DNA of 64,000 nucleotides, from positions 1-64,000 of the forward strand of contig NZ_JAFMPM010000004.1 of the NCBI RefSeq assembly GCF_017349355.1. Direction: 5' to 3'. This DNA is from Thiothrix fructosivorans (GTDB lineage Bacteria > Pseudomonadota > Gammaproteobacteria > Thiotrichales > Thiotrichaceae). Positions 1 to 64,000 of the stretch are shown here, piece after piece (position 1 is the stretch's first letter; every line of letters begins with the position of its first letter). The position numbers and the translations under genes were made by a program. Under the pieces are notes generated by a model, which worked only from the letters and a program-made list of their open reading frames with translations, searched no databases and was not told the DNA's origin.

Positions 1-2181
1 GAATACCTGTACCTGATTTTCTTCACGGGTCAGCAGGGTCGCTTCTTCCAGCCATGCAATAGCAGTGCGTACACGGGTATCATCCGTTGCAGAATCACGC
101 CCAAACACCCCGTCGTCTTCTTCTGCCAATATTTCCCCGGCAGTTGCTACTACCTCACCGCCCAATTGTTTTTTCCGGTCGAGTTTGCGTAAGGATTTCA
201 GGATGGATTGGATTTCATTGCGGGTCAGACGGGAACGGGCAGACATACCAAACTGGCGCTCCACGTCATCTAAAGTATACAGCAAGACGCACCGGGCTGC
301 TTGCTGGTCACGTCCAGCGCGACCCGCCTCTTGCAGGTAGTTTTCCAGTGAGCCGGGGATGTCGGCGTGGATGACCAAGCGTACATCCGACTTGTCTATC
401 CCCATGCCAAAGGCATTGGTAGCGGCAATGACCCGCAATTCTCCCCGGATAAAGCGTTCCTGCACCGTCTTTTTGTATTCCGGTGATAGGTTGGAATGGA
501 AATGGTCGGCAGCCATACCCTTGCTGCGCAGGAACTCGGCAACCTCCTCGGTACGGCGGCGTGTAGCACAATAAACAATTGCCCCACCCGACATATCAGA
601 CGGAAGGTACTCCTGCATGACTTGATAAATATGGGCAAACTTTGTTTCAGGGGAGGTGGGAACAACATCAAACGTTAGGTTGGTGCGGTTCGCCCCGCCA
701 TCAAACAATTGCAGGCTAATGCCGACCTTATCCCGGAAATAGGCAATGATGTCCGCCACCACATCCGGCTTGGCAGTAGCGGTCAGGCACAATACCGGTG
801 GTACAGCCCCGTCACCGGCCTTGTCTCGGATAAATCGTCCTACATAGCGGTAGTCAGGGCGGAAATCATGTCCCCACTTGGAAATACAGTGTGCTTCGTC
901 CAGTACCCACATCCCTATTTCCCGCTGTTCCAGTACCTTGCGTAAGGTCTTGCTGCGTAGTTGCTCTGGTGCAACCAGCAGGATACCCACATCCCCCAGC
1001 CGCACCCGGTCAAGTACATCGGCACGCTCCGGCATGGACAGCAGGCCATTGATGGCGGCACAGCTCGTAATACCCCGCGCTTCCAGCCCAGCCACCTGGT
1101 CTGCCATGAGTGCTACCAACGGGGAAATCACCAAGGTCAACGCACCCGTCTTGTCAAAGCGCGACAGGGCGGGCAACTGGTAACAGACAGACTTGCCGGT
1201 TCCGGTAGGCAGGATACCCAATACATGCTTGCCCCCCATCGCTGCCTCGACAATGGAACGTTGCAACGGCTTGCCATGCTGGTCAGCAGGTTCAGGGCGG
1301 AAATCCGGGATATGCTTGAACCAGCGGTTCAGCTCACGCTTCGCATCGTGCCGTTCCCTGCACCATTGGCAATCAGGGTCTGTGCAGGCGGTATCCCGCA
1401 GTTGCTTCACTATTGCAGCGGCTTGCGGGAACTGATGCCGTACCCACGGCGGCATAACCGAATTGCTCCCAGCGACTGACAGCCATGCCATTGCATAAGC
1501 CAATGCCCACCCTTGCGTATCGGCCTTATCCAGAAGGGCGCGGCTATAGGTCTGACAGGCATGGCCTTGCAATAATCCGCCAATAACTTCACGGGCTTCA
1601 ATATCATTAGGACGGGGTTGGCGGCGAATAGCACTAAAAAAGGCATCAAACCCCGCGCCTTGAACTCCTGCCGTCGTCAACCAGTGCCAAGCCAATAGCC
1701 TAGCAGGATCAGTTTTCCGTAATGCCATGAATGCCCGTCCCTGATCCTGAAAAACTTCCATAGTCAGCCGTGCGTCCAGTTCTGGGTCATTGAGTTGGGC
1801 ACGTTTGAGTTGCCCATCCTGGTAATGCTTGACCAGATGATGGTAAGGATTACGGGGGAAAGCCAACGGATTCAGGCACAAGGTATCAATGGCAGGGAAT
1901 TGGAGCAGGCGCAAATCAGGTTTGGCTGCTTGCAGATGGGGAATGTCGAAAGCAATCAGGTTATGCCCCAGTAGCAACGACAACCCGGAAGCAAAGCCAT
2001 CAAGGCGGGGCAGGGCGGCAAGTACCTCACCTTTCTGGTGGGTCAAAGCCAACCCGGAATCGCCACGCACGGCAGCAAACTGGTGGATACGCGCATCACG
2101 CCGCCCCACTTCCAGATCCAGGGACAGGCAGCGGGTAATAAAGCCGGTTGCTTTTGGCTGTTCACCTTCCCGGTCTGACAT
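1..2181 (-). CDS. RecQ-family DNA helicase with N-terminal DEDD exonuclease domain, partial
   Basis: The frame is open from the ATG at 2181 through the window edge (727 codons seen, C-terminus missing). Residues 1-150 look like a DnaQ-type 3'-5' exonuclease: D22 and E24 in SLDLEVG, then GHNLIAFD with D79. A Cys-rich patch (CTDPDCQWC) follows near residue 262. The RecQ ATPase core comes next: Walker A PTGTGKS near residue 328, DEAH at 428-431 followed by CISKWGHDFRPDY, TATA motif III, and an arginine-finger motif near QEAGRAGRD. RecQ enzymes unwind DNA 3'-5' in repair and fork restart. An exonuclease fused in front of RecQ is the layout of eukaryotic WRN. The protein is cytoplasmic. There is no operon partner on the visible side; the next gene upstream is a Fis-like gene 250 bp away. 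The helicase call is firm and the exonuclease call is good. Confidence 0.88.
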   Translation of the reverse strand, partial: MSDREGEQPKATGFITRCLSLDLEVGRRDARIHQFAAVRGDSGLALTHQKGEVLAALPRLDGFASGLSLLLGHNLIAFDIPHLQAAKPDLRLLQFPAIDTLCLNPLAFPRNPYHHLVKHYQDGQLKRAQLNDPELDARLTMEVFQDQGRAFMALRKTDPARLLAWHWLTTAGVQGAGFDAFFSAIRRQPRPNDIEAREVIGGLLQGHACQTYSRALLDKADTQGWALAYAMAWLSVAGSNSVMPPWVRHQFPQAAAIVKQLRDTACTDPDCQWCRERHDAKRELNRWFKHIPDFRPEPADQHGKPLQRSIVEAAMGGKHVLGILPTGTGKSVCYQLPALSRFDKTGALTLVISPLVALMADQVAGLEARGITSCAAINGLLSMPERADVLDRVRLGDVGILLVAPEQLRSKTLRKVLEQREIGMWVLDEAHCISKWGHDFRPDYRYVGRFIRDKAGDGAVPPVLCLTATAKPDVVADIIAYFRDKVGISLQLFDGGANRTNLTFDVVPTSPETKFAHIYQVMQEYLPSDMSGGAIVYCATRRRTEEVAEFLRSKGMAADHFHSNLSPEYKKTVQERFIRGELRVIAATNAFGMGIDKSDVRLVIHADIPGSLENYLQEAGRAGRDQQAARCVLLYTLDDVERQFGMSARSRLTRNEIQSILKSLRKLDRKKQLGGEVVATAGEILAEEDDGVFGRDSATDDTRVRTAIAWLEEATLLTREENQVQVF

Positions 2182-2427
2182 TTAGTCCCTTGTTAATATG
2201 GCAGATATTTACTCCATCATAGGCATTTTGGATATAGGAGGCAAATGTGAACGATAGACATAACCAGACCCCAGCCAATGTTACATACGGCGCAAGGTAC
2301 TAACTGGGTAAGCGTAACCTAGCCAACCAGCACTTCCCTGAGAACATTTCCGTATCGTTGAGGAACAAGCCACTTTTCTTAATGGTGGATGTCATGGGAG
2401 TCAACCTCATCATCTATGTTCGAGAAT

Positions 2428-2682
2428 TCACAGCAGGTTATGTCGCTTGAGTTTGGCAATCAAATCGAGCGGGTTTACCCCTAGGTAGGTAGAAGCACGA
2501 TTTACATTGTGTTTCGAGTACTCCATCATGAACTCCAACATAGGACGATCAACTTCATCCTGAAAGAAAATGTAAAAATTGTGTGGTTCCATACCCTCAA
2601 GCTGGTCCAGATAATTTTGCGTCATTTTAGTGATGGCTAGATCCAGTTCCTCGCGGACATCATCTGAAATCATTGTCTTCAT
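2428..2682 (-). CDS. Fis-like nucleoid-associated DNA-binding protein
   Basis: This is an 84-residue protein, slightly shorter than E. coli Fis (98 aa). The central helix region (DEVDRPMLEFMMEYSKHNVN) aligns well with the Fis core EVEQPLLDMVMQY. The C-terminal helix-turn-helix (RASTYLGVNPLDLIAKLKRH) fits the Fis pattern, but the recognition helix reads NPLDLIAKL where Fis and NtrC-type proteins have NRGTLRKKL, so basic contact residues are lost. The N-terminal beta-hairpin of classic Fis is not obvious. Classic fis sits in an operon with dusB; this copy stands alone, so it is probably an accessory paralogue. It may bend DNA or regulate nearby genes, with altered specificity. The family call is good; the role is inference. 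Confidence 0.75.
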   Translation of the reverse strand: MKTMISDDVREELDLAITKMTQNYLDQLEGMEPHNFYIFFQDEVDRPMLEFMMEYSKHNVNRASTYLGVNPLDLIAKLKRHNLL

Positions 2683-3338
2683 TTGGCTATTACCTGTTCA
2701 ATAAAGATGGGGGACGGGATTCCTTGTGAAAACCCGTGTAAACGCTAAGGTTGCCTAATCAGGCCAGACTTGAGGTTCAATACTGCCAGCGTTGTTGTCG
2801 TAGGCACATGCCGCATCATTGGCTGATCTAGCGGACACCTAAACTTGTGAGAAATTTTGCTTCAAAGTCCAGCGAGCTGAGATAGCCTAGAGTAACCTGA
2901 GTTCGGGATAAGCTCACTGCTAATTCAAATCACCACTGGTTTTTGTCTTGATAGGAATACGCTACCAAGCCCGCAATAATGTTAATCATCATAGTTAACC
3001 CAAGTTGTCCCCCTCAGCAGAGCAAGCTTATGCTGGACGCCAGCACAAACATCGCCACTTTACGTTCAAGTCCCCAAAAAGTAACGGCATGGATATGTTT
3101 TGGCAACAGACGTTCAATCAGGCTTCCTGCTGTTTCCACCACTTTGAGCTGGGTTTTCAACCAATACGTTTGCCAAGGTGGGTGTCTATGAGGTGCTATC
3201 TCCTTCTTTGCAGTGTTCTTCAACTACAAATTGGGGGATCTCTCTTGGACTTCCATCATGGGTAGCAACTTGGGTTATAGCAAGTCGCCAACAAGGCTGG
3301 TTCCTACGAAGATCGGGAATCTATTTCATGTATGTTCC
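2683..3338. other. Intergenic stretch holding only an IS remnant
   Basis: These 656 bp contain no convincing intact gene. The only recognisable coding signal is a transposase C-terminal fragment on the minus strand (3014-3190), listed separately. The rest has no clear ORF, RNA gene or strong hairpin that I can see. Confidence 0.5.
3014..3190 (-). pseudogene. Transposase C-terminal remnant, probably IS982 family
   Basis: The minus-strand translation reads VVETAGSLIERLLPKHIHAV followed by TFWGLERKVAMFVLASSI. This fits the C-terminal end of IS982-type DDE transposases: the catalytic Glu region (R/K-x-x-E-T), a conserved HAVT block, then a hydrophobic tail. No N-terminal half and no terminal repeats were found, so this is a dead fragment. 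Family assignment is from memory of the motif pattern and could be wrong at the family level. Confidence 0.45.
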
Positions 3339-4817
3339 TTAGCGAGTGGTGCTTTTGAAGCTACTAGCAACCCCACCAATGGTTAATGTACTACTCACTG
3401 CCGTCAATGCCTTGCTGGAGGAGGTGTGGCGTACTTTCAGGGTGCTGCCATTGCTAATAGTGCCAGCAGTACTAGTATAGATGCCACCATTGACGCTATA
3501 GGCCGCTCCTGTACCCGTTACACTGATACTGGCAGGGGTATTGATCCCGCTGACCGTGATGGGATTGGATTCCACTATTGTTGAGGGTGTAACACCCGTC
3601 TGTGCGGTGAAGCTAAAGCTGTCTGGTTTGGTGTCCTTCGCCAGGGTGGTACTTTTGAAACTGCCGGAAATCCCACCTACCATCAGAGTGGTGGTCACAC
3701 TGGTGGAGAAGCTGGCGGAGGAGGTATGCCGCACCTGCACTTTATCACCATTGCTGACCGTTCCCGCTGCGGCGGTGTAAGCCCCGCCGTTGATGCGGTA
3801 CTCACCACTGGTAACGCTGATGCCCGCTGGCGCGTTGATGCCACTGACCGTGACCACGCCGGATTCAACGGAGGAGGATACTGGAACAACTGCCTGTGCG
3901 GTGAAGCTAAAGCTGTTGGGTTTAGTATCCTTCGCTAGGGTAGTACTTTTGAAACTGCCGGAAATCCCGCCCATCGTCAGAGTGGTGGTCACACTGGTGG
4001 AGAAGCTGGCGGAGGAGGTATGCCGCACCTGTACTTTATCACCATTGCTGACCGTTCCCGCTGCGGCGGTGTAAGCCCCGCTGTTGATACGGTACTCACC
4101 GCTGGCAACGCTGATGCTGGCTGGGGCGTTGATGCCACTGACTGCGACAGTGTTGGACTCAACCGGAGTGGTCAGCGGAACCCCCGTTTTGGCCGTGAAA
4201 CTGAACGCATTTGGCGTGGTATCAGTAGTACCGGTCTTGCTGCTGAAGGTGTCGGAAACCCCGCCAATGGTCAGGGTAGTGTTGACCGTAGTCTGCGACT
4301 GGCTGGAGGAGGTGTGGTGCACCTGTACGGTATCACCGTTGCTGATAGTTCCAACCGCTGAGGTGTAAGCCCCGCCATTGACGCTGTATTCCCCGCCTGT
4401 CACCGCGATCGGCGCAGCACTGTTGATGCCACTGATGGTGACGGCGTTGGATTCAATCAGGGCAGCAAGGTTCACGCCGGTCTTATCAACGAAGATGAAC
4501 GGGGCAGGCGTAGTGTCATTGGTGTCGGCCAATGTGGTACTACTGAATACGTCGGAAATACCCCCGACTGTCAGGACTGTGTTGGTTACAGTGGCATAGT
4601 TGGCAGAGGAGGTATGGCGCACCTGTACGGTGTCACTGTTGCTGATAGTCCCTGTAGCCGAGGTATATGCGCCGCCGTTGATGCTGTATTCCCCGCCTGT
4701 CACCGTGATCGGTGCCGCAGCGTCAATGCCGCTGATGGTGATGGCATTGGATGTCAGCAGGGTTGAACGGTTCACACCAGTCTGGTCAGTGAACACAAAC
4801 GGATCAGGGGTGGTATC
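3339..4817 (-). repeat. Five tandem about 294-bp coding repeats in the GH5 gene
   Basis: The repeats encode residues 530-629, 630-727, 728-825, 826-923 and 924-1021, each beginning DT(T/K)P. Repeats 3 and 4 are almost identical at the DNA level: long stretches around 3700-3780 and 3990-4080 match base for base. This points to a recent duplication or gene conversion. Units 1, 2 and 5 have diverged. Such arrays expand and contract by recombination. Confidence 0.9.
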
Positions 4818-6404
4818 GGGTGTATTGCCGCCAGTGCCATTGACGCTGGGTAGTGCTGCCTTGAGCGGTTCGGTGGTTTTGGTGTGTTCATTGGGGTAGC
4901 TATTCCAGCTACGGTAAACACCGAAGTTTGCTTCGTTATAGTGGAACAACTGACGGCTAATGCCGAAGTAGTCAAACGCGGCGTTGGAGTGTTGCAGCCA
5001 TGTCACCCCATTGACTCCCGCCAATTCATATTTCTCGAACGTGATGCCGTATTCGCCGATGTTGAACGGCACGGTGAAACTGTCGGTGGCAGCCTGGTAG
5101 AAGTTGCTTAAACCCTCCCCAGTGCGCAGTTGCTGTTTGAACTGCTCCAAGGTACCGGTATACGGAGTGTTGTTGGTGTGGGAACCTGCCCAACTCCATG
5201 GTTCATACCAGTGGACATCATACAGGATGTTGTTATCCGCCAGTTTGTACATGCCCGTGTCACTGGGGTGGAAAGACACTTCCACATCAATCAGGTGGTT
5301 AGGGTCTACAGCCCGGATATTGTTGATTACAGTTTGGGCATAGGTGAACCAGTTATTGACGTGGGGTTCATTGATCAGGTCATAGGCTGCAATGGTGGTC
5401 TCGTTACGGTAACGTTGGGCAATGGCAACCCACAGATTTTCTAGGCGTTTCTTGAGGGTGGCATTGCTACCAAAGCCTGTATCGGTGGTGCTCTGGTAGC
5501 CACCGGGTGGTACGTGCATATCCAGGATCAGGCGCAGGCCGTTTTGTTTGGCCCACAGGATGTGACGGTCTACCACCGCCCAGCCTTCTTCCTTGTACAC
5601 ACCCGGCGCGGTGCTGTCCTCAAACAGGCTGTAAGCCAGGTTCAGGCGTACCGAATTGAAGCCAAGATCACGGATTTCCTTGTAGGATGCTGCGTCAGCA
5701 TTTTTGTAGCGGAAAGCGTCAATCGCTGGCGGGTCATCTGCCATGTCGTACTGGTAGACATTGATGCCCTTCATGATGAACGATGTCTTCTGTGATCCCA
5801 TCACCAGACGGTTGCCGTCGGCATGGATAAGGGTAGAACTATCCAAGGTAGCGGGTGGTTGGTAGCCGATTTCTGCGGTGGTTAATGGCGTAACAAAGGC
5901 TTCATCCACATGAAACGGTTTATTGATAGCACCAATGATACAGACCTTCAGGCTATCGGTTGGGGTGACGCTAGCTTTCCATACCCCAAACAGGCGTGTC
6001 CATTTGTCAGGGTAAGCACCACCGTCATAGCTGGACTGGTCACCATCCAGCCAAACAGGGTCTGCCCCGTTTTTGATTAAACCCAGCTTATGGTTGGCGG
6101 ATATGTCGTTACTGTTGGCCAAGCGAATGCGTGCACCGAACTCGTACATAGTGCCATTCTGGAGTTTGCTGGTATCTAGGGTGTACAGTGCGCCATAGGG
6201 ACACCAGTTATAGGCAGAATTGACGTTCATGCCAGCCTGACCGACATAAGCCGCCGCTGCGTCAAGGGCGAGGATGGATTTGGTGCTTGACCACGACAGC
6301 ACACCGCTTTCAAAACCGCCGTCTGTCATCAGATTGCCTGCTGTGGCGGCTTGTATAGCCATAGCCAACGGCAAGGCATAAAAAGACGCCTTGTACTTCC
6401 CCAT
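3339..6404 (-). CDS. Secreted glycoside hydrolase family 5 (cellulase-like) with five C-terminal repeats
   Basis: This 1021-residue protein starts with a signal peptide ending near ATAG (residue 23). Residues 24-175 form a carbohydrate-binding-like beta domain (DGGFESGVLSW...HVDEAF). Residues 190-520 are a GH5 (beta/alpha)8 barrel. The acid/base is E346 in YDLINEPHV and the nucleophile is E451 in FNIGEYG, with conserved RLNL (R253) and HWYEPW (H398). GH5 enzymes cleave beta-1,4-glucans, mannans and related polymers by a retaining mechanism; the substrate cannot be read from sequence. Residues 530-1021 are five tandem repeats of 98-100 residues, each with an EYSINGGAYTS-like core and VRHTSS. 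They are probably Ig-like spacers or surface-adhesion modules. A dead TetR gene lies divergently upstream. The ATG at 6404 is followed directly by a good signal peptide. Confidence 0.9.
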   Translation of the reverse strand: MGKYKASFYALPLAMAIQAATAGNLMTDGGFESGVLSWSSTKSILALDAAAAYVGQAGMNVNSAYNWCPYGALYTLDTSKLQNGTMYEFGARIRLANSNDISANHKLGLIKNGADPVWLDGDQSSYDGGAYPDKWTRLFGVWKASVTPTDSLKVCIIGAINKPFHVDEAFVTPLTTAEIGYQPPATLDSSTLIHADGNRLVMGSQKTSFIMKGINVYQYDMADDPPAIDAFRYKNADAASYKEIRDLGFNSVRLNLAYSLFEDSTAPGVYKEEGWAVVDRHILWAKQNGLRLILDMHVPPGGYQSTTDTGFGSNATLKKRLENLWVAIAQRYRNETTIAAYDLINEPHVNNWFTYAQTVINNIRAVDPNHLIDVEVSFHPSDTGMYKLADNNILYDVHWYEPWSWAGSHTNNTPYTGTLEQFKQQLRTGEGLSNFYQAATDSFTVPFNIGEYGITFEKYELAGVNGVTWLQHSNAAFDYFGISRQLFHYNEANFGVYRSWNSYPNEHTKTTEPLKAALPSVNGTGGNTPDTTPDPFVFTDQTGVNRSTLLTSNAITISGIDAAAPITVTGGEYSINGGAYTSATGTISNSDTVQVRHTSSANYATVTNTVLTVGGISDVFSSTTLADTNDTTPAPFIFVDKTGVNLAALIESNAVTISGINSAAPIAVTGGEYSVNGGAYTSAVGTISNGDTVQVHHTSSSQSQTTVNTTLTIGGVSDTFSSKTGTTDTTPNAFSFTAKTGVPLTTPVESNTVAVSGINAPASISVASGEYRINSGAYTAAAGTVSNGDKVQVRHTSSASFSTSVTTTLTMGGISGSFKSTTLAKDTKPNSFSFTAQAVVPVSSSVESGVVTVSGINAPAGISVTSGEYRINGGAYTAAAGTVSNGDKVQVRHTSSASFSTSVTTTLMVGGISGSFKSTTLAKDTKPDSFSFTAQTGVTPSTIVESNPITVSGINTPASISVTGTGAAYSVNGGIYTSTAGTISNGSTLKVRHTSSSKALTAVSSTLTIGGVASSFKSTTR

Positions 6405-6546
6405 GATATGTCCTCGCCTTTATTCCATTCGTGTAGAATCGTAACCTAATTGTTATTACCAGCTTGTTGTTATCAGTAAAAACAATATTAACGATGTTCA
6501 CATTTATCATGCTGGGTAACCCTGAGATTTGTCAATTTTTGAGCAT

Positions 6547-7226
6547 ATGCCAGAGAAAAGAACCTCTTACCAACATTCTGACCTGCCTGAAGCCTTGATC
6601 AGGGAAACGGAAACCATGTTTGAGGTAGGCCAGTTGGACAAAATCACGTTGCAGGAACTGGGTAAACGGCTGGGAGTGGCGTCCTCAGTCCCATAGGCAC
6701 TTTGCCAGTAGATACAAGGAGCCTGTCAAGCTCACTTCCCCTCATGTGATGGTAGCTAACCACCACAGGGAACAATATACAAAGAGCCTGCTGTTTTGTG
6801 CGCTGATACCTGTGCGTGTGTGGGGGGCCGTGATCTGCTCCATGCCGTGCGTATCTAGGCAGAGCTACCACCACAAGAACGTTTGCGGCTGATGGTGATG
6901 ACTTATTTCAGCTTTGCGTTGGAAAACCCAGGTCGTTACCGGCTGTTGTGTCGTGAACCGCTGCTCGGCGAAAACCCAACCCCTGAACTGGCGGAGTCTC
7001 GTGCCGATCGTTTGAAGAACTGCTGATGCTAAAGGAATGCCAGGATGCGGGTGTCATTGGACAAGGGGATAGGGAACGGTAAGCCATTTTCGTTTAGTTA
7101 ACCATGCACGGCATGAGCAGCTTGTTGGTTAATAAGCACCTGCAATTGGCGGAAGAGGAAAACCATTTTCTCGTGTTCCTGTGTGAATCCATCATACGTG
7201 GCCTGACTGCTTCAGCACAGCAATGA
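6547..7226 (+). pseudogene. Decayed TetR-family transcriptional regulator
   Basis: The ATG at 6547 opens a TetR N-terminus (YQHSDLPEALI, then LDKITLQELGKRLGVAS) that stops after about 50 codons, just before the expected recognition helix. Further TetR-like pieces follow in other frames. At 6868-7026 there is ERLRLMVMTYFSFALENPGR and LCREPLLGENPTPELAE. At about 7027-7226 there is MLKECQDAGVIGQGDRER, then, after a stop, MHGMSSLLVNKHLQLAEEE. The order matches one ordinary TetR protein broken by several frameshifts or stops. It lies divergent from the GH5 gene and may once have controlled it (inference). Confidence 0.75.
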
Positions 7227-7362
7227 TGGCCTCTTTGGCATGGACTTTTCTGTTACCTGTTGCTACGTATCGCCAAATGATTAATCTTCACTTCAGCCAG
7301 CGTCCTTATAATGGCTATTCCTTTAGCACAATGCCATTCACCAACCATTCTAAGGTCTGCTG

Positions 7363-7839
7363 ATGCCTGTTCAATACAAATTTAGCCTGCCCTTTACATT
7401 GGCCACCCTGTTGAATCTGAATCTGGTGCTGGTCTCGGTGGGGGCTGGGGTTCCCTTGAATGCAGCGCTGGCTGCCGATGGCGACGGTACTTATCAGGTC
7501 AGACAGGGGGAAACCTTGTTTGAGGTGATGCGCAAGATGGGTGTCCCGGTTAACGACATCATCAGCCTGAACCAGTTGCCTGCTCCCTATCATCTGCGAG
7601 CTGGTCAAGTTCTGACCCTCACGGGAACATTGCCTGCGGTAACGCCTGAAACCTACCAGCCGGATAGTTCCGGGTTTTATGTGGTGAAGGCAGGGGATAC
7701 TGTGTACGAAGTGGCTCGGAAAACCGGCATCCCGGTTGGGAAGCTTATCGGCCTGAACCAGTTGCCTGTGCCGTACCACATCGAAGCCGGGCAGGCATTA
7801 AAGCTGGGTGAGCCGCAGCAGGGCATCATCATTATTTAA
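7363..7839 (+). CDS. Secreted protein with two LysM domains
   Basis: This 158-residue protein has an N-terminal hydrophobic signal segment ending near ALAADG (about residue 40). Two LysM modules follow: residues 44-87 (YQVRQGETLFEVMRKMGVPV, then LNQLPAPYHLRAGQVL) and 105-150 (FYVVKAGDTVYEVARKTGIP, then LNQLPVPYHIEAGQAL). LysM binds N-acetylglucosamine in peptidoglycan or chitin. No catalytic domain is present, so a periplasmic cell-wall binding or scaffold role is likely. A small coiled-coil ORF follows after 21 bp and an RlpA gene converges on it, so the neighbourhood concerns the cell envelope. Confidence 0.85.
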   Translation: MPVQYKFSLPFTLATLLNLNLVLVSVGAGVPLNAALAADGDGTYQVRQGETLFEVMRKMGVPVNDIISLNQLPAPYHLRAGQVLTLTGTLPAVTPETYQPDSSGFYVVKAGDTVYEVARKTGIPVGKLIGLNQLPVPYHIEAGQALKLGEPQQGIIII

Positions 7840-7860
7840 ACGGGTATCACAGGAGACACC

Positions 7861-8043
7861 ATGACGTCTGAAGCGTCCAGACACTTTGATCTGCTCAAGG
7901 AACTGCTGGAGGTACAGCAGAAGCTTGCGGCAGCCAATCGGGAACATGCTTTCCTACTGGATCGGGTTGCCACACTGGAAAATGCGCTGTGCACGCCCAA
8001 GTTCAACCCAGTACCTCTACTTGCACATCGGCAGTGCCGTTGA
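7861..8043 (+). CDS. Small coiled-coil protein, hypothetical
   Basis: This 60-residue ORF follows the LysM gene by 21 bp with a good ribosome site (AGGAGA) before its ATG. Residues 5-45 are helical with heptad-like leucines (LLKELLEVQQKLAAANREHA), suggesting a short coiled coil. The last 13 codons overlap the 3' end of the convergent rlpA gene and have poor composition, so the original stop may have been lost. I do not recognise a family. The RBS and spacing support translation; function is unknown. Confidence 0.45.
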   Translation: MTSEASRHFDLLKELLEVQQKLAAANREHAFLLDRVATLENALCTPKFNPVPLLAHRQCR

Positions 8044-8560
8044 GGATCAAACCTAGTTGCTCCGCAGCGGTCAGGGAAACATCCACGATACGGCCCGGTT
8101 TGGAAGGGCCACGGTCATTGATACGAACCCTCACAGAACGACCATTTTGCAGGTTGGTAACACGAATGAGTGTACCAAATGGCAAATCACGGTGTGCGGC
8201 AGTCATGGCGTATACATCATAGGTTTCACCACTGGCGGTTGGGCGGCCATTGTATTGGTTCCCGTAATAGGAAGCCTGGCCAATATCCAGTGGGTGGCTA
8301 GCCTGTGGGGGTGTCGGGGCGGCATCATGAGGTTGGGATTCAGGCGCATACTGCGGTTGGTAAGCCGGTTCCTGAATGCTGTAATCCTGATAAGCGGGTT
8401 GTGGCTGATGACCGTAGGGCTGTTCCGCCTGATACTGACGGACGGTATCAATCCAGTAACCACGATAATCGGCAGAAGCGGTGCTGCCAAACAGTTGGAA
8501 AAAGACGAAAGCCACACCGAAAACGTTTGCCAAGAACTTGGTTTTGTTATGCTTTTTCAT
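8003..8560 (-). CDS. rlpA: RlpA-like septal ring lytic transglycosylase family protein
   Basis: This 185-residue protein has an N-terminal signal peptide (cleavage near TASA-DY, residue 30) with no lipobox Cys, so it is secreted rather than lipid-anchored. Residues 31-90 are a Gln/Pro/Tyr-rich linker. Residues 90-185 form the double-psi beta-barrel of RlpA: GQASYYGNQYNGRPTASGE, FGTLIRVTNLQNGRSVRVRI, NDRGP, and RIVDVS near the end. The catalytic Asp of RlpA barrels is probably the D in NDRGP. The SPOR domain of E. coli RlpA is missing. RlpA cleaves glycan strands lacking stem peptides at division sites. It converges with the LysM gene pair and overlaps its last ORF by 41 bp. Confidence 0.85.
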   Translation of the reverse strand: MKKHNKTKFLANVFGVAFVFFQLFGSTASADYRGYWIDTVRQYQAEQPYGHQPQPAYQDYSIQEPAYQPQYAPESQPHDAAPTPPQASHPLDIGQASYYGNQYNGRPTASGETYDVYAMTAAHRDLPFGTLIRVTNLQNGRSVRVRINDRGPSKPGRIVDVSLTAAEQLGLILNGTADVQVEVLG

Positions 8561-9125
8561 GGCATCGATCTCTTCGTTGGTTGTTATTGCTTGATTGGTT
8601 TATATTTTCATAGATTGAATTAATAAGAACGTCTAGCGAAGATAAGCGTGAAAGCAGAGGCGATAACCGCAACCAGCGGTCATTCTTTCGGGATAATCGG
8701 TAGTAAAGTGGTCGCTAGGGCGGGCTTCGCCCCAGCGTACCTCCAGACAGCAACTAATGGGAAAGTGGAAAAAAACGCTGCTGCCTGTTTCCCTCGCAAC
8801 ACAAAGCCTAAATGGAAGTCATTAGGCTGGCTTCCTGACCTGTTTTTTTATTCATCACTTTGGTTGAAAGCTGAATGTAGGCTGAATTTGTGGTTTTGTC
8901 ATCCCCATTTACGCTACTGGTGAAAAGTTCTTCATTTTCGGTTTTTTTGTGTTTGCCACAAAAAAAACCGGCGTTTTGGGTCAGGAGAACCAAGCGTGGT
9001 GCGTCCAACTCGCCTTTGCACTAGTGCTTGTGTTTGGTGAATACTGTTGGTTTTTTTAGCTTATCGGTTGGCTAATATTCAGCATTTCATTGTTTATACG
9101 TGAATTTAAACTGAATAGCATCCCA
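8561..9125. other. Intergenic stretch with one strong inverted repeat
   Basis: These 565 bp contain no ORF with a recognisable product. The single clear structure is an inverted repeat at 8939-8970. AT-rich sequence at 9030-9120 could carry promoters, but none is clear enough to call. Confidence 0.4.
8939..8970. terminator. Long A/T inverted repeat, possible bidirectional terminator
   Basis: CGGTTTTTTTGTG and CACAAAAAAAACCG form a nearly perfect 13-bp stem (one extra A on one side) around a 5-base loop. It lies between the divergent rlpA promoter region and the convergent end of the 9126-9542 gene. The A and T tracts inside the stem would give U-rich RNA on either strand. Termination is inferred; it may instead be an old IS end. 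Confidence 0.4.
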
Positions 9126-9542
9126 TCATGGTTGTTTACAGCAGCCACAAACTGTTTTAAGGGCATCTCTAAAAATCCCCTCTTCGACTGATGTGGTAGA
9201 ATGCCATGAAATCACCCAAATGACGCATGAAAGTTGGCGAGTGGTTGCGTCAAAGCATCCAGTGCTTGCTGTAACGGGGTCAGTGGTAACCGTGCCGCCT
9301 CTGCTACCTGCCGGGTGGCAGAACCCCAGTCGGGAGAAACGTGATCGCCCATTTCTCAGCGCATTCGGCGGGCAACTCATGAATTCGATGGTTTGCGGTT
9401 GTAGCTGGTGACCATAATATTTTTCACCGTCTTCCACGATAGCCCCGTCATAGGGTATGGCGTTGTACGCTATGTCGCGCTCTAGTTGGTCAGCGATATA
9501 GCCAAGATAAGCCTGTTTGTAATCGAAATACCCACCACTCAT
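9126..9542 (-). pseudogene. Hypothetical MSGG-YFDY family protein with a foreign C-terminus
   Basis: The start at 9542 (MSGGYFDYKQAYLGYIADQL) has an AGGAG site 9 bases upstream and matches the N-terminus of a widespread small family beginning MSGGxFDYxQYxIxDIADxIE. The similarity ends near QPQTIEF (about residue 56). In intact members a basic helical region and WLLSGDDGEESF-like block follow. Here the frame continues with Cys/Arg-rich sequence of non-coding character to 9126. Other frames over 9170-9380 look as plausible as this one. The 3' part is therefore probably rearranged or replaced. Function of the family is unknown to me. Confidence 0.5.
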
Positions 9543-9709
9543 GATCATTGCTCCTGATTTTTACTGTTCAGCACAAGCCAATAAATGCCAGTCTGCATCA
9601 TCCCAACTTTTTTGCCCAGTGCGGTGTTTCATAGTCAGTACAGATACCCCTCAGAATCCTGAATTCTGTTAGCATGGTTTTCAGTATTGTCGAGGAAACA
9701 AGGTAACGT

Positions 9710-12700
9710 ATGGATGTTTGTCATGGAGCATGGATTCCCGCCAACGATAGTGATTTCAACAATCACGGGCAATTCATTTTCTGGGTTGAGACACCAGCCC
9801 AACCACGTAGCAAAATCAAGGAAGGCATTCACCCTAACCACCTGTCCAAAGACACTGCCTTGGGGGATTTCCTGACCTCGGCTTTAGCTCTCAACAAAGC
9901 CACACTGCTGGCTCTCCAGCCAAAACCCGCCACGTTCCATGCCACTTTGCCCACCCATGAAGAGCAGCCCTTGCCCAGCATGGAAATGGCGCAACTGACA
10001 GGTGAATACCCACCGGATAAGTACACCTGGCATACCTGGGCTATCAACGGTAAGGCCATCGGCAAACCGCTGCTGTTCCTGCGCGAACTACAGTTTATTG
10101 CCAGCACGAAACAGCCCGGTTTTCGCTTGGGCAATGATTTGCTGTTCTGGATGCAATACGCCCAGCAGTTGCGCAACGTGATCCGCCAACACCAATTCTT
10201 GCCGGTGATGAAATGCCACCAGCCTGCTGGCAAAAAGGCGCGTTTAAGCATTGATACCGGGTGGTCGCCCGTAGGCAGCCTGTATGAACGTGGCCTACAG
10301 GAGTTTGCTGCTGCCATGCCCGGTATTTGCACAACAGTCAGTAGCCAAGCCCCCACACAGGCATCTCCCCCCAACCAACCAGACGGTTGGGAGCCGGTGG
10401 CATTGCTCCGGCATTTTTCCGAACAGCAACTGGAGGAGCTGGTGGCAAGCACCAGCATCACCAAACAGGTACTGCAACAACTGGGGGATAGCTGGTTACT
10501 GGATGCGGCAGGTTATACCGTCAGCGGCATCCGCAAAATGTTGGGTGCTGATAGCGGCCTGACGGCTGAACAATGGCAGCAATGGTACGCTTGGCAACGC
10601 GGTATCGTGGGTCAAACACAGGATGCCGGTTTTGTGCTGGGCTTGCGTTTACATCCAGCAGACAGTGGCCCGAATACAGAGTGGTGGCTGGGTTTCTTTG
10701 TCGAGTCCAGCCACGACCCTTCCCTGAAAATGGAACTGTCCGAGTGGTGGGCATTATCCAGTGCCAGGCAAAAACAATGGCAGCAACAGTTTGGCCCGCA
10801 GTTTGAGCGCAACCTGCTGGTCAGCATGGGACACGCAGCGCGGATGTGCCCCCTGCTGTGGCAAGGCATGGAGTCACCCCAGCCCACTGGCCTGAGCCTT
10901 GACTTGCAGACCGCCTACGAGTTCCTGAAAAACGATGCCGCCGTGCTGGAATCTGCCGGGTTCACGATTGCCTTACCAAGCTGGTGGACGCCGCAAGGCC
11001 GCAAACGGGCGCGTATCCGCATCAAAGCCTCCGGCAAGTCAGCACCTTCACAGGCCAAGGACAGCGGCACGGGTTACTTCTCCCTGCCTTCACTGGTGCA
11101 ATACCAGTACGAACTGTCCGTCGGTGGTGAAACTGTCACTGCGCAGGAATGGCAAGCACTGGTCAATGCCAAAACCCCGTTGGTGCAGTTCCGGGGTGAA
11201 TGGATGGAACTAGACAGTGCCCAGATGGAACAACTGTTGGCCTTGTGGCAACAACAGGAACAGGATCGTGGTGCAGCCACGATCAGTGACCTACTCAAAC
11301 AGATCGCTGAAGCCGATGACCATACCACCGAATTTGTCTTTGATGAGGTATTGGACGACCTGCTGGGGCGGCTGCAACAGCAACGTGGCATTGAACTGCT
11401 GGATAACCCCGCCGGTTTGCAAGGTCAGTTAAGGGCTTACCAAAAACAGGGCTTGTCATGGCTGGCGGCACAGGAAGCCTTGGGGCTTAACCCTTGTTTG
11501 GCGGACGACATGGGGCTGGGTAAAACGATTCAGGTCATCGCGCTATTGCTACACGAACGCAACCAGCTAACCCCCGAACAGCAGGCAAGCTTGCCGCCCA
11601 CCCTGCTGATTGCGCCAACCTCGGTGTTGAGCAACTGGCAAAAGGAAATGGAGAAGTTTGCCCCGCAACTGCGCAGCCTGATCCATCATGGCAGTGACCG
11701 CCCTGACAAACCAAAACCCTTCAAGGAAGGCACTGCCGCCCATGACGTGGTGATCACCTCCTTCACCATTGCCCGTAAGGACAGTGCCTTGCTCAAGCAG
11801 CAACACTGGCAGCGTATCGTGGTGGACGAAGCGCAAAACATCAAAAACCCCAAGTCAGCCCAAGCCAAGGCCATTTACGCACTGGATGCCCCGCACCGCA
11901 TTGCCATGACCGGCACACCGATAGAAAACCGCCTGATGGATATGTGGTCGTTGTTCCACTTCCTCAACCCCGGCTATCTGGGCAATGCCACCCAGTTCAA
12001 ACGGGCGTATGAAACCCCGATCCAGCGCGAGGGTGACGCGCAGCGTTCCAGCCAATTACAGCGCCTGATCCAGCCGTTCATTTTGCGCCGCCTGAAAACT
12101 GACAAGTCGATTATTGATGATCTGCCCGACAAGGTTGAACAAAAGGTCTACTGCAACCTGACCAAGGAACAGGCTTCCCTGTACCAAGCGGTGGTGGATG
12201 ATGTGCAGCAACAGCTTGAGGATGCCGATGGCATCCAGCGTAAAGGCTTAATCCTGTCAACGCTGATGAAACTGAAGCAGATTTGCAACCATCCCGCCCA
12301 GTTCTTGCAGGACGGCAGTGCCTTCACTGAAACCCGCTCACACAAGCTGGCCCGCCTGAGTGAAATGGTCGAGGAAGCACTGGATGAAGCCGACAGCTTG
12401 CTGCTCTTTACCCAATTTACTGAAGTCGGCAGCCAACTGGAAAAACTGTTGCGTGAGAAACATACCTGCCCCGTCTATTACCTGCACGGTGGCACCAGCC
12501 GCCAACACCGCGAACAGATGATCGGGAGTTTTCAAGACCCTGACACCCCGGCGGGCATCTTCATCCTGTCCTTGAAAGCTGGGGGTGTCGGTATCACCCT
12601 GACACGGGCAAACCACGTGTTCCATTTTGACCGTTGGTGGAACCCGGCGGTTGAAAACCAAGCCACTGACCGTGCTTACCGTATCGGTCAGCAAAAGACG

Positions 12701-12883
12701 GTATTTGCCCATAAAATGGTGACACTGGGCACACTGGAAGAACGCATCGACAAAATGCTCACCGACAAACAAGCGCTGGCAGACAGCATTATCGGCACGG
12801 ATGAGAACTGGCTGACCGAAATGGACAATGCTGCCTTCCGGCAGCTTATTCAGTTAAACCGCAGCACCATTATGGAGGCTTGA
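9710..12883 (+). CDS. SNF2-family DNA helicase/translocase
   Basis: This 1057-residue protein has a long N-terminal region (1-560) typical of bacterial SNF2 proteins, followed by the SF2 motor. Motif I is DDMGLGKTI at about residues 598-606. Motif II is VDEAQNIKNP near 705; DEAQ in place of DEAH is common in this group. Motif III is MTGTPIENRL. The second lobe has LLFTQFTEVG, LKAGGVGITLTRANHVFHFD and the arginine-finger block DRAYRIGQ. It hydrolyses ATP to move along double-stranded DNA. A SWIM zinc-finger gene starts 2 bp after its stop, an association common in bacteria. Full length; the ATG at 9710 has a modest AAGG site. Confidence 0.92.
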   Translation: MDVCHGAWIPANDSDFNNHGQFIFWVETPAQPRSKIKEGIHPNHLSKDTALGDFLTSALALNKATLLALQPKPATFHATLPTHEEQPLPSMEMAQLTGEYPPDKYTWHTWAINGKAIGKPLLFLRELQFIASTKQPGFRLGNDLLFWMQYAQQLRNVIRQHQFLPVMKCHQPAGKKARLSIDTGWSPVGSLYERGLQEFAAAMPGICTTVSSQAPTQASPPNQPDGWEPVALLRHFSEQQLEELVASTSITKQVLQQLGDSWLLDAAGYTVSGIRKMLGADSGLTAEQWQQWYAWQRGIVGQTQDAGFVLGLRLHPADSGPNTEWWLGFFVESSHDPSLKMELSEWWALSSARQKQWQQQFGPQFERNLLVSMGHAARMCPLLWQGMESPQPTGLSLDLQTAYEFLKNDAAVLESAGFTIALPSWWTPQGRKRARIRIKASGKSAPSQAKDSGTGYFSLPSLVQYQYELSVGGETVTAQEWQALVNAKTPLVQFRGEWMELDSAQMEQLLALWQQQEQDRGAATISDLLKQIAEADDHTTEFVFDEVLDDLLGRLQQQRGIELLDNPAGLQGQLRAYQKQGLSWLAAQEALGLNPCLADDMGLGKTIQVIALLLHERNQLTPEQQASLPPTLLIAPTSVLSNWQKEMEKFAPQLRSLIHHGSDRPDKPKPFKEGTAAHDVVITSFTIARKDSALLKQQHWQRIVVDEAQNIKNPKSAQAKAIYALDAPHRIAMTGTPIENRLMDMWSLFHFLNPGYLGNATQFKRAYETPIQREGDAQRSSQLQRLIQPFILRRLKTDKSIIDDLPDKVEQKVYCNLTKEQASLYQAVVDDVQQQLEDADGIQRKGLILSTLMKLKQICNHPAQFLQDGSAFTETRSHKLARLSEMVEEALDEADSLLLFTQFTEVGSQLEKLLREKHTCPVYYLHGGTSRQHREQMIGSFQDPDTPAGIFILSLKAGGVGITLTRANHVFHFDRWWNPAVENQATDRAYRIGQQKTVFAHKMVTLGTLEERIDKMLTDKQALADSIIGTDENWLTEMDNAAFRQLIQLNRSTIMEA

Positions 12884-12885
12884 AC

Positions 12886-13719
12886 ATGGCTAAACTTACC
12901 CGTACTTGGTGGGGAGAGAAATTCCTCAACGTGCTTGCCATCAGCATGGACAGCGGGCGGCTGGGGCGCGGCAGGGCGTATTCCGGCCCCAACCGGCTAC
13001 TCACGTTCGCCATTGTCGGCCCGGTTGCCAAGGCCACGGTACGCGGCAACGTCAACCCGTATTATGGGGTCTACAAAGAACCCCGTTATCAGGTTGAGGT
13101 AAAGCTGAAACCATTTTCCGCCCAAGACTGGGACAAGCTGATTGACGCCATCAGCCAGAATGCGGCGTGTTTGTCACAGTTGCTGCTGAATGAAATGCCC
13201 ACGGCGATTGAAACCGTGTTTGCCCAACAAAACCTGCACCTGTTACCCCAACGCAGCACTGACCTGATTAGCCAGTGTTCATGCCCCGATTACGCCTCGC
13301 CCTGCAAGCATGTGGCAGGTGTTTATTACAAGCTGGCCTCGTTGCTTGACCGTGACCCGCTGCTGCTGTTCCAGCTACGCGGGATGGATCCCGTCAGGCT
13401 ACAGGAAAAGCTGGCTGCCTCCCCCTTGGGCAAAGCCTTGTTGGAACAACGCGGCGAGGGTAAGCAAGCACTGGAATACCAGACCCACCGTTATCCTGAC
13501 CCACCACGTCAACCCTTGGTAGCCACTGGCCTGAAAGCGTTTTGGCAGGGATCAGCCCCCCTGCCATTGGTCAATGCCAGCGGCAAAGCGGCAACCCCGG
13601 CGGTCCTGGTCAAAAAAGGTGGGGATTACCCCGCATTCTGGGAGCGGGACAACTCGTTTATTGGGGTGATGGAGGCGCTCTATACCACTGTGACCGACAA
13701 GAACAGGGCTGTGTTGTAA
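12886..13719 (+). CDS. SWIM zinc finger domain protein
   Basis: The protein is 277 residues from the ATG at 12886, which has GGAGG 8 bases upstream; an in-frame TTG at 12880 is less likely. The SWIM finger is QCSCPDYASPCKHVAG, about residues 130-146 (CxCx7CxH), a zinc-binding fold that contacts DNA or protein. The N-terminal TWWGEKFLNVL and the segment after the finger match proteins encoded next to SNF2 helicases. It probably forms a complex with the SNF2 protein immediately upstream; the job of such pairs (DNA repair, transcription restart or defence) is not settled. Confidence 0.85.
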   Translation: MAKLTRTWWGEKFLNVLAISMDSGRLGRGRAYSGPNRLLTFAIVGPVAKATVRGNVNPYYGVYKEPRYQVEVKLKPFSAQDWDKLIDAISQNAACLSQLLLNEMPTAIETVFAQQNLHLLPQRSTDLISQCSCPDYASPCKHVAGVYYKLASLLDRDPLLLFQLRGMDPVRLQEKLAASPLGKALLEQRGEGKQALEYQTHRYPDPPRQPLVATGLKAFWQGSAPLPLVNASGKAATPAVLVKKGGDYPAFWERDNSFIGVMEALYTTVTDKNRAVL

Positions 13720-13814
13720 GGCTGACCATTACGTCCCAAACCCATCAAGGTCAAGGGGATGGCTCGCACTTGCTGCATCACGGTACAAGCTCAATCAATA
13801 CGAAAAAGCACACT

Positions 13815-13831
13815 ATACTATGTTTTAGTAT
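13815..13831. promoter_or_regulatory. Inverted repeat, likely operator of the HipB-like gene
   Basis: ATACTA and TAGTAT are perfect 6-bp arms around 5 bases, located 26 bp before the ATG of the downstream HTH gene. Position and symmetry fit an autoregulatory site for a HipB-type dimer (inference). Confidence 0.4.
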
Positions 13832-13856
13832 CAAAAAACGTTACAATAGTGACATT

Positions 13857-14180
13857 ATGGATAACCAAACAGAACGGCGTACCGCCATCCTTTTCCCCAA
13901 ACAACAAAAAGTCCTGCGTACTTTGGGGGAAAACATCAAACTGGCACGTAAACGCCGCCAGCTTACCCAGAAACTGATCAGTGAACGCACAGGTATCAGC
14001 CCTATCACCCTGCGCAAAATTGAACGGGGTGATGCTGGGGTTTCCATCGGCCATTACCTGAGTGTACTGGCAGCCCTGAATTTGGCGGAAGACCTTAGCG
14101 CCGTTGCCCGTGATGATGAGTTTGGACGCAGGCTACAAGATGCCAAACTGCTGGGTACGAGCAACAAGGGCGGCAACTGA
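13857..14180 (+). CDS. XRE/HipB-like helix-turn-helix regulator (orphan)
   Basis: This 107-residue protein starts at the ATG at 13857. The HTH occupies about residues 20-75: LGENIKLARKRRQLTQKLIS, ERTGISPITLRKIERGDAGV and SIGHYLSVLAALNLAED. HipB proteins with this layout repress a hipA kinase toxin gene directly downstream, but here the next gene is a DinJ-like antitoxin, so this one has no visible toxin. It resembles the HTH protein at 61945-62277. An inverted repeat lies in its promoter region. It may be an antitoxin remnant or a regulator of the neighbouring dinJ-like pair. Confidence 0.75.
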   Translation: MDNQTERRTAILFPKQQKVLRTLGENIKLARKRRQLTQKLISERTGISPITLRKIERGDAGVSIGHYLSVLAALNLAEDLSAVARDDEFGRRLQDAKLLGTSNKGGN

Positions 14181-14205
14181 ATGGAAACCACTAGGAATTT
14201 TTGCC

Positions 14206-14466
14206 ATGGCGACGACAACTATGATTCATGTCCGGCTTGAAGATAGCCTAAAAAAAGATGCCTCTACGGCACTGGAGGCAATGGGGCTGTCATTGTCCGA
14301 CGCCATACGTGTTTTTCTGCCCCGTGTTGCCGCTGACCAGAAGTTCCCCTTTGCCTTACAAGTCCCCAATGCTGAAACCCGTAAGGCAATGGAAGAAGCA
14401 CGGGCCATTACCAAAGCACGTTTCGATAACCAGCAAGGTCTGTTAGATGACCTTGACCGCGAATGA
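14206..14466 (+). CDS. dinJ: RelB/DinJ-family antitoxin
   Basis: This 86-residue protein (start ATG 14206) has a ribbon-helix-helix N-terminus: MIHVRLEDSLKKDASTALEA then MGLSLSDAIRVFLPRVAADQ. These are close to DinJ (IxxRxDxxLKxxAxxxLxxMGLxxSxAIRxFLxQV). The C-terminal half (ALQVPNAETRKAMEEARA) is the toxin-wrapping segment. It binds operator DNA and neutralises a YafQ-type mRNA interferase. The partner follows immediately but has lost its central part. Confidence 0.82.
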   Translation: MATTTMIHVRLEDSLKKDASTALEAMGLSLSDAIRVFLPRVAADQKFPFALQVPNAETRKAMEEARAITKARFDNQQGLLDDLDRE

Positions 14467-14479
14467 CAAGCGGGCATCC

Positions 14480-14668
14480 ATGCCCCGTGCCTGTGACTAC
14501 ACCAAAACTTTCCATAAAGACTGGCAACGCCTGACCCGTTCCGGGCGTTACAACATGAAGCTGTTGAAAGAGGTCATGTTGCTGCTGATTTACCGCCTGG
14601 AACAGCAAGGCAAACAGGAAATGATTGTTTTCGTCCGGGCAGGCACTCATGCAGAACTGTTTGAATAG
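14480..14668 (+). pseudogene. yafQ: YafQ-family mRNA interferase with internal deletion
   Basis: The start is the ATG at 14480 (MPRACDYTKTFHKDW); an in-frame ATG at 14447 overlaps the antitoxin. The N-terminal helices (KTFHKDWQRLTRSG, YNMKLLKEVMLLLI) and the C-terminal end (FVRAGTHAELF) match YafQ. About 35 central residues are missing: the segment that in E. coli YafQ runs from PLPxxYKDHPL to EPDWxLIY, with catalytic His and Asp. The C-terminal His of GTHA survives. The frame is kept across the deletion, giving a 62-residue product that should be inactive. The antitoxin upstream is intact. Confidence 0.78.
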
Positions 14669-14979
14669 CCCAAACCAGCAAACACTTTCTGTAAAGCATA
14701 AGCCGGACGGCACAGGAGAGGATGGCGCAAGCCTTCCGGTTCTGATCCATGCCAGACCCGGCAGGGGTCTGGCTCCCCGCCAAGCGCAGCGCGGAACAAC
14801 AGTTGTGAGGCACGAACATCTGTTTTGAAGTCCCCGGCGCAGCACCGTGCTGCCCAACCAGCGGGCAGGGCAGCATCCAGCTCCGCTGCAACACGGCCTC
14901 ACGCAGTGAGACCTTGGCCTTCCCCGCCCAAAATCCCGCCACTCTCCAGCAGCAGGACAAAGCAGGGCAGGGTAGCGGC
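14669..14979. repeat. GC-rich non-coding stretch with interspersed repeat module
   Basis: No gene is visible. The stretch 14745-14830 contains GGGTCTGGCT, CCGCCAAGCGCAGCGCGGAA, GTGAGGCACGAAC and TGTTTTGAA. Read in reverse, the sequence 36900-37010 upstream of the other radC half has the same modules (GGGTCTGGCTACCCGC, AGCGCGGAAAAACC, GTGAGGAACGAAC, GGTTTTGAAA). The region lies just 3' of radC and belongs to a repeat family also seen near 56.8 and 59.0 kb. Confidence 0.5.
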
Positions 14980-15478
14980 CTACAACAAGCCACGTTCAGC
15001 AAATGACACCACCGAATCCCCCACCACAAAATGATCCAACACCCGCACATCAATGAGTGCCAGTGCATCTTTAAGTTTCTGGGTAATGCGCTCATCCGCC
15101 TGACTCGGTTCTGGCACACCTGATGGGTGGTTATGCGCAAAAATCACCGCTGCGGCATTGTGGTACAGGCAGCGTTTCACCACTTCGCGGGGGTGTACGC
15201 TTGCCCCGTCAATCGTGCCATTGAACAGCTCTTCAAACGCAATCATCCGGTGACGGTTATCCATGAATAGCACACAAAACCGCTCTGATGGCAGGTCACG
15301 CAAACGTGAACTGAGGTAAAACCGCACCGCATCCGGGTCACTCAGCGGTTCACCCCGCTGCAACTTTTCCCCTAGCCACCGTTGACACAGTTCCTGCACA
15401 GCCCGTAATTGCACATAAGTCATCTGGCTGACCCCCAATGCCCTGAAATCCTCCTTATCCGCAAGGAATAACTCCCGT
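14980..15478 (-). pseudogene. radC: radC (JAB/MPN domain) 3' half, separated from its 5' half
   Basis: Reading from the IS edge, this half begins [20 protein letters not shown] and carries the JAB1/MPN metal-binding core: [20 protein letters not shown], then [20 protein letters not shown] and D (HxHPSGxxxPSxxD). It lacks the N-terminal UPF0758 domain, which lies on the plus strand at 37210-37387. Joining 37210-37387 to 14980-15470, with one copy of the 8-bp duplication, gives 669 bp or 222 codons with no frame break, reading [11 protein letters not shown] at the junction. Plasmid-type RadC proteins of this length are often called DNA repair proteins; the true role is unclear. Confidence 0.9.
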
Positions 15479-15575
15479 GGCTCAATATGTGTTTCAGGGT
15501 CTTGTCTTTCTTGGCATTGCAAACGTCACGGACAGCGGTAAAGTTAGCCATTTCCGATAACCAAGGAGAGGCTTC

Positions 15576-15971
15576 ATGACCTCGCTCATCAGTATTTCCA
15601 GCCTGACCAGTGATGCCGCCTGTTTCGAGCAAGTCCGTTCCCTGCGTTGGCCTAATGGGGTGATTTGTCCGCACTGCGGTTCACAGGAAACAATCCGTCG
15701 AGGCAAGAATGACACCCAGCAGGAACGCCAACGTTACCAGTGTAAGGATTGCCAAAAGCGTTTTGATGATCTGACGGGGACGGTGTTTGAAGGTCACCAC
15801 CAGCCGCTGAAGGTGTGGGTGTTGTGCCTGTACCTGATGTCGTTGAATCTGTCCAACCAACAAATCGCCCGCGAATTGGGGTTGAACAAGGATGATATTC
15901 AGGCGATGACGGAACAGTTACGGCGTGGTGTCGAGAAAAAAAACGCCAGTAAGCCTGTCTGGGAATGTTGA
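15576..15971 (+). CDS. IS1595 transposase, N-terminal part (copy A)
   Basis: This 131-residue frame holds the zinc ribbon CPHCGS...CKDC (residues 29-57) and the helical DNA-binding domain (LYLMSLNLSNQQIARELGLN). It ends 28 bases past an A8 run at 15936-15943. Loss of one A joins it to the catalytic frame, giving VEKKTPVSLSGNVEFDELYV. See the companion frame 15925-16512. Confidence 0.85.
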   Translation: MTSLISISSLTSDAACFEQVRSLRWPNGVICPHCGSQETIRRGKNDTQQERQRYQCKDCQKRFDDLTGTVFEGHHQPLKVWVLCLYLMSLNLSNQQIARELGLNKDDIQAMTEQLRRGVEKKNASKPVWEC

Positions 15972-16512
15972 GTTTGATGAACTCTACGTCAAAGCCGGAC
16001 ACAAGGGAAATCCCGAAGCTGTAGCGGATGCAGGGCGTGAAGGCCGCCGCCGCGCCCTGAAAGGTGCGCCGGGACGTGGGACACTGGAAAAGGACAAACC
16101 ACCCATCTTCGGCATGATCCAGCGTTCGGGGGAAGTCATGATCCGTATGCTGGCGAATGTGAAACAAGTGACGATCAAGCCGCTGATTTTGGAAACGGTG
16201 ACGGCAAGCACACTGGTGTACACCGATGAGTACAACATTTACAGCCGGTTGGAGGCATGGGGTTATGCCCACAAAACCGTCAATCATGGTGCAGGCGAAT
16301 ATGCCCGTGATGAAGATGGTGACGGTTTCCATGAAGTTCACGTCAACACGATGGAAGGTTTTTGGTCACTGTTGCGCTCATGGTTACGCCCACATCGGGG
16401 CATCTCACAAGAAAAGCTGCCGTGTTACCTTGCGCTCTTTGAGTATTTGCACAACCTCAGGAAACGGGGGCAAGCAGCCCTACATTCCTTGCTTTCACTG
16501 CTGCTGCGATAA
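15925..16512 (+). CDS. IS1595 transposase, catalytic part (copy A)
   Basis: This frame carries the DDE/N triad region: VEFDELYVK, VYTDEYNIYSRL and NTMEGFWSLLRSWLRPHRGI. It has no convincing start of its own and is most likely made as a fusion with the upstream frame through slippage on the A8 run (+1 direction, equal to loss of one A). The fused protein would be about 310 residues, normal for IS1595 transposases. Confidence 0.85.
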   Translation: MVSRKKTPVSLSGNVEFDELYVKAGHKGNPEAVADAGREGRRRALKGAPGRGTLEKDKPPIFGMIQRSGEVMIRMLANVKQVTIKPLILETVTASTLVYTDEYNIYSRLEAWGYAHKTVNHGAGEYARDEDGDGFHEVHVNTMEGFWSLLRSWLRPHRGISQEKLPCYLALFEYLHNLRKRGQAALHSLLSLLLR

Positions 16513-16535
16513 GACCCTGAAACACATATTGAGCC

Positions 16536-16579
16536 ACAAAGGTTTGCAGTAGCTCCGTACTGACATTGGCCTGCTTCAT
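16536..16579 (-). pseudogene. LysR regulator, 5' fragment
   Basis: The first 14 codons (MKQANVSTELLQTF) run from the ATG at 16579 into copy A of the IS. The rest of the gene is at 38453-39263 on the plus strand. Joined across one copy of the duplication ACCTTTGT the frame reads LLQTFVTVVESGGFIRAAQH, the normal start of a LysR HTH, with a total of 284 codons. The divergent tautomerase gene at 16692 would have shared its promoter region. Confidence 0.88.
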
Positions 16580-16691
16580 AGCGACACCCACAATGATCGT
16601 CAATAACGATTAATTTAAACAGAAAACATCGTTATACACGAACACTATCGGAAGCTAAAGTAGAGCTACGTTAACCAACAGGAGTTTTACC

Positions 16692-17090
16692 ATGCCTTAC
16701 ATTGCAGTCCGTATCAGCAAAGAAGTGTCAGCGACACAAGTCTGGCAACTGGCAACAGGAATCACCGAGATTATGACCAACATCTTGCACAAACAACGGT
16801 CTTTGGTGGCGATTTCCATTGAAAGCATCCCCACCTCCCAATGGTTTATCGCCAGTCAGGACATGGTGGCACTGCAAAACACCACGGCTTTTGTTTCTGG
16901 CATTATCACTGACGGCACGAATACGGAAGCCGAGAAATCTCACGCCATTGCCACCATTTTTGAGCTATTGACCGAGGTGTTGGGTGTGCTGGCGGAAGCC
17001 AGTTATATTGTGCTTGACTGCGTACCTGCAACCGACTGGGGCTACAGCGGTAAAACCCAGGCAAGCCGCAAAGCAGGTAATCAAAAATAG
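16692..17090 (+). CDS. Tautomerase-family protein
   Basis: This 132-residue protein begins MPYIAVRISKE after an AGGAG site. The N-terminal Pro after Met removal (Pro1) is the catalytic base of the 4-oxalocrotonate tautomerase superfamily. Length and the segment NILHKQRSLVAISIESIP fit the longer tautomerase_3/MIF-like or TautS types. It is probably cytoplasmic and acts on keto-enol substrates; the actual substrate is unknown. It was transcribed divergently from a LysR regulator that has since been split by the IS-mediated inversion, so its regulation may be lost. Its stop overlaps the convergent eamA gene by 10 bp. Confidence 0.75.
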   Translation: MPYIAVRISKEVSATQVWQLATGITEIMTNILHKQRSLVAISIESIPTSQWFIASQDMVALQNTTAFVSGIITDGTNTEAEKSHAIATIFELLTEVLGVLAEASYIVLDCVPATDWGYSGKTQASRKAGNQK

Positions 17091-17944
17091 TGTTTACCCA
17101 CAAACACGGTTACTACCACAGCGGTAGCAAAACCCAGCGTTTCAAACTCAATCGCCTCACCCAACCAAACACTTGCAACCAACAACGTAAAAAACGGCTG
17201 CAATAATTGCAACTGACTGATGCGTGTAATCCCACCGATCGCCAACGCCCGATACCACAGGAAAAATCCAAACAATTGACTCACCAACGCCAGATAGAGC
17301 AATCCAAGCCAATATTTTCCCTCAATATCCGTCCAGTCCACAGGTAGCAACCACAATGAAGAAGGCAATGTCAGAGGTAACGCCAAAACCAATGCCCAAC
17401 AAATAACCTGCCAGCCTGCTATATCACGTGCCAAATACCCACCATAGGCATAGCCCACTGCTGCGGACAATCCCGCCAGCAGCAATAAAGCATCACCCGA
17501 TTGAATCAACAGCGAATCGTGCGGCAACGCATACCACACCACCAAAACAGCACCGACCAAAGCCGCTAACCAGAAAATAACCGATGGACGTTCATGCCCA
17601 ATCCATGCCCCGATTAATGCAGTCAGTAGAGGTAAAATCCCCAATACGACACCGCCATGTGAAGCTGGCACAACCTGCATGGCATAAGTTGATAGCACCG
17701 GAAATCCCAACACCACGCCAGCCACCACCCAAATCAAGTGCCGTAATTGCACCGAGGTCGGCAATGGGCTACGAGTCCACCACAACATTATTCCAGCAAG
17801 CATTCCCGCCAATGCAGCACGCCCTAAACCAACAAACAAGGGATTGAAAACGCTGACAACGTATTGACTCGCGGGCAACGTCAAACTGAAAGCAACAACG
17901 ACCAAAGCACCCAATACAACACCCTGCTTCTGCAAGTTTTCCAC
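17081..17944 (-). CDS. EamA/DMT-family transporter
   Basis: This 287-residue inner-membrane protein has about ten hydrophobic segments in two EamA halves (about 8-140 and 150-285), with the typical end of each half (LGEAIEFETLGFATAVVV). EamA proteins export amino acids or metabolites. It is divergent from a MocR regulator at 18084, an arrangement that usually means the regulator controls the exporter. The regulator is broken by an IS66-type element. Full length; start ATG at 17944. Confidence 0.85.
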   Translation of the reverse strand: MENLQKQGVVLGALVVVAFSLTLPASQYVVSVFNPLFVGLGRAALAGMLAGIMLWWTRSPLPTSVQLRHLIWVVAGVVLGFPVLSTYAMQVVPASHGGVVLGILPLLTALIGAWIGHERPSVIFWLAALVGAVLVVWYALPHDSLLIQSGDALLLLAGLSAAVGYAYGGYLARDIAGWQVICWALVLALPLTLPSSLWLLPVDWTDIEGKYWLGLLYLALVSQLFGFFLWYRALAIGGITRISQLQLLQPFFTLLVASVWLGEAIEFETLGFATAVVVTVFVGKHYF

Positions 17945-18083
17945 GTACTTGTTCCTTCTATTAGAAAAATACAGCGTAAAACTTGCCAGCCAACCATAAC
18001 AGATTTAGATTGAAACAAATTAACCAGTACAGTTGAGAGAACAATCATAACTGTATTCATCCAGCACTCGGAAACTGTGACGC

Positions 18084-18886
18084 ATGACCCTTTACGATGA
18101 CATCGCTTCCAAACTCACCGCCCACATCGACAACGGCATCTACCCACAAGGCTCACGCCTGCCCGGTGTACGCCGCCTCAGCCAGCAATTTGGCGTGAGC
18201 ATTTCTACCATTGTGCAAGCGCAGCGCCAGCTCGAAAACCTTGGGCTGATTGAAGCCCGCCCGCGTTCCGGTTATTACATCCGCCTGCGCCCGTGGCTCA
18301 AACCCGCCTTGCCTACCACTTCACAACCCGCCCTCAAACCCACTCCCGTGACGGGGCAGGAACTGGTGTTACAACTCGCACAGGTCACCAGCCACGCCGA
18401 TTTCGTGCAACTCGGTGCTGCCGTGCCAGATGAATCATTCATGCCGATGCGAGCCTTCCAACGCAGCCTCGCCAAAACGGTACGGCACTACGGCAAACGT
18501 GCCGCCAATTACGCCTTCCCGCCCGGTTTGCCCGAATTGCAGCAACAACTGGCGCGACGAATGCACTTGTGTGGCAGCCCCGTTGCCGCCAACCGCATCC
18601 TCATAACCAACGGCTGCCAGGAAGCACTTTCACTCGCCTTACAAACCGTTGCCAGTGCGGGCGACATCATTGCTATCGAATCCCCAACTTTCTACGGATT
18701 GCTGCAAGTCATTGAATCACTGGGCATGAAGGCGTTAGAAATTCCCACCGACCCGCAAGAAGGCATCAGCTTACTCGCCCTCGAACTCGCGCTGACACAA
18801 TGGCCGGTAAAAGCCTGCGTGCTGATCCCCAATTTCAGCAACCCGCTCGGTAGCTTAATGCCAGTGGAGCGCAAGCAACAATTGGT
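18084..18886 (+). pseudogene. MocR-type GntR regulator/aminotransferase, 5' part
   Basis: The N-terminal GntR winged helix (SRLPGVRRLSQQFGVSISTI, then ARPRSGYYI) leads into a fold-type-I PLP aminotransferase domain (RILITNGCQEALSLALQTVA and IPNFSNPLGSLMP). The reading frame ends at an IS66-type insertion after ERKQQLV. The rest is at 20535-21153. Joined with one copy of the 8-bp duplication CAATTGGT, the gene is 473 codons, the normal MocR length. MocR regulators sense PLP or an amino acid and control a nearby transporter or enzyme; here that would be the divergent eamA. Confidence 0.9.
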
Positions 18887-20526
18887 GTAACTGAACAGTC
18901 CCCCCTTACCCAAACGCACTAAATTTGCGACACTCCCCCGATGACCCAACAACTGAAAGACCACAGCCTCAAACAGCTTAACAGCCAGTACCTTGCCAAG
19001 CTCACGCCGGAGGAACTGCTGCACCTGTCGACCAAGTTGTTGCATGACCTGAAAGAAGCGCGGGAACAGATCAACCAAAACTCCAACAACTCCTCCAAAC
19101 CACCCAGCAGCGGTTTCCCGTGGGAAACGTCACCCAAAACGGTGGCTTTGCCCGAAACAGAAGGGGTGGGTGCAGCCAGAGGAAAGCCAACCCCGGAACC
19201 AGAAGCTGTGGCGGGCACAAAGCCAGCCCAACCAGCCAAACGCAAAGCGGGTAAACAACCCGGCGCACCGGGTTATGGTCGGGTATGGCATCCGCCCATC
19301 AATGCAGACGAACACCATTACCCCAGCCGATGTGAAGCCTGTGGCAGGTCCCTGGATGCGGCTGTCTCCCGTATTTATACCGCCTATGACAGTGTGGACA
19401 TCCAGTTTGGCACGGATGGGAACCCCGGACTGACCGTCATCACCACCCGCCACCACCTTCACGATAGCGTATGCACCTGCGGTCATGTGAGCCGCCATAT
19501 CCCGCATCGCCAAGCTCCCGACCCGTTATACCCGGAGGTTGATGTGGGCGAGTGGCGGCTGATTGGGGGCAATCTGGCGGCACTTATTGTCCACCTACGG
19601 CTGCGCTCACGCTTGTCACTGCGTGGCACACAAGAACTGTTGCGGGAGGTGTTGGGCATTCCCCTAAGTGTCGGGGTGTTGCAGCAATGTTTTGAGGAAG
19701 CAGCCGCGAGTGCTTCTCCATTGGAAGATGCCTTGGTGGAAGGGCTGTTGGCAGAAGCCACCGCTGACGGCGGGGTGCTGTATATTGATGAAACCTCTTG
19801 GAAAGAGCGTGGCGAAGCCCTGTGGCTATGGACATTCGTCACCACCCTCAGCGTTTGTTTCTACGTAGGGCAGCGCACCATTGAAATGCTCGACAACGTG
19901 ATTAGCCCCCACTTTGGGGGCTGGCTGATGAGTGATGGCTATGCCGCTTACCGCCACCACCCCAAACGCTTGCGTTGCTGGGCGCACCTGATCCGCAAAG
20001 CCCGTGGGCTGGCAGAATCACTGGACAAAGACGGGCGGACGTTTGGCAACTTCACCCTCGCTTGGCTGAGGGTATTACAGGACGACATTTACGCTTGGCG
20101 GGCAGCAGGCGGCACGGTGGGGACGCAAACCGACGTGATCCGTCAACGCCATCAGGCAAAACTCCTGGAATTCAGGGCATTATGCTTGATCCATGCCGTA
20201 TCTGCCCATGACAAGACGGCGGCACTGGCGAAAGAGTTCATCAATGATTGGGATGCCATTTTCCGAATCCTTGACCACCCGTGGCTTCCCTTGACCAATA
20301 ATGAGGCTGAGCGGGCGTTGCGCCATTGGGTGATCCTGCGCAAAACCAACCATGGCACAAAGAGTGCTACGGGGAGCCGTGCGTTTGCCATGCTGGCCAG
20401 CATCATCGGTACTTGCCGCAAACGTGGACAGTCTGCCTTGGCTTATCTTGCCAGTGTTATTACCGCTGCCCGCGCTGGCTTTGCCCTGCCCGCTTTACCG
20501 CAAGGGGTGGGGATGTGATCAATTAC
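18887..20526 (+). mobile_element. IS66-family (ISBst12-like) insertion sequence, 1640 bp
   Basis: The left end GTAACTGAACAGTCCCCCC and the right end (reverse complement GTAATTGATCACATCCCC) are imperfect inverted repeats starting GTAA, as in IS66. An exact 8-bp duplication CAATTGGT lies at 18879-18886 and 20527-20534. It has a single transposase gene and none of the small accessory ORFs of classical IS66, which fits the ISBst12 subgroup. Confidence 0.92.
18941..20518 (+). CDS. IS66-family transposase
   Basis: This 525-residue protein has an N-terminal helical segment with NSNNSSKPPSS, the mark of IS66 transposases, then a zinc-binding CEACG...CTCGH segment. The catalytic core follows: YIDETSWKERG, LMSDGYAAYRHHPKRLRCWA, and NNEAERALRHWVILRKTNHG near the C-terminus. 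It fills the element almost end to end. It looks intact, and with the exact target duplication it may still be active. Confidence 0.95.
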   Translation: MTQQLKDHSLKQLNSQYLAKLTPEELLHLSTKLLHDLKEAREQINQNSNNSSKPPSSGFPWETSPKTVALPETEGVGAARGKPTPEPEAVAGTKPAQPAKRKAGKQPGAPGYGRVWHPPINADEHHYPSRCEACGRSLDAAVSRIYTAYDSVDIQFGTDGNPGLTVITTRHHLHDSVCTCGHVSRHIPHRQAPDPLYPEVDVGEWRLIGGNLAALIVHLRLRSRLSLRGTQELLREVLGIPLSVGVLQQCFEEAAASASPLEDALVEGLLAEATADGGVLYIDETSWKERGEALWLWTFVTTLSVCFYVGQRTIEMLDNVISPHFGGWLMSDGYAAYRHHPKRLRCWAHLIRKARGLAESLDKDGRTFGNFTLAWLRVLQDDIYAWRAAGGTVGTQTDVIRQRHQAKLLEFRALCLIHAVSAHDKTAALAKEFINDWDAIFRILDHPWLPLTNNEAERALRHWVILRKTNHGTKSATGSRAFAMLASIIGTCRKRGQSALAYLASVITAARAGFALPALPQGVGM

Positions 20527-20534
20527 CAATTGGT

Positions 20535-21153
20535 CGCCCTCGCCCACCGCCACGACATGCTGCTGATCGAAGACGACATTTACGGCGACCTCGGTTTCAA
20601 CGGCGCACGCCCACCCAACTTGCTCAGTATCGAGCCAGAACCCGCCAACGGCAACGTGATTTACTGTGCGTCGTTTTCCAAAACCGTGGCGCAAGGCTTA
20701 CGGATTGGTTGGATGGTATTGCCGGAACGCTTTTTCCGCCGCGCCGAATACCTAAAATACGTCGCCAACCTTGCCGCGCCGACGCTGCCACAATTGGCAC
20801 TGGCGGATTTCCTTACGCACGGTGGCTACGAACGTTATTTGCGCCAAGTGCAAACCCGCTACGCCCGCCAAATTGATTTATTCAGCCACGCCATCAGCCA
20901 GCATTTCCCCGCAGGCACACGGGTGACGCAACCCAAAGGCGGCTTCGTATTGTGGGTGGAATTGGCGGCAGGCACGGATACCTTGCTCATGACGCAAGAC
21001 TTGCTCAAACAAGGGATCAGCATTGCACCGGGGCAAATCTTTTCCGCCACGCAAAAATACCGGAATTGCATCCGCCTCAGTTGTGCGCAGCCGTGGACGG
21101 CGGAAGTGGAGGCGGCAATGGTGAAGGTAGGGCGACACGGCGACGGCAAGTAA
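20535..21153 (+). pseudogene. MocR-type regulator, 3' part
   Basis: This is the C-terminal half of the PLP-dependent domain interrupted at 18886. It holds LIEDDIYGDLGFNG, the Schiff-base lysine in YCASFSKTVAQGLRIGW, and the late block QPKGGFVLWVEL. It continues the frame of 18084-18886 exactly when the IS66-type element and one copy of the duplication are removed. The interrupted product lacks the PLP-lysine and should not function. Confidence 0.9.
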
Positions 21154-21162
21154 TGGTTGGCA

Positions 21163-21492
21163 TTAAAACCCATCAAAACCATTCAGGCTCAAGGCAAAGC
21201 TGACAGCCTGATCAACTTCTGCCAGTTTGTGCATGGAAAGGGTGGTAATCAAAGCCCCCAATTTGCCCTTTTGGACTGTCTGGATGTAATCAAAATTGAT
21301 GGCGCATTCTCGTGGCATACCATCCTGCCCAGTCAATGCTACTTCACTGGGAATGTCGCGGATGGTGGTAGTAATCGGTGCGATGGTTACTTCACCCATA
21401 TACGGGATAATGTCAGAGCGTAGCAAAATCATTACCGGGCAGCGTTTATCCGGTTCTTTGAAGGTATACCAACGAATTTCGCCACGCTTCAT
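21163..21492 (-). CDS. MazF/PemK-family endoribonuclease toxin
   Basis: This 109-residue protein begins MKRGEIRWYTF and has the PemK/MazF barrel signature: RCPVMILLRSD, TIAPITTTIRDIPSEVAL, ECAINFDYIQTVQKGKL. The R-G-E/D start, the central R-P-V and the late S/T and Q-x-x-x-x-K are all present, so it looks active. MazF toxins cut single-stranded RNA. It overlaps the upstream antitoxin by 4 bp (ATGA), implying coupled translation. Confidence 0.88.
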   Translation of the reverse strand: MKRGEIRWYTFKEPDKRCPVMILLRSDIIPYMGEVTIAPITTTIRDIPSEVALTGQDGMPRECAINFDYIQTVQKGKLGALITTLSMHKLAEVDQAVSFALSLNGFDGF

Positions 21493-21722
21493 TGCTCACC
21501 CCATGCCTGTTCCTCTTCCCACACTGAAAATTCGTCGGGGGTAACAGGGTAGCGCAAGTAGCCAGCACGGTGTTTTTCCACCAATTTGCGTTGATGGTAG
21601 AGGGCGATTGCCATGCGCAAGGCTTCACGGGTAAAGGCGGAGCGGTTGGTGTGGCTTTCCTGGACGACCTGATCCAGCTCCATCACCAATTCATCGTCAA
21701 AGGTCATTTGCAAGGTTCGCAT
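21489..21722 (-). CDS. Ribbon-helix-helix antitoxin of the MazF-like toxin
   Basis: This protein is about 77 residues from the ATG at 21722 (MRTLQMTFDDELVMELDQVV), with GGAAAC upstream; an ATG four codons earlier (21734) is possible. The RHH fold is clear (MTFDDELVMELDQVV...NRSAFTREALRMAI). The acidic C-terminus (PDEFSVWEEEQAWGEQ) would bind the toxin. A TATAAT box lies just before the earlier ATG, so the transcript has a very short leader. It neutralises the toxin encoded by the overlapping downstream gene. Confidence 0.8.
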   Translation of the reverse strand: MRTLQMTFDDELVMELDQVVQESHTNRSAFTREALRMAIALYHQRKLVEKHRAGYLRYPVTPDEFSVWEEEQAWGEQ

Positions 21723-21748
21723 AGTGGTTTCCATGTGGATGATTATAG

Positions 21749-21990
21749 GTATATAAGCATGGGTTCACGGAATCGCCACGCCCGCCAAGTACCCAAGCCT
21801 GCTCGGATTGTGGAAGTATTTCCGTCAATAGTCCGAAAGGTAAAGCAGGACTTGGAATAAGAGAATGGCTCTGTGCCGACTGTGGCACGCTGCATGATCG
21901 CGATGTCAATGCAGCCAGAAACCATCTCGCGGCTGGGCATAGCCGTCTCGCAGGAGGAATCTCCTTTAGGGCGGGGATGGTGTCAATCCT
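21749..21990 (+). pseudogene. TnpB (IS200/IS605-group OrfB) C-terminal remnant
   Basis: The plus strand reads PPSTQACSDCGSI, KGKAGLGIREWLCADCGTLH and DRDVNAARNHLAAGHSRLA. This is the zinc finger (two CxxC) and the RuvC-III Asp block of TnpB. The following GGGCGGGGATGGTGTCAA resembles the right end of such elements, which also overlaps the guide RNA in active TnpB systems. The N-terminal two thirds are gone. The remnant sits between the MazEF-like promoter and the MFS gene, and supplies the MFS stop codon. Confidence 0.8.
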
Positions 21991-23227
21991 TGTTGAATGC
22001 CAGCGCAACCCATGCACCCGACAGCAGCATTGCCACCCCGACCAGCCAGAAGGTTACGCTTAAGCCTTGCGCCCATTGTGCCAGCAAGCCCATGCACAAC
22101 GCACCGACGGCATAGCCGAAATCACGCCAGAAACGATAGACGCCGAGTAATGTGCCGCGTTGCATGGGCGGGCTGACATCTGCCACCGCTGCGCCCAAGG
22201 TGGGGTAAAGCATTGCCATGCCGAAACCGATCAATCCGGCTTCCAGCGTCCACAGCCATACGGTATGCGTCAGTACCAGCAGCAATACACCGACGCCACA
22301 CAGCCACATGCCGCCAACAATCAACGGTTTGCGTCCGAAGCGGTCAGAAGCGGGGCCAGTGAGCAGTTGACTTGCACCCCATAGCAGCGCATACACGCCA
22401 ATGATGGAACTGGCTTGCACCAGTGTTAGGTTTTGCGCCACGAACCACACGGGCAGGATGATCCATACCAGTGCGTCGGTGAATTTTTCCACCAATCCGG
22501 CTTGGTTCAGGGCTAACAGGTTGCGGTTTTGCCAACTGGCGTAGAGGAAGGCTTGCCCTAGCGACGGTGGCGGCATGGAGCTGGCAGAAACAGCGGACGC
22601 ATGTGCCAATGCCCAAGGACGCGTTTCCTTGATCATCAGGATTGCCAAGATTAGCCCCGACAAAATGACGATTGTGCCGAACAGGGCTAAACCTTGGCGT
22701 GCGCCGTAGACTTCCACCAGCCATGCGGTGACGACACCCGCGAGCGCCACAGCAGCGTAGCCGGAAAATTCGTTTATGCCGTTGACCAGCCCTTTCTGGC
22801 TCAGGTGCGTCATGTCGAGCTTGCTGTTGAGGGTCATCGACCAGCACAAGCCTTGGTTGACACCGAGCAAGGCGGTAGCGGCAACGACCCAACTCCAGTT
22901 CGGGGCATATAGCAGTAGGAGTGGGATAGGTAGTGCCGCCATCCACCCCGCGACCAATACCCGCTTGCGCCCGAATCGGTCAGAAAACCGCCCTGCAAAC
23001 AGGTTCATCACGGCCTTGACTGCACCAAAGGTGACCACGAAAGTAGTGAGCAAAAAGAACTGTTGCTCGCCCAACCCGAATTCTGTTTTTGCCAAACCGG
23101 GGACGACGATGCGTGTCATGCCGATGGTTAGACCGACGAGGAATACCTGTAATAGCTGGTGGAGGATTTGGGTAAGGTTGGCACGGATGCCGTGTTGGAC
23201 AGGGGGTGAAGTGCTGTGTAGGGGCAT
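21983..23227 (-). CDS. Major facilitator superfamily transporter
   Basis: This protein is about 414 residues from the ATG at 23227 (MPLHSTSPPVQ). Twelve membrane segments are expected. The MFS motif A-like loops are present twice (FAGRFSDRFGRKRVLVAGWM and GPASDRFGRKPLIVGGMW), giving two homologous halves. Substrate is unknown; it resembles drug or metabolite exporters. The final codons VALAFNKD are followed by a TGA that lies in the TnpB-element remnant, so the native C-terminus may have been a little longer. Confidence 0.85.
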   Translation of the reverse strand: MPLHSTSPPVQHGIRANLTQILHQLLQVFLVGLTIGMTRIVVPGLAKTEFGLGEQQFFLLTTFVVTFGAVKAVMNLFAGRFSDRFGRKRVLVAGWMAALPIPLLLLYAPNWSWVVAATALLGVNQGLCWSMTLNSKLDMTHLSQKGLVNGINEFSGYAAVALAGVVTAWLVEVYGARQGLALFGTIVILSGLILAILMIKETRPWALAHASAVSASSMPPPSLGQAFLYASWQNRNLLALNQAGLVEKFTDALVWIILPVWFVAQNLTLVQASSIIGVYALLWGASQLLTGPASDRFGRKPLIVGGMWLCGVGVLLLVLTHTVWLWTLEAGLIGFGMAMLYPTLGAAVADVSPPMQRGTLLGVYRFWRDFGYAVGALCMGLLAQWAQGLSVTFWLVGVAMLLSGAWVALAFNKD

Positions 23228-23320
23228 AAAGACTATCTTTCTAACTTTAACAAGTAACATTCAATTGATAGATTGAATATACGTTGTCTCCCGCCTACAC
23301 TGCAAGCCTCATCATTTTTG

Positions 23321-23947
23321 TCATGCGCTGACCAACTCCAAGCGGGCATGGCTGATGATTTGCCATGCGGCCGTCAATGCCAACCCAGCCATCATGCTTG
23401 CCACCAACAAATCAGGCCAGCCAGAACCTGTGCCGAATACGCCCAGTGCTGCCAGCATCACTGCCACATTGCCAATCGCATCATTGCGGGTACATAACCA
23501 GACACTGCGCATATTGCTGTCACCGTTACGCCACGCGTAGAGCATCGCGGCGACGCTGAGGTTAGCAAGCAATGCCAGCATTCCGACCATGCCCATCGTG
23601 GTAGCTTGCGGTATGCTGCCAGTGAGTAACCCCCATGCCGCATCACCCACTACCCAAATGCCGAAGGTTGCCATCGACACAGCTTTGAGTAAGGAAGCCC
23701 GCGCCCGTGCGACTATTCCCATTGCCAGCACCCACAAGCTGATGCCGTAGTTCGCAGCATCGCCCAGAAAATCCAGCGCATCTGCCAGCAATGCTGACGA
23801 ATTAGCTTTCAAACCAAAGCCAATTTCCAGTACAAACATCCCTGCATTGATCAGTAACGCCAACAGCAATACGGTACGGTAACGCCCGTGCGGTTGCTGC
23901 CCTTGCCCGCTGCTGCACCCATGATCACAATCGCAATGTACACCCAT
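23321..23947 (-). CDS. Cation diffusion facilitator (CDF) family metal exporter
   Basis: This 208-residue protein begins with a His/Cys-rich tail (MGVHCDCDHGCSSG) and has about six membrane segments. The CDF metal site in helix II is SALLADALDFLGDAANYG; helix V carries TRNDAIGNVAVML, giving the D/D...N/D pattern of the transport site. The cytosolic C-terminal domain of larger CDFs is missing, as in the compact subfamily. It is divergent from a MerR gene and its promoter holds a MerR-type operator, so it is probably induced by a heavy metal such as Cd, Zn, Pb or Co. Confidence 0.82.
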   Translation of the reverse strand: MGVHCDCDHGCSSGQGQQPHGRYRTVLLLALLINAGMFVLEIGFGLKANSSALLADALDFLGDAANYGISLWVLAMGIVARARASLLKAVSMATFGIWVVGDAAWGLLTGSIPQATTMGMVGMLALLANLSVAAMLYAWRNGDSNMRSVWLCTRNDAIGNVAVMLAALGVFGTGSGWPDLLVASMMAGLALTAAWQIISHARLELVSA

Positions 23948-23983
23948 AACACTTCTCCCAATGGTTCAATGGGGCTATCCTAA

Positions 23984-24004
23984 ACCCTGTAGCAACTACA
24001 GGGT
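23984..24004 (-). promoter_or_regulatory. MerR-family operator within the CDF gene promoter
   Basis: ACCCTGTAG and CTACAGGGT are perfect 9-bp arms around CAA, like CadR/PbrR sites. On the minus strand it lies between a TTGACC -35 and a TAGGAT -10 separated by 19 bp, the stretched spacer that MerR proteins correct by twisting DNA. It thus controls the CDF exporter and overlaps the start region of the merR-like gene. Confidence 0.8.
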
Positions 24005-24010
24005 CAAGCC

Positions 24011-24430
24011 ATGCCGAACCATTACACGATTGGTGTTTTAAGCCGGGAATCGGGGGTAAAAGTGGAAACCATCCGCTATTACGAGCGCAGCGGTTTATTA
24101 TCGCCGCCTGCCCGTGCTGCCAGCGGCTATCGGCGCTATGGTGAGGAAGACATCAAACGCTTGTGCTTCATCCGGCGTGGGCGGGAACTGGGCTTTGGTA
24201 TGGTAGAAATCAAGGCGTTGTTACAACTGGCTGATCAGCCGCAACACTCCTGCCATGCCGCCGACCAGATGGTGCAGGCGCATTTGACGGAAATTGATGC
24301 CAAAATTCGTGACTTGCAAGCTATCCGTGCCGTGCTGGAACAGATTGCCCAATGCCCAAGCCAAACGGCGGAGCATTGCTACTTGCTGGAGACGCTGGAT
24401 CAACGGGTGTGTTGTTTACTTGAGCCTTAA
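24011..24430 (+). CDS. MerR-family metal-responsive regulator (CadR/PbrR/ZntR-like)
   Basis: This 139-residue protein has the winged-helix MerR N-terminus (IGVLSRESGVKVETIRYYER, then SGLLSPPARAASGYRRYGEE). A dimer helix follows. The C-terminal metal loop has HSCHAADQ at the helix end, CPSQTAEHCYLLETL, and a final CC pair near the stop (RVCCLLEP). The Cys arrangement fits Cd/Pb/Zn sensors rather than CueR. It activates the divergent CDF exporter through the operator at 23984-24004. Confidence 0.87.
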   Translation: MPNHYTIGVLSRESGVKVETIRYYERSGLLSPPARAASGYRRYGEEDIKRLCFIRRGRELGFGMVEIKALLQLADQPQHSCHAADQMVQAHLTEIDAKIRDLQAIRAVLEQIAQCPSQTAEHCYLLETLDQRVCCLLEP

Positions 24431-24494
24431 ACTACTTGCGGTTCAGTCTTACTCATGAAATCATTCAAGCAATTCATTGAATGAGTAAGGCATT

Positions 24495-25160
24495 ATGCAA
24501 ACGCCCGGTTTCAAACAACAGGTCAACGCCCAGTTCGCCTTGATCGCGCAGGCACTCGCTTCCCCGCAACGCCTGGAAATCCTCGACTACCTCGCCCAAA
24601 CCGAGCGTAGCGTGGAGGAACTCAGCCAGCTTGCCAACTTAAGCGTTGCCAATACCTCGCGCCATTTACAAACCCTCAAGCAGTCCGCACTGGTGCAAGT
24701 CCGTACTGATGGCAAACGCCGCCTCTATCGCCTCGCTGGGGATGACGTGGTGCAACTTATCGCCAGTTTGCGCCACACCGCCGAGTTGCATTTGGCAGAG
24801 GTGGAACGTCTTGCCCACACCTACCTAACTGATAAATCTGCAATGGAAGCCATCAGTGCGGAAGAACTCCTCGCCCGCATCGAACGCGACGAAGTGACCG
24901 TGCTGGATGTGCGCCCCGCCGCCGAATACGCCGCCGGACACATCCCCGGCGCAATCCACTTGCTACCGGAAGAAGTTGCCGAACGTTTGCACGAACTCGA
25001 CGACAGCAAAACCATCGTTGCCTATTGCCGAGGGCCTTACTGTGTGTATTCCTTCCAGATGGTGCAAGCCTTGCGTGGTCATGGCATCACCGCCCTCCGC
25101 CTTCAAGAAGGCTTGCCAGAATGGAAAGCTGCCGGATTACCCACGCAAACTATGCACTGA
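24495..25160 (+). CDS. ArsR-family HTH regulator fused to a rhodanese domain
   Basis: This 221-residue protein has an ArsR winged helix at residues 10-105 (LASPQRLEILDYLAQTERSV, ELSQLANLSVANTSRHLQTL). A rhodanese domain at 120-215 has VLDVRPAAEYAAGHIPGAIH and the active-site loop CRGPYC. Rhodanese Cys residues carry persulfide sulfur, so the fusion can sense or transfer sulfane sulfur. It is followed after 27 bp by a persulfide dioxygenase gene, with which it probably forms an operon. The regulator may repress it until persulfide accumulates (inference by analogy with BigR/SqrR). Confidence 0.88.
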   Translation: MQTPGFKQQVNAQFALIAQALASPQRLEILDYLAQTERSVEELSQLANLSVANTSRHLQTLKQSALVQVRTDGKRRLYRLAGDDVVQLIASLRHTAELHLAEVERLAHTYLTDKSAMEAISAEELLARIERDEVTVLDVRPAAEYAAGHIPGAIHLLPEEVAERLHELDDSKTIVAYCRGPYCVYSFQMVQALRGHGITALRLQEGLPEWKAAGLPTQTMH

Positions 25161-25187
25161 CCATAAAACCGCTACGGAGGATTCCCC

Positions 25188-25922
25188 ATGTTTTTCTTGC
25201 AACGCGCCGCGCCGTCTGACACATCCTCACTTGCCTACCTGTTTGGCTGTGGTGGCAAAGGCCATGCCATTGCGGTAGATGTTCACGCTGAAGACGTGGA
25301 GTGGTTTCTGCAACAAGCCGCGCAACAAGCGGTGAAAATTGATTATGTCGTCGACACCCATATCCATGCCGACCACGTATCCGGTGGGCGCGAACTGGCA
25401 CAACGTTGCGGAGGGGAATATTGTTTGCATGAAAGTTCCACCCCGCAGTTTGCTTTTACCCCGCTCAAAGATGGGCAGGTGCTGACCGTTGGCAATGTCA
25501 CTGCGACCGTGTTGCACACACCGGGGCATACGGCTGACAGCATTTGCCTACTGGTATCCGATGTACGTCGCAGTGCCGAGCCGTGGTTCTTACTGACTGG
25601 GCATACTCTGTTTGTGGGCAGTGCAGGCCGCCCGGATTTGCGGGGTGAAGAAGAGCGCATGGGTGGTTTGCTGCATAATTCGATTTTCAACAAGCTGCTG
25701 ACGTTACCGGAACACGTCGAGGTTTTCCCCGGTGCGCAAGCGGGTAGCGTGTGTGGTGCAGGCATCTCTGGCAAGCCATCGTCCACCATTGCGTTTGAGA
25801 AGCGCTTTAATACGGCGCTAGTGGCAGACAAGGCGGCATTTATTGCGGCGATTTTGGGTAATCTGCCGCCACAGCCAGCAGGTATGGCGGCGATTATCCA
25901 GCGCAATAGCAGCCCATTATGA
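25188..25922 (+). CDS. Persulfide dioxygenase-like metallo-beta-lactamase-fold hydrolase (ETHE1/Blh type)
   Basis: This 244-residue protein has the MBL motif THIHADHVSGG (HxHxDH), then HTPGHTADSICLL and LFVGSAGRPDL. The ETHE1 group uses one iron held by two His and one Asp, and oxidises glutathione persulfide to sulfite. The start ATG at 25188 follows GGAGG. Directly downstream of the ArsR-rhodanese gene, it points to a sulfide/persulfide detoxification unit in the cytoplasm, fitting a sulfur oxidiser. A general MBL hydrolase is the alternative. Confidence 0.82.
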   Translation: MFFLQRAAPSDTSSLAYLFGCGGKGHAIAVDVHAEDVEWFLQQAAQQAVKIDYVVDTHIHADHVSGGRELAQRCGGEYCLHESSTPQFAFTPLKDGQVLTVGNVTATVLHTPGHTADSICLLVSDVRRSAEPWFLLTGHTLFVGSAGRPDLRGEEERMGGLLHNSIFNKLLTLPEHVEVFPGAQAGSVCGAGISGKPSSTIAFEKRFNTALVADKAAFIAAILGNLPPQPAGMAAIIQRNSSPL

Positions 25923-26011
25923 GTCACGCCGATTTGAGGTAGAAACGCAGCACCGCATTACCTATTCCAGTGCTTCCACCTGCCCCTTGATGCAGCGGGC
26001 GGATCAAGATG

Positions 26012-26686
26012 TCAAATTCTCCCATCCCCGAAAAACACTGGCGCAGCATAAGCCGCCGCCTGTAAGTCCTGCATACTGGCCTGCTGCTGACGTTCTTGTC
26101 TAGGGAATGGCTCAGTAACGACTGCCCGAGTGGGTTGTGCCGATTCAGGCTGATAATAGAGTGCCGCATGGTTGGGTGATCCTATTGCCGGTTCACCTGC
26201 CACACCAGTAGCCCCGGATATGCCCGCCGTCCCGGCTGTTCCCCCCAATTGTTCCATGATTTTCCTGACGTAATCCTGCGTTTCCCGGTAAGGCGGGATC
26301 CCGGCATATTTGTCCACTGCCCCTTCCCCGGCATTGTAACCAGCCAGAGCCAATGGCCAGCTCTGGTAGCGGTTGTACAGCCATGCCAGATAAGTTGTCC
26401 CACCCCAGATGTTTTCTGCCGGGTCAAAAGCATTGTATACCCCGAAACGGGCTGCCGTGCCGGGCATAAGCTGCATCAGCCCTTGTGCACCTTTGGGTGA
26501 GACAGCACCGGGGTTACGGGCGGATTCTTGCTGGATGACGGCACGGATGACGGATACGGGCACACCCGTCTGTTGTGCTGCTGCCTGCACGATACCGTCC
26601 AGATGCTGTTCGGCCTGCACGGACAGGCAGCAGGCCAGTACCAGCCATAGCAGACCAATTTGCCGGATCAATCGCTGTACCCGCAT
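26012..26686 (-). CDS. Lytic transglycosylase of the conjugation cluster (VirB1-like)
   Basis: This 224-residue protein has a signal peptide (cleaved near VQAEQ, residue 25) and an SLT domain: VIRAVIQQESARNPGAVSPK (catalytic Glu in QQES), GAQGLMQLMPGTAARFGV, and LALAGYNAGEGAVDKY. It cuts peptidoglycan with anhydro-muropeptide formation to let the secretion channel cross the cell wall. It begins right after the DUF2274-like gene and is the last gene of the trb-type cluster. The C-terminal 70 residues are low in complexity (GTAGTAGISGATG). Confidence 0.87.
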   Translation of the reverse strand: MRVQRLIRQIGLLWLVLACCLSVQAEQHLDGIVQAAAQQTGVPVSVIRAVIQQESARNPGAVSPKGAQGLMQLMPGTAARFGVYNAFDPAENIWGGTTYLAWLYNRYQSWPLALAGYNAGEGAVDKYAGIPPYRETQDYVRKIMEQLGGTAGTAGISGATGVAGEPAIGSPNHAALYYQPESAQPTRAVVTEPFPRQERQQQASMQDLQAAAYAAPVFFGDGRI

Positions 26687-27058
26687 TTAGCCGTGGTGTC
26701 CTGTTTGCCAGTGATGCCCTTCCTGACCATGTTCGTGCCTTGCTTCTGCCAGCATCACCGGCTGGTTTCCTGCCTCTGCGGGTGTTAGCTGGTTGCCATT
26801 GTCAGGTGTACCGGGGTGGCTATCGCCCTGCCCGTCTTGGGGCTGGTGTTTGCGGTGTTTCTTCAGCCAGCTACGGAAATCCCGGTCTTTTTTCAGGGCA
26901 TCATCCAGCAGTTGTTCTACCACCATGTCCAGTTGTAGCCAGGGATAAGTTTCCTTGGCGCAGGTCAGGTAAAGCTCCAGCTCCTGAAAAACGTTTTCGT
27001 TGATGTCTACCCGCAGCTTTTTCTTTTCCGGGGTTGGGGTGAATTTCATGCTGACCAT
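26687..27058 (-). CDS. DUF2274-like protein of trb clusters
   Basis: The start is placed at the ATG at 27058 (MVSMKFTPTPEKKKLRVDIN) because AAGGAG lies 7 bases upstream. This gives 123 residues. The core KKLRVDINENVFQELELYLT then VEQLLDDALKKDRDFRSWLK fits DUF2274, a small RHH-like family typically found just after trbI. The C-terminal His/Gly/Gln-rich tail is poorly conserved. Function is unknown; a role in conjugation control is possible. It lies between trbI and the transglycosylase gene. Confidence 0.65.
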   Translation of the reverse strand: MVSMKFTPTPEKKKLRVDINENVFQELELYLTCAKETYPWLQLDMVVEQLLDDALKKDRDFRSWLKKHRKHQPQDGQGDSHPGTPDNGNQLTPAEAGNQPVMLAEARHEHGQEGHHWQTGHHG

Positions 27059-27071
27059 GCGTGTCTCCTTG

Positions 27072-28370
27072 TCATTGGGTAAATGAGTAAACGGCATCCA
27101 GTGCCGGGTCTGCTGTCTGGGTGTAGGGCTTCAGCACCATGTCCTTATGCACCAGAATATTGACGGGGAAACCTTGACGAATTTCGAGGGTTGGTTGGAT
27201 GTCGAGGTTTTTGCGGGTGATGCGTTGCCCGGTGCGGTTGATCTCGGAGCCGACATTGCTGTAGAAACGCCCTTCAAAATCCCCATTGTCATACTGTGAC
27301 TGGGCCGTGCCTGCGAGCAGTGATGACAGCAGCACGCCACCCGCCAGCTTGCCCCAGTGGTTGTCTGTTTGGTCAGTGAAACCGGATTGCCCACTGGTAT
27401 CCACACCGGGCATCCCTTCTAGGGCGATGGAGGAGCCATCCGGGAAAATCATCCGGTTCCACACCACCCTTACCCGTTCCTGCCCGTAATTGATGCTGTT
27501 TTCGTATTGGCCGAGAATGCGTGTCCCTTGTGGGATCAGCAGGTAACGTCCGCTGACCGTATCAAACACCTGTTCACTGACCTGGGCGATGATCATCCCC
27601 GGCAATTGTGAGTTAATGCCGGTGATCAGGACTGCCGGGATCAGTGTCCCGGCCTTGACCTCATATGGGCTACGCGGTGCTTGTAACGTACCTTGCAGGT
27701 AGGCTTTGTCCTGCCCGAATGCGGTTTGTGGTGGGGCTACCCCATCCCTTTGCATGGCGTAGGCTGTATCTGCTTGCCCATCCGCTACCCCAAGATCAGG
27801 TAAGCCATGATTGCCCGCCGCACCGCCGCTGGCTGGCAGTGCGGCACTTTGCCCGCTTGTCTGGCTGCCCTCAAAAAACAGGTTGGCCGTGAGTGCCTTG
27901 TTGTGTGCTTCCCTTGCCAGTTGTTCACGCCGTAGCCGTTCCAGTTCTTCCGGTGAAGGCTGTTTGGGTGCAGGTGCTGGAGTAAAAGCCGGTGTGACTG
28001 GTTTTTGCAGCATCAGGCCGCCAGCATCCCCCGGCAAAGGTTTTCCCAGCACGGGTATGTCGGGTTTGGGCGGTTCCGGGTAGTCCAATTGTCCGTAATC
28101 ATTGGCGGCCCCGCGTAACGCATCCGGCATAAATTGCTTGATGGCGTTTGAGTCAATGCGTGTTTGCTGATTATCAGCAGTACTCACCGTTTTGGGCTTC
28201 AAGGCGAAATAAATCGTAGCAACCAACAGCAAGCCAACACCTGCCACCAATAGGATGATGGGGCCTTTTTTCAACTGGCGTGCGCGTGACCTTTCCAACG
28301 ATAGGCGTGGGTCATCAGGGTTGAGTTTGCCATCGGAGGCTTGTCCGCCGTGGTATTGCGTATTTGTCAT
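27072..28370 (-). CDS. trbI: Conjugal transfer protein TrbI/VirB10
   Basis: This 432-residue protein has a short cytoplasmic head, one membrane segment (GPIILLVAGVGLLLVATIYF, about residues 36-55), a Pro-rich periplasmic linker (KPDIPVLGKPLP, PAFTPAPAPKQPSPEE), and the VirB10 C-terminal barrel from about 225 (YEVKAGTLIPAVLITGINSQ, then LLIPQGTRILGQYE). It spans both membranes as the scaffold of the secretion channel. Upstream neighbour trbG ends 9 bp before its start. Confidence 0.92.
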   Translation of the reverse strand: MTNTQYHGGQASDGKLNPDDPRLSLERSRARQLKKGPIILLVAGVGLLLVATIYFALKPKTVSTADNQQTRIDSNAIKQFMPDALRGAANDYGQLDYPEPPKPDIPVLGKPLPGDAGGLMLQKPVTPAFTPAPAPKQPSPEELERLRREQLAREAHNKALTANLFFEGSQTSGQSAALPASGGAAGNHGLPDLGVADGQADTAYAMQRDGVAPPQTAFGQDKAYLQGTLQAPRSPYEVKAGTLIPAVLITGINSQLPGMIIAQVSEQVFDTVSGRYLLIPQGTRILGQYENSINYGQERVRVVWNRMIFPDGSSIALEGMPGVDTSGQSGFTDQTDNHWGKLAGGVLLSSLLAGTAQSQYDNGDFEGRFYSNVGSEINRTGQRITRKNLDIQPTLEIRQGFPVNILVHKDMVLKPYTQTADPALDAVYSFTQ

Positions 28371-28379
28371 ACTCTGTTC

Positions 28380-29414
28380 CTACCCTACCCTGGAAATCCT
28401 GACCACATCGGCGGCATCACTACCTACCCGCAATTCTGCGGTAGCGAACAGCCGGTCGACAATGTAATGCCCATTCCTGACTCGGTAGTTGACCATTTGT
28501 GCCTGCCCATTCCGCGCCGTCACAAACAGTGCTGGGGCTTCACCTTGCTGAAATCCGACCGGGAAGCGGATAAAGACACGCCGCCCGTCATCAAATACCC
28601 GTGTGGGCGTCCAACGGGGGCTGCCTTGGCGTGATTCCACCCGATAGGCAAAGTTGAGGTTGTCGAGGTCAACGCTGGAGGGAGTTGGTTGCCGTAAGGT
28701 TTGCGCCCTGAGCCTGTCCAATGATGCCCGCTGAACCCGTTGTGGGTAATGCCAACTGACCGCTGCCATATAGGTTTCTTTGTGGCTGGTCAGTTCCAGC
28801 ATGTAAGTACGGCGGTTGGTGTTAATGACCAGCGTGGTGGCAAGACCCGATGCTACTGGCTTGATCAGCACATGCTGCTGTGGCAGGCCATCCTCCACCG
28901 ACTGGTTGACCCCCAGCACCCAGCGCACGGTGTCGCCAGCCGCTGGTTTGCCAATGATCGCCTCCCCCGGTTCAAGCTGGATGTCGGTCAGGCGCAAGGG
29001 GGCAGTATGGATCTGGTACAAAGCCCCGCTGGTGTAGCCATAGTTCATGATGGCATTGGTATAGCTGGCCTCATCTGGGGATTGACGCGCACTTTGGTTA
29101 GCATACTCAATGGCTTGCAGGGGGCCGCTGGTGTGTTTGGCCTTGCGCTTTGCCTTGGGTTTGGTGACGGGTTCCGGTGGTGGTTCTGGTGTCCAGCCGG
29201 TGGTAGCAGGCTCGTGGGTATACGTGGTTTGCTCCGGTTCGGCTGCTGCTGCCATTGCCGCCTGCATTTCCGGCAAAGGCAGGCCGTTGCCATAGCGGAA
29301 ACTCCCCGAACGGGAAAACTCCCTGTTGCTGGATGACGGCTGGGTATCCAGCATGGCACATCCGTGCATCAGGGCGGAGGCGGTAACGATCAGGGTCAGC
29401 TTTGTTGTATCCAT
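28380..29414 (-). CDS. trbG: Conjugal transfer protein TrbG/VirB9
   Basis: The ATG at 29414 (MDTTKLTLIVTASALMHGCA) places a lipobox-like LMHGC at the signal-peptide end, so it is probably an outer-membrane-associated lipoprotein. An ATG ten codons upstream would bury the signal. The VirB9 domain is clear from about residue 160 (YQIHTAPLRLTDIQLEPGEA) to the end (NFAYRV, VFDDGRRVFIRFP). It forms the outer-membrane core with TrbI. A long Pro/Lys linker fills residues 60-120. Confidence 0.9.
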   Translation of the reverse strand: MDTTKLTLIVTASALMHGCAMLDTQPSSSNREFSRSGSFRYGNGLPLPEMQAAMAAAAEPEQTTYTHEPATTGWTPEPPPEPVTKPKAKRKAKHTSGPLQAIEYANQSARQSPDEASYTNAIMNYGYTSGALYQIHTAPLRLTDIQLEPGEAIIGKPAAGDTVRWVLGVNQSVEDGLPQQHVLIKPVASGLATTLVINTNRRTYMLELTSHKETYMAAVSWHYPQRVQRASLDRLRAQTLRQPTPSSVDLDNLNFAYRVESRQGSPRWTPTRVFDDGRRVFIRFPVGFQQGEAPALFVTARNGQAQMVNYRVRNGHYIVDRLFATAELRVGSDAADVVRISRVG

Positions 29415-29468
29415 AAAGTGTCTGCTTCCAAACTGGAAAATCAAAGGGGTGACTGGCGATGAGGCAAC

Positions 29469-30161
29469 CTACTCCGCCTGTGTCCAGCTAAACGAATCAA
29501 TGTACATCCCGATGGGGTTCACCTTGAGTTGCGTATCGGTTGTCGGCTCCTGAAAGGTCAGGTTGAATATACCCTTCCATTTGTGTGTGCCATTATTGCC
29601 GCCACGGGTATTCCAATAGGTTTCCTCCCATTCCGCACTCCAAGTGTTGTCAGAAATCGGGATCAGGGTCAGGTTGTTCAGGGTGATGCGTTCTTCTTTC
29701 ATACGGTCGGTCGGCACGTACTTGCGGGCGTAATCACTCAGCATGTTGGCGGCAGCCGGTGTCACCAGCGCATAGGCATCTTCCCACTGGTGCTTGACCA
29801 CGATGGGGTCAGCCGGAAGGGAACGCACCGCTTCAATGAAGCGGGTCAGATGGTATTTGCGTGAGGCTTCGTTGACCTTGTATTGCACCCCAGAGGTTCC
29901 AGCTTCCCCTTCGTAGGTAGCGTGTCCCAGCTTGTCCACCTCGATCACATGGATGGCTTTCTTGGGCAAGGTGCCGAGATATACCATCCCCAGCATGGAT
30001 AGCATTAGCAAACCCAGCAGGAAAAACGACAGGTAGCGCCAGTTCAGTGCCTGCATCCGCGCACTGCCATAGCGGTCATCCCATTCCATCCGGGCTTTCA
30101 GGTAGCGGTCGGTTTCCTGCTTCTCCCGCTCAAGGTCATGCTGCAAGTTGTGTGTAGTCAT
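29469..30161 (-). CDS. trbF: Conjugal transfer protein TrbF/VirB8
   Basis: This 230-residue protein has a cytoplasmic head (KARMEWDDRYGSARMQALNW), one membrane helix at about 42-62, and the VirB8 periplasmic domain (HVIEVDKLGHATYEGEA, then SWTQAE at the end). It nucleates assembly of the inner-membrane complex. It sits between trbL and trbG in the usual order. Confidence 0.9.
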   Translation of the reverse strand: MTTHNLQHDLEREKQETDRYLKARMEWDDRYGSARMQALNWRYLSFFLLGLLMLSMLGMVYLGTLPKKAIHVIEVDKLGHATYEGEAGTSGVQYKVNEASRKYHLTRFIEAVRSLPADPIVVKHQWEDAYALVTPAAANMLSDYARKYVPTDRMKEERITLNNLTLIPISDNTWSAEWEETYWNTRGGNNGTHKWKGIFNLTFQEPTTDTQLKVNPIGMYIDSFSWTQAE

Positions 30162-30226
30162 GGTGTTCCCTGTTTCAAAGTGTGTCCCATCATCCTGGCT
30201 TTAAATACCTTCTTTTCCTGCCAGCC

Positions 30227-31441
30227 CTACAGGCTGGCTTGCATCCCGCCGCTGGGGTGCGCCTCATGCGGGACACGGTGTCCTGCGCTCAGCAATTTAC
30301 CCGCCCAGCCCGGACGGGTGGAGTTACCCGCCGCCAGCGGTGCGCCCGTCATGGCGCTGTAACTTTCCGCTTTGCCCTGTTGCCAAGCACCCCGTGTTCC
30401 TTGAGTCATGCGTTGGATGCTACTTCTGACCAAACTCTCCCTGGCTCCTGCCACACCACCCAGTACTTTTTGCCCGGTACTACCGTGGGTAAAGGCGCTG
30501 CCACGCTGGTAGCCTGCGGTGGCATTCCCGGCAAGGCGGGTAGTCGCTCCAGCCGCCGCACGGGTAGCGCCCAGTGCTGTGCCGATGGCAGCACTTCCCG
30601 CCGTCGTGCCAGCCAGCGTATTTTGGGTGGCAGTGCCTGCTGACAGGGAGGGTGATCCCGATACCAGCCCGGCAGCCACGCCGGGGGCATTCCAGGCCAG
30701 CAGGGCGATGGCCCAGGCAATCACCATCACCGAGAAGATTTCATTCCACTCCACATTCCCGTCCACCACGGTGAAGGTCAGCGAACCCGTCAAGGTCGGT
30801 TCTGTTACGGAGAGGATGAAAGCCAGTACCATCAGGCGCACCCCGTAGTTCACCACCCCGCCAAGGGTTTTCTCAGCGATGAACTTGGTGTGCTTGTTGA
30901 TGCCAAACGGTAGCAGGATGGCTGACAGCCCCATGAACAGGTAGAACTCCAGTACGGTCAGGAAGACCTGGATGGCAACCACGGCAAAGGCAATCAGGAT
31001 GATGAAAGCCGAGATCCACAGGATGATCACCTGCCCGACCTGATCCCAGTCATCCATACTGTCAATCATGGTCATGATGGGGGTGATGGCATTGACCCCG
31101 GCAGTGAATATCCGGCTGGGGTCAAGGATGATGGCATGACCGCCAGCCGCACCCCCTGCCCCGCTAATCCCGGCATCCACCATTGAGTAAACGAACACCG
31201 GAGCTAGTGCGGCGAAGTTCGTTACCAACCATAACCAGAACATCATGAACAACAGTTTCTTGATGACATCCATGGTTTGGGCATTGCCACCCAATGCCCA
31301 CCACAGGGCTACCAGCACTAGCTCAATACCTGCCAGTACCCACAGCAAAGCTTGCCCCCCGTTTGCCCAGATCAGCCCATAGGCTGCACTGAATACGGTA
31401 AGGAAATGGTTAAGCGAGTTGGTCAGGATCGCGGTATCCAT
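30227..31441 (-). CDS. trbL: Conjugal transfer protein TrbL/VirB6
   Basis: This 404-residue polytopic inner-membrane protein has at least six hydrophobic segments in residues 20-255. A long Ala/Gly/Thr-rich soluble tail follows (residues 265-404), as in TrbL. It forms part of the inner-membrane pore. The tail varies between plasmids. It lies between trbJ and trbF; gaps are 12 and 65 bp. Confidence 0.88.
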   Translation of the reverse strand: MDTAILTNSLNHFLTVFSAAYGLIWANGGQALLWVLAGIELVLVALWWALGGNAQTMDVIKKLLFMMFWLWLVTNFAALAPVFVYSMVDAGISGAGGAAGGHAIILDPSRIFTAGVNAITPIMTMIDSMDDWDQVGQVIILWISAFIILIAFAVVAIQVFLTVLEFYLFMGLSAILLPFGINKHTKFIAEKTLGGVVNYGVRLMVLAFILSVTEPTLTGSLTFTVVDGNVEWNEIFSVMVIAWAIALLAWNAPGVAAGLVSGSPSLSAGTATQNTLAGTTAGSAAIGTALGATRAAAGATTRLAGNATAGYQRGSAFTHGSTGQKVLGGVAGARESLVRSSIQRMTQGTRGAWQQGKAESYSAMTGAPLAAGNSTRPGWAGKLLSAGHRVPHEAHPSGGMQASL

Positions 31442-31453
31442 GCAGCACCCCGG

Positions 31454-32188
31454 TTACGGCAAGTGGGTCAGCGGGGCAGTGTCATACTCTGCCTTGCCGA
31501 GGTTTTGCAGCATTTTGGTCTTGCGGGCGCGAGCCGCTTCACGGGATTTCTCCTGCTGGGCGGCTTGGGTCGCCTGCAAGCGCCCATTGGCTGCCAGCAA
31601 TTGCAGTGAGTCATTCATCTGTTGTGCCAGTACCCCCATGCTCTGGTTCATAAGCTGGAGCTGGCGAACTTCCCCGTCAGCCGTCTGGCTTTCGGCCAGT
31701 AGGGCATTGACGTTGGTGACGTTGAGGGCGGCCCGTTGCACGATACCCTGCGCGGTCATGGCCTCAAGGGTGGCGTTGTCGATTTCGGTACTCCACTCAT
31801 CCAGCTTGCTGCCAAAGTTGCTGAAGTCGTAGTTATCCCAACTGGCTTGATCCGGGAACAACCCATTGAACTCATTCTGGATATTCCCGACCGATTGGGA
31901 AACCTGCGTCAGCGTCCCCAGCGTATTCTGCATCTCCTGCAATTGCCCGTTGAGGCCGCCTGCCACACTGGCGTACTGGCTGCCACCGATGGTTTGCAGG
32001 GTCTGTGCCATCTGGTTGATCTGCTGGATCTGATTCTGGATCTGGGTGACGGCATGGGTCACTTGCAACAGGCTTTGGGTCAGGTTGCTGTAATCAATCA
32101 CCGGCATGGCTGCCCTGCCTTGGGTGTTGACCAATACCAGCAGCACTACTGCCAGCATCAGCGCCTTCAGGTTGAACGTCCTGTTCAT
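31454..32188 (-). CDS. trbJ: Conjugal transfer protein TrbJ/VirB5
   Basis: This 244-residue protein has a signal peptide (cleaved near GRAAMP, residue 27). A helical Gln-rich body follows (VTQIQNQIQQINQMAQTLQT, then QLQEMQNTLGTLTQVSQSVG). VirB5-like proteins sit at the pilus tip. It starts 4 bp inside the end of trbE (ATGA), so the two are translated together. Confidence 0.87.
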   Translation of the reverse strand: MNRTFNLKALMLAVVLLVLVNTQGRAAMPVIDYSNLTQSLLQVTHAVTQIQNQIQQINQMAQTLQTIGGSQYASVAGGLNGQLQEMQNTLGTLTQVSQSVGNIQNEFNGLFPDQASWDNYDFSNFGSKLDEWSTEIDNATLEAMTAQGIVQRAALNVTNVNALLAESQTADGEVRQLQLMNQSMGVLAQQMNDSLQLLAANGRLQATQAAQQEKSREAARARKTKMLQNLGKAEYDTAPLTHLP

Positions 32189-34719
32189 GCAGCTTTCCTC
32201 CGTGGTGGTTCGAGCAGCTCCACTGCCCAGTCCAGATGGTTGTACTTAAGGATGGCGGCAGCCCAGCGGCTGGCGGGCAACTTCTTTTCGATGGTATCGA
32301 GGAACACTTGCTGTTTGGGGTTGGAGAACCCGGCAAATGCCAGGGCAACCGGCCCCATATCGAGGGTAAACAAGCGCCTGCCCTTGATGCTGCGGTAGTA
32401 GTAATCCCGTTTCTGTTGGGCATTGGCAATAATGTGCAGTTCGGCATCGGTCAGGCCGAAGGTTTTGTAGTACTTCGCCACCTCTGGCACGGTGGCTTCC
32501 GCGTCAGGCAGGAAAATCCGGGTCGGGCAGGCGCTGATAATGGTGGGGCTGATGCTGGATTCGGCTGCATCCGCCGGTTCCTGGGTGGCAAACACCACAT
32601 ACACATTGCGTTTGCGCAGGGTTTTTAACCAGCTTTGCAGGCGGCTGGCAAAAATACCGTGGCGCAGGAACAGCCAGCACTCATCCAGCACCAGCAGGGT
32701 TGGGCGGCCGTCAAAGCGTTTTTCGATACGGTGGAACAGGTACGACAAGGTGGGGATGACAACTTGTTCCCCCATCTCCATCACATGGGCCATCTCAAAC
32801 ATCAGCCAGAAGCTGCTTTTGAGTTCGTCCTGGTCAGCATCAAAGAGCTGCCCGTAGGCTCCTGCCAAGGTGTACAAGTGCAGGGCATCGCGAATATCGG
32901 CATTCTGACAGAGTGCGTGCAAGCCAGTCAGGGTACGTTGTTGGGGTGGTGCATCTGCCAGTGAACGTAACGCGCCTTCCACTTCTTGGGTAATGGCTGG
33001 GGTCAGGCGCAGGTTCTGGAGTTCCAGCATGTCGCACACATAACGCAATGCCCAGTTGCGTTCCCCGTCCCGGTCAATCTGTGCCAGCGGCTGGAAGGCC
33101 ACGGCAGCGTCCTCATTGCCTGGTTCATAATAGCGTCCACCGGCTGCCATGGTGGCGGCGCGTGCCGAACGGTCTTTATCGAAAATGATCACTTGGGCAT
33201 TCGGATACTTCAGCCATTGCAGTTCCAGCATCGCCAGCAAGGTGGACTTACCGGAGCCGGTCGGGCCGATGATGATGGTATGCCCCACATCGCCAACATT
33301 GAGGTTCAAGCGGAACGGGGTCGAGCCAGTGGTGCTGCACACCATGTGCGGGTTGCCTTCACCGCAGGCCGCCAGCAGGTGTGGGTTGGACACATCCCCA
33401 GCCCAGATCGAGGACACCGGCATCATGTGGGCAAGGTTGATGGTGTTGACCAGCGGGCGGCGCACATTGGCACGGATTTCACCCGGCAGGCTGCCTTTCC
33501 ATGCCTCAAACGCATACATGCGTTCATCCTTGACCACAAAGCCGCTGGCATTGAGGATTTTCTTCACCTCATGCAGCTTGTTCATGGCTTGTGGCAGGTT
33601 CTTGTCCCACACCGTCACGGTGGTGGTGTATTGCCCGTAGGCCACCAGATCCATCCCCAGTTCCTGGGATGCGGCATCGGCATCATCAGCCTTGTTCTGG
33701 GCATCGGTGTTCAACAGGCGGCTGGGTTCACCCGCAGCGGTTTCCTTGAGCATGATCCAGATGTTTTTTACCTTGCCTGTCCAGTAGCGGCGCTGGCGCA
33801 GGATGGTGGACATCGCCTCGCCCTTGTCGAGGCAGATAAAGCGGTTGACCCAGCGGTATTCGATATTCAGGTAATTGAGCTTGTCGAGGACGCCGGGTGT
33901 GGTGGTGTGCGGGAAGCCCGTCACTGACAGGGTGGGCATGTAGTAATCGCCAACCATCGCCACTTCCCCCGCCATGAACGGCTGGTCAGGGATATAGGCA
34001 TCCAGGTACATGGGCAGGTCAGGGGCGGCTACCGGATGGGCCTGGGCTGAAAGGGTGGAATGCAGGTAAGACAGCAGTTGCCCGTCATCCAGTACCCCGA
34101 CACTGGGGAACACCGTGTCGAGGATGGTGGTGATTTCGGTGGTGGCACGGATGAAATAATCCAGATCCCGCGCAAACCCATCTTCCAGTTTGGCGTTCTT
34201 GGGGTTTTCGTAGAACAGGTCTACCAGCTTCTTTTCCAGCGGTTGGGGACGTTCCCACACGAAACTCAGGTAGTAGGATGACTCGAAATGTTCTGCCTTT
34301 TCCTCAAAGTTGCCCTGACGTTCGCGGTCAACCAGCCAGGCAACCGCCACCGGCCAGCGTGATTGCGGGTAAACGTCCTGCTGGAAGCGTTGGGCTTCAA
34401 TGAAGTATGTCCAGCCAGTGCCGAGGCGCTTGAGGGCATTGTTGACCTTGGCGGTCACCACCATCATTTCCTCATCGGAGGAGGCTGCCAAATCCGGGCC
34501 ACGGAAGGCAATGGTGCGCAACAGGGTGCGGTTCTTGTTGAGGATAATGCCGGGGGCTACCAGCGCACCCCATTGCAGGTGGTCGGATAGTGCCTCACGT
34601 CGCTCAAGTTTGCGTTCACTCATGCCTTGGCGGGCAACGGTGAATAGGCCAAACCCCAACAGCAGGAAGAAGGTCAGCAGGATGGCAACCAGCAAATAAT
34701 CACTGTGCAGGAAGGTCAT
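32185..34719 (-). CDS. trbE: Conjugal transfer ATPase TrbE/VirB4
   Basis: This 844-residue protein has an N-terminal membrane segment (DYLLVAILLTFFLLLGFGLF). The ATPase domain has Walker A IIIGPTGSGKSTLLAM near residue 488 and Walker B TLLVLDECW near 680, followed by QEPADAAES. VirB4 powers pilus assembly and substrate movement. It is coupled at both ends: its start overlaps trbD and its stop overlaps trbJ, each by 4 bp. Confidence 0.94.
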   Translation of the reverse strand: MTFLHSDYLLVAILLTFFLLLGFGLFTVARQGMSERKLERREALSDHLQWGALVAPGIILNKNRTLLRTIAFRGPDLAASSDEEMMVVTAKVNNALKRLGTGWTYFIEAQRFQQDVYPQSRWPVAVAWLVDRERQGNFEEKAEHFESSYYLSFVWERPQPLEKKLVDLFYENPKNAKLEDGFARDLDYFIRATTEITTILDTVFPSVGVLDDGQLLSYLHSTLSAQAHPVAAPDLPMYLDAYIPDQPFMAGEVAMVGDYYMPTLSVTGFPHTTTPGVLDKLNYLNIEYRWVNRFICLDKGEAMSTILRQRRYWTGKVKNIWIMLKETAAGEPSRLLNTDAQNKADDADAASQELGMDLVAYGQYTTTVTVWDKNLPQAMNKLHEVKKILNASGFVVKDERMYAFEAWKGSLPGEIRANVRRPLVNTINLAHMMPVSSIWAGDVSNPHLLAACGEGNPHMVCSTTGSTPFRLNLNVGDVGHTIIIGPTGSGKSTLLAMLELQWLKYPNAQVIIFDKDRSARAATMAAGGRYYEPGNEDAAVAFQPLAQIDRDGERNWALRYVCDMLELQNLRLTPAITQEVEGALRSLADAPPQQRTLTGLHALCQNADIRDALHLYTLAGAYGQLFDADQDELKSSFWLMFEMAHVMEMGEQVVIPTLSYLFHRIEKRFDGRPTLLVLDECWLFLRHGIFASRLQSWLKTLRKRNVYVVFATQEPADAAESSISPTIISACPTRIFLPDAEATVPEVAKYYKTFGLTDAELHIIANAQQKRDYYYRSIKGRRLFTLDMGPVALAFAGFSNPKQQVFLDTIEKKLPASRWAAAILKYNHLDWAVELLEPPRRKAA

Positions 34720-34988
34720 GGCAGCTTGTCCTTGGTGTGGCGCAGGCCAGCACGGACAACTGCCATGAAATGCGGGTCAAACCGGGTCAGGCGAGCAAGC
34801 CCCCAATGTCCCAGCATGGCTACCGGAAGGATCCATAACTGGTGCATCCCAATGGTCAGGGCAGCCACGATTGTCCAGTAAATGAACCCTACCGTGCGAG
34901 GCAGGCCAGCCACCAAGACCGGCTCCACCAGTGACAGGTGGACAGGGGCTTCATAGCCTTCGGGGTGGTTGGCCTGCCGTTGGCTCAT
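34716..34988 (-). CDS. trbD: Conjugal transfer protein TrbD/VirB3
   Basis: This 90-residue protein has two close hydrophobic segments (VGFIYWTIVAALTIG, LWILPVAMLGHWGLARLT) and the preceding VHLSLVEPVLVAGLPR typical of VirB3. It is an inner-membrane partner of VirB4, coupled by 4-bp overlaps to trbC and trbE. Confidence 0.87.
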   Translation of the reverse strand: MSQRQANHPEGYEAPVHLSLVEPVLVAGLPRTVGFIYWTIVAALTIGMHQLWILPVAMLGHWGLARLTRFDPHFMAVVRAGLRHTKDKLP

Positions 34989-35320
34989 ACGCTTGCACCA
35001 CCGCCAAAGCCGAGGAAGGTCAAACCCCAGGTGGTTGCGGCAAACGCAATGGACAGGCCGAATACGACCCAGAGGGCTTTACGCATGATGCCACCACCTT
35101 CGGAGAAGGCCAAACCAAGGCCGACGAACACAATGGCTATCGTACCGAGTACCTGTGCTACAGGCCCAGTCAGGGAAGCCAGCAGGTTCTGGAGCGGGGT
35201 TTCCCACGGCAAACCGCCGCCACCGCCACCGGCTGCGGATGCATCAGCACCCGCCAGCATCAACAAGGCAAATAACAGGGGGGATTTTAGGCGGGACAAA
35301 TGACGGGCATAGTGCGGCAC
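34985..35320 (-). CDS. trbC: Conjugal transfer pilin TrbC/VirB2
   Basis: The start is most likely the GTG at 35320 (VPHYARHLSRLKS), which has AAGGAG 9 bases upstream; an in-frame ATG at 35350 would encode that RBS. The protein is about 111 residues. A signal peptide ends near ADASA, then comes a Gly-run, PWETPLQNLLASLTGPVAQV, and two hydrophobic segments. This is the pilus subunit. It is the first gene of the cluster: no trbB (VirB11 ATPase) lies upstream, where it is normally found. Confidence 0.85.
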   Translation of the reverse strand: MPHYARHLSRLKSPLLFALLMLAGADASAAGGGGGGLPWETPLQNLLASLTGPVAQVLGTIAIVFVGLGLAFSEGGGIMRKALWVVFGLSIAFAATTWGLTFLGFGGGASV

Positions 35321-35695
35321 TGCTTTAGTCTCCTTGTGCAGGTTAATCAAGGTTTGTGTGGTGTGGGCGATTCCTATGAGGGATGGATGCCCTGCGACCG
35401 TCTGCCCTTTATCCGGGAAAACAGATGGACGGCAGGAGATTAACCTTATTTTTTGAATGATGTGAGTGCAAACCCGATGAACTGATAACAGTTGTTTATG
35501 AACGGAAAGTTACAGCAATTTCGTTGTTGTCGATGTGTTCAGGAAGGACGATTTTCAGGTTATTGCGTTGGGCCACTTATAACCTAGGATGTGCTGAAGG
35601 ACTGTTTCGTAGTTATCGGCCACTTTGGCTGGAAATGGCTAATATCAGCCAGTTATTCGCCAGTGATTCCCTAGTTGCACCACTGGCGTGACAAA
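35321..35695. other. Region between trbC and fic, no gene seen
   Basis: No ORF with a recognisable product and no remnant of trbB is visible. CGCCAGTG and CACTGGCG form an 8-bp inverted repeat near 35660-35690, just after the fic stop, and might help end the fic transcript. The trb promoter must lie here, but I cannot pick a convincing box. Confidence 0.35.
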
Positions 35696-36748
35696 TCATG
35701 CTTCACTTTTCCGGGTGTACCAGGTTCCGCGTCCTTGCCCATGCCGCTGGATATGCCCGTCTTCCAGCAGTTGGGTAATACGCAGTTTCAGGGTGGCGCG
35801 TGGGGTATGGGTCAGTTCTTCTGCCTGTTTCATGGTGATGCGCCCGTTGTCCTTGAGGTATTCCAGGATTTTGACGCTATCGGCAGGCAGGCTTTCCCAG
35901 CCCCGGTTATCCGCCATCTTCGCCGCCAGATGGTCTTTCTGGGCTTTCAGGGAACGCAGGAAGAATGATAGCCATGGCAACCAGTCGGGGGCTTCCTTGT
36001 CGAGTGTACCTTGGGTGCGGCGCAGGGCGAGGTAATAGCTGTCTTTGTTGCGCTCGATGATGCTTTCCAGCGAGGTGTAAGGCACATAGCTATACCCGGC
36101 TTTCTGCAGCAACAGGGTTGCCAGCACCCGCGACAGTCTACCATTGCCGTCTTGGAATGGGTGGATGGCGAGGAACACCACGTTGAACATGCCAATGGTC
36201 AGCAGCGGGTGTTGGCTGCGGTCTTCCAGTGTGGTGCGTGTCCAGTCCACCAGTGCCTGCATTTCCCGTGGGGTGTCAAACGGAGTGGCTGTCCTGAAAA
36301 TCACCCCAAGGCTGTTGCCCGATGCGTCGAAGGCTTCCACATGGTTGTTCAGGGTCTTGTATTGCCCCCGGTGGCGTGTGTCCTTGTCGCTATGGCGTAG
36401 CAACATGGCGTGGAATTGTTTCAGGTAGTTCTCGGTCAGGGGAATGTCGTCATGGCTTTGGAAAACGGTTTCCATCGCTTGTGCGTAGCCTGCCACCTCC
36501 TGTTCATCACGGGTCTGGAGCGATTGCTTGCCGATATTCCCCAGCAGCTTTTCCACCTCAGCATCGCTCAGCTTTGCCCCTTCGATCCGGGTGGATGAGC
36601 CAATGCTTTCCACGGTTGCCACCCGGCGCAGGGCTTCTAGGCGTTCCGGGGTCATGCCGTGGATGGCTTTCCAGCCGCCCCGGAACTCGTCGATCTCGGC
36701 AATCAGCTTGAGCATTTCCGGGGTGATGTGCAGGGAGTGGGTTTTCAT
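35696..36748 (-). CDS. Fic-family protein (adenylyltransferase-like) with C-terminal winged helix
   Basis: This 350-residue protein has the Fic motif HPFQDGNGRLSR near residue 198, with all key residues (H, D/E, N, G, R). An N-terminal inhibitory motif SSTRIEG near residue 52 (S/TxxxE) marks a self-inhibited class II Fic protein. The C-terminal 60 residues are a winged helix (ILEYLKDNGRITMKQAEELT then TPRATLKLRITQLLEDGHI). Such proteins move AMP from ATP to target proteins, often as toxins with built-in restraint. It is divergent from the radC 5' half. Confidence 0.88.
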   Translation of the reverse strand: MKTHSLHITPEMLKLIAEIDEFRGGWKAIHGMTPERLEALRRVATVESIGSSTRIEGAKLSDAEVEKLLGNIGKQSLQTRDEQEVAGYAQAMETVFQSHDDIPLTENYLKQFHAMLLRHSDKDTRHRGQYKTLNNHVEAFDASGNSLGVIFRTATPFDTPREMQALVDWTRTTLEDRSQHPLLTIGMFNVVFLAIHPFQDGNGRLSRVLATLLLQKAGYSYVPYTSLESIIERNKDSYYLALRRTQGTLDKEAPDWLPWLSFFLRSLKAQKDHLAAKMADNRGWESLPADSVKILEYLKDNGRITMKQAEELTHTPRATLKLRITQLLEDGHIQRHGQGRGTWYTRKSEA

Positions 36749-36832
36749 GAATAGCCAAAAAAGTGAAAAGCGTTAGCCAATAATAGCCGCAATTAGCCAA
36801 TAAGCAAACATTCCGTATCTGTAGGAAGCTAC

Positions 36833-37187
36833 GTGCATCCCCTGCGGGATGGGCTGTTACGGGTTCCGCTTCGCTGCATCCCTACGGGACTTTTGCCCTC
36901 CTCATCCCTGATGCCTTTCAAAACCACCGTTCGTTCCTCACGCAGGTTTTTCCGCGCTCTGCTTGGCTTGCGGGTAGCCAGACCCGTGCCTGGACTGGCT
37001 GCGGGTTGGTGCTTTTGGGGCACTGCCCCCCGCTGCTTCCATGACAGGCTGCGTGGACGGAGAGGTATCCCCAATCTTCCGCGCTGCGCTTGTGCAGACC
37101 GGGTGATCCCCCTCCCCTCCGTCCATCATGGATGCCGCTACCCCCGTTCTCGCCGAAGGCATAGCCGCCAGGCGGCAGTGACCTGAT
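36833..37187. repeat. GC-rich leader upstream of radC with interspersed repeat modules
   Basis: No gene is seen. Read on the minus strand it holds GGGGGATCACCCGG, CTGCACAAGCGCAGCGCGGA and TTGGGGATACC, shared with the repeats at 56711-56884 and 58899-59073. It also holds GGGTCTGGCTACCCGC and GTGAGGAACGAAC, shared with 14745-14830. It is dense in short palindromes, so RNA structure upstream of the radC start is likely. Confidence 0.5.
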
Positions 37188-37209
37188 TTTTTTAAGGAGG
37201 ACGGAAGAC

Positions 37210-37387
37210 ATGAAAGCAGCAATGGAAGGACGACCACAAATCCCGGTTTTTGATACACCGGCTTACAAATTACTGGGCAGGGGATCACAAGCCTTGTCTG
37301 ATGCTGAATTGCTTAGCCTGTTCATGGGGGAGAACGTGGAGTTGGCACGCACCACGTTACTGTTTAACTTCCAGTCATTACGGGAGT
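37210..37387 (+). pseudogene. radC: radC 5' half, separated from its 3' half
   Basis: The ATG at 37210 follows a strong AAGGAGGACGG site. The translation (PVFDTPAYKLLGRGSQALSD, AELLSLFMGENV, LLFNFQSLREW) is the N-terminal UPF0758 domain of RadC. It is cut after codon 59 by IS1595 copy B. The missing JAB domain is at 14980-15478 on the minus strand; see that entry for the exact rejoining. Confidence 0.9.
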
Positions 37388-37410
37388 GGCTCAATATGTG
37401 TTTCAGGGTC

Positions 37411-37998
37411 TTATCGCAGCAGCAGTGAAAGCAAGGAATGTAGGGCTGCTTGCCCCCGTTTCCTGAGGTTGTGCAAATACTCAAAGAGCGCAAGGTAACA
37501 CGGCAGCTTTTCTTGTGAGATGCCCCGATGTGGGCGTAACCATGAGCGCAACAGTGACCAAAAACCTTCCATCGTGTTGACGTGAACTTCATGGAAACCG
37601 TCACCATCTTCATCACGGGCATATTCGCCTGCACCATGATTGACGGTTTTGTGGGCATAACCCCATGCCTCCAACCGGCTGTAAATGTTGTACTCATCGG
37701 TGTACACCAGTGTGCTTGCCGTCACCGTTTCCAAAATCAGCGGCTTGATCGTCACTTGTTTCACATTCGCCAGCATACGGATCATGACTTCCCCCGAACG
37801 CTGGATCATGCCGAAGATGGGTGGTTTGTCCTTTTCCAGTGTCCCACGTCCCGGCGCACCTTTCAGGGCGCGGCGGCGGCCTTCACGCCCTGCATCCGCT
37901 ACAGCTTCGGGATTTCCCTTGTGTCCGGCTTTGACGTAGAGTTCATCAAACTCAACATTCCCAGACAGGCTTACTGGCGTTTTTTTTCTCGACACCAC
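37411..37998 (-). CDS. IS1595 transposase, catalytic part (copy B)
   Basis: Identical to the copy A product; carries the DDE/N catalytic blocks and would be made only as a frameshift fusion with the N-terminal frame. Confidence 0.85.
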   Translation of the reverse strand: MVSRKKTPVSLSGNVEFDELYVKAGHKGNPEAVADAGREGRRRALKGAPGRGTLEKDKPPIFGMIQRSGEVMIRMLANVKQVTIKPLILETVTASTLVYTDEYNIYSRLEAWGYAHKTVNHGAGEYARDEDGDGFHEVHVNTMEGFWSLLRSWLRPHRGISQEKLPCYLALFEYLHNLRKRGQAALHSLLSLLLR

Positions 37999-38347
37999 GC
38001 CGTAACTGTTCCGTCATCGCCTGAATATCATCCTTGTTCAACCCCAATTCGCGGGCGATTTGTTGGTTGGACAGATTCAACGACATCAGGTACAGGCACA
38101 ACACCCACACCTTCAGCGGCTGGTGGTGACCTTCAAACACCGTCCCCGTCAGATCATCAAAACGCTTTTGGCAATCCTTACACTGGTAACGTTGGCGTTC
38201 CTGCTGGGTGTCATTCTTGCCTCGACGGATTGTTTCCTGTGAACCGCAGTGCGGACAAATCACCCCATTAGGCCAACGCAGGGAACGGACTTGCTCGAAA
38301 CAGGCGGCATCACTGGTCAGGCTGGAAATACTGATGAGCGAGGTCAT
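37952..38347 (-). CDS. IS1595 transposase, N-terminal part (copy B)
   Basis: Identical to the copy A product: zinc ribbon plus helical DNA-binding region, ending just after the A8 slippage run (T8 on the plus strand at 37980-37987). Confidence 0.85.
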   Translation of the reverse strand: MTSLISISSLTSDAACFEQVRSLRWPNGVICPHCGSQETIRRGKNDTQQERQRYQCKDCQKRFDDLTGTVFEGHHQPLKVWVLCLYLMSLNLSNQQIARELGLNKDDIQAMTEQLRRGVEKKNASKPVWEC

Positions 38348-38452
38348 GAAGCCTCTCCTTGGTTATCGGAAATGGCTAACTTTACCGCTGTCCGTGACGT
38401 TTGCAATGCCAAGAAAGACAAGACCCTGAAACACATATTGAGCCACCTTTGT

Positions 38453-39263
38453 TACCGTAGTCGAGTCCGGTGGTTTTATCCGTGCAGCGCAGCACTTGTA
38501 TAAAACACAATCCACCGTTAGCCAGCAAATCCGCAAGCTGGAAACAGAGCTTGATGCCAACCTGTTCGCCACTTCGGGAAGGCGACGGTTACTGACACCT
38601 GCCGGGGAACAGTTCCTCGGCTATGCCAAACGTTGGCTGGCATTACAGGATGAAGCCTTGTTTGCACTAGCAAAAAACAGCCTTGCCGCCGAAATCCGTC
38701 TGGGTGTTAGCCATAGCTTAAGCGAAGGTGTACTCCCGGAATTATTGGCGCAATTCTCCCGCGCTTACCCGCACGTCAATCTGGTGGTGGAAACAGGATA
38801 TGGTAATGAGTTGATCCAGCACTATGACAGTGGCGATTACGATCTCATTCTGACCCTAGAGCGTGAACCGCTGGCGGGCAAGGTGATTGGAACTGCCGCG
38901 ATGGTCTGGATCGGCAAGGCGGGGAGTGAATGGTCTGGTCTGCACCCCCTGCGGCTGGCGGGGTATCAGGGGGCTTGCGAGTTTCGGCAAGCCGCCACCC
39001 ACGCTCTAGATCAGGCAGGCATACCCTGGCAGATTGTTTATAGCACCAACAGCTTGGCGGCATTGATGGCGGCGGTACGGGCAGGACTGGCAGTAACGGT
39101 GCGTGCCGATTGCGCTGTTTCTGCCGGATTGGCAATCCTTGCTCCACCGCCAAGTGTTCCTGAATTGCCCACCATTAGCGTAGTGTTGCGCAATCGTACC
39201 TTGAGCGAAGCCAGTGAATGGCTGGCAAAGGCTTTGCAAAAGACTGGATTACAAGCAGCGTGA
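38453..39263 (+). pseudogene. LysR-family regulator, 3' part
   Basis: Beginning at the IS edge it reads VVESGGFIRAAQHLYKTQST then VSQQIRKLETELDANLF, the LysR helix-turn-helix. The substrate-binding domain follows (LGVSHSLSEGVLPELLAQFS). The first 14 codons lie at 16536-16579 on the opposite strand. An internal ATG cannot restore a full HTH, so this copy is probably silent. It formerly stood divergent from the tautomerase gene at 16692, its likely target. Confidence 0.9.
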
Positions 39264-39388
39264 CCTGCTGTGCTATAGCTGCCCTACTGTTTTTTGTGCG
39301 AGAAAAATCCATGCCTGAGTCATGCTGCCACAGCGTTGTCAGTAGCCATTCTGTACAGTGGGCGATTTTGAACTGGAGTTTGATTAAT

Positions 39389-39829
39389 ATGCGTTACTGG
39401 ATTGGTGTTGCTTCAAAAGATCATGTGAGCCGTGGTGTGGACGGTGGTTTCTGCCAGCTTTGCCACGGTAAAGCTCAGCCATTGAAACGAATGGCAAGCG
39501 GTGACTGGATCATTTACTACTCACCCAAAGAACGGTTTGAGGATACACTTCTCTGTCAGGCATTTACAGCGATTGGCGAAGTGGCCGGGGACGCAGTATA
39601 TCCATTTGAAATGTTCCCCGGATTTGTGCCATTCCGCCGGGACATCCGTTTCCTGCCTGCACAGGCTGCCGCCATCCGCCCTTTGTTGGAGCAGTTATCC
39701 TTCATCCGCGACAAAAAACATTGGGGATATGCCTTTCGTTTCGGGCATCTGGAAATTACCGAAGCGGATTTCAGGCTGATTGCTGAGCGAATGCTGGGTT
39801 ATGATCCTGTCGTTAGCGGCAGGGGATGA
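39389..39829 (+). CDS. EVE domain-containing protein
   Basis: This 146-residue protein starts at ATG 39389 with GGAG upstream. It matches the EVE/PUA-like fold: MRYWIGVASKDHVSRGVDGG at the start, GDWIIYYSPKERF, FTAIGEVAGDAVYPFEM and FRRDIRF. EVE domains bind modified bases in DNA or RNA. Usual length for the single-domain group. The partner is unknown; the next gene is a thioesterase-like ORF 71 bp away. Confidence 0.85.
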   Translation: MRYWIGVASKDHVSRGVDGGFCQLCHGKAQPLKRMASGDWIIYYSPKERFEDTLLCQAFTAIGEVAGDAVYPFEMFPGFVPFRRDIRFLPAQAAAIRPLLEQLSFIRDKKHWGYAFRFGHLEITEADFRLIAERMLGYDPVVSGRG

Positions 39830-39900
39830 AGTCGGTGGAAGTACCAGATGATTTGTCGGTCTTACTGTCGCCAGAACTGACTAACTGAAAGAGGAAAACG

Positions 39901-40326
39901 ATGGACATCACCCAAATCCCCTTCAACCATCTCATCGGCTTGCAAGCGGCAGCCCCGGAAAGCGGCTTTTTGCTCAGTCTGCCAGCAGGCACGCAATACA
40001 CCAACCATCTCGGCACGGTGCATGGTAGCGCGTTACTGGCATTGGCAGAGGCAGGTTCTGGCGCGTTTCTCATGCAGCAGTTTGGTGACGGGGCAGGTTT
40101 CATTCCGGTGGTACGCAAGCTGGAAGCCAGATTCCGCAAACCAGCCTCCGGTCAGGTATTTGCCCGCAGCCTGACGCAAGCAGAAGACGTTCAGCGGTGG
40201 AAAACCGAACTGGCATCCCGTGGGCGATTGTCCGCAGGGATCTTCATGGAAGTAGTTGATTCCAAGGAAGTCGTCGTGCTGTCAGCAACTGTTGAGTGGT
40301 TTGTCACAACCAAGGCAGAGGCATAA
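39901..40326 (+). CDS. Hotdog-fold thioesterase-like protein (DUF4442/PaaI type)
   Basis: This 141-residue protein has the hotdog signature NHLGTVHGSALLALAEAGSG (about residues 34-53), followed by VRKLEARFRKPASGQVFA. These match acyl-CoA thioesterase-like proteins in which the helix residue E or D after the HG loop is catalytic. Substrate is unknown. A GAGG site precedes the ATG. It could be an independent unit before the aminotransferase run. Confidence 0.75.
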   Translation: MDITQIPFNHLIGLQAAAPESGFLLSLPAGTQYTNHLGTVHGSALLALAEAGSGAFLMQQFGDGAGFIPVVRKLEARFRKPASGQVFARSLTQAEDVQRWKTELASRGRLSAGIFMEVVDSKEVVVLSATVEWFVTTKAEA

Positions 40327-40487
40327 TAGAGTTCAGGGTGTACATCGTCATTTTCCGCGCCAGCATCCGCGAACTGGATGATCACTTCACAAACTGTACC
40401 GCTTAAATAAACATAATCTGAATCTGTATTGCTATCTTGGCAAGCCGTAAGCTGATCATCCGCAATAACAAGGATTCGGGGAATCGT

Positions 40488-41360
40488 ATGTTTGACCAAG
40501 CCCGCTGCTGGATCGACGGCAGTATCCTGTCCGCTTCGGAGGCAAAAGTTTCCGTGTTCGACCACGGCTTTCTGTATGGTGATGGAGTATTTGAAGGCGT
40601 GCGTTTCTACAATGGCAAGGCATTCCGCTTGCCGTTGCACCTGAAACGTTTGCAGCGTTCAGCGCAGGCGTTACAACTGGCAATTCCACTGTCAGCCGAT
40701 GAATTGGTACAAGCGGTGGCGGAACTCATTGCCGCTTCGCCCCTGACCGACGGCTATTTGCGGATTATTGTCACACGCGGGATTGGGGTTCTGGGTATCA
40801 ATCCCATCACTTGCAAACAGCCGAGTGTCATCATCATTGCCGACCAGTTGCACATGGTGAGTGATGCGCAACGGGCGCAAGGAGTACGGGCAATCATCGC
40901 TTCGACGCGCCGTTTGACACCGGATCGTCTGGATTCGCGTATCAAAAGCCTCAACTACCTCAACGCGATTCTGGCGCGAATGGAAGCCAACTACGCCGGG
41001 GTAGAAGAAGCCATTCTGCTCAATGACAGGGGCTGCGTGGCAGAAGGTACGGCAGACAATCTGTTCATCGTCAGCGATGGTGTGTTGCTGACCCCGCCCG
41101 CCACCGAAGGCGCATTGGCAGGCATCACTCGCCAAACCGTGCTGGAACTGGCGGTGGCGAACGGTATCCCGGCGCGGGAAGCCATTCTCACGCCTTACGA
41201 TCTCTACAATGCCGATGAATGTTTCCTCACCGGCACAGGCGCGAAACTGATTCCTGTGCGCGAAATCGACGGTAGGAAAATTGCGCAATGCCCCGGAATG
41301 CGCTATCAACAACTGGCGCAGGCATTTTCCATCCTGATCCAGCACGAAACCGGAGGCTGA
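40488..41360 (+). CDS. Branched-chain amino acid aminotransferase-like (PLP class IV)
   Basis: The ATG at 40488 (MFDQARCWIDGSILSASEAK) is preferred, with GGGGAA upstream, over an ATG 17 codons earlier. This gives 290 residues. Class IV features: FDHGFLYGDGVFEGVRFYNG, the PLP-lysine in SRIKSLNYLNAILAR, VAEGTADNLFIV, and LTGTGAKLIPV. It moves amino groups between branched-chain amino acids and 2-oxoglutarate, or acts as a D-amino acid or aminodeoxychorismate-type relative. It is the first of four genes coupled by overlap or 1-bp spacing. Confidence 0.87.
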   Translation: MFDQARCWIDGSILSASEAKVSVFDHGFLYGDGVFEGVRFYNGKAFRLPLHLKRLQRSAQALQLAIPLSADELVQAVAELIAASPLTDGYLRIIVTRGIGVLGINPITCKQPSVIIIADQLHMVSDAQRAQGVRAIIASTRRLTPDRLDSRIKSLNYLNAILARMEANYAGVEEAILLNDRGCVAEGTADNLFIVSDGVLLTPPATEGALAGITRQTVLELAVANGIPAREAILTPYDLYNADECFLTGTGAKLIPVREIDGRKIAQCPGMRYQQLAQAFSILIQHETGG

Positions 41361-41361
41361 C

Positions 41362-41805
41362 ATGAGTACCATCCTGAACTACCACTACATCAACGAACGG
41401 CTTGCCAGTTCTGGTCAGCCGTTGGTGGAGGAAATCCAGTCAATTGCCGAAGATGGGTATGAGGCTGTCATCAATCTGGCGATGCCGTATTCGCCAAATG
41501 TGCTGGAGGATGAAGGTTTTCGCGTCATCAGTTTGGAGCTGGATTATTACCACATTCCCGTGTCATGGGAGGAGCCGACGCTGGCACACCTGCAACGTTT
41601 CTGCGCCCTGATGCAAATGCTGGAGGGGAGCAAGGTGTGGGTGCATTGTGCGCTGAATTACCGTGCTTCTGCATTTTTGTACCAGTATTACCGGCTGGTA
41701 TTGGGAATGCCGGAAGAGCAGGCGCAAGCCGTGATGCTGCCGGAATGGGAGCCGGATGAGGTCTGGCGGGCATTTTTGCAAATTAACAGTCTGGAGGGAA
41801 TATGA
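41362..41805 (+). CDS. Protein tyrosine phosphatase-like protein
   Basis: This 147-residue protein has the CX5R loop in VHCALNYRASAF (about residues 93-104) and the general-acid region before it (ISLELDYYHIPVSW). It resembles the bacterial dual-specificity/DUF442-type phosphatases whose N-terminus reads LASSGQPLVEEIQSIAEDGY. It starts 1 bp after the aminotransferase stop, so it is translated with it. The substrate is unknown. Confidence 0.78.
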   Translation: MSTILNYHYINERLASSGQPLVEEIQSIAEDGYEAVINLAMPYSPNVLEDEGFRVISLELDYYHIPVSWEEPTLAHLQRFCALMQMLEGSKVWVHCALNYRASAFLYQYYRLVLGMPEEQAQAVMLPEWEPDEVWRAFLQINSLEGI

Positions 41806-42272
41806 AAAACAGTGCTATCAACGCCACTGACATCCTGCTGCGCATCAAGCCATCCATTTACCCGGAGCCCTTCGCCTCACGTATGGCTGGACGGGAAAAA
41901 CGCCAACTTGGCGACTTTTTCGGGCTGAATAATTTTGGTGTCAACCTGACCCGGCTGGCTCCCGGTGCGATTTCTGCCTTGCGCCATGCGCACACGAAAC
42001 AGGATGAGTTTGTTTATATCCTGCAAGGCTGCCCGACCATGCACACCAACGAAGGCGCAACCCAGCTCGAACCCGGCATGTGCGCAGGCTTTCCGGCAGG
42101 TGCTGGTAATGCTGCCAATCTGAGCAACGACACGGATAGCGAGGTGCTGTATCTCGAAATCGGCGACCGCACGCCGGGAGATGAAGCAAGCTACCCGGAT
42201 GATGATCTACAGGCAATGCTGGTTGATGGGCAATGGTCATTCACCCACAAGGATGGTACGCCCTATGAATAG
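41802..42272 (+). CDS. Cupin-domain protein
   Basis: This 156-residue protein has cupin motif 1 (RHAHTKQDEFVYILQGCPTM) and motif 2 (LEPGMCAGFPAGAGNAANLS), with the metal-binding His and Glu present. The front part (LGDFFGLNNFGVNLTRLAPG) is typical of small single-domain cupins annotated as transcription-linked or mannose-isomerase-like. The start overlaps the previous stop by 4 bp. Function is unknown. Confidence 0.83.
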   Translation: MKNSAINATDILLRIKPSIYPEPFASRMAGREKRQLGDFFGLNNFGVNLTRLAPGAISALRHAHTKQDEFVYILQGCPTMHTNEGATQLEPGMCAGFPAGAGNAANLSNDTDSEVLYLEIGDRTPGDEASYPDDDLQAMLVDGQWSFTHKDGTPYE

Positions 42273-43062
42273 TCAGCCGTTATTTCAAGTCGATGTCTTC
42301 ACCAGTCAGCCGTTTTCCGGCAATCCGGCAGCCGTGTGTCTGTTGGATAAGGCAGCCGATGCGCATTGGATGCAAGCGGTCGGTGCAGAAATGAACCTGA
42401 GCGAAACGGTGTTCGTGTGGCGCGAGGCCGACGGTTTCGGCTTGCGCTGGTTTACCCCCACGGTCGAAGTCGATTTGTGTGGACATGCCACGCTTGCTAC
42501 TGCCCACATTCTTTGGCAGGAAGGCTGGTTAGCAAATGACGCAACCGCCCGTTTTTATACCCGCAGTGGGGTGCTGACGGCGCAACTCATCGGTAAACGG
42601 ATTGTGCTGGATTTCCCCGCGACACCTTCAATAGCGGTACAAGCGCCCACCGGGCTACTGGCTGCATTGGGTGTGATGGATGCTGCGGTATTTTACAACA
42701 ATACCGACTATCTGGTACTGCTGGGGAGTGAAGCCGAAGTGCGACGGATGCGGGTGGATTTTGTTGCCCTGAAAGCCTGCCAAGTCACGCGGGGTATTAT
42801 CGTGACGGCTGCGACGAATGGCACGGAATACGATTTCGTGTCACGCTTTTTCGCCCCTGCTGCTGGCATCGACGAAAACCCGGTAACAGGCTCGGCACAT
42901 TGCACGCTTGCCCCTTTTTGGGCGGAGCGGTTGGGCAAAACCAGTATGCAGGCGTATCAATCATCGGCGCGAGGTGGCGAGGTGTTGGTCGAGTGGCGAG
43001 GTGAGCGAGTATTGCTGGCGGGTTCAGCCGTGACAGTGTTCAAGGGGGAGTTGTATGTTTGA
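42265..43062 (+). CDS. PhzF-family isomerase
   Basis: The ATG at 42265 (MNSQPLFQVDVFTSQPFSGN) overlaps the cupin stop by 8 bp and gives 265 residues; an earlier ATG would lie far inside the cupin gene. PhzF features: FSGNPAAVCLL, the catalytic Glu in MNLSETVFV, LRWFTPTVEVDLCGHATLAT, and GIDENPVTGSAHCTLAPFWA. The family includes diaminopimelate-epimerase-like isomerases. Last gene of the coupled run 40488-43062. Confidence 0.88.
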   Translation: MNSQPLFQVDVFTSQPFSGNPAAVCLLDKAADAHWMQAVGAEMNLSETVFVWREADGFGLRWFTPTVEVDLCGHATLATAHILWQEGWLANDATARFYTRSGVLTAQLIGKRIVLDFPATPSIAVQAPTGLLAALGVMDAAVFYNNTDYLVLLGSEAEVRRMRVDFVALKACQVTRGIIVTAATNGTEYDFVSRFFAPAAGIDENPVTGSAHCTLAPFWAERLGKTSMQAYQSSARGGEVLVEWRGERVLLAGSAVTVFKGELYV

Positions 43063-43141
43063 TGTCAGGTGTTTGCATGGCTTTAACGCGGGCATGGAAT
43101 AATTTGCGTCGTCCAGCCTCTTGGATAATAGTGATGTTGCA

Positions 43142-43321
43142 GGTAAAACCGCTCGCAATATTAGCTAATACATCCGTGACCTGATTCGCAAAGACCAGGA
43201 ACAAAAGTAGCTTGCCATTGGCGAACTGCGTAATGTGCTTGACCGTGCAGAAGCCAGTGGCATTAGCCGCATGAGCATGAGTGAAATCCTCAGCCAAGCA
43301 CGGACAAAGGCAGGGCTATGA
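43142..43321 (+). pseudogene. ParD-type antitoxin with two in-frame stops
   Basis: The frame reads ARNIS-stop-YIRDLIRKDQEQK-stop-LAIGELRNVLDRAEASGISR then MSEILSQARTKAGL. This is a ribbon-helix-helix ParD protein (SEYVRDLIRRDQ, then ALRxALxxGxxSG) with TAA and TAG stops at about 43166 and 43208. The last codon overlaps the next ATG (ATGA), as in intact parDE pairs. Confidence 0.7.
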
Positions 43322-43476
43322 GTCTTCACCTGAGCAAGGACGCTGAACAGGATATTGCAGGTAGGCTTTCCAAAAACAGGGGAGCCGGTTTTGCACACTC
43401 TTCAAGCGCAAATCTATCCACAGAATCTGTGGATAACACCGTGTATAGACGACGGTTTAACCGGAAACTACCTTAA
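43318..43476 (+). pseudogene. ParE-type toxin N-terminal remnant
   Basis: MSLHLSKDAEQDIAG matches the start of ParE toxins (MxYxLSxxAxxDI), then the similarity stops and 37 unrelated codons follow to a TAA. It was coupled to the dead parD by ATGA. Too short to be active. Confidence 0.55.
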
Positions 43477-43518
43477 TAAAACAGTAATATAGCTCATAAT
43501 GACCAAGAATTAAGCAAA

Positions 43519-43773
43519 TCAACAAGCACCCAGCACGATACCATCAGCTTCCACCAGCCTATAACGGTGGTTTGCCCGCCGCTTGCCAACCACTTCCAAT
43601 TGCGCCTTCCCTTGCCCGAAACCCTCCAGCAATTCGGTCTTTGTGCCACCCAGTTTCGTATCCAGTGAACCCCAATCCCTGATCATTACCCAATGCCCCA
43701 GCAAATCCTTATACACGGATGCCCGGTAATAACGCCGCTTTTCAGAATGTACCCAGAGTCTGCTTGTATACAT
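43519..43773 (-). CDS. WGR-like domain small protein
   Basis: This 84-residue protein contains RDWGSLDTKLGGTKTELLEG, close to the WGR pattern (WGRxGxxxGQxxxxxF), then GFGQGKAQLEVVGKRRANHR, similar to the end of WGR domains. The domain is thought to bind nucleic acid. It is divergent from kfrA and lies in the same AT-rich promoter region, as small plasmid proteins often do. Function is unknown. Confidence 0.55.
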   Translation of the reverse strand: MYTSRLWVHSEKRRYYRASVYKDLLGHWVMIRDWGSLDTKLGGTKTELLEGFGQGKAQLEVVGKRRANHRYRLVEADGIVLGAC

Positions 43774-43821
43774 AGCTTCATGGTTGTAGCTGTTTTATTA
43801 AGTAAGTATGTTAAGTTTGTT

Positions 43822-43850
43822 TGTTATGTAAGTAAAGTTAATATATAATG
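43822..43850 (+). promoter_or_regulatory. kfrA promoter
   Basis: TTGTTA (43822-43827) and TATAAT (43845-43850) are separated by 17 bp. The region 43799-43840 holds repeated AAGTAAG/GTAAGT words, possible autoregulator sites. An AGGAG lies before the ATG at 43879. Confidence 0.6.
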
Positions 43851-43878
43851 CTTGGCAGACAAATCAGGAGTGATCCAC

Positions 43879-44895
43879 ATGAAGCAAGCCACCTACACTA
43901 ACGAACAGATCATCGAAGCAGGAATGCAATTGCTGGCAGATAAAAAACGGGTCACACCTTTTGCCATCCGCAACATTCTGGGAGGTGGCAATCCGGCTCG
44001 AATCAAAACCATCTGGGAAGAAAGCCAGCAAAATGCCCTAGAGGGGCAGGTGGTATCCCACCGGGTGGAATTGCCGACTGAATTTGCCGATGCACTGGAT
44101 GCCACCAAAGGCAGCTTGGATGAGCTGGCCAAACGCATGTATGGCAGGGCACAGGAAATTGCCGAGTCCCGTGTACGTGAAAGCATTTCAGCCGCCCGCA
44201 AGGCCAAGGAAACCGCTGAGGTCGAAGTGGCAGAAGCGATGGACACCGTTGAACAACTGGACAGCGAAAATGCCCGCTTACAGGAAGCAGTGGAACAACT
44301 TCAGGCAGAACTCAAACGGGTCAGTGCCGATAATTCCCGCTTGCAGGAACGGTTGACAACCATGACCGACAAGGCCGAGAAAGCCACTTTGGAGGCCAAA
44401 GATGAAAAAGCCCGTAATCGCGAACTGGAAAAACAGCTAACCGTCAACGAAACCCAAACCCGGATACTGGAAGGGCAGGTGAGGGAACACCAAACCACCA
44501 TCAGCACCTTGCAGGACAAGCTGGAGGCCGCCAGCCAGACGCACCAACAGCTTGAGCTGGAAAACACCACCCTGAAAGCCGACCTGAGAAACGCCGAAAG
44601 CACCCAACAGGCACTGAATGGGCAACTCACCGCCGCCCAACAACAGCAAGACAGCTTGAGAACCGCACGGGATCAGGCAAGGGCAGGGCAACAGGAAGTC
44701 CAGCAACAGCTTGCTATCCTCCAAACCCGGCTGGAGGATGCCGCCAGCAGGGAAGGGGAGCTGAAACAACGGCTGGAACAAAGCCAGCAGGCTGAAGAAC
44801 AGGCCAAGGCAACCGCAGCGGAACTGAAAGGCAGGCTGGCAGCCCTGACCCCCGACGGCACGGCGGAAAATAAACACGCACCCGGTGCGGCTTAA
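43879..44895 (+). CDS. kfrA: KfrA-like plasmid DNA-binding coiled-coil protein
   Basis: The start is ATG 43879 (MKQATYTNEQIIEAGMQLLA) with AGGAG upstream, giving 338 residues. The N-terminal 80 residues are the KfrA helix-turn-helix (PFAIRNILGGGNPARIKTIW). Residues 90-320 form one long coiled coil rich in Glu, Gln and Lys (LDSENARLQEAVEQLQAELK). KfrA is an autoregulator and segregation or stability factor of IncP and related plasmids. It supports plasmid origin for this part. No parA or parB is seen beside it. Confidence 0.87.
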   Translation: MKQATYTNEQIIEAGMQLLADKKRVTPFAIRNILGGGNPARIKTIWEESQQNALEGQVVSHRVELPTEFADALDATKGSLDELAKRMYGRAQEIAESRVRESISAARKAKETAEVEVAEAMDTVEQLDSENARLQEAVEQLQAELKRVSADNSRLQERLTTMTDKAEKATLEAKDEKARNRELEKQLTVNETQTRILEGQVREHQTTISTLQDKLEAASQTHQQLELENTTLKADLRNAESTQQALNGQLTAAQQQQDSLRTARDQARAGQQEVQQQLAILQTRLEDAASREGELKQRLEQSQQAEEQAKATAAELKGRLAALTPDGTAENKHAPGAA

Positions 44896-44898
44896 CCC

Positions 44899-44928
44899 GG
44901 CTACCCTGCCAACCGGGGCAGGGTAGCC
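44899..44928 (+). terminator. Perfect hairpin after kfrA
   Basis: GGCTACCCTGCC and GGCAGGGTAGCC form a perfect 12-bp stem around AACCGG, starting 4 bp after the kfrA stop. It lacks a T-tract, so it may end transcription weakly or protect the 3' end. Confidence 0.5.
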
Positions 44929-45135
44929 GCGCTCCGGGATACCCAAAAGGCTTGAAGCAGTCGGGTTGTAAGCGACAAATGAGCCGGTCACAAAGCGGAA
45001 ACGGTGCAACTGCGGGTCGTCAACCGCCTTGCGGTGCTGATTGCAAGCATTTACATTTAGTGACAGATAAAAAAGCGGCGGAACAGCTCAACACTGCCCG
45101 CCGAATATTGCTAATAGCGACTCATGAAAAGGTAT

Positions 45136-45585
45136 TTAGTTGCCCATCTTCACACCCAAGCCGTCGTCAATGTATTTCTGCAAGCGTGCGGTGCGGGTAT
45201 CGGTCAATTCCTTCAATACGCCGCTACGCAACATACCTTCCATGCTGCCCCAGCAGTTACCGCCGTCACAGGCAAACTGTGCTTCGACTTCGGCATCGCG
45301 GAAAGCGACCCAAGCTTTTTGGGCTTTTTTCAGTTGGGCAGGTATCTTTTCTTCATGCTTGTGTATGGACATCAATGCTTGCCACGTATCATTCAGCTTT
45401 TTGTCTGACGCAGCGTAATCATCCGCTGCACATTGGCTCAATTCGGCTTGGTTGCCATTCGGGTTGCACTTGAAGGCGGGTTCTGCCGTGCCAGCGCTCG
45501 CTGCGTTTTCTATTGCACCAGCGGTTGCCGCAGTCACAGAGAACAGCAGCAGGGTTGCGCCGATAACGGTGTTTAGGGTTCTCAT
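45136..45585 (-). CDS. LprI-type lysozyme inhibitor domain protein (DUF1311)
   Basis: This 149-residue protein has a signal peptide (cleaved near TAATAG, about residue 23). The LprI-type segment reads CNPNGNQAELSQCAADDYAA, then LKKAQKAWVAFRDAEVEAQF. Four Cys residues allow two disulfides. Such periplasmic proteins bind lysozyme or have unknown roles. It is next to another secreted protein gene, likely a separate unit. Confidence 0.75.
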   Translation of the reverse strand: MRTLNTVIGATLLLFSVTAATAGAIENAASAGTAEPAFKCNPNGNQAELSQCAADDYAASDKKLNDTWQALMSIHKHEEKIPAQLKKAQKAWVAFRDAEVEAQFACDGGNCWGSMEGMLRSGVLKELTDTRTARLQKYIDDGLGVKMGN

Positions 45586-45637
45586 TGGGGTATTCCTCGT
45601 GTGTGTGAGTTTACTGGACAGATTCGACCCACTACCT

Positions 45638-46393
45638 TTAGTAGACGGTGATATTCAATCCATACGGTTTCTTTTCAGCCACACCCTTTATTTGAGAAAT
45701 GTGGATCTCATAAGTTTTTTTCTCTGTTTTGAATTGGAAAGTATCCCTAACATCACCAATGCCGGGAATGGTTATCGCCGTATTTTTAATATCGTCGCTA
45801 TTACCAATCAACTCAGCAGTCATTGTCTGATTAGCACCTGTTTTAACAGTGTAGCAGTCAGTCTTGCCTTCAGCGGTTGTTCCCTCAACCACGGCTGCTA
45901 ACTCTCCTTTTTTAAACTGCACTGCTTTGCAGCCTTTTGTTACTGCTGCAACGGGGCTAGAGGGGATGCGTTTAAATTTCAAGGTGTTACCCGTGCCACC
46001 AATGATACTGAGTTCCAGATGCTCGGCATCGTTGTTGACAATGGCGTAATAGGTGGCATCAGACTGACCCTTCACCAGCAAGCAGGACTTAACTGCTGCG
46101 TCAAAAGACTTACAATGTGCCTGATATTCAAAGGTTTGGTCAGGCATGGCTTCGCCACTATGGCTTTCCAGAAACTGCTTGCCCTTGATGGTCAGTTTAT
46201 AAGTGGCATCTTGTTCAGACTGCCAATGCCCGGTCAGTTTACTGGTAACATCCGCCGAACTTTTGGCTGATTCTGGGGAGAAATACGCACCCACGGGCTT
46301 GTTGGGGTCAGCACTTGCCGCGTAAGCAGCAACATTGCCCAGCGTAACGGCAGCCAACAAAAAAGACGCGAGAAGTGTCGGGTAGGTTTTCAA
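45638..46393 (-). CDS. Secreted hypothetical protein
   Basis: This 251-residue protein has a clear signal peptide (LLASFLLAAVTLGNVAAYAA). The mature part is beta-rich (GHWQSEQDATYKLTIKGKQF, then HLELSIIGGTGNTLKFKRI) and resembles small lipocalin-like or META-type beta-barrels, but I do not recognise a family. Four Cys residues. It lies 52 bp upstream of the LprI-type gene on the same strand, so the two may be cotranscribed. Confidence 0.6.
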   Translation of the reverse strand: MKTYPTLLASFLLAAVTLGNVAAYAASADPNKPVGAYFSPESAKSSADVTSKLTGHWQSEQDATYKLTIKGKQFLESHSGEAMPDQTFEYQAHCKSFDAAVKSCLLVKGQSDATYYAIVNNDAEHLELSIIGGTGNTLKFKRIPSSPVAAVTKGCKAVQFKKGELAAVVEGTTAEGKTDCYTVKTGANQTMTAELIGNSDDIKNTAITIPGIGDVRDTFQFKTEKKTYEIHISQIKGVAEKKPYGLNITVY

Positions 46394-46597
46394 AATTCAA
46401 TTCCTTATGTATCTGGTAAATGGCTAGCAATTGTACAGTCGCATTGCTAGGTGGCAATCACCCGAATGACCCATTAACTACAACTAAAGTCGTAGTTTGC
46501 GGGGCTTTTTATGCCGCCTATCCCTAAAAAAATCGGCAATCTGTCATCTTGGGTGGCATAAACTTGTGCTAGATTAGCCAAGGCATAACGATACGGG

Positions 46598-47824
46598 GTG
46601 ACTGGCTTGCGGGTATTTGTCTGGTGGTGGTGTTTCCTGTTGGGTGGCCTTGCCCTGCCCGTGGTGGCTGACACCGCATCCCCAGTGATGCTGACATCAC
46701 ACAGCAGCAGCATATTGGCAGCCAAATCCAGCGCCTATCTGGAAGACCCCTGCCGCTGCCTAACACTGCAACAAATCCTTTCCCCCACCAATACTGCCCG
46801 TTTTATCCCCAACACCAACGACCGTCTGAACTTCGGGCGCACCCGTTCCGCGTGGTGGGTACATTTTTCCGTGATCAACCAGACTGGCGAAAAGTGGTAT
46901 CTGCGGCTGGATGCGCTACTGGGCGATGAGTTTGGCTTGTACCTATTTCCCTCCGCTAGCCCACAAGTGGGGAATGCCACGACTACTGCCCGCTACGCCA
47001 AACCGTTGGACGATTATCGGCGCAGGGCATGGTTGCTGGATTTGTCCAAGGGTGAAACCTTCGATGTTTATATGCGTGCCACCAACGGTGATGCCATCCT
47101 CCAGCTTCCCATCGAATTTTTGTCCACCAGCGCGATGCTGGAACGCAGCGATGCTGAACACCTGCGGCTGGGTAGCCTGTATGTCGCCATGTTCATGCTG
47201 GCGGTGTACCAACTGCTGATGTTTTTCAACTTGCGCGAAACCAGCTACCTTGTCTTCGCATTCAATATCCTGATGGTGATGGCGACCATCCACCGCACCA
47301 ACCCCGTCTTTGCCAGCCTCGCCTTTTTGGGCAATACCCATTCCTATTTCTTTACCACCCCCGCATTACTGGGCGATGCATCACTGCTGTGGTTCAGCCG
47401 CATTTTGCTGGACATTAAGCAGCATCTCCCCCGGCTGGACAGGCTCTATCAGGCACTGGCGTGGTTTTCCCTTGCCCTCATCGGTGTTATTGGAGGCATT
47501 CCGGGGGGAACTGTCCTGATTGTGTGGATTACCGCCGTAGTATTTTTTTTGAACTTAGGTGTCGGAGCGGTGTTGACGCAGCGGGGCAACAAGATTGCCA
47601 CGTATTTTTTCCTCAGCTATCTCGCTGCCCTCTTGTTGCAGATGGGGAATGGGTGGGCGCTCGCCTTCAATAACAACCGCTGGGACACTTCCCACGACCT
47701 GAGCATTGCCGTGGCGAATTTGATCCTGATGTTCTTGGTGTCATGGATTCAGATGTTGCGCGTCAGTGGCTTGCGGGAACGGATACAACATAGCGAAGCC
47801 GAACACAAGGTCAAGGATGGGTGA
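46598..47824 (+). CDS. 7TM-DISM sensor protein, truncated by a Tn3-family transposon
   Basis: A GTG start at 46598 gives a signal peptide (WWWCFLLGGLALPVVADT), a 7TMR-DISMED2-like periplasmic beta domain (FGRTRSAWWVHFSVINQTGE, then YLRLDALLGDEF) and seven membrane helices from about 195 to 390. The protein ends SGLRERIQHSEAEHKVKDG, where the last two codons and the stop come from the transposon end. Full 7TM-DISM proteins continue into a histidine kinase, GGDEF or other output domain, which is missing here. The remaining protein is membrane-bound but likely mute. Confidence 0.8.
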   Translation: MTGLRVFVWWWCFLLGGLALPVVADTASPVMLTSHSSSILAAKSSAYLEDPCRCLTLQQILSPTNTARFIPNTNDRLNFGRTRSAWWVHFSVINQTGEKWYLRLDALLGDEFGLYLFPSASPQVGNATTTARYAKPLDDYRRRAWLLDLSKGETFDVYMRATNGDAILQLPIEFLSTSAMLERSDAEHLRLGSLYVAMFMLAVYQLLMFFNLRETSYLVFAFNILMVMATIHRTNPVFASLAFLGNTHSYFFTTPALLGDASLLWFSRILLDIKQHLPRLDRLYQALAWFSLALIGVIGGIPGGTVLIVWITAVVFFLNLGVGAVLTQRGNKIATYFFLSYLAALLLQMGNGWALAFNNNRWDTSHDLSIAVANLILMFLVSWIQMLRVSGLRERIQHSEAEHKVKDG

Positions 47825-47904
47825 ACTTGCATAAACGACACCAAAGTCCCATAGGATTTTGCGCAAACCCATAGCCAGTAAGGTGTAGCGCCCACTTCCC
47901 ATTT

Positions 47905-50900
47905 TCAGCCCTGCCAGCCACCCGGTTTTTTGGGGACTGCCAAACCCACCGAATCGACCATGCGTTCATCCGAGAAATCGAATTCCCCATGCAGGTTAAA
48001 ATGCTTCCACGTCAGGGCAGACCCGTGGCGGATGGCGTCGAGCAGTTCTGCCTTCCGGGTTTCATCCTTTCCGGTAGCCAGCTCCCGTGACAGGTAAAGG
48101 TAGTTCCAGCATACCGCCGCGTTCTTGATCAGGCGGCGGCAACCCTCAGCAACCTCTTGGTCTTCCTTCTCGCCTTGGGTGAATGCCGGGTTGTTCCCGA
48201 AGGAGACGGCCTTGGAAAATTTGTTGGAACTTTCCCCCTTATTGAGCTGCTTCTCGATGGCTTGCCGGTATTGGCAATCGTCGTAGTATTTCAGGATGAA
48301 ACGGCTTTTTATGATTTTCCCAAACTCCTTCAACGCTTGGTACAACGGGTGCTGGTTGGAGTAGGAGTTCAGGCGTTTGAAGAGCTGGGAAGCGGTCGTC
48401 ACTTTCAAGCGGATGGTGGCGACAAAGCGCAGGATTTCATCCCACTGCGCTTCGATGAGGTGGGTGCGGATAGTGTGGTCTGGCAGCAGGACGTGGCCTT
48501 GGTCTTCATAATGCTTGCGGGGTTTGAAGGCATAGAGGTGCTGTTTCCCAAGCCCTTTGATCCGGGGCGCGAACTCAGGCCCCAGCAGGTACGTGACCGC
48601 AAAGATAACTTCCGAATACCCGTGTGTGTCGGTCGAATGGATGTCACTTTTGACCACATCATTGTGCATCAGCCCGTCGATCACATAGGCGGCCTCACGT
48701 TCGGAGGCGCTGATCACCATGGAATGCCACATCAGGTGGCGCATGTCGATGAAGGTTGCCACGCTGACCCCCTTGTCTTTCCCCAAATACTTGAACGAGT
48801 AGTTGGCGTTCAGGGAATCCACCGCTACCCCGAATTTTTGACCGTCGCTGGAGGTATGCAGGACACCGGGGCTGCTGCGGTAGATGTCCGGCAAGCCCAG
48901 CCGGTCAGTCAACTGTAGGATGCGGTCGTTCGCGGCCTGCACGTTTTGGAGCGAGAAATACCAGTTGACGGTGTTGTCCAGCTCACCCCCGTCGATCTGC
49001 TGGGAAATCTGTGCCAGCTTGTGGTGGCCAATGTCACAGCCGTAGCCGATGATACCGGCAAACAGGGTTTTCTTGGCAGGCCGGGTGCGCTGGTGCTTAA
49101 CCTGCCAATGCACGAACTCATCAAGGAACCCGCTGGCATGGCTTACCGTCGCCAGCATCTCAAGCATCGGGATGTATTTGCGTTCCGGGAAAAACTCCCC
49201 CAATGAGCGGGATTCGACTTCCCCCAGTTTGGGGGTGCTGACATGGATGCTGCCATTGGCACGTACTGTCAGGTACGGGTTGTTGCCTGATTTGAAGTTC
49301 TGGTTGGTTTGCTGGTAACGCCCATCCAGCTCTTGCCCCAGTGCTGCCAAGGTGGCACTGCAATCGGCGAAGCGGTCGAGCTGGGCGCGGTGCAGGTATT
49401 CGGCGCGGTTCGCCACCCAGTCGGCTTTGGGGATCAGGTATTCACCGAGGGAGCGGTATTTCTCCGAGTGGATGAGGTTTAATGCCCCGGACTTGATGGC
49501 TTGGGCGACCCCGACAAACAACAATGCCTTGTACAGCGAAATGCGGAACTTGCCGTCCGGGCCGGTCAGTGCGGCGCATTGTTCCGTGGACAGGAAGCCA
49601 GTGGGCGCACCCTTGTCAGGGTTGCCGTCACTTTTCTGGTAATGCCGCAGTGCTTCCCACAACGCCGGTTTGTTGCAGTCTGGCGCAAACTGTATCTGCC
49701 GCACGATGTCGGCGGCGCGGTGTTGCAGCTTGAGGGAATGGGCTTCCAGCCGGGTGAGGTAGTCTTGGCCTTGCTGGAGTTCCGCCACCTCTTGCTTGAA
49801 CCCGTCGATGTGCCTGTCGACCTGTGCAGGTGTGGCATCTTCCGTATCCAGTGCCGCACTGATCAGGGCAAGCTTCTGGTTGTCGCCCAATTGCCCGTCC
49901 GCCACGATTTGCCGGATGGCATCCAGCGCCCCGTGGACATTCTGGCGTAGCTGCTCAACAAGGGTGGCAAGGGATTGGCGGTGTTGCTCCCGCGCCTTGA
50001 AGTAGGTTTCCTTTTGGTCTTTCAATGCCGCATTAGTTGCTGCCTGCACCACACCCAGCAGCGTGTCGGTCAGGGTGTCATTGAGCTTGAAGGTCTGGTA
50101 CGCGATGAAGGCGATCAGGTGCAGGTAACAGTCATTATCGGAACGCTGCATGACTTGGGAAATCCGTGCCTTGATGATGGTGTAGGCATAGTGGCGGGTA
50201 TACCCGTAACCCAAGCCCAAGCGTTCCACTACCGGCTTAAGGTCAAGGTAAAGTGCCTGCAAGGTATCCATGTCAGCCAGATTGGCCTTGATTTTTGACG
50301 GCTGGGTGGACTGGTTGGCTTTCTTCAGCAACGTGAGGTGGTAGCGCCAACCATCCCCACCGCCATTATCCGGCCCCTTCTCCAGCAGGGCATCGAGTTG
50401 GTCACGCTGGGTTTTGTTGAGATGGTCGTTGACGGTTTTTAGGAGCAGCGCGTGGTGACGGTCGATGGCGGCGACCGTCAGGTCAGCCAGTACGTTGTAG
50501 CTGGGGAGCGCAACCTTCTCGCGGGTAAGCATTTGGATGCCTTCCAACAGCACCAGTTTGGGTCGGGACTGGACACGCACCAATGCCGCCATTTCGTTGG
50601 TGATGGCGGTTTTTGCCGTACCATCGAAGGGGCGGTAGCCGAAGTGTGCCAAGATTAGCCGTTGATGGCGGGCATACGTTTCCTTGCCGTAAGCACCAAT
50701 GGAAACCACTGCCGGGTTCACACCCATCTGGCTTGCGACATACGCAATATCCGTCTGACGGAATTGCCGGGCAAAGAACTTGTGCCGTGCCCTGAAATAC
50801 CCAACCACCACCAAGAAACAGACTTTGTTAGTGGGTGTCCGCAGGCTCAATAACGGTTCTTCCAGTGCCAATGACAAGGAGAAAAACCGTTTGCGTTCCG

Positions 50901-50970
50901 CGCTGTTGAACACGGGGGGTGATTCAAATGCCTCCTCTTCCAAACGGTTGAAGATTCTCATTCTTGCCAT
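47905..50970 (-). CDS. tnpA: Tn3-family transposase
   Basis: This protein is about 1021 residues from the ATG at 50970 (MARMRIFNRLEEEAFESPPV); a start farther upstream would run into the resolution region. N-terminal DUF4158 (RTPTNKVCFLVVVGYFRARH) is followed by the Tn3 DDE domain, with catalytic blocks FGVAVDSLNANYSFKYLG, KSDIHSTDTHGYSEVIFAVT and CWNYLYLSREL near the end. It cuts and joins the 41-bp ends for replicative transposition. Looks intact. Confidence 0.93.
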   Translation of the reverse strand: MARMRIFNRLEEEAFESPPVFNSAERKRFFSLSLALEEPLLSLRTPTNKVCFLVVVGYFRARHKFFARQFRQTDIAYVASQMGVNPAVVSIGAYGKETYARHQRLILAHFGYRPFDGTAKTAITNEMAALVRVQSRPKLVLLEGIQMLTREKVALPSYNVLADLTVAAIDRHHALLLKTVNDHLNKTQRDQLDALLEKGPDNGGGDGWRYHLTLLKKANQSTQPSKIKANLADMDTLQALYLDLKPVVERLGLGYGYTRHYAYTIIKARISQVMQRSDNDCYLHLIAFIAYQTFKLNDTLTDTLLGVVQAATNAALKDQKETYFKAREQHRQSLATLVEQLRQNVHGALDAIRQIVADGQLGDNQKLALISAALDTEDATPAQVDRHIDGFKQEVAELQQGQDYLTRLEAHSLKLQHRAADIVRQIQFAPDCNKPALWEALRHYQKSDGNPDKGAPTGFLSTEQCAALTGPDGKFRISLYKALLFVGVAQAIKSGALNLIHSEKYRSLGEYLIPKADWVANRAEYLHRAQLDRFADCSATLAALGQELDGRYQQTNQNFKSGNNPYLTVRANGSIHVSTPKLGEVESRSLGEFFPERKYIPMLEMLATVSHASGFLDEFVHWQVKHQRTRPAKKTLFAGIIGYGCDIGHHKLAQISQQIDGGELDNTVNWYFSLQNVQAANDRILQLTDRLGLPDIYRSSPGVLHTSSDGQKFGVAVDSLNANYSFKYLGKDKGVSVATFIDMRHLMWHSMVISASEREAAYVIDGLMHNDVVKSDIHSTDTHGYSEVIFAVTYLLGPEFAPRIKGLGKQHLYAFKPRKHYEDQGHVLLPDHTIRTHLIEAQWDEILRFVATIRLKVTTASQLFKRLNSYSNQHPLYQALKEFGKIIKSRFILKYYDDCQYRQAIEKQLNKGESSNKFSKAVSFGNNPAFTQGEKEDQEVAEGCRRLIKNAAVCWNYLYLSRELATGKDETRKAELLDAIRHGSALTWKHFNLHGEFDFSDERMVDSVGLAVPKKPGGWQG

Positions 50971-51006
50971 AGGGCGGACTCTCAAAAGGGGAAGTGGATA
51001 GGCGCA

Positions 51007-51148
51007 TGGTTCTTGGAAACGAAGGTTTTTGAGAAGGTCGCCCAGACCCACCGCATGGTACGTAAAACCAAGGCATTGGGGTTCTCAAAAACAATTCTTG
51101 AAATGCTATTCTCAATAGGTGAAGCTATCAACCAGTTTCAAGAACCTA
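51007..51148. promoter_or_regulatory. Likely res site between tnpA and tnpR
   Basis: GGTTCTTGGAAAC (51007) with GTTTCAAGAACC (51137-51148), and TTTTTGAGAA with TTCTCAAAAA (51082-51091), are inverted repeats in the 199 bp between the divergent genes. This is where Tn3 elements keep the three resolvase sites and both promoters. Subsites were not fully resolved. Confidence 0.6.
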
Positions 51149-51169
51149 TCCATCCAGAGGGGATGAGCC

Positions 51170-51727
51170 ATGCTGATCGGTTATGCCCGCGTTTCCACCC
51201 AAGACCAAAACCTTGGCCTACAAATTGCGGCACTGGAAGCTGCCGGTTGCCAGAAAATCTTTGATGACAAGATCAGCGGCAGCCGGGCAGAACGTCCCGG
51301 ACTGGACAAGATGCTGGAGATGCTACGTGAGGGGGATACCTTGGTGGTGTGGAAGCTCGACCGGCTGGGGCGCAGCGTCAAGCAACTGGTCGATATGGTC
51401 GGAGGTTTGCACAAGAAGGGTATCCAGTTTAAAAGCCTCACGGATGCCATCGACACTGGCACGCCATCAGGGCGTTTCTTTTTCCATGTCATGGCCAGTC
51501 TTTCCCAGATGGAACGTGAGCTGGCGGTGGAACGCACCCGTGCTGGGTTGGCGGCAGCACGCCAGCTTGGGCGTAAAGGGGGACGTAAACGCAAGATGAC
51601 CGCCAGCAAGGTTGAGTCGGCGAAAAAGCTGCTGGCTGGGGGGACACCGCCCAAAGATGTTGCCAAAAACCTTGGGGTATCTGTTCCCACGCTGTATCGC
51701 TGGGTTCCAGCTTCGGAAACCCCTTAA
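51170..51727 (+). CDS. tnpR: Serine resolvase of the Tn3-family transposon
   Basis: This 185-residue protein has the serine recombinase start MLIGYARVSTQDQN with catalytic Ser10, then VWKLDRLGRSVKQLVDMVGG and RTRAGLAAARQLGRKGG. The C-terminal HTH is GGTPPKDVAKNLGVSVPTLY. It resolves cointegrates at the adjacent res site. Intact. Confidence 0.93.
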   Translation: MLIGYARVSTQDQNLGLQIAALEAAGCQKIFDDKISGSRAERPGLDKMLEMLREGDTLVVWKLDRLGRSVKQLVDMVGGLHKKGIQFKSLTDAIDTGTPSGRFFFHVMASLSQMERELAVERTRAGLAAARQLGRKGGRKRKMTASKVESAKKLLAGGTPPKDVAKNLGVSVPTLYRWVPASETP

Positions 51728-51758
51728 CTGGCTTTATGTTCCGTTTTCTGAAGTAGCC
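51724..51758. repeat. Degenerate second Tn3-type end inside the transposon's right arm
   Basis: TTAACTGGCTTTATGTTCCG then TTTTCTGAAGTAGCC resembles the end of the miniature element at 52365-52576 (TTAACGTGCTTTGTTTTCCG, TTTTCTGAAGTGACCCC). It may be the decayed end of an older Tn3 element from which the resolvase part was acquired. Confidence 0.45.
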
Positions 51759-51822
51759 AATTAGATAGTCATCCCCGAAATCCTATGGGACTTTAGTGAC
51801 GTTTGTTTAAGTTCACCCAACA

Positions 51823-52364
51823 TCAAGACAGTTGCTCCACAAACGTTTCAATAAACGCAGTGATTTTGTCTTTAACCCGTGCAATCACGCCCTTGCGCTC
51901 CAAGATTTTCGGCTTGAAGGTCAAGGCTTCGACAATTTCCTCTTCACGCGGCAAGCGGTTGGCGAATACGTAAGTTTTGAGTATCTGTTCAAGCGCATCC
52001 GGTGCAACGTTTTCTTCGGCACACAAAGCGTCAAAGGCTTGTTGCTTGCGGGTATCCCAATACGCAGCAAACGCGCTATCCAGGTCGTCGGTAGGCTTGA
52101 GGGTTAGCAGATTCTCGTCAATGAAGGCTTCGATCAGTTAGCGCTTGCTACGGAGTTGCACGGAACCCGCTACAAGGTCGATGACGGCTTTACGGCGTTG
52201 TGCCTTGGTTCGGTCGTCTCGCCCTTAATTTTCGCAATCTCGCGCAACAGGTTGAGGATATACGCCACGTTGATCTCGTCGCGGTGCATCAGTGCCAGTT
52301 CAAAATCGATTTCATCGAGAACCGATACTCTGTCTTTGCGTTCGCGCTTTGTCTTGTCGTGTAA
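51823..52364 (-). pseudogene. hsdR: Type I restriction endonuclease HsdR, C-terminal remnant
   Basis: In successive frames the minus strand reads VLDEIDFELALMHRDEINVA, YILNLLREIAKIKGE, then RKAVIDLVAGSVQLRSKR, a stop, LIEAFIDENLL, and CAEENVAPDALEQILKTYVF to VEQLS. This is the C-terminal helicase-associated end of HsdR with one frameshift and one stop. The native stop (51823) lies 5 bp from the Tn3 end; the 5' side is cut by the miniature element. No hsdM or hsdS remains. Confidence 0.78.
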
Positions 52365-52576
52365 GGGGTCACTTCAGAAAACGGAAAATGAAGCACGCTA
52401 AGGAAAGGACTGTCAGGTTGAAACCTAAGATGTAGCCCGTACACCGTCAGATAATGCTGAAACAAGCCCTATTCTGACATATCTTGTGTTCTCTATCTGA
52501 CATCAGGTTAGGGTATGCCCCAACCGTACAGGTATCAACTTAACGTGCTTTGTTTTCCGTTTTCTGAAGTGACCCC
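52365..52576. mobile_element. Tn3-derived miniature inverted-repeat element (TIME), 212 bp
   Basis: The ends are about 38-bp inverted repeats (GGGGTCACTTCAGAAAACGG...AAGCACG.TAAG) ending in the Tn3 hallmark ACG(C)TAAG. There is no ORF inside. The interior has CGTCAGATAATG and TATCTGACAT words like a resolvase site. Flanks TGTAA and TGCTA are not an exact 5-bp duplication. Such elements move with a transposase supplied by a full Tn3 relative. Confidence 0.75.
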
Positions 52577-52860
52577 TGCTAGGACAAACCACTGCCACCA
52601 GTCCTGCTACCAGCAGGTCTGGTGTCCTCATGCCAAACGTCAGTGCGGAAAAAGTGCGTGCGTAGCTGGCACTTTTGGAGAGGTTAGGGATGTGTAAGGC
52701 GGAGTCCCACCGGGATGTAGCGATAGCGTAACCTGTAGCAGCCCGGCCTGTAAGGCAACCCGCCACCTTGTAAATTTATAATCCCGTGTTAGATTGGTAA
52801 GGAAAGTATCGGTATTGCATCCGTTTACACTCTGGAAACCTTGGACAACAGCCTTACGCC
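52577..52860. other. Gap before the ProQ/FinO gene
   Basis: No gene recognised. It contains short GC-rich palindromic stretches (for example around 52705-52770) and then an AT-rich tract (52775-52815) that may hold the promoter of the following gene. Nothing firm. Confidence 0.35.
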
Positions 52861-53391
52861 ATGACCGACAAACCACGTAAAACCCTGTCACTGACCAGAA
52901 AAACAGACAAACCAGAAGGAACACCATCCTCTGTCATCAAAACCGTAGCGGGTAAACGGATCATACGGCGTGAAGCATCAGCAACCCCATCACCCCCTCG
53001 CAACAAACCGGTCAAGGGAAAAGCCCCCCGTAAAAAACCGGCTGCCCCCAAAAAAGTGGTCACTCCTCCCAGCACCATCCGCGAGCAAGAACTCGATCAA
53101 CAACTCAATGGGCATTTTGGGGCATGGCGTGATCATCTGCCACTGGCAGTAGGTATCGAAAAAGCCATTTTCCGCTACATCAGTGAGAACCACGTCAGTG
53201 CCAGCAAACGGGTTGTACAGCAACTGCTGCTGCATCACACCTCGACTATTCAATATTTGAATAATATTATGCAGCAGCCGATGAGATACAACCTAGACGG
53301 CTCACCCTCAGGTGAAATCATCCCGGCAGAACGGGAATACGCAAGCCAGAAATTGACCTCATTGCCGCCCGCGAACACCTCGGGTCTTTAG
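52861..53391 (+). CDS. ProQ/FinO-family RNA-binding protein
   Basis: This 176-residue protein has a disordered Lys/Pro-rich N-terminus (residues 1-78, KAPRKKPAAPKK) and a FinO/ProQ domain at about 80-165 (LPLAVGIEKAIFRYISENHV, SKRVVQQLLLHHTSTIQYLN, MRYNLDGSPSGEI). The family binds structured RNAs at 3' hairpins and acts as an sRNA chaperone; FinO-type relatives control plasmid transfer. Basic N-terminal tails occur in FinO. Whether it serves conjugation here is unknown. Confidence 0.87.
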   Translation: MTDKPRKTLSLTRKTDKPEGTPSSVIKTVAGKRIIRREASATPSPPRNKPVKGKAPRKKPAAPKKVVTPPSTIREQELDQQLNGHFGAWRDHLPLAVGIEKAIFRYISENHVSASKRVVQQLLLHHTSTIQYLNNIMQQPMRYNLDGSPSGEIIPAEREYASQKLTSLPPANTSGL

Positions 53392-53410
53392 GCCAGAAAC
53401 CTGCAAGCAG

Positions 53411-54010
53411 TTATCCCCGATCATGCAATGCCTGCAACCTGATCGCGTGCAGCAGGGTAGGGACATCATACTTCCATTCCCGTAACACCAGGGAGATAGC
53501 CAGCCCCTCAATATCGGCGAGGATGCCCGCATAGATGGCCGCCGAAACCAGTCCATTGTCGACACCAAATATCAGCAAGGCGCTGAAACCAACAAACAGG
53601 CAAATTCCCCATAGTTTGGATGACCACATGTGGTAACTCGCCTCGCGCTGGAATTTCACCATGTCCAGCATATAGCGGCTGAGTTCCAGTAGGACAAGAA
53701 TAGAGAGGGGGAACAAGCGTTCGTTTATCGCTGCGGGATACAAATACCAGGCAGCATAAGCGGCCCCAATGTAAAATACTGAATCCGCCATACTGTCCAG
53801 TCGCCGCAGATTCGGCGTAGCAATACCCAGACGGCGAGCCAGAATGCCATCAACAATATCTGACAGGAAAGCTGCCACCAAACAAAAACCGAATGCAGGT
53901 CTGGACGGATAATAAAGTGCCAGCAACACCACTATTGGCCCCAGTACCGCCCGTAAAACGGTAAGCGCCAAGGGTAGGCTTTTGACGACATGCAAACCAT
54001 TCATACTCAC
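53411..54010 (-). CDS. CDP-alcohol phosphatidyltransferase family protein
   Basis: This 199-residue inner-membrane protein has about six helices. The motif DIVDGILARRLGIATP then LRRLDSMAD matches DxxDGxxAR(x8)GxxxDxxxD, except the usual Gly before the third Asp is Leu. All four Asp residues that bind metals remain. It joins a CDP-diacylglycerol group to an alcohol such as glycerol phosphate, serine or inositol phosphate; the acceptor cannot be told. An aberrant Gly may affect activity. Confidence 0.83.
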   Translation of the reverse strand: MSMNGLHVVKSLPLALTVLRAVLGPIVVLLALYYPSRPAFGFCLVAAFLSDIVDGILARRLGIATPNLRRLDSMADSVFYIGAAYAAWYLYPAAINERLFPLSILVLLELSRYMLDMVKFQREASYHMWSSKLWGICLFVGFSALLIFGVDNGLVSAAIYAGILADIEGLAISLVLREWKYDVPTLLHAIRLQALHDRG

Positions 54011-54079
54011 TCCCCCCCTGTTTGACCTATTGATGAAACTGACGCCATCACCTATTCGCTAGCGACAACTATGCCCGAT

Positions 54080-54322
54080 CTACTTTTGTAAATACCGCTG
54101 CCGTTCTTCCGGGCTAAAATGCTCAATGGCATAGCGCAACATCGTGCGCGGCATAATCCGGTAATGGGCTTGCAGGAAGGTGGTTTCAACTACCCGGTCA
54201 CGCTTGCCGATTTCCCGCAACATCCAGCCAACGGCCTTATGGATGAGGTCTTCCCGGTCAGCCAGCAATAGTTTGGCAATAGCCAGCGCATCCCCAAACT
54301 GGTGCTGGCGGATAAAGAAAGA
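54080..54322 (-). pseudogene. AlkD-like DNA glycosylase, 3' part
   Basis: The C-terminal third reads [40 protein letters not shown] and [20 protein letters not shown]. It ends with the natural stop at 54080. The 5' part is at 55388-55846, separated by IS1595 copy C. Joining with one duplication copy gives 233 codons in frame. Confidence 0.88.
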
Positions 54323-54419
54323 GGCTCAATATGTGTTTCAGGGTCTTGTCTTTCTTGGCATTGCAAACGTCACGGACAGCGGTAAAGTTAGCCATTTCCG
54401 ATAACCAAGGAGAGGCTTC

Positions 54420-54815
54420 ATGACCTCGCTCATCAGTATTTCCAGCCTGACCAGTGATGCCGCCTGTTTCGAGCAAGTCCGTTCCCTGCGTTGGCCTAAT
54501 GGGGTGATTTGTCCGCACTGCGGTTCACAGGAAACAATCCGTCGAGGCAAGAATGACACCCAGCAGGAACGCCAACGTTACCAGTGTAAGGATTGCCAAA
54601 AGCGTTTTGATGATCTGACGGGGACGGTGTTTGAAGGTCACCACCAGCCGCTGAAGGTGTGGGTGTTGTGCCTGTACCTGATGTCGTTGAATCTGTCCAA
54701 CCAACAAATCGCCCGCGAATTGGGGTTGAACAAGGATGATATTCAGGCGATGACGGAACAGTTACGGCGTGGTGTCGAGAAAAAAAACGCCAGTAAGCCT
54801 GTCTGGGAATGTTGA
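54420..54815 (+). CDS. IS1595 transposase, N-terminal part (copy C)
   Basis: Identical to the copy A product; zinc ribbon CPHCGS...CKDC and DNA-binding helices. It ends just past the A8 run at 54780-54787. Confidence 0.85.
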   Translation: MTSLISISSLTSDAACFEQVRSLRWPNGVICPHCGSQETIRRGKNDTQQERQRYQCKDCQKRFDDLTGTVFEGHHQPLKVWVLCLYLMSLNLSNQQIARELGLNKDDIQAMTEQLRRGVEKKNASKPVWEC

Positions 54816-55356
54816 GTTTGATGAACTCTACGTCAAAGCCGGACACAAGGGAAATCCCGAAGCTGTAGCGGATGCAGGGCGTGAAGGCCGCCGCCGCGCC
54901 CTGAAAGGTGCGCCGGGACGTGGGACACTGGAAAAGGACAAACCACCCATCTTCGGCATGATCCAGCGTTCGGGGGAAGTCATGATCCGTATGCTGGCGA
55001 ATGTGAAACAAGTGACGATCAAGCCGCTGATTTTGGAAACGGTGACGGCAAGCACACTGGTGTACACCGATGAGTACAACATTTACAGCCGGTTGGAGGC
55101 ATGGGGTTATGCCCACAAAACCGTCAATCATGGTGCAGGCGAATATGCCCGTGATGAAGATGGTGACGGTTTCCATGAAGTTCACGTCAACACGATGGAA
55201 GGTTTTTGGTCACTGTTGCGCTCATGGTTACGCCCACATCGGGGCATCTCACAAGAAAAGCTGCCGTGTTACCTTGCGCTCTTTGAGTATTTGCACAACC
55301 TCAGGAAACGGGGGCAAGCAGCCCTACATTCCTTGCTTTCACTGCTGCTGCGATAA
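54769..55356 (+). CDS. IS1595 transposase, catalytic part (copy C)
   Basis: Identical to the copy A product; DDE/N catalytic blocks FDELYVK, TDEYNIY and NTMEGFW. Expected as a slippage fusion with the upstream frame. Confidence 0.85.
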   Translation: MVSRKKTPVSLSGNVEFDELYVKAGHKGNPEAVADAGREGRRRALKGAPGRGTLEKDKPPIFGMIQRSGEVMIRMLANVKQVTIKPLILETVTASTLVYTDEYNIYSRLEAWGYAHKTVNHGAGEYARDEDGDGFHEVHVNTMEGFWSLLRSWLRPHRGISQEKLPCYLALFEYLHNLRKRGQAALHSLLSLLLR

Positions 55357-55387
55357 GACCCTGAAACACATATTGAGCCAAGAAAGA

Positions 55388-55846
55388 AGTGGCAATCATG
55401 GCAATACGCCGCTCCCACAAGCTGCTGGAGGCTGCTAGGGTGTACAACACCTGCTTGTCCCGCCCGTGCAGGTAGATCCCCATAATGTACGGTGCAGAGG
55501 TATCTACCAGATCCCAGTTATTGATGTACTGCGTGTTAGCAAGGTACAGCGCATGGATGTCAGCTTGTTGCTGTGCTGTACCCCGTTGGAACTGGTCAAC
55601 CAGTAACAACAAGGCAAACAGGCGCACCTCATGGAGAGGGGAATGCAGCAGCAACAGGGCTTCCTCCAGCGGCAAGTCCCGGTATTGCCTCACCTGCTGG
55701 CGCAATACCGGGATACGGATTCCCAAAAACTGGTCGCCTTCGCCATACTCCCCAGCTCCTGTCTTGAAGAAGCGTTGGGCATGAGCAGCATTATCGGCGT
55801 TGCCCAATGCCTTTAGGCTGTTTTCTATCTGTACTGCGCTGACCAT
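55388..55846 (-). pseudogene. AlkD-like DNA glycosylase, 5' part
   Basis: From ATG 55846 (MVSAVQIENSLKALGNADNA; another ATG lies at 55864) it reads KTGAGEYGEGDQFLGIRIPV, INNWDLVDTSAPYIMG and SSLWERRIAMIATSF. This is the HEAT-like repeat alkylpurine DNA glycosylase AlkD, with the conserved NWDLVD (Asp and Trp at the active site). The gene is cut by the IS after IATSF. Loss would remove repair of alkylated purines by this protein. Confidence 0.88.
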
Positions 55847-55915
55847 CGGGTTGCCATGCTCCATTATGCCGGTTGGATGCAGACATTGTGGCAGCTATGC
55901 TGCACCAACTCACCA

Positions 55916-55948
55916 AAAAAGCAGACCCGCCATATCGGGCGGGTCTGC
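55916..55948 (-). terminator. Rho-independent terminator
   Basis: GCAGACCCGCC and GGCGGGTCTGC form a perfect 11-bp stem (loop ATATCG), followed on the minus strand by six T. It lies just after the stop at 55964 and ends the minus-strand transcript of the plasmid-type module. Confidence 0.82.
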
Positions 55949-55963
55949 GGTTGCTATCACCTA

Positions 55964-56275
55964 TTATCCTGCCTGTCCGGGCTGCCAGTCTTTTGCCAGC
56001 GAATCCAGTCTGTTTTCATCAAAAACTGGAGCATCTGAAGGCGGTTCCCCAAACACATCCAGCAGGGTTGATGCGGGTGGTGGTTCCTTAGCAGGCACAT
56101 CTGCTTCCACCACCTCACACAACACCCCATTCTCAAACTCAACCGAATTGACCGGCTGCAACATCCCAGTCTGTACCAGTTGATCGGCGATAGTGGCAGC
56201 AGCTTCCTCATCGGGTGCATCAATCACCCGCTCCACATACAGCACTTGCTGCGCGTAAACAATATATTGCGGCAT
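55964..56275 (-). CDS. Small acidic hypothetical protein of the DUF2958 module
   Basis: The start is ATG 56275 (MPQYIVYAQQVLYVERVIDA), with AAGGAGA upstream, giving 103 residues. The front part is a compact alpha/beta segment (DAPDEEAAATIADQLVQTGM); the tail is acidic and Pro-rich. I do not recognise a family. It follows the DUF2958 gene by 56 bp on the same strand and precedes a strong terminator, so it closes that transcript. Confidence 0.65.
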   Translation of the reverse strand: MPQYIVYAQQVLYVERVIDAPDEEAAATIADQLVQTGMLQPVNSVEFENGVLCEVVEADVPAKEPPPASTLLDVFGEPPSDAPVFDENRLDSLAKDWQPGQAG

Positions 56276-56331
56276 GGCTTGTCTCCTTGTGGTCAGTATG
56301 GCGGGCAGTAAACACTGCCCGCCCAAGTAGG

Positions 56332-56688
56332 TCAGGCAATAATCTGGCGATGTTGCCGCGCTTCTTCCGCATAGGCAGACAGTGTTTTGTCCGCATTGAA
56401 CCCCAAGTCACGCTCTACCGGCAACTTGAGCCGACCACGGACAGTACGGATTTCAGTCAAACTGACTCTCCCCAGCTCAGGAAACCCCAATCCAAGGTCA
56501 CATAGCCCGAAAGCAATGTCAGGGTCTTCCGGGTCAATCTCACTCAGTAACCAAGTGGCTGCGGCATCTGGGGTGAATAATTTGATGACTGGCATCGGAT
56601 CAAAGTCTTCATTCTTTGCCATCGCCTCCTGTTGTTTCCGTCCATTTGCCAGCAGTTGGGCATATTGCGCTTGGGTAAACAGTTTCAT
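56332..56688 (-). CDS. DUF2958 domain protein
   Basis: This 118-residue protein has the DUF2958 signature: MKLFTQAQYAQLLANGRKQQ, PVIKLFTPDAAATWLLSEID, FGLCDLGLGFPELGRVSL and RLKLPVERDLGF. The family occurs on plasmids and conjugative elements, often near antirestriction or methyltransferase genes. Its function is not established. AGGAGA precedes the ATG. It lies between two other genes of the same strand, after a repeat at 56711-56884. Confidence 0.85.
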   Translation of the reverse strand: MKLFTQAQYAQLLANGRKQQEAMAKNEDFDPMPVIKLFTPDAAATWLLSEIDPEDPDIAFGLCDLGLGFPELGRVSLTEIRTVRGRLKLPVERDLGFNADKTLSAYAEEARQHRQIIA

Positions 56689-56710
56689 TGCGTTCTCCTT
56701 CTTCAGGTTG

Positions 56711-56884
56711 GTTTAAAAGATTGCCAGTTCAAAACCCGGCAACCCTTGCCTCGCTGGCGAAGCGTGGGGGTAGCAAGCCGCAAGGGGAGGGGGATCACCC
56801 GGCCTGCACAAGGGAACGCAGTGAATGCGGAAGGTTGGGGATACCCCTTGCGGGGCGCGTGGGGCGAAGCCCCTAGCATCTTCA
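56711..56884. repeat. Direct repeat copy 1 (about 174 bp), GC-rich
   Basis: From TTTAAAAG/GATTGCCAG through AACCCTTGCCTCGCTGGCGA, GGGGGATCACCCGG, CTGCACAAGGGAACGCAGTG to GGCGAAGCCCCTAGC, it matches 58899-59073 with only scattered differences. It lies between the DUF2958 gene and the DUF4942 gene. Confidence 0.85.
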
Positions 56885-56958
56885 TAACCTGCCAGTGCTG
56901 TCACCAGCACTGACAGATTTTGGTGACTGGGGCAGGCAACCTGCCCCAACCTTGTGTG

Positions 56959-58683
56959 CTATGGCAGTACAGGCAGCAGTTGCTGGCCTCCCTGTCCTGC
57001 TGCTGGACTAGCCAGCAAACAATCAAGCGGTATGTCCAGCCGGACGCAGGTTTCGGTATGTGCCTGAATGAGCCGCTCAACATACTCCGGGTTATCCAGC
57101 CTGCACTGGTAGCGGGACAAGTCTTGTGTATTGATGGACATCTGGTTGGTGACTTTCTCGGCCTGTTCATACTGTTGCCAGAATGCGGCGGTGACAGCAC
57201 CTTCCTCGTTGGGTAGCCATTGGCGTAGCCGCCCAACTGTCCGGTTCAGCCGGTCTATCAGGTCTTTGCGCTTAGGGTACAGGTGCACGGTCTGCGCACC
57301 GGGGTAGTAACGAAACTCGAAATAATCAGACTCATGGCGTCTTGAGTTTTCGATAGGATTGTCGAGGGCTGCCTTTACCAACCCATAGATGCCACCCACA
57401 TCCTTGCCATCCAGTGCCGCAAAGCTTTTGTCAATGTCGCCCAACGCCTCCCGTGCCTCACGGTCAAGGTAGTTTCCCCAACGCTTGCAATTGACCGGGA
57501 TAATGATCCTGCTCATTTTGATCCGCCAAGCTGCCGCCCGGTGTTTGGCATTCGATTGCCATGCACGGTAATAGGCGCGGTTATCCGGGTAACGCTCGGT
57601 AAAACGGTCGAAAATGTCGATCATCATTTCATCGGTCATGGCGGTACGTTGCAGGGCAACACCAGCCAGAAAACCGTGGATATTGGCTTCGGTGAATTCC
57701 AGTTGGGCAACTTTTTTGTATTCCGCCTGAAAGGCTTTCAGTGCTGCCGTACTAAGCTGCTCATAGAACCTGATCCCGGACAGGATGTAGTTCCATGCTT
57801 TCTCTTTCAGCTTGTCATGTTCCTTATTGAACTGGTCTTGCACGCTGCGGCTGTCTACGGCACGGGCTGCCTGTTGCTGCATGACCCGTTTGCTGCGCTC
57901 CTGATCCGACTCCAACAAGGAACCACCAAGAATGCTTGACCAGCGGGCATACTCGCAGGCCAGAACAGCATCAGACTCCAGTTTCCGGTACAGCACATCC
58001 CGTGCCGCCCGGTAAGCCCTGACGGCTGTTTCAATAATGTTCTCCGGCAAGCAAAGGTCAGTCACATCCCCCCGGATTTCCCCAAACTCAAAGGTTTCAT
58101 AGTCCAGCTTCAGGCCATCCAGATAGCTGTGGGCAACCGGCGTTTCCTTTTTAAGCCACACCAAGGCACATTCAACGGCGGTTGTCCGTTGGGTATCCGG
58201 TGCAAGGAATGCCCCCTCAACATACTCAACACTACCATATGTCCCAATCATCTCCTGAAGGTATTCCCTGTCCTTGGTATTGGGGTTTCTGAGTGTTTCA
58301 GCATTCAACAGGCAAACAATCTCGGCATTCCTGACAATATGCCACGCATGGATCAGGTGTTTGGCTCCCAGCCTGAACGGTGGGTTCATAATGATATGGG
58401 TGTACAGGCGTGATGGCTCGAACGCCAAAAAATCATGCCCCACAACACTCACACCAGCGGTCTTACCCAGTATCTCCAGCCGCTCCGGGTCAATCTCACA
58501 CACATCCACGATAGGCCGGTTACTGCCATAACGTGATTCTGGTATGGCTTTCACCAGATCACCCGTCCCAGCACTCGGCTCAAGGATATGCCTATCCCGG
58601 TGCAGATAGGATCCATCACGAAAGGCTTCCCACATTCTCACTGCCAGACTGACAGGGGTAGGGTAATATTGTTCCTTGTCCAT
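56959..58683 (-). CDS. DUF4942 N6-adenine DNA methyltransferase-like protein
   Basis: This 574-residue protein begins with YYPTPVSLAVRMWEAF, a start shared by plasmid methyltransferases. The SAM site is LEPSAGTGDLVKAIPE (residues 34-49) and the catalytic motif is IIMNPPFRLGAKH (NPPF, about 98-110), typical of N6-adenine enzymes. The DUF4942 domain covers the second half (RLRQWLPNEEGAVTAAFWQQ region). It would methylate adenine in plasmid or host DNA; no restriction partner is adjacent, so it may protect against restriction during transfer (inference). Confidence 0.85.
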   Translation of the reverse strand: MDKEQYYPTPVSLAVRMWEAFRDGSYLHRDRHILEPSAGTGDLVKAIPESRYGSNRPIVDVCEIDPERLEILGKTAGVSVVGHDFLAFEPSRLYTHIIMNPPFRLGAKHLIHAWHIVRNAEIVCLLNAETLRNPNTKDREYLQEMIGTYGSVEYVEGAFLAPDTQRTTAVECALVWLKKETPVAHSYLDGLKLDYETFEFGEIRGDVTDLCLPENIIETAVRAYRAARDVLYRKLESDAVLACEYARWSSILGGSLLESDQERSKRVMQQQAARAVDSRSVQDQFNKEHDKLKEKAWNYILSGIRFYEQLSTAALKAFQAEYKKVAQLEFTEANIHGFLAGVALQRTAMTDEMMIDIFDRFTERYPDNRAYYRAWQSNAKHRAAAWRIKMSRIIIPVNCKRWGNYLDREAREALGDIDKSFAALDGKDVGGIYGLVKAALDNPIENSRRHESDYFEFRYYPGAQTVHLYPKRKDLIDRLNRTVGRLRQWLPNEEGAVTAAFWQQYEQAEKVTNQMSINTQDLSRYQCRLDNPEYVERLIQAHTETCVRLDIPLDCLLASPAAGQGGQQLLPVLP

Positions 58684-58694
58684 ACCCGTTCCCC

Positions 58695-58883
58695 CTAGCA
58701 GTCATCACATTCAAAATGCACAGACTCAAGCATTGGTTCTTCACCATTCTCCAGCCTGAAGCCATCCAATGAGTGGTGTTCCTCTGCCCACTCGGTCAAC
58801 TGCCTGACCAGTTCTTCCTTGCTGATAGTCTCGGCTTCCACGCGGAAACCAACATTTATCCAGAAACCTGTCCTTGCTTTCAT
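58695..58883 (-). CDS. Small hypothetical protein upstream of the methyltransferase
   Basis: This 62-residue protein (MKARTGFWINVGFRVEAETI) has a GGAGAAGAG-type site before its ATG and ends 11 bp before the methyltransferase start, so the two are probably cotranscribed. It is acidic with a CDDC C-terminus. No family recognised. Confidence 0.6.
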   Translation of the reverse strand: MKARTGFWINVGFRVEAETISKEELVRQLTEWAEEHHSLDGFRLENGEEPMLESVHFECDDC

Positions 58884-58898
58884 CGCTCTTCTCCAGTT

Positions 58899-59073
58899 GA
58901 TTTAAAAGGTTGCCAGCTCAAAGCCCGGCAACCCTTGCCTCGCTGGCGAAGCGTGGGGGTAGCAAGCCGCAAGGGGAGGGGGATCACCCGGCCTGCACAA
59001 GGGAACGCAGTGGACGCGGAAGGTTGGGGATACCCCTTGCGGGGCGCGTGGGGCGAAGCCCCTAGCCATCTTC
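58899..59073. repeat. Direct repeat copy 2 (about 175 bp), GC-rich
   Basis: Near-identical partner of 56711-56884, in the same orientation, 2.2 kb away. The pair frames the DUF4942 gene and its small partner. Related fragments lie upstream of the radC 5' half (36833-37187, opposite strand). Confidence 0.85.
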
Positions 59074-59120
59074 AGGACTTACGCCAAAACGTAGAATGCG
59101 GTGCATCCCTAAAAAAGTTC

Positions 59121-59149
59121 TTTACATTGGAAAACTCTAATATTAGAAT
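59121..59149 (+). promoter_or_regulatory. Promoter of the sulfur-globule-like gene
   Basis: TTTACA (59121-59126) and TAGAAT (59144-59149) are 17 bp apart, with palindromic TCTAATATTAGA overlapping the -10, a possible operator. Confidence 0.6.
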
Positions 59150-59193
59150 TCTCTTATATTAGAACTTAACTGAATTTGCTAGGAAACATACAC

Positions 59194-59568
59194 ATGAAAT
59201 TACAAGCTATCGCATTCGCTGCCCTGATCGCCCTGTCTGGTGCTGCTTCCGCTGAATTCTTCGACGGATTTGACAACGGTTCTGCTGTTGGTAACAGCGC
59301 AGGGCAGGGGACTGGTACGACATCTGCCAATGGCAACACTTACGGTAATGGTGCTGGCGACGTGAACGGCTGGGGTCGTGGCAAAGGCGACGCGGACGGC
59401 GAAGTTGATTTCAGCATCAACTTCAAGGGCAAAGGCAAAACTGACATGGCTACCGACATGGCGGCCAACGGCAAAGGTAATGGTGACTGGTACGGTGCAG
59501 GCAATGGCTACGGCTACGGTGCTGGCAACGGCAATGGTTACGGCTACAGCAACACTGCCAAGCAATAA
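59194..59568 (+). CDS. Glycine/asparagine-rich secreted protein, sulfur globule protein-like
   Basis: The start is ATG 59194 (MKLQAIAFAALIALSGAASA) with AGGAAA upstream, giving 124 residues with a signal peptide of 20. The mature part is low-complexity Gly/Asn/Asp/Tyr: GNSAGQGTGTTSANGNTYGN, DVNGWGRGKGDADGEVDFSI, GNGYGYGAGNGNGYGYS. It resembles the SgpA/B/C envelope proteins of sulfur globules in purple sulfur bacteria and Thiothrix relatives. These coat periplasmic sulfur deposits. It has its own promoter and two terminator hairpins. Other repetitive structural proteins are possible. Confidence 0.65.
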   Translation: MKLQAIAFAALIALSGAASAEFFDGFDNGSAVGNSAGQGTGTTSANGNTYGNGAGDVNGWGRGKGDADGEVDFSINFKGKGKTDMATDMAANGKGNGDWYGAGNGYGYGAGNGNGYGYSNTAKQ

Positions 59569-59588
59569 GGCTTCAAACTCATTCAGTG

Positions 59589-59666
59589 AAGGGCGTAGAA
59601 CGCCCTTTACTGCGTGCAAAATTTCCTAGCAGAGGGAGGATTTCTTCGGGAATCCTCCCTTTTTAT
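59589..59666 (+). terminator. Two hairpins ending the sulfur-globule-like transcript
   Basis: AAGGGCG/CGCCCTT (59589-59607) is a short hairpin. AGGGAGGATT/AATCCTCCCT (59633-59660) is a perfect 10-bp stem followed by TTTTT, a good Rho-independent terminator. Confidence 0.8.
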
Positions 59667-59702
59667 GTAGTGAATGCTTAAACCGTCTAGCCTGCCACAT
59701 CG

Positions 59703-60683
59703 TTAGATGATGATCTTTTCCACTTCATCCAGTGAAATTTCATCATAGGTGCGGTCGTAGAGCTTGGTGGTGCGTGGTGATTCGTGGTTGGCCATTTGCT
59801 GGGCTTTTTCCAGCGTCCCGCCATTCTTCAGATAGGTCGTGATCCCGGTTCCCCGGAAAGAATGGTTGCAGATGCCTGACAGGGAAAGCCCTGCCGCTGC
59901 AACCCTGCGCTGCACCATCTGCCAGGCATAGGTTTGCAACATCCGGTTTTCGGTCATGGTTCCGGTCTTGCCCTTGAAAGTGCGGAACAAGAACCCTTTT
60001 GGATCATCCCTAATCCCGGCAGCCTCGATATACTCATCCAGATACTGTTCCAAGGTATGGTGGGCAGGCATTTCATGGTGTTTGCCACCTTTCTCGTGCA
60101 AACGGATCCACCAGCGTTTCCCATTCGGGTAGTAATCCTTGACCCGCATTTTGGCAGCCGCATCCACACGGGCAAAACTGTAAACCATCAGGGCCAGCAA
60201 GGCCCGGTCACGCAGGCCAATCAGGGTATCCACAGGAATACTGTTAAACAGGACGCGGGTATCTTCAGGGGTCAGGATAGGGGTCTTGCCCCGCTTGACC
60301 ACATACTTGGGACCGCGCACCGCCTGTGATGGGTTGGTTTCCATTACATGCCCCACCACCAGCCAGTCAAACAACTTGCGGATTGCCGCCATATGCTGCT
60401 TTACCGTCGGCGCAGAAACATGTTGCTGCAACTGCTCAACATAGGTAGCCACATGAATGGAGTGTATCTGATGGAGTTGCAGGTTCTGGGAATGGCACCA
60501 AAGGAAAAACTGGCTGATGTCCGTGTGGTACGCACGCCGGGTATTGGGGTTGCGGATCTGGGCAGTGAAGAACTCGACGAAACGGTAAGTGGCACGTTCA
60601 CCGGCAGCACAAATGAGAACCGGCAACTCAGTATTGCCGAGGGTGACGATGGCAGAATTTTGGGGGGTACTGGTCAGTAACAT
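59703..60683 (-). CDS. Tyrosine recombinase/integrase
   Basis: This 326-residue protein has a SAM-like core-binding domain (NPNTRRAYHTDISQFFLWCH) and a catalytic domain with R (SFARVDAA), K (HEKGGKHHEMP), HxxR (CNHSFRGTGITTYLKNGG), H (MANHESPRTTKLY) and the nucleophile Tyr in KLYDRTYD. It resembles XerC/D-type integrases of plasmids and integrative elements. No att site was found. It may excise an element or resolve plasmid dimers. Next to a Fic/HTH module of mobile elements. Confidence 0.9.
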   Translation of the reverse strand: MLLTSTPQNSAIVTLGNTELPVLICAAGERATYRFVEFFTAQIRNPNTRRAYHTDISQFFLWCHSQNLQLHQIHSIHVATYVEQLQQHVSAPTVKQHMAAIRKLFDWLVVGHVMETNPSQAVRGPKYVVKRGKTPILTPEDTRVLFNSIPVDTLIGLRDRALLALMVYSFARVDAAAKMRVKDYYPNGKRWWIRLHEKGGKHHEMPAHHTLEQYLDEYIEAAGIRDDPKGFLFRTFKGKTGTMTENRMLQTYAWQMVQRRVAAAGLSLSGICNHSFRGTGITTYLKNGGTLEKAQQMANHESPRTTKLYDRTYDEISLDEVEKIII

Positions 60684-60689
60684 ATGCCC

Positions 60690-61289
60690 TTATGTCTCCT
60701 TATTGGAGGAAACAAACGCAATCAGAGGCCCGTAATCATTCTTGTCCGCTGACCGCAAAGCCTGGATATAAACCTGGCGATGCGCCCCACTCTTATCAAG
60801 TACGTTGCCTCCCCACTCAATCGGTGGTACACCAAGAACCTTTTCCATGATGACATCCGTCACGATCCGTGCGTGCCTGCCATTACCATTGGGGAACAGA
60901 TGAATCTTGACCAGACGATGATGAAAACGGGCAGCAAACTCTTCCCTGCCATAGGTATCATGTTCTACCCAGTAACGGGCGTCATTCAACAAGTTACGCA
61001 GTTCAATGCCGATATAAAAGCGGTCAACACCGATATTTTTGTCGGTACGGCGGAAATTACCTGCCCATGCCCATACTGCACCGAACAGGTGTTTGTGGAA
61101 ATCCAGCAAAAAAGCTTCCGTGAGAAAATCCTTATGCTTGCGCTGACGCGCCAACCACTGGTAACCATCCTGGATGTTTTGTTGTTCAAGCTGATCCAGC
61201 TCACCACGGGTTTCAATGTGCGGGTGCTTCAGCCCTCCGATTTCATCAGGATCCAGTGGGGTTGCGCCTTCTGGGTATTCAATTTCCAT
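60690..61289 (-). CDS. Fic-family toxin-like protein (mobile mystery protein B)
   Basis: The start is ATG 61289 (MEIEYPEGATPLDPDEIGGL) with GGAGGG upstream, giving 199 residues. The Fic motif is IHLFPNGNGRHARIVTD. The N-terminal EYPEGATPLDPDE and AWAGNFRRTDKNIGVDRFYI are typical of mobile mystery protein B. AMP transfer by this Fic is likely. The Asp/Glu of the Fic motif is replaced by Asn, as in other members. It overlaps the 3' end of the HTH partner gene or follows it closely, forming a two-gene unit. Confidence 0.85.
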   Translation of the reverse strand: MEIEYPEGATPLDPDEIGGLKHPHIETRGELDQLEQQNIQDGYQWLARQRKHKDFLTEAFLLDFHKHLFGAVWAWAGNFRRTDKNIGVDRFYIGIELRNLLNDARYWVEHDTYGREEFAARFHHRLVKIHLFPNGNGRHARIVTDVIMEKVLGVPPIEWGGNVLDKSGAHRQVYIQALRSADKNDYGPLIAFVSSNKET

Positions 61290-61309
61290 GGGTTGCACCC
61301 TCCAGTTTG

Positions 61310-61765
61310 TTACGTTTCCCATAAATCGCGGGGCATCTCACGCAGTAAGCGTTCGGTTTCAGCATCAATCTGCATTTGCAGTTTGGCTACGGGGAGTTGC
61401 TGGGACTCCAGTGCCATCTGGATATGCGCTTTGTCAACCAGCATTTTGGCTTTTTGCTGTGCCTGCTGATGCAAATAGTCAGCAATAGGTCGGCGCGGAA
61501 CCAGCGCATAATACAGGTCACAGTCCAAGGCATCCGCAACGCGGCGTAATTGCTTGAGGGTGATGCGGTCTTCGGTTTCCATCCGTTCCATCTGCGATGC
61601 TTGAGCCTTGCCGATACCAATTCGGCTAGCCAGTTGGGAAGCACTCATCCCTAAGGCTTTGCGAAGGGTGCGAATCCACCCTTCACGTGGGCGAACAATC
61701 CCCTTCAGATCGGGAAGCTGTCCCAATTTTGCCTGGTACTGTTCCAGGATGATGTGCTTCATCAT
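61310..61765 (-). CDS. Helix-turn-helix partner (mobile mystery protein A)
   Basis: This 151-residue protein has an HTH (LRKALGMSASQLASRIGIGK then AQASQMERMETEDRITLKQL) and a C-terminal helical tail. It is the usual upstream partner of mobile mystery protein B and probably its antitoxin or regulator. An inverted repeat lies 15 bp before the start. Confidence 0.85.
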   Translation of the reverse strand: MMKHIILEQYQAKLGQLPDLKGIVRPREGWIRTLRKALGMSASQLASRIGIGKAQASQMERMETEDRITLKQLRRVADALDCDLYYALVPRRPIADYLHQQAQQKAKMLVDKAHIQMALESQQLPVAKLQMQIDAETERLLREMPRDLWET

Positions 61766-61780
61766 GATTTCTACTACCTA

Positions 61781-61813
61781 TATGTAGCCAGACAATACGT
61801 ATATAGCTACATA
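61781..61813. promoter_or_regulatory. Operator-like inverted repeat before the mobile mystery pair
   Basis: TATGTAGC (61781-61788) and GCTACATA (61806-61813) are perfect 8-bp arms 17 bp apart, in AT-rich sequence upstream of the minus-strand gene. Likely bound by the HTH protein. Confidence 0.55.
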
Positions 61814-61890
61814 TTTATAGCCGTAATTAACTTATTTGGCAATATATTTATAGCTTTTACGCTCGTAACATATCCCCATCATTGATTTAA

Positions 61891-61939
61891 GGTAAACCAA
61901 AAAATACCATAATCATGATAGAGATACATTTGGTTTACC
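61891..61939. promoter_or_regulatory. Operator-like inverted repeat before the XRE gene
   Basis: GGTAAACCAAA (61891-61901) and TTTGGTTTACC (61929-61939) are perfect 11-bp arms separated by 27 bp, just before the next gene. A TATAAT at 61941 overlaps the first ATG, so the transcript may start inside the annotated reading frame. Confidence 0.6.
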
Positions 61940-61944
61940 CTATA

Positions 61945-62277
61945 ATGTCAAAGATCGAAGCAATCATGCCGCTTACCCTGAAACGCGCCATCAGGAAACT
62001 GGGCCATGACATCAACACCGCACGGCGGCGACGGCAGTTGACCGTTACCATGATGACTGAACGAGCGGGCATTTCCAAACCCACCTACCTGCGGGTAGAG
62101 AAGGGTGACCCGAATGTGTCTTTCGGCATCTACTGCATGGTGCTGTTCGCCCTAGGAGAAGCCGACAGGATCAATGACCTGCTGGACATTTCACGGGATG
62201 AAACAGGTCTGCTGCTGGATGAAGCTAGGTTGCCTAAGCGGGTACGCACCCAAAAACAAACACCAGCGGCATTCTGA
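61945..62277 (+). CDS. XRE/HipB-like helix-turn-helix regulator (orphan)
   Basis: This protein is 110 residues from ATG 61945 (MSKIEAIMPLTLKRAIRKLG); the ATG at 61966 may be the real start because a -10-like box covers the first one. The HTH is MMTERAGISKPTYLRVEKGD PNVS. It is the same kind of protein as 13857-14180 (RRRQLT, ERAGIS, VEKGDPNVSFG, then a DL...RDE tail). No HipA gene follows; the next unit is DUF1778-GNAT. Confidence 0.78.
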   Translation: MSKIEAIMPLTLKRAIRKLGHDINTARRRRQLTVTMMTERAGISKPTYLRVEKGDPNVSFGIYCMVLFALGEADRINDLLDISRDETGLLLDEARLPKRVRTQKQTPAAF

Positions 62278-62310
62278 ATGCACCATTAGCACTTTCACCA
62301 ACGGAACTAA

Positions 62311-62331
62311 ATGTTGCCAAAATGGCAACAT
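62311..62331. promoter_or_regulatory. Operator of the DUF1778-GNAT pair
   Basis: ATGTTGCCA and TGGCAACAT are perfect 9-bp arms around AAA, 40 bp before the antitoxin start. Toxin-antitoxin complexes of this type bind such a palindrome to repress their own transcription. Confidence 0.7.
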
Positions 62332-62370
62332 TTTGCTAATCTGCCGGTATCCAGTTCAAGGAGCATTATG

Positions 62371-62664
62371 ATGTCAGCTACCCATTTAGACCCCAAAACA
62401 GAACGGGTTGTCAGCCGCGTTTCACCTGAGGTAAAAGCCCTTTTGGCACAAGCAGCATCATGGGCGGGTTTTTCCTCCATCAACCAGTTCATCGTCCAAT
62501 CAGCACTCCGTGAAGCGGAAAGGATTGTCCAGCATGAGCAGGTTATCCGCTTGAGCCTGCGTGATACCCGCGCATTCCTGCACGCCCTGGAACAACCACC
62601 CAAGGCCAATGCCGCCTTACTCCGGGCTGCCAAGCATTACAAGGTAAGTGTCACCACCGAATGA
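62371..62664 (+). CDS. DUF1778 antitoxin (TacA-like)
   Basis: This 97-residue protein starts at ATG 62371 (an adjacent ATG at 62368 is equally possible) behind AAGGAG. RHH/DUF1778 features: RVSPEVKALLAQAASWAGFS, then SINQFIVQSALREAERIVQ. The C-terminal tail (RAFLHALEQPPKANAALLRA) wraps the toxin. It overlaps the GNAT gene by 4 bp. Confidence 0.87.
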   Translation: MSATHLDPKTERVVSRVSPEVKALLAQAASWAGFSSINQFIVQSALREAERIVQHEQVIRLSLRDTRAFLHALEQPPKANAALLRAAKHYKVSVTTE

Positions 62665-63203
62665 TGCTTCCATACGATGACAAACTGCTCATCCAACCGT
62701 TGGACAGTAACCACCTGCGCGGCAAGTTCGACTGCGGGCAAGCTGACTTGAACAGCTATTTGCAGCAGACCGCCCAACAACACCAAAAGAAACAGGTTTC
62801 CAGAAGCTGGGTGGCAGTGCGCCCGGAAGCCCCTGAAACCATACTGGGTTTCTATACCATCACGCTGGCGGAGATTCCTCCAGAACACCTTAACAGCAAA
62901 GACGCCAAGAAACTGCCCAAGGCCAATTTGCCCGTTGTCCGGCTATCAAGGCTGGCGGTTGACCAAAACCATCAAGGGTTACAGATCGGGCAACGCTTGC
63001 TGGTTGATGCCATCGTCAGAACGGTCCGGTTATTGGGTGACTTTGCGGTCGTTGCCATGATCGTGGATGCCAAGGATGCTCGCGCATCCTCTTACTACCA
63101 ACATTTTGGGTTCATCCCATTGCTGGATGACCCGCTTAAGCTCTACCTGCCTGCCCAAACATTGATTGACGTTTATGCCAGCATGACCGACAGCCAAGTG
63201 TAA
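62661..63203 (+). CDS. GNAT-family acetyltransferase toxin (TacT-like)
   Basis: This 180-residue protein has FDCGQADLNSYLQQTAQQHQ at the front, the acetyl-CoA loop RLAVDQNHQGLQIGQRLL (QxxGxG/A-like), and SSYYQHFGFIPL with the conserved Tyr near the C-terminus. TacT toxins acetylate aminoacyl-tRNA and stop translation. The pair with DUF1778 is complete and looks functional. Confidence 0.88.
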   Translation: MMLPYDDKLLIQPLDSNHLRGKFDCGQADLNSYLQQTAQQHQKKQVSRSWVAVRPEAPETILGFYTITLAEIPPEHLNSKDAKKLPKANLPVVRLSRLAVDQNHQGLQIGQRLLVDAIVRTVRLLGDFAVVAMIVDAKDARASSYYQHFGFIPLLDDPLKLYLPAQTLIDVYASMTDSQV

Positions 63204-63219
63204 GTGCTTACACATAGCT

Positions 63220-63533
63220 GCTGGGTATAGAAAATCCTGTGCAATTGGCAGGTCATCCAGTAGTCGGCATGAGCTGGGAAGGCTTTGTACTGGAAAATCT
63301 GCTGGCCGTATTACCTTGGCGGTCATCGGCTTTCTTTTACCGGACAGCTAAAGGGGTTGAAATGGACTTGCTGATTGAACGTGCGGATGGCTCCCTATGG
63401 GCCATCGAGATCAAGCGTTCACTGTCGGCGAAGGTGGAACGCGGATTTTATGCGGCCTGTGAAGATGTCAAACCGCAACGCGCCTTTGTGGTCTATGCCG
63501 GTGATGACCGCTACTATTCCGCGACAATTATCT
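63220..63533 (+). pseudogene. AAA/DUF4143 ATPase, C-terminal fragment
   Basis: The reading frame opens only after a stop at 63217 (LLGIENPVQLAGHPVVGMSW then EGFVLENLLAVLPW) and matches the DUF4143 part of prokaryotic AAA proteins (FYRTAKGVEMDLLIE, LWAIEIKRS, FVVYAGDDRYY). The ATPase half is missing upstream, and the end is cut by the IS21-type element. These genes normally come as single units of about 400 residues, so this is a remnant. Confidence 0.7.
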
Positions 63534-64000
63534 TGTCCGGTCGGCGACAATTACGGTGGCCGGTTGAGTTGGTAGACTCAGGCGCATTTCTCCAAGGAGA
63601 AACTGATGCCTGGATTCCCCATCAATACTCAACAATACAGGCTCTATATGAAACTCCGAGAAGCAGGGCTCACGCAAGTGAGCGCCGCCGTTAAGGCGGG
63701 CATTTCCGAACGGACAGGCCGCCGCCTAGAACAGCCAAACCGCGTTCCCCCCGATGGACATCAAGTCCCCCGAAGCTGGCGCACCCGTACTGACCCACTG
63801 GCTGGGGTTTGGGACAGTGAGTTGCTCCCGCTGCTACAAGACAACCCCGGACTGTTACCCAAAACCTTGTGGGAATACTTGTGCCAGCGTTATCCCGACC
63901 ATTATGACAGCAAGGTGGAGCGCACCCTGCAACGCCGCATCAAGGCGTGGAAGCTGCAACACGGCAACCCGCTGGAGGTGATGTTTTTGCAACGCCATGA
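63534..64000 (+). mobile_element. IS21-family element, left part (runs off the window)
   Basis: TGTCCGGTCGGCGACAATTA marks a probable IS21 end with the usual TGT. RBS and istA follow within 75 bp. The rest, including istB and the right end, lies beyond the window. Confidence 0.6.
63606..64000 (+). CDS. istA: IS21-family transposase IstA, partial
   Basis: ATG 63606 is preceded by AAGGAG. The visible 131 codons give the HTH (YRLYMKLREAGLTQVSAAVK then AGISERTGRRLEQ) and TLQRRIKAWKLQHGNPLEVM, typical of IS21-type IstA. The DDE core is outside the window. Confidence 0.85.
   Translation, partial: MPGFPINTQQYRLYMKLREAGLTQVSAAVKAGISERTGRRLEQPNRVPPDGHQVPRSWRTRTDPLAGVWDSELLPLLQDNPGLLPKTLWEYLCQRYPDHYDSKVERTLQRRIKAWKLQHGNPLEVMFLQRH

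Follow-up and report, generated by a model that had tools for sequence, protein, structure and literature searches.

An inverted plasmid segment between two oppositely oriented IS1595-family copies in Thiothrix fructosivorans

In Thiothrix fructosivorans ATCC 49748, plasmid pTfr153 (NZ_CP072750.1) carries two identical insertion sequence (IS) copies in opposite orientation, each lying between a piece of radC and a piece of a LysR-type gene, and the question is which gene order came first and by what route the other arose. The window, the whole stretch of 64,000 nucleotides that was analysed, is the start of contig C4 (153,578 bp) in a genome of 8 contigs and 4,355,037 bases. It holds the following IS features.

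15479..16535, forward strand: IS copy A, 1057 bp, IS1595-family by Pfam domains, with 28-bp imperfect terminal inverted repeats
37388..38444, reverse strand: IS copy B, same sequence as copy A
15471..15478, forward strand: left flank of copy A, ACTCCCGT, the radC target read on the reverse strand
16536..16543, forward strand: right flank of copy A, ACAAAGGT, the LysR target read on the reverse strand
37380..37387, forward strand: left flank of copy B, ACGGGAGT, the radC target
38445..38452, forward strand: right flank of copy B, ACCTTTGT, the LysR target
54323..55379, forward strand: third copy of the same IS sequence, used as a control; its direct repeats AAGAAAGA match

The coordinates, strands, 1057-bp length, identity and four 8-bp flanks reported for A and B in the initial annotation were correct to the base. 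Copy A and reverse-complemented copy B show 0 differences over 1057 bp, and the 28-bp terminal inverted repeats are 96% identical. Reverse-complementing either flank of A gives the flank found on the same side of B. Direct comparison thus bears out the claim that the 8-bp duplications pair between the two copies, and normal pairing is seen elsewhere in the genome, where 5 identical copies were found and the remaining 3 each have identical direct 8-bp flanks (AAGAAAGA, TCCTTGGA and TTTTTTAA). Hand arithmetic, (4^-8)^2 x ~20 pairings, puts the chance of two exact 8-mer matches between A and B on the order of 5e-9, excluding the rejoined genes. The three control copies, together with the two genes restored by rejoining, speak against a chance match of the A and B flanks, which was rejected.

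An assembly artefact, in which unique flanks were misjoined across identical IS copies, was also considered, as short reads are unable to resolve A from B and the two deposited plasmid versions are not independent; their 247-bp difference lies outside the inverted region, making a slip elsewhere possible. Against this, the available part of the genome report describes PacBio libraries with 10-20 kb inserts, far exceeding 1057 bp, with Nanopore data added afterwards to join the chromosome (PMC8570282), and a 24.4-kb stretch agrees 100% and in one piece with NZ_CP072750.1, though that version is not independent. Contigs C4 and C6 agree with the published sizes of pTfr153 (153,578 bp) and the chromosomal contig (1,938,437 bp) (PMC8570282). 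Even a misjoined assembly would still imply IS insertions in both genes. An assembly error behind the A and B joins is unlikely, and we give misjoined flanks only a slim chance.

The two broken genes and the DNA between the copies are as follows.

37210..37387, forward strand: radC 5' piece, with a UPF0758_N match, aligned with intact radC of relatives
14980..15470, reverse strand: radC 3' piece, with a RadC match (E 2.7e-45), aligned with radC of relatives
16536..16579, reverse strand: LysR-type gene 5' piece, 44 bp, joined to the 3' piece in 5/5 relatives examined
38453..39263, forward strand: LysR-type gene 3' piece, with LysR_substrate and HTH_1 matches
16536..37387, no strand assigned: inverted segment, 20,852 bp of unique DNA

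The UPF0758_N match of the radC 5' piece (E 3.3e-5, 24.3 bits) falls under the curated cut-off of 27.1. Rejoined across the copies, both genes are open as predicted, radC over 669 nt (222 codons plus stop) and the LysR-type gene over 855 nt (284 codons plus stop). Loss of the plasmid radC need not matter, because a second homologue (73%) lies on contig C8 of the same genome; a DNA-level search of the genome with the LysR piece gave no second match.

The initial annotation had proposed looking for genomes with intact genes and the opposite order, and such genomes exist for both breakpoints. Uninterrupted radC with a single copy of the 8-bp target was found in 2/2 independent plasmid-type relatives (loci L041 and L048 represent one plasmid, L047 the second relative); other radC matches, at 70-77%, were chromosome-type or partial homologues and were left out of the insertion check. 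The intact radC genes of the 151,453-bp T. subterranea plasmid NZ_CP133216.1 (G013:C1) and of genome G004 run continuously from window position 37385 to 15478, and in both the target is ACGGGAAT, one base off ACGGGAGT. The annotated order on NZ_CP133216.1 is trb genes, fic, intact radC, a SWIM zinc-finger gene and a helicase. The window has the 5' piece of radC next to fic, at one breakpoint, and the 3' piece at the other breakpoint, towards the SWIM and helicase genes. The fic/trb side of G004 aligns as a single 11.3-kb piece; its fetched stretch has no match to the SWIM and helicase genes, so the far side is seen in full only in T. subterranea.

For the second breakpoint, the search of 15 other genus members gave full-length LysR matches in 5, each on a contig of 3.6-4.6 Mb. 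In all five the gene is uninterrupted and continues to the tautomerase side; the target occurs once, identical in 3 of them and with one base different in 2. Un-inverting the segment unites window positions 21110-16536 with 38445-43042, which are consecutive on a chromosome-sized 4.26-Mb contig of G013, except that the IS66 insertion is absent and 39262-40384 and 41361-41800 have no match. The same block order occurs in G008, with ~2.3 kb of other DNA inside, while in G015 the EamA stretch is absent and the match ends at 41789. Among the two radC and five LysR relatives examined, none has the IS at either target site and none is an intermediate, with a single insertion or two insertions uninverted. 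Judged from these relatives, the window order is derived and segment 16536-37387 is inverted, because radC is whole in 2/2 and LysR in 5/5 of them. An ancestral origin of the present order, one outcome that would have overturned the initial annotation, is contradicted by relatives without the IS at either site, which carry the other order.

The segment holds much of a trb-type transfer set, annotated as trbC/VirB2, VirB3, trbE, trbL, trbF, trbG and trbI/VirB10, together with fic. The earlier statement that the whole trb cluster lies inside was only partly right, since the plasmid annotation places a T4SS-family ATPase, traG and a DUF3363 protein outside the segment. The non-trb genes, by annotation or Pfam, encode a tautomerase, an EamA/DMT transporter, PemK-like, MFS, cation transporter, ArsR and MBL-fold proteins, and a MocR-like regulator whose gene is split by an IS66 element. 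No drug-resistance gene was annotated in the inverted block.

The route was weighed against a survey of 45 complete copies in four Thiothrix genomes, a complete copy having both ends matched by pattern, 900-1200 bp apart. Exact 8-bp direct repeats flank 33 copies, consistent with the usual 8-bp target duplication of the IS1595 family; two have 7-bp repeats, identified by reading the flanks directly, two are crossed (the window pair) and eight are unmatched. Two of the unmatched copies, L102 and L106 in G007, have one single flank in common. The survey excluded incomplete copies, whether partial or with internal deletions, along with L109, a split copy in G008, the G006 and G007 copies with the variant end GGCTCATTATG, and genomes with fragments or distant matches only (G001, G004, G005, G010, G011, G022, G033 and G059). 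One scoring covered at most seven candidates per genome and another 40 of 72 candidates in G007, where the end patterns gave 26 full-length pairs of this variant, the same 26 that were analysed.

In the sequence of events that we consider the probable one, an IS would have inserted into radC at ACGGGAGT, a separate insertion in the opposite orientation would have hit the LysR-type gene at ACCTTTGT, and homologous recombination between the two inverted 1057-bp copies would have flipped the intervening DNA. Two considerations favour two insertions and later recombination: this element usually inserts simply, leaving direct repeats, and 1-kb inverted repeats that are identical and 21 kb apart, a good recombination substrate when on one plasmid, recombine readily. 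Counting against it, no uninverted two-insertion genome was found among those examined. The window pair is the sole reciprocally crossed pair among the 45 complete copies, despite the inclusion of a 26-copy genome, and inversions between copies are therefore rarely retained, whichever route forms them.

The same arrangement could have arisen in one step, by a single intramolecular replicative transposition in which one IS, in radC or LysR, attacked the other site, duplicating itself and the target and inverting the DNA between without homologous recombination. When X-IS-X attacks a site Y so as to invert the intervening DNA, the product is X-IS-Y' ... X'-IS-Y, the observed pattern, and recombination of X-IS-X ... 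Y-IS-Y yields an identical string, so that sequence cannot separate the routes. IS1 forms cointegrates, and Siguier et al. in 2009 reportedly linked the IS1595 family to IS1. Three of the five copies lie on the plasmid, which is 3.5% of the genome, a concentration that local jumping would favour, as would arrival on the plasmid. Replicative inversion with inverted 8-bp target duplication is described for IS26 in the available portions of two reports (PMC7056807, PMC11047700), and alternative transposition pathways are mentioned for IS1 in part of a third (PMC7986276). However, the portions of literature covered by our search contained no passage settling the IS1595-family transposition mode, and the normal direct repeats on most copies in the genus make the extra assumption needless. 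We regard one-step replicative inversion as possible, though the less probable route. Of the earlier reading, two insertions and then recombination, the inversion itself thus stands and is polarised by relatives; the route was over-claimed, the same sequence being expected from replicative transposition.

If recombination was the route, the flip broke no gene beyond those hit by the insertions, the inversion has the look of neutral debris left by IS activity, and the segment could in principle flip back. Nothing in the data examined hinted at selection on the inversion itself. A reversible switch that benefits the cell, with the segment flipping both ways among the cells of a population and the window showing one of two forms, is suited by the identical 1-kb inverted repeats 21 kb apart, but the alternative form is absent from both deposited versions, and radC and LysR would still bear the IS after flipping, so neither would be restored. 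We find this hardly credible.

Domain content places the element in the IS1595 family. ORF1 matches Zn_ribbon_IS1595 (PF12760; E 6.1e-14, 52.1 bits against a cut-off of 25.4) and ORF2 the ISXO2-like catalytic domain DDE_Tnp_IS1595 (PF12762; E 3e-27, 95.9 bits against 27). According to the accessible text of one survey, an N-terminal zinc ribbon occurs in all subgroups of the family but IS1016, and members usually have 8-bp target duplications and a single transposase gene (PMC8101967), the last being a usual rather than a diagnostic feature. Here ORF1 and ORF2 are in different frames that join at a run of eight A's (A8), a split present in 5/5 copies of this genome.

Run length varied across the survey: A8 occurs in 28 of the 45 complete copies (5/5 in G000, 1/1 in G006, 20/26 in G007 and 2/13 in G008), A7 in 14 (3 in G007 and 11 in G008) and a shorter run in 3. 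Each of the 14 copies with A7 contains a single 316-codon open frame. The A8 copies have multiplied, with 5 identical here and 13 identical in G007, and no A7 copy was among the IS matches found in this genome. In G007, the A7 copies could help the A8 copies.

In the G006 copy, which is 84% identical, the A8 run is retained and both frames remain open. By raw counts without a formal test, third positions account for 34 of 54 differences in ORF1 and 63 of 88 in ORF2; changed codons are synonymous to nonsynonymous at 29 to 17 in ORF1 and 61 to 18 in ORF2, and the pattern is reversed when ORF2 is read in either of its other frames (9 to 71 and 6 to 71). These counts suggest that an IS1595-family element uses IS1-like recoding; an A7 ancestor under selection would be equally expected to leave such a trace. 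A runs are common places for plain mutation too.

Twenty further loci gave mixed evidence. Four closer relatives (L055, L056, L121 and L124; 57-77% protein identity in pieces) break frame at A8, ~30 residues further on, with further frame damage in L124, a stop in the second half of L055 and a frame shift in the other sense in L121. Against the pattern, the frame is broken without such an A run at the break in L067 and L126, and the match is in one frame in L125, L133, L135, L136 and L142. L123 is ambiguous, and the eight others are fragments or have no informative match. A fuller scheme would have programmed slippage at A8 yield a fused transposase and, as in IS1, a short N-terminal product, with the slippage site at two gene positions among relatives of the element and with this inversion made by the element in one replicative step; we hold it to be doubtful.

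The inversion is real, was correctly read and is an ordinary kind of rearrangement. It offers a clean case of a few IS copies reordering a plasmid, polarised by outgroups at both breakpoints, and shows again that recombination and replicative inversion cannot be told apart from crossed target repeats alone. The side result, a split, recoded-looking transposase with possible self-limitation by frameshifting as in IS1, may be more interesting than the inversion.

Among known systems, the A8 split resembles, by analogy, programmed slippage as in IS1 or IS1447; the part of the literature searched held no description of it in IS1595-family elements. As described in the accessible text for IS1 (InsA / InsAB'), both elements encode N-terminal zinc-ribbon and C-terminal DDE parts in separate frames that join at a run of A's, but IS1 uses -1 frameshifting at A6C, whereas A8 here would need a +1-type shift or a transcript losing one A (PMC12428005). 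IS1447, of the IS3 family, makes its transposase from two frames by transcriptional slippage at A9, measured there and suggested by sequence here, in another IS family (PMC6211511, in part). ISApl4, an IS1595-family element, shares the 8-bp direct repeats, IS1595-type DDE transposase and many copies, but the available description gives 712 bp and one 654-bp transposase gene, in contrast to 1057 bp and a split gene (PMC12561309). For the rearrangement itself, the closest parallels in this comparison are IS26 inversions, where the segment is likewise bounded by identical IS copies facing opposite ways, whose 8-bp target repeats are also inverted relative to each other (PMC7056807, PMC11047700, available portions) and where replicative transposition and homologous recombination between inverted copies are both invoked (PMC7056807). 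The IS26 cases are in resistance plasmids and genomic islands, whereas here a different IS family is involved, on the plasmid of a sulfur bacterium.

Two stretches of the window, flanking IS1595-family copies on plasmid pTfr153 of Thiothrix fructosivorans, carry genes that are plasmid-borne here and lie on chromosome-sized contigs in relatives. The block and the insertion within it are as follows:

16536-21124 and 38445-43042, MocR, EamA, tautomerase, LysR, ilvE-like, cupin and PhzF genes, by annotation
18887-20526, IS66-type element, within the MocR-like gene (GntR plus aminotransferase)

A search of the T. fructosivorans genome for a second DNA match to the LysR piece returned none. The MocR-to-PhzF block, which adjoins trb genes, may represent a chromosome-to-plasmid transfer. 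The IS66-type element is bounded by 8-bp repeats, CAATTGGT, at 18879-18886 and 20527-20534, and its insertion site in the MocR-like gene is uninterrupted in three related genomes (G008, G013 and G015).

The window's plasmid version and NZ_CP072750.1, the other, non-independent deposit of pTfr153, differ at window positions 46230-46479, where the former is longer by 247 bp; their 153,328 aligned bases are identical. This difference sits at the linearisation point of NZ_CP072750.1, and the shortfall possibly reflects over-trimming in that record. A CRISPR-Cas set is also annotated on the plasmid:

NZ_CP072750.1 53465-62564, type I-D Cas7/Csc2, with Cas6, Cas4-like, Cas1 and Cas2, by annotation

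In the related genome G007, three IS copies (L106, L105 and L102) lie within 6.8 kb (G007:C4:1323600-1330400). Their outermost flanks share the direct repeat TTTCATAA, and the unit looks as if it had been inserted whole, as a composite transposon.

In each of the five copies of the IS1595-family element found in the genome, an A8 run divides the transposase between two frames (window 15576-16512 for the copy at 15479-16535). This run is a candidate programmed slippage site. An 84% identical relative of the element likewise has the A8 and keeps both transposase halves open, and in four more distant relatives the frame break at A8 falls ~30 residues downstream.
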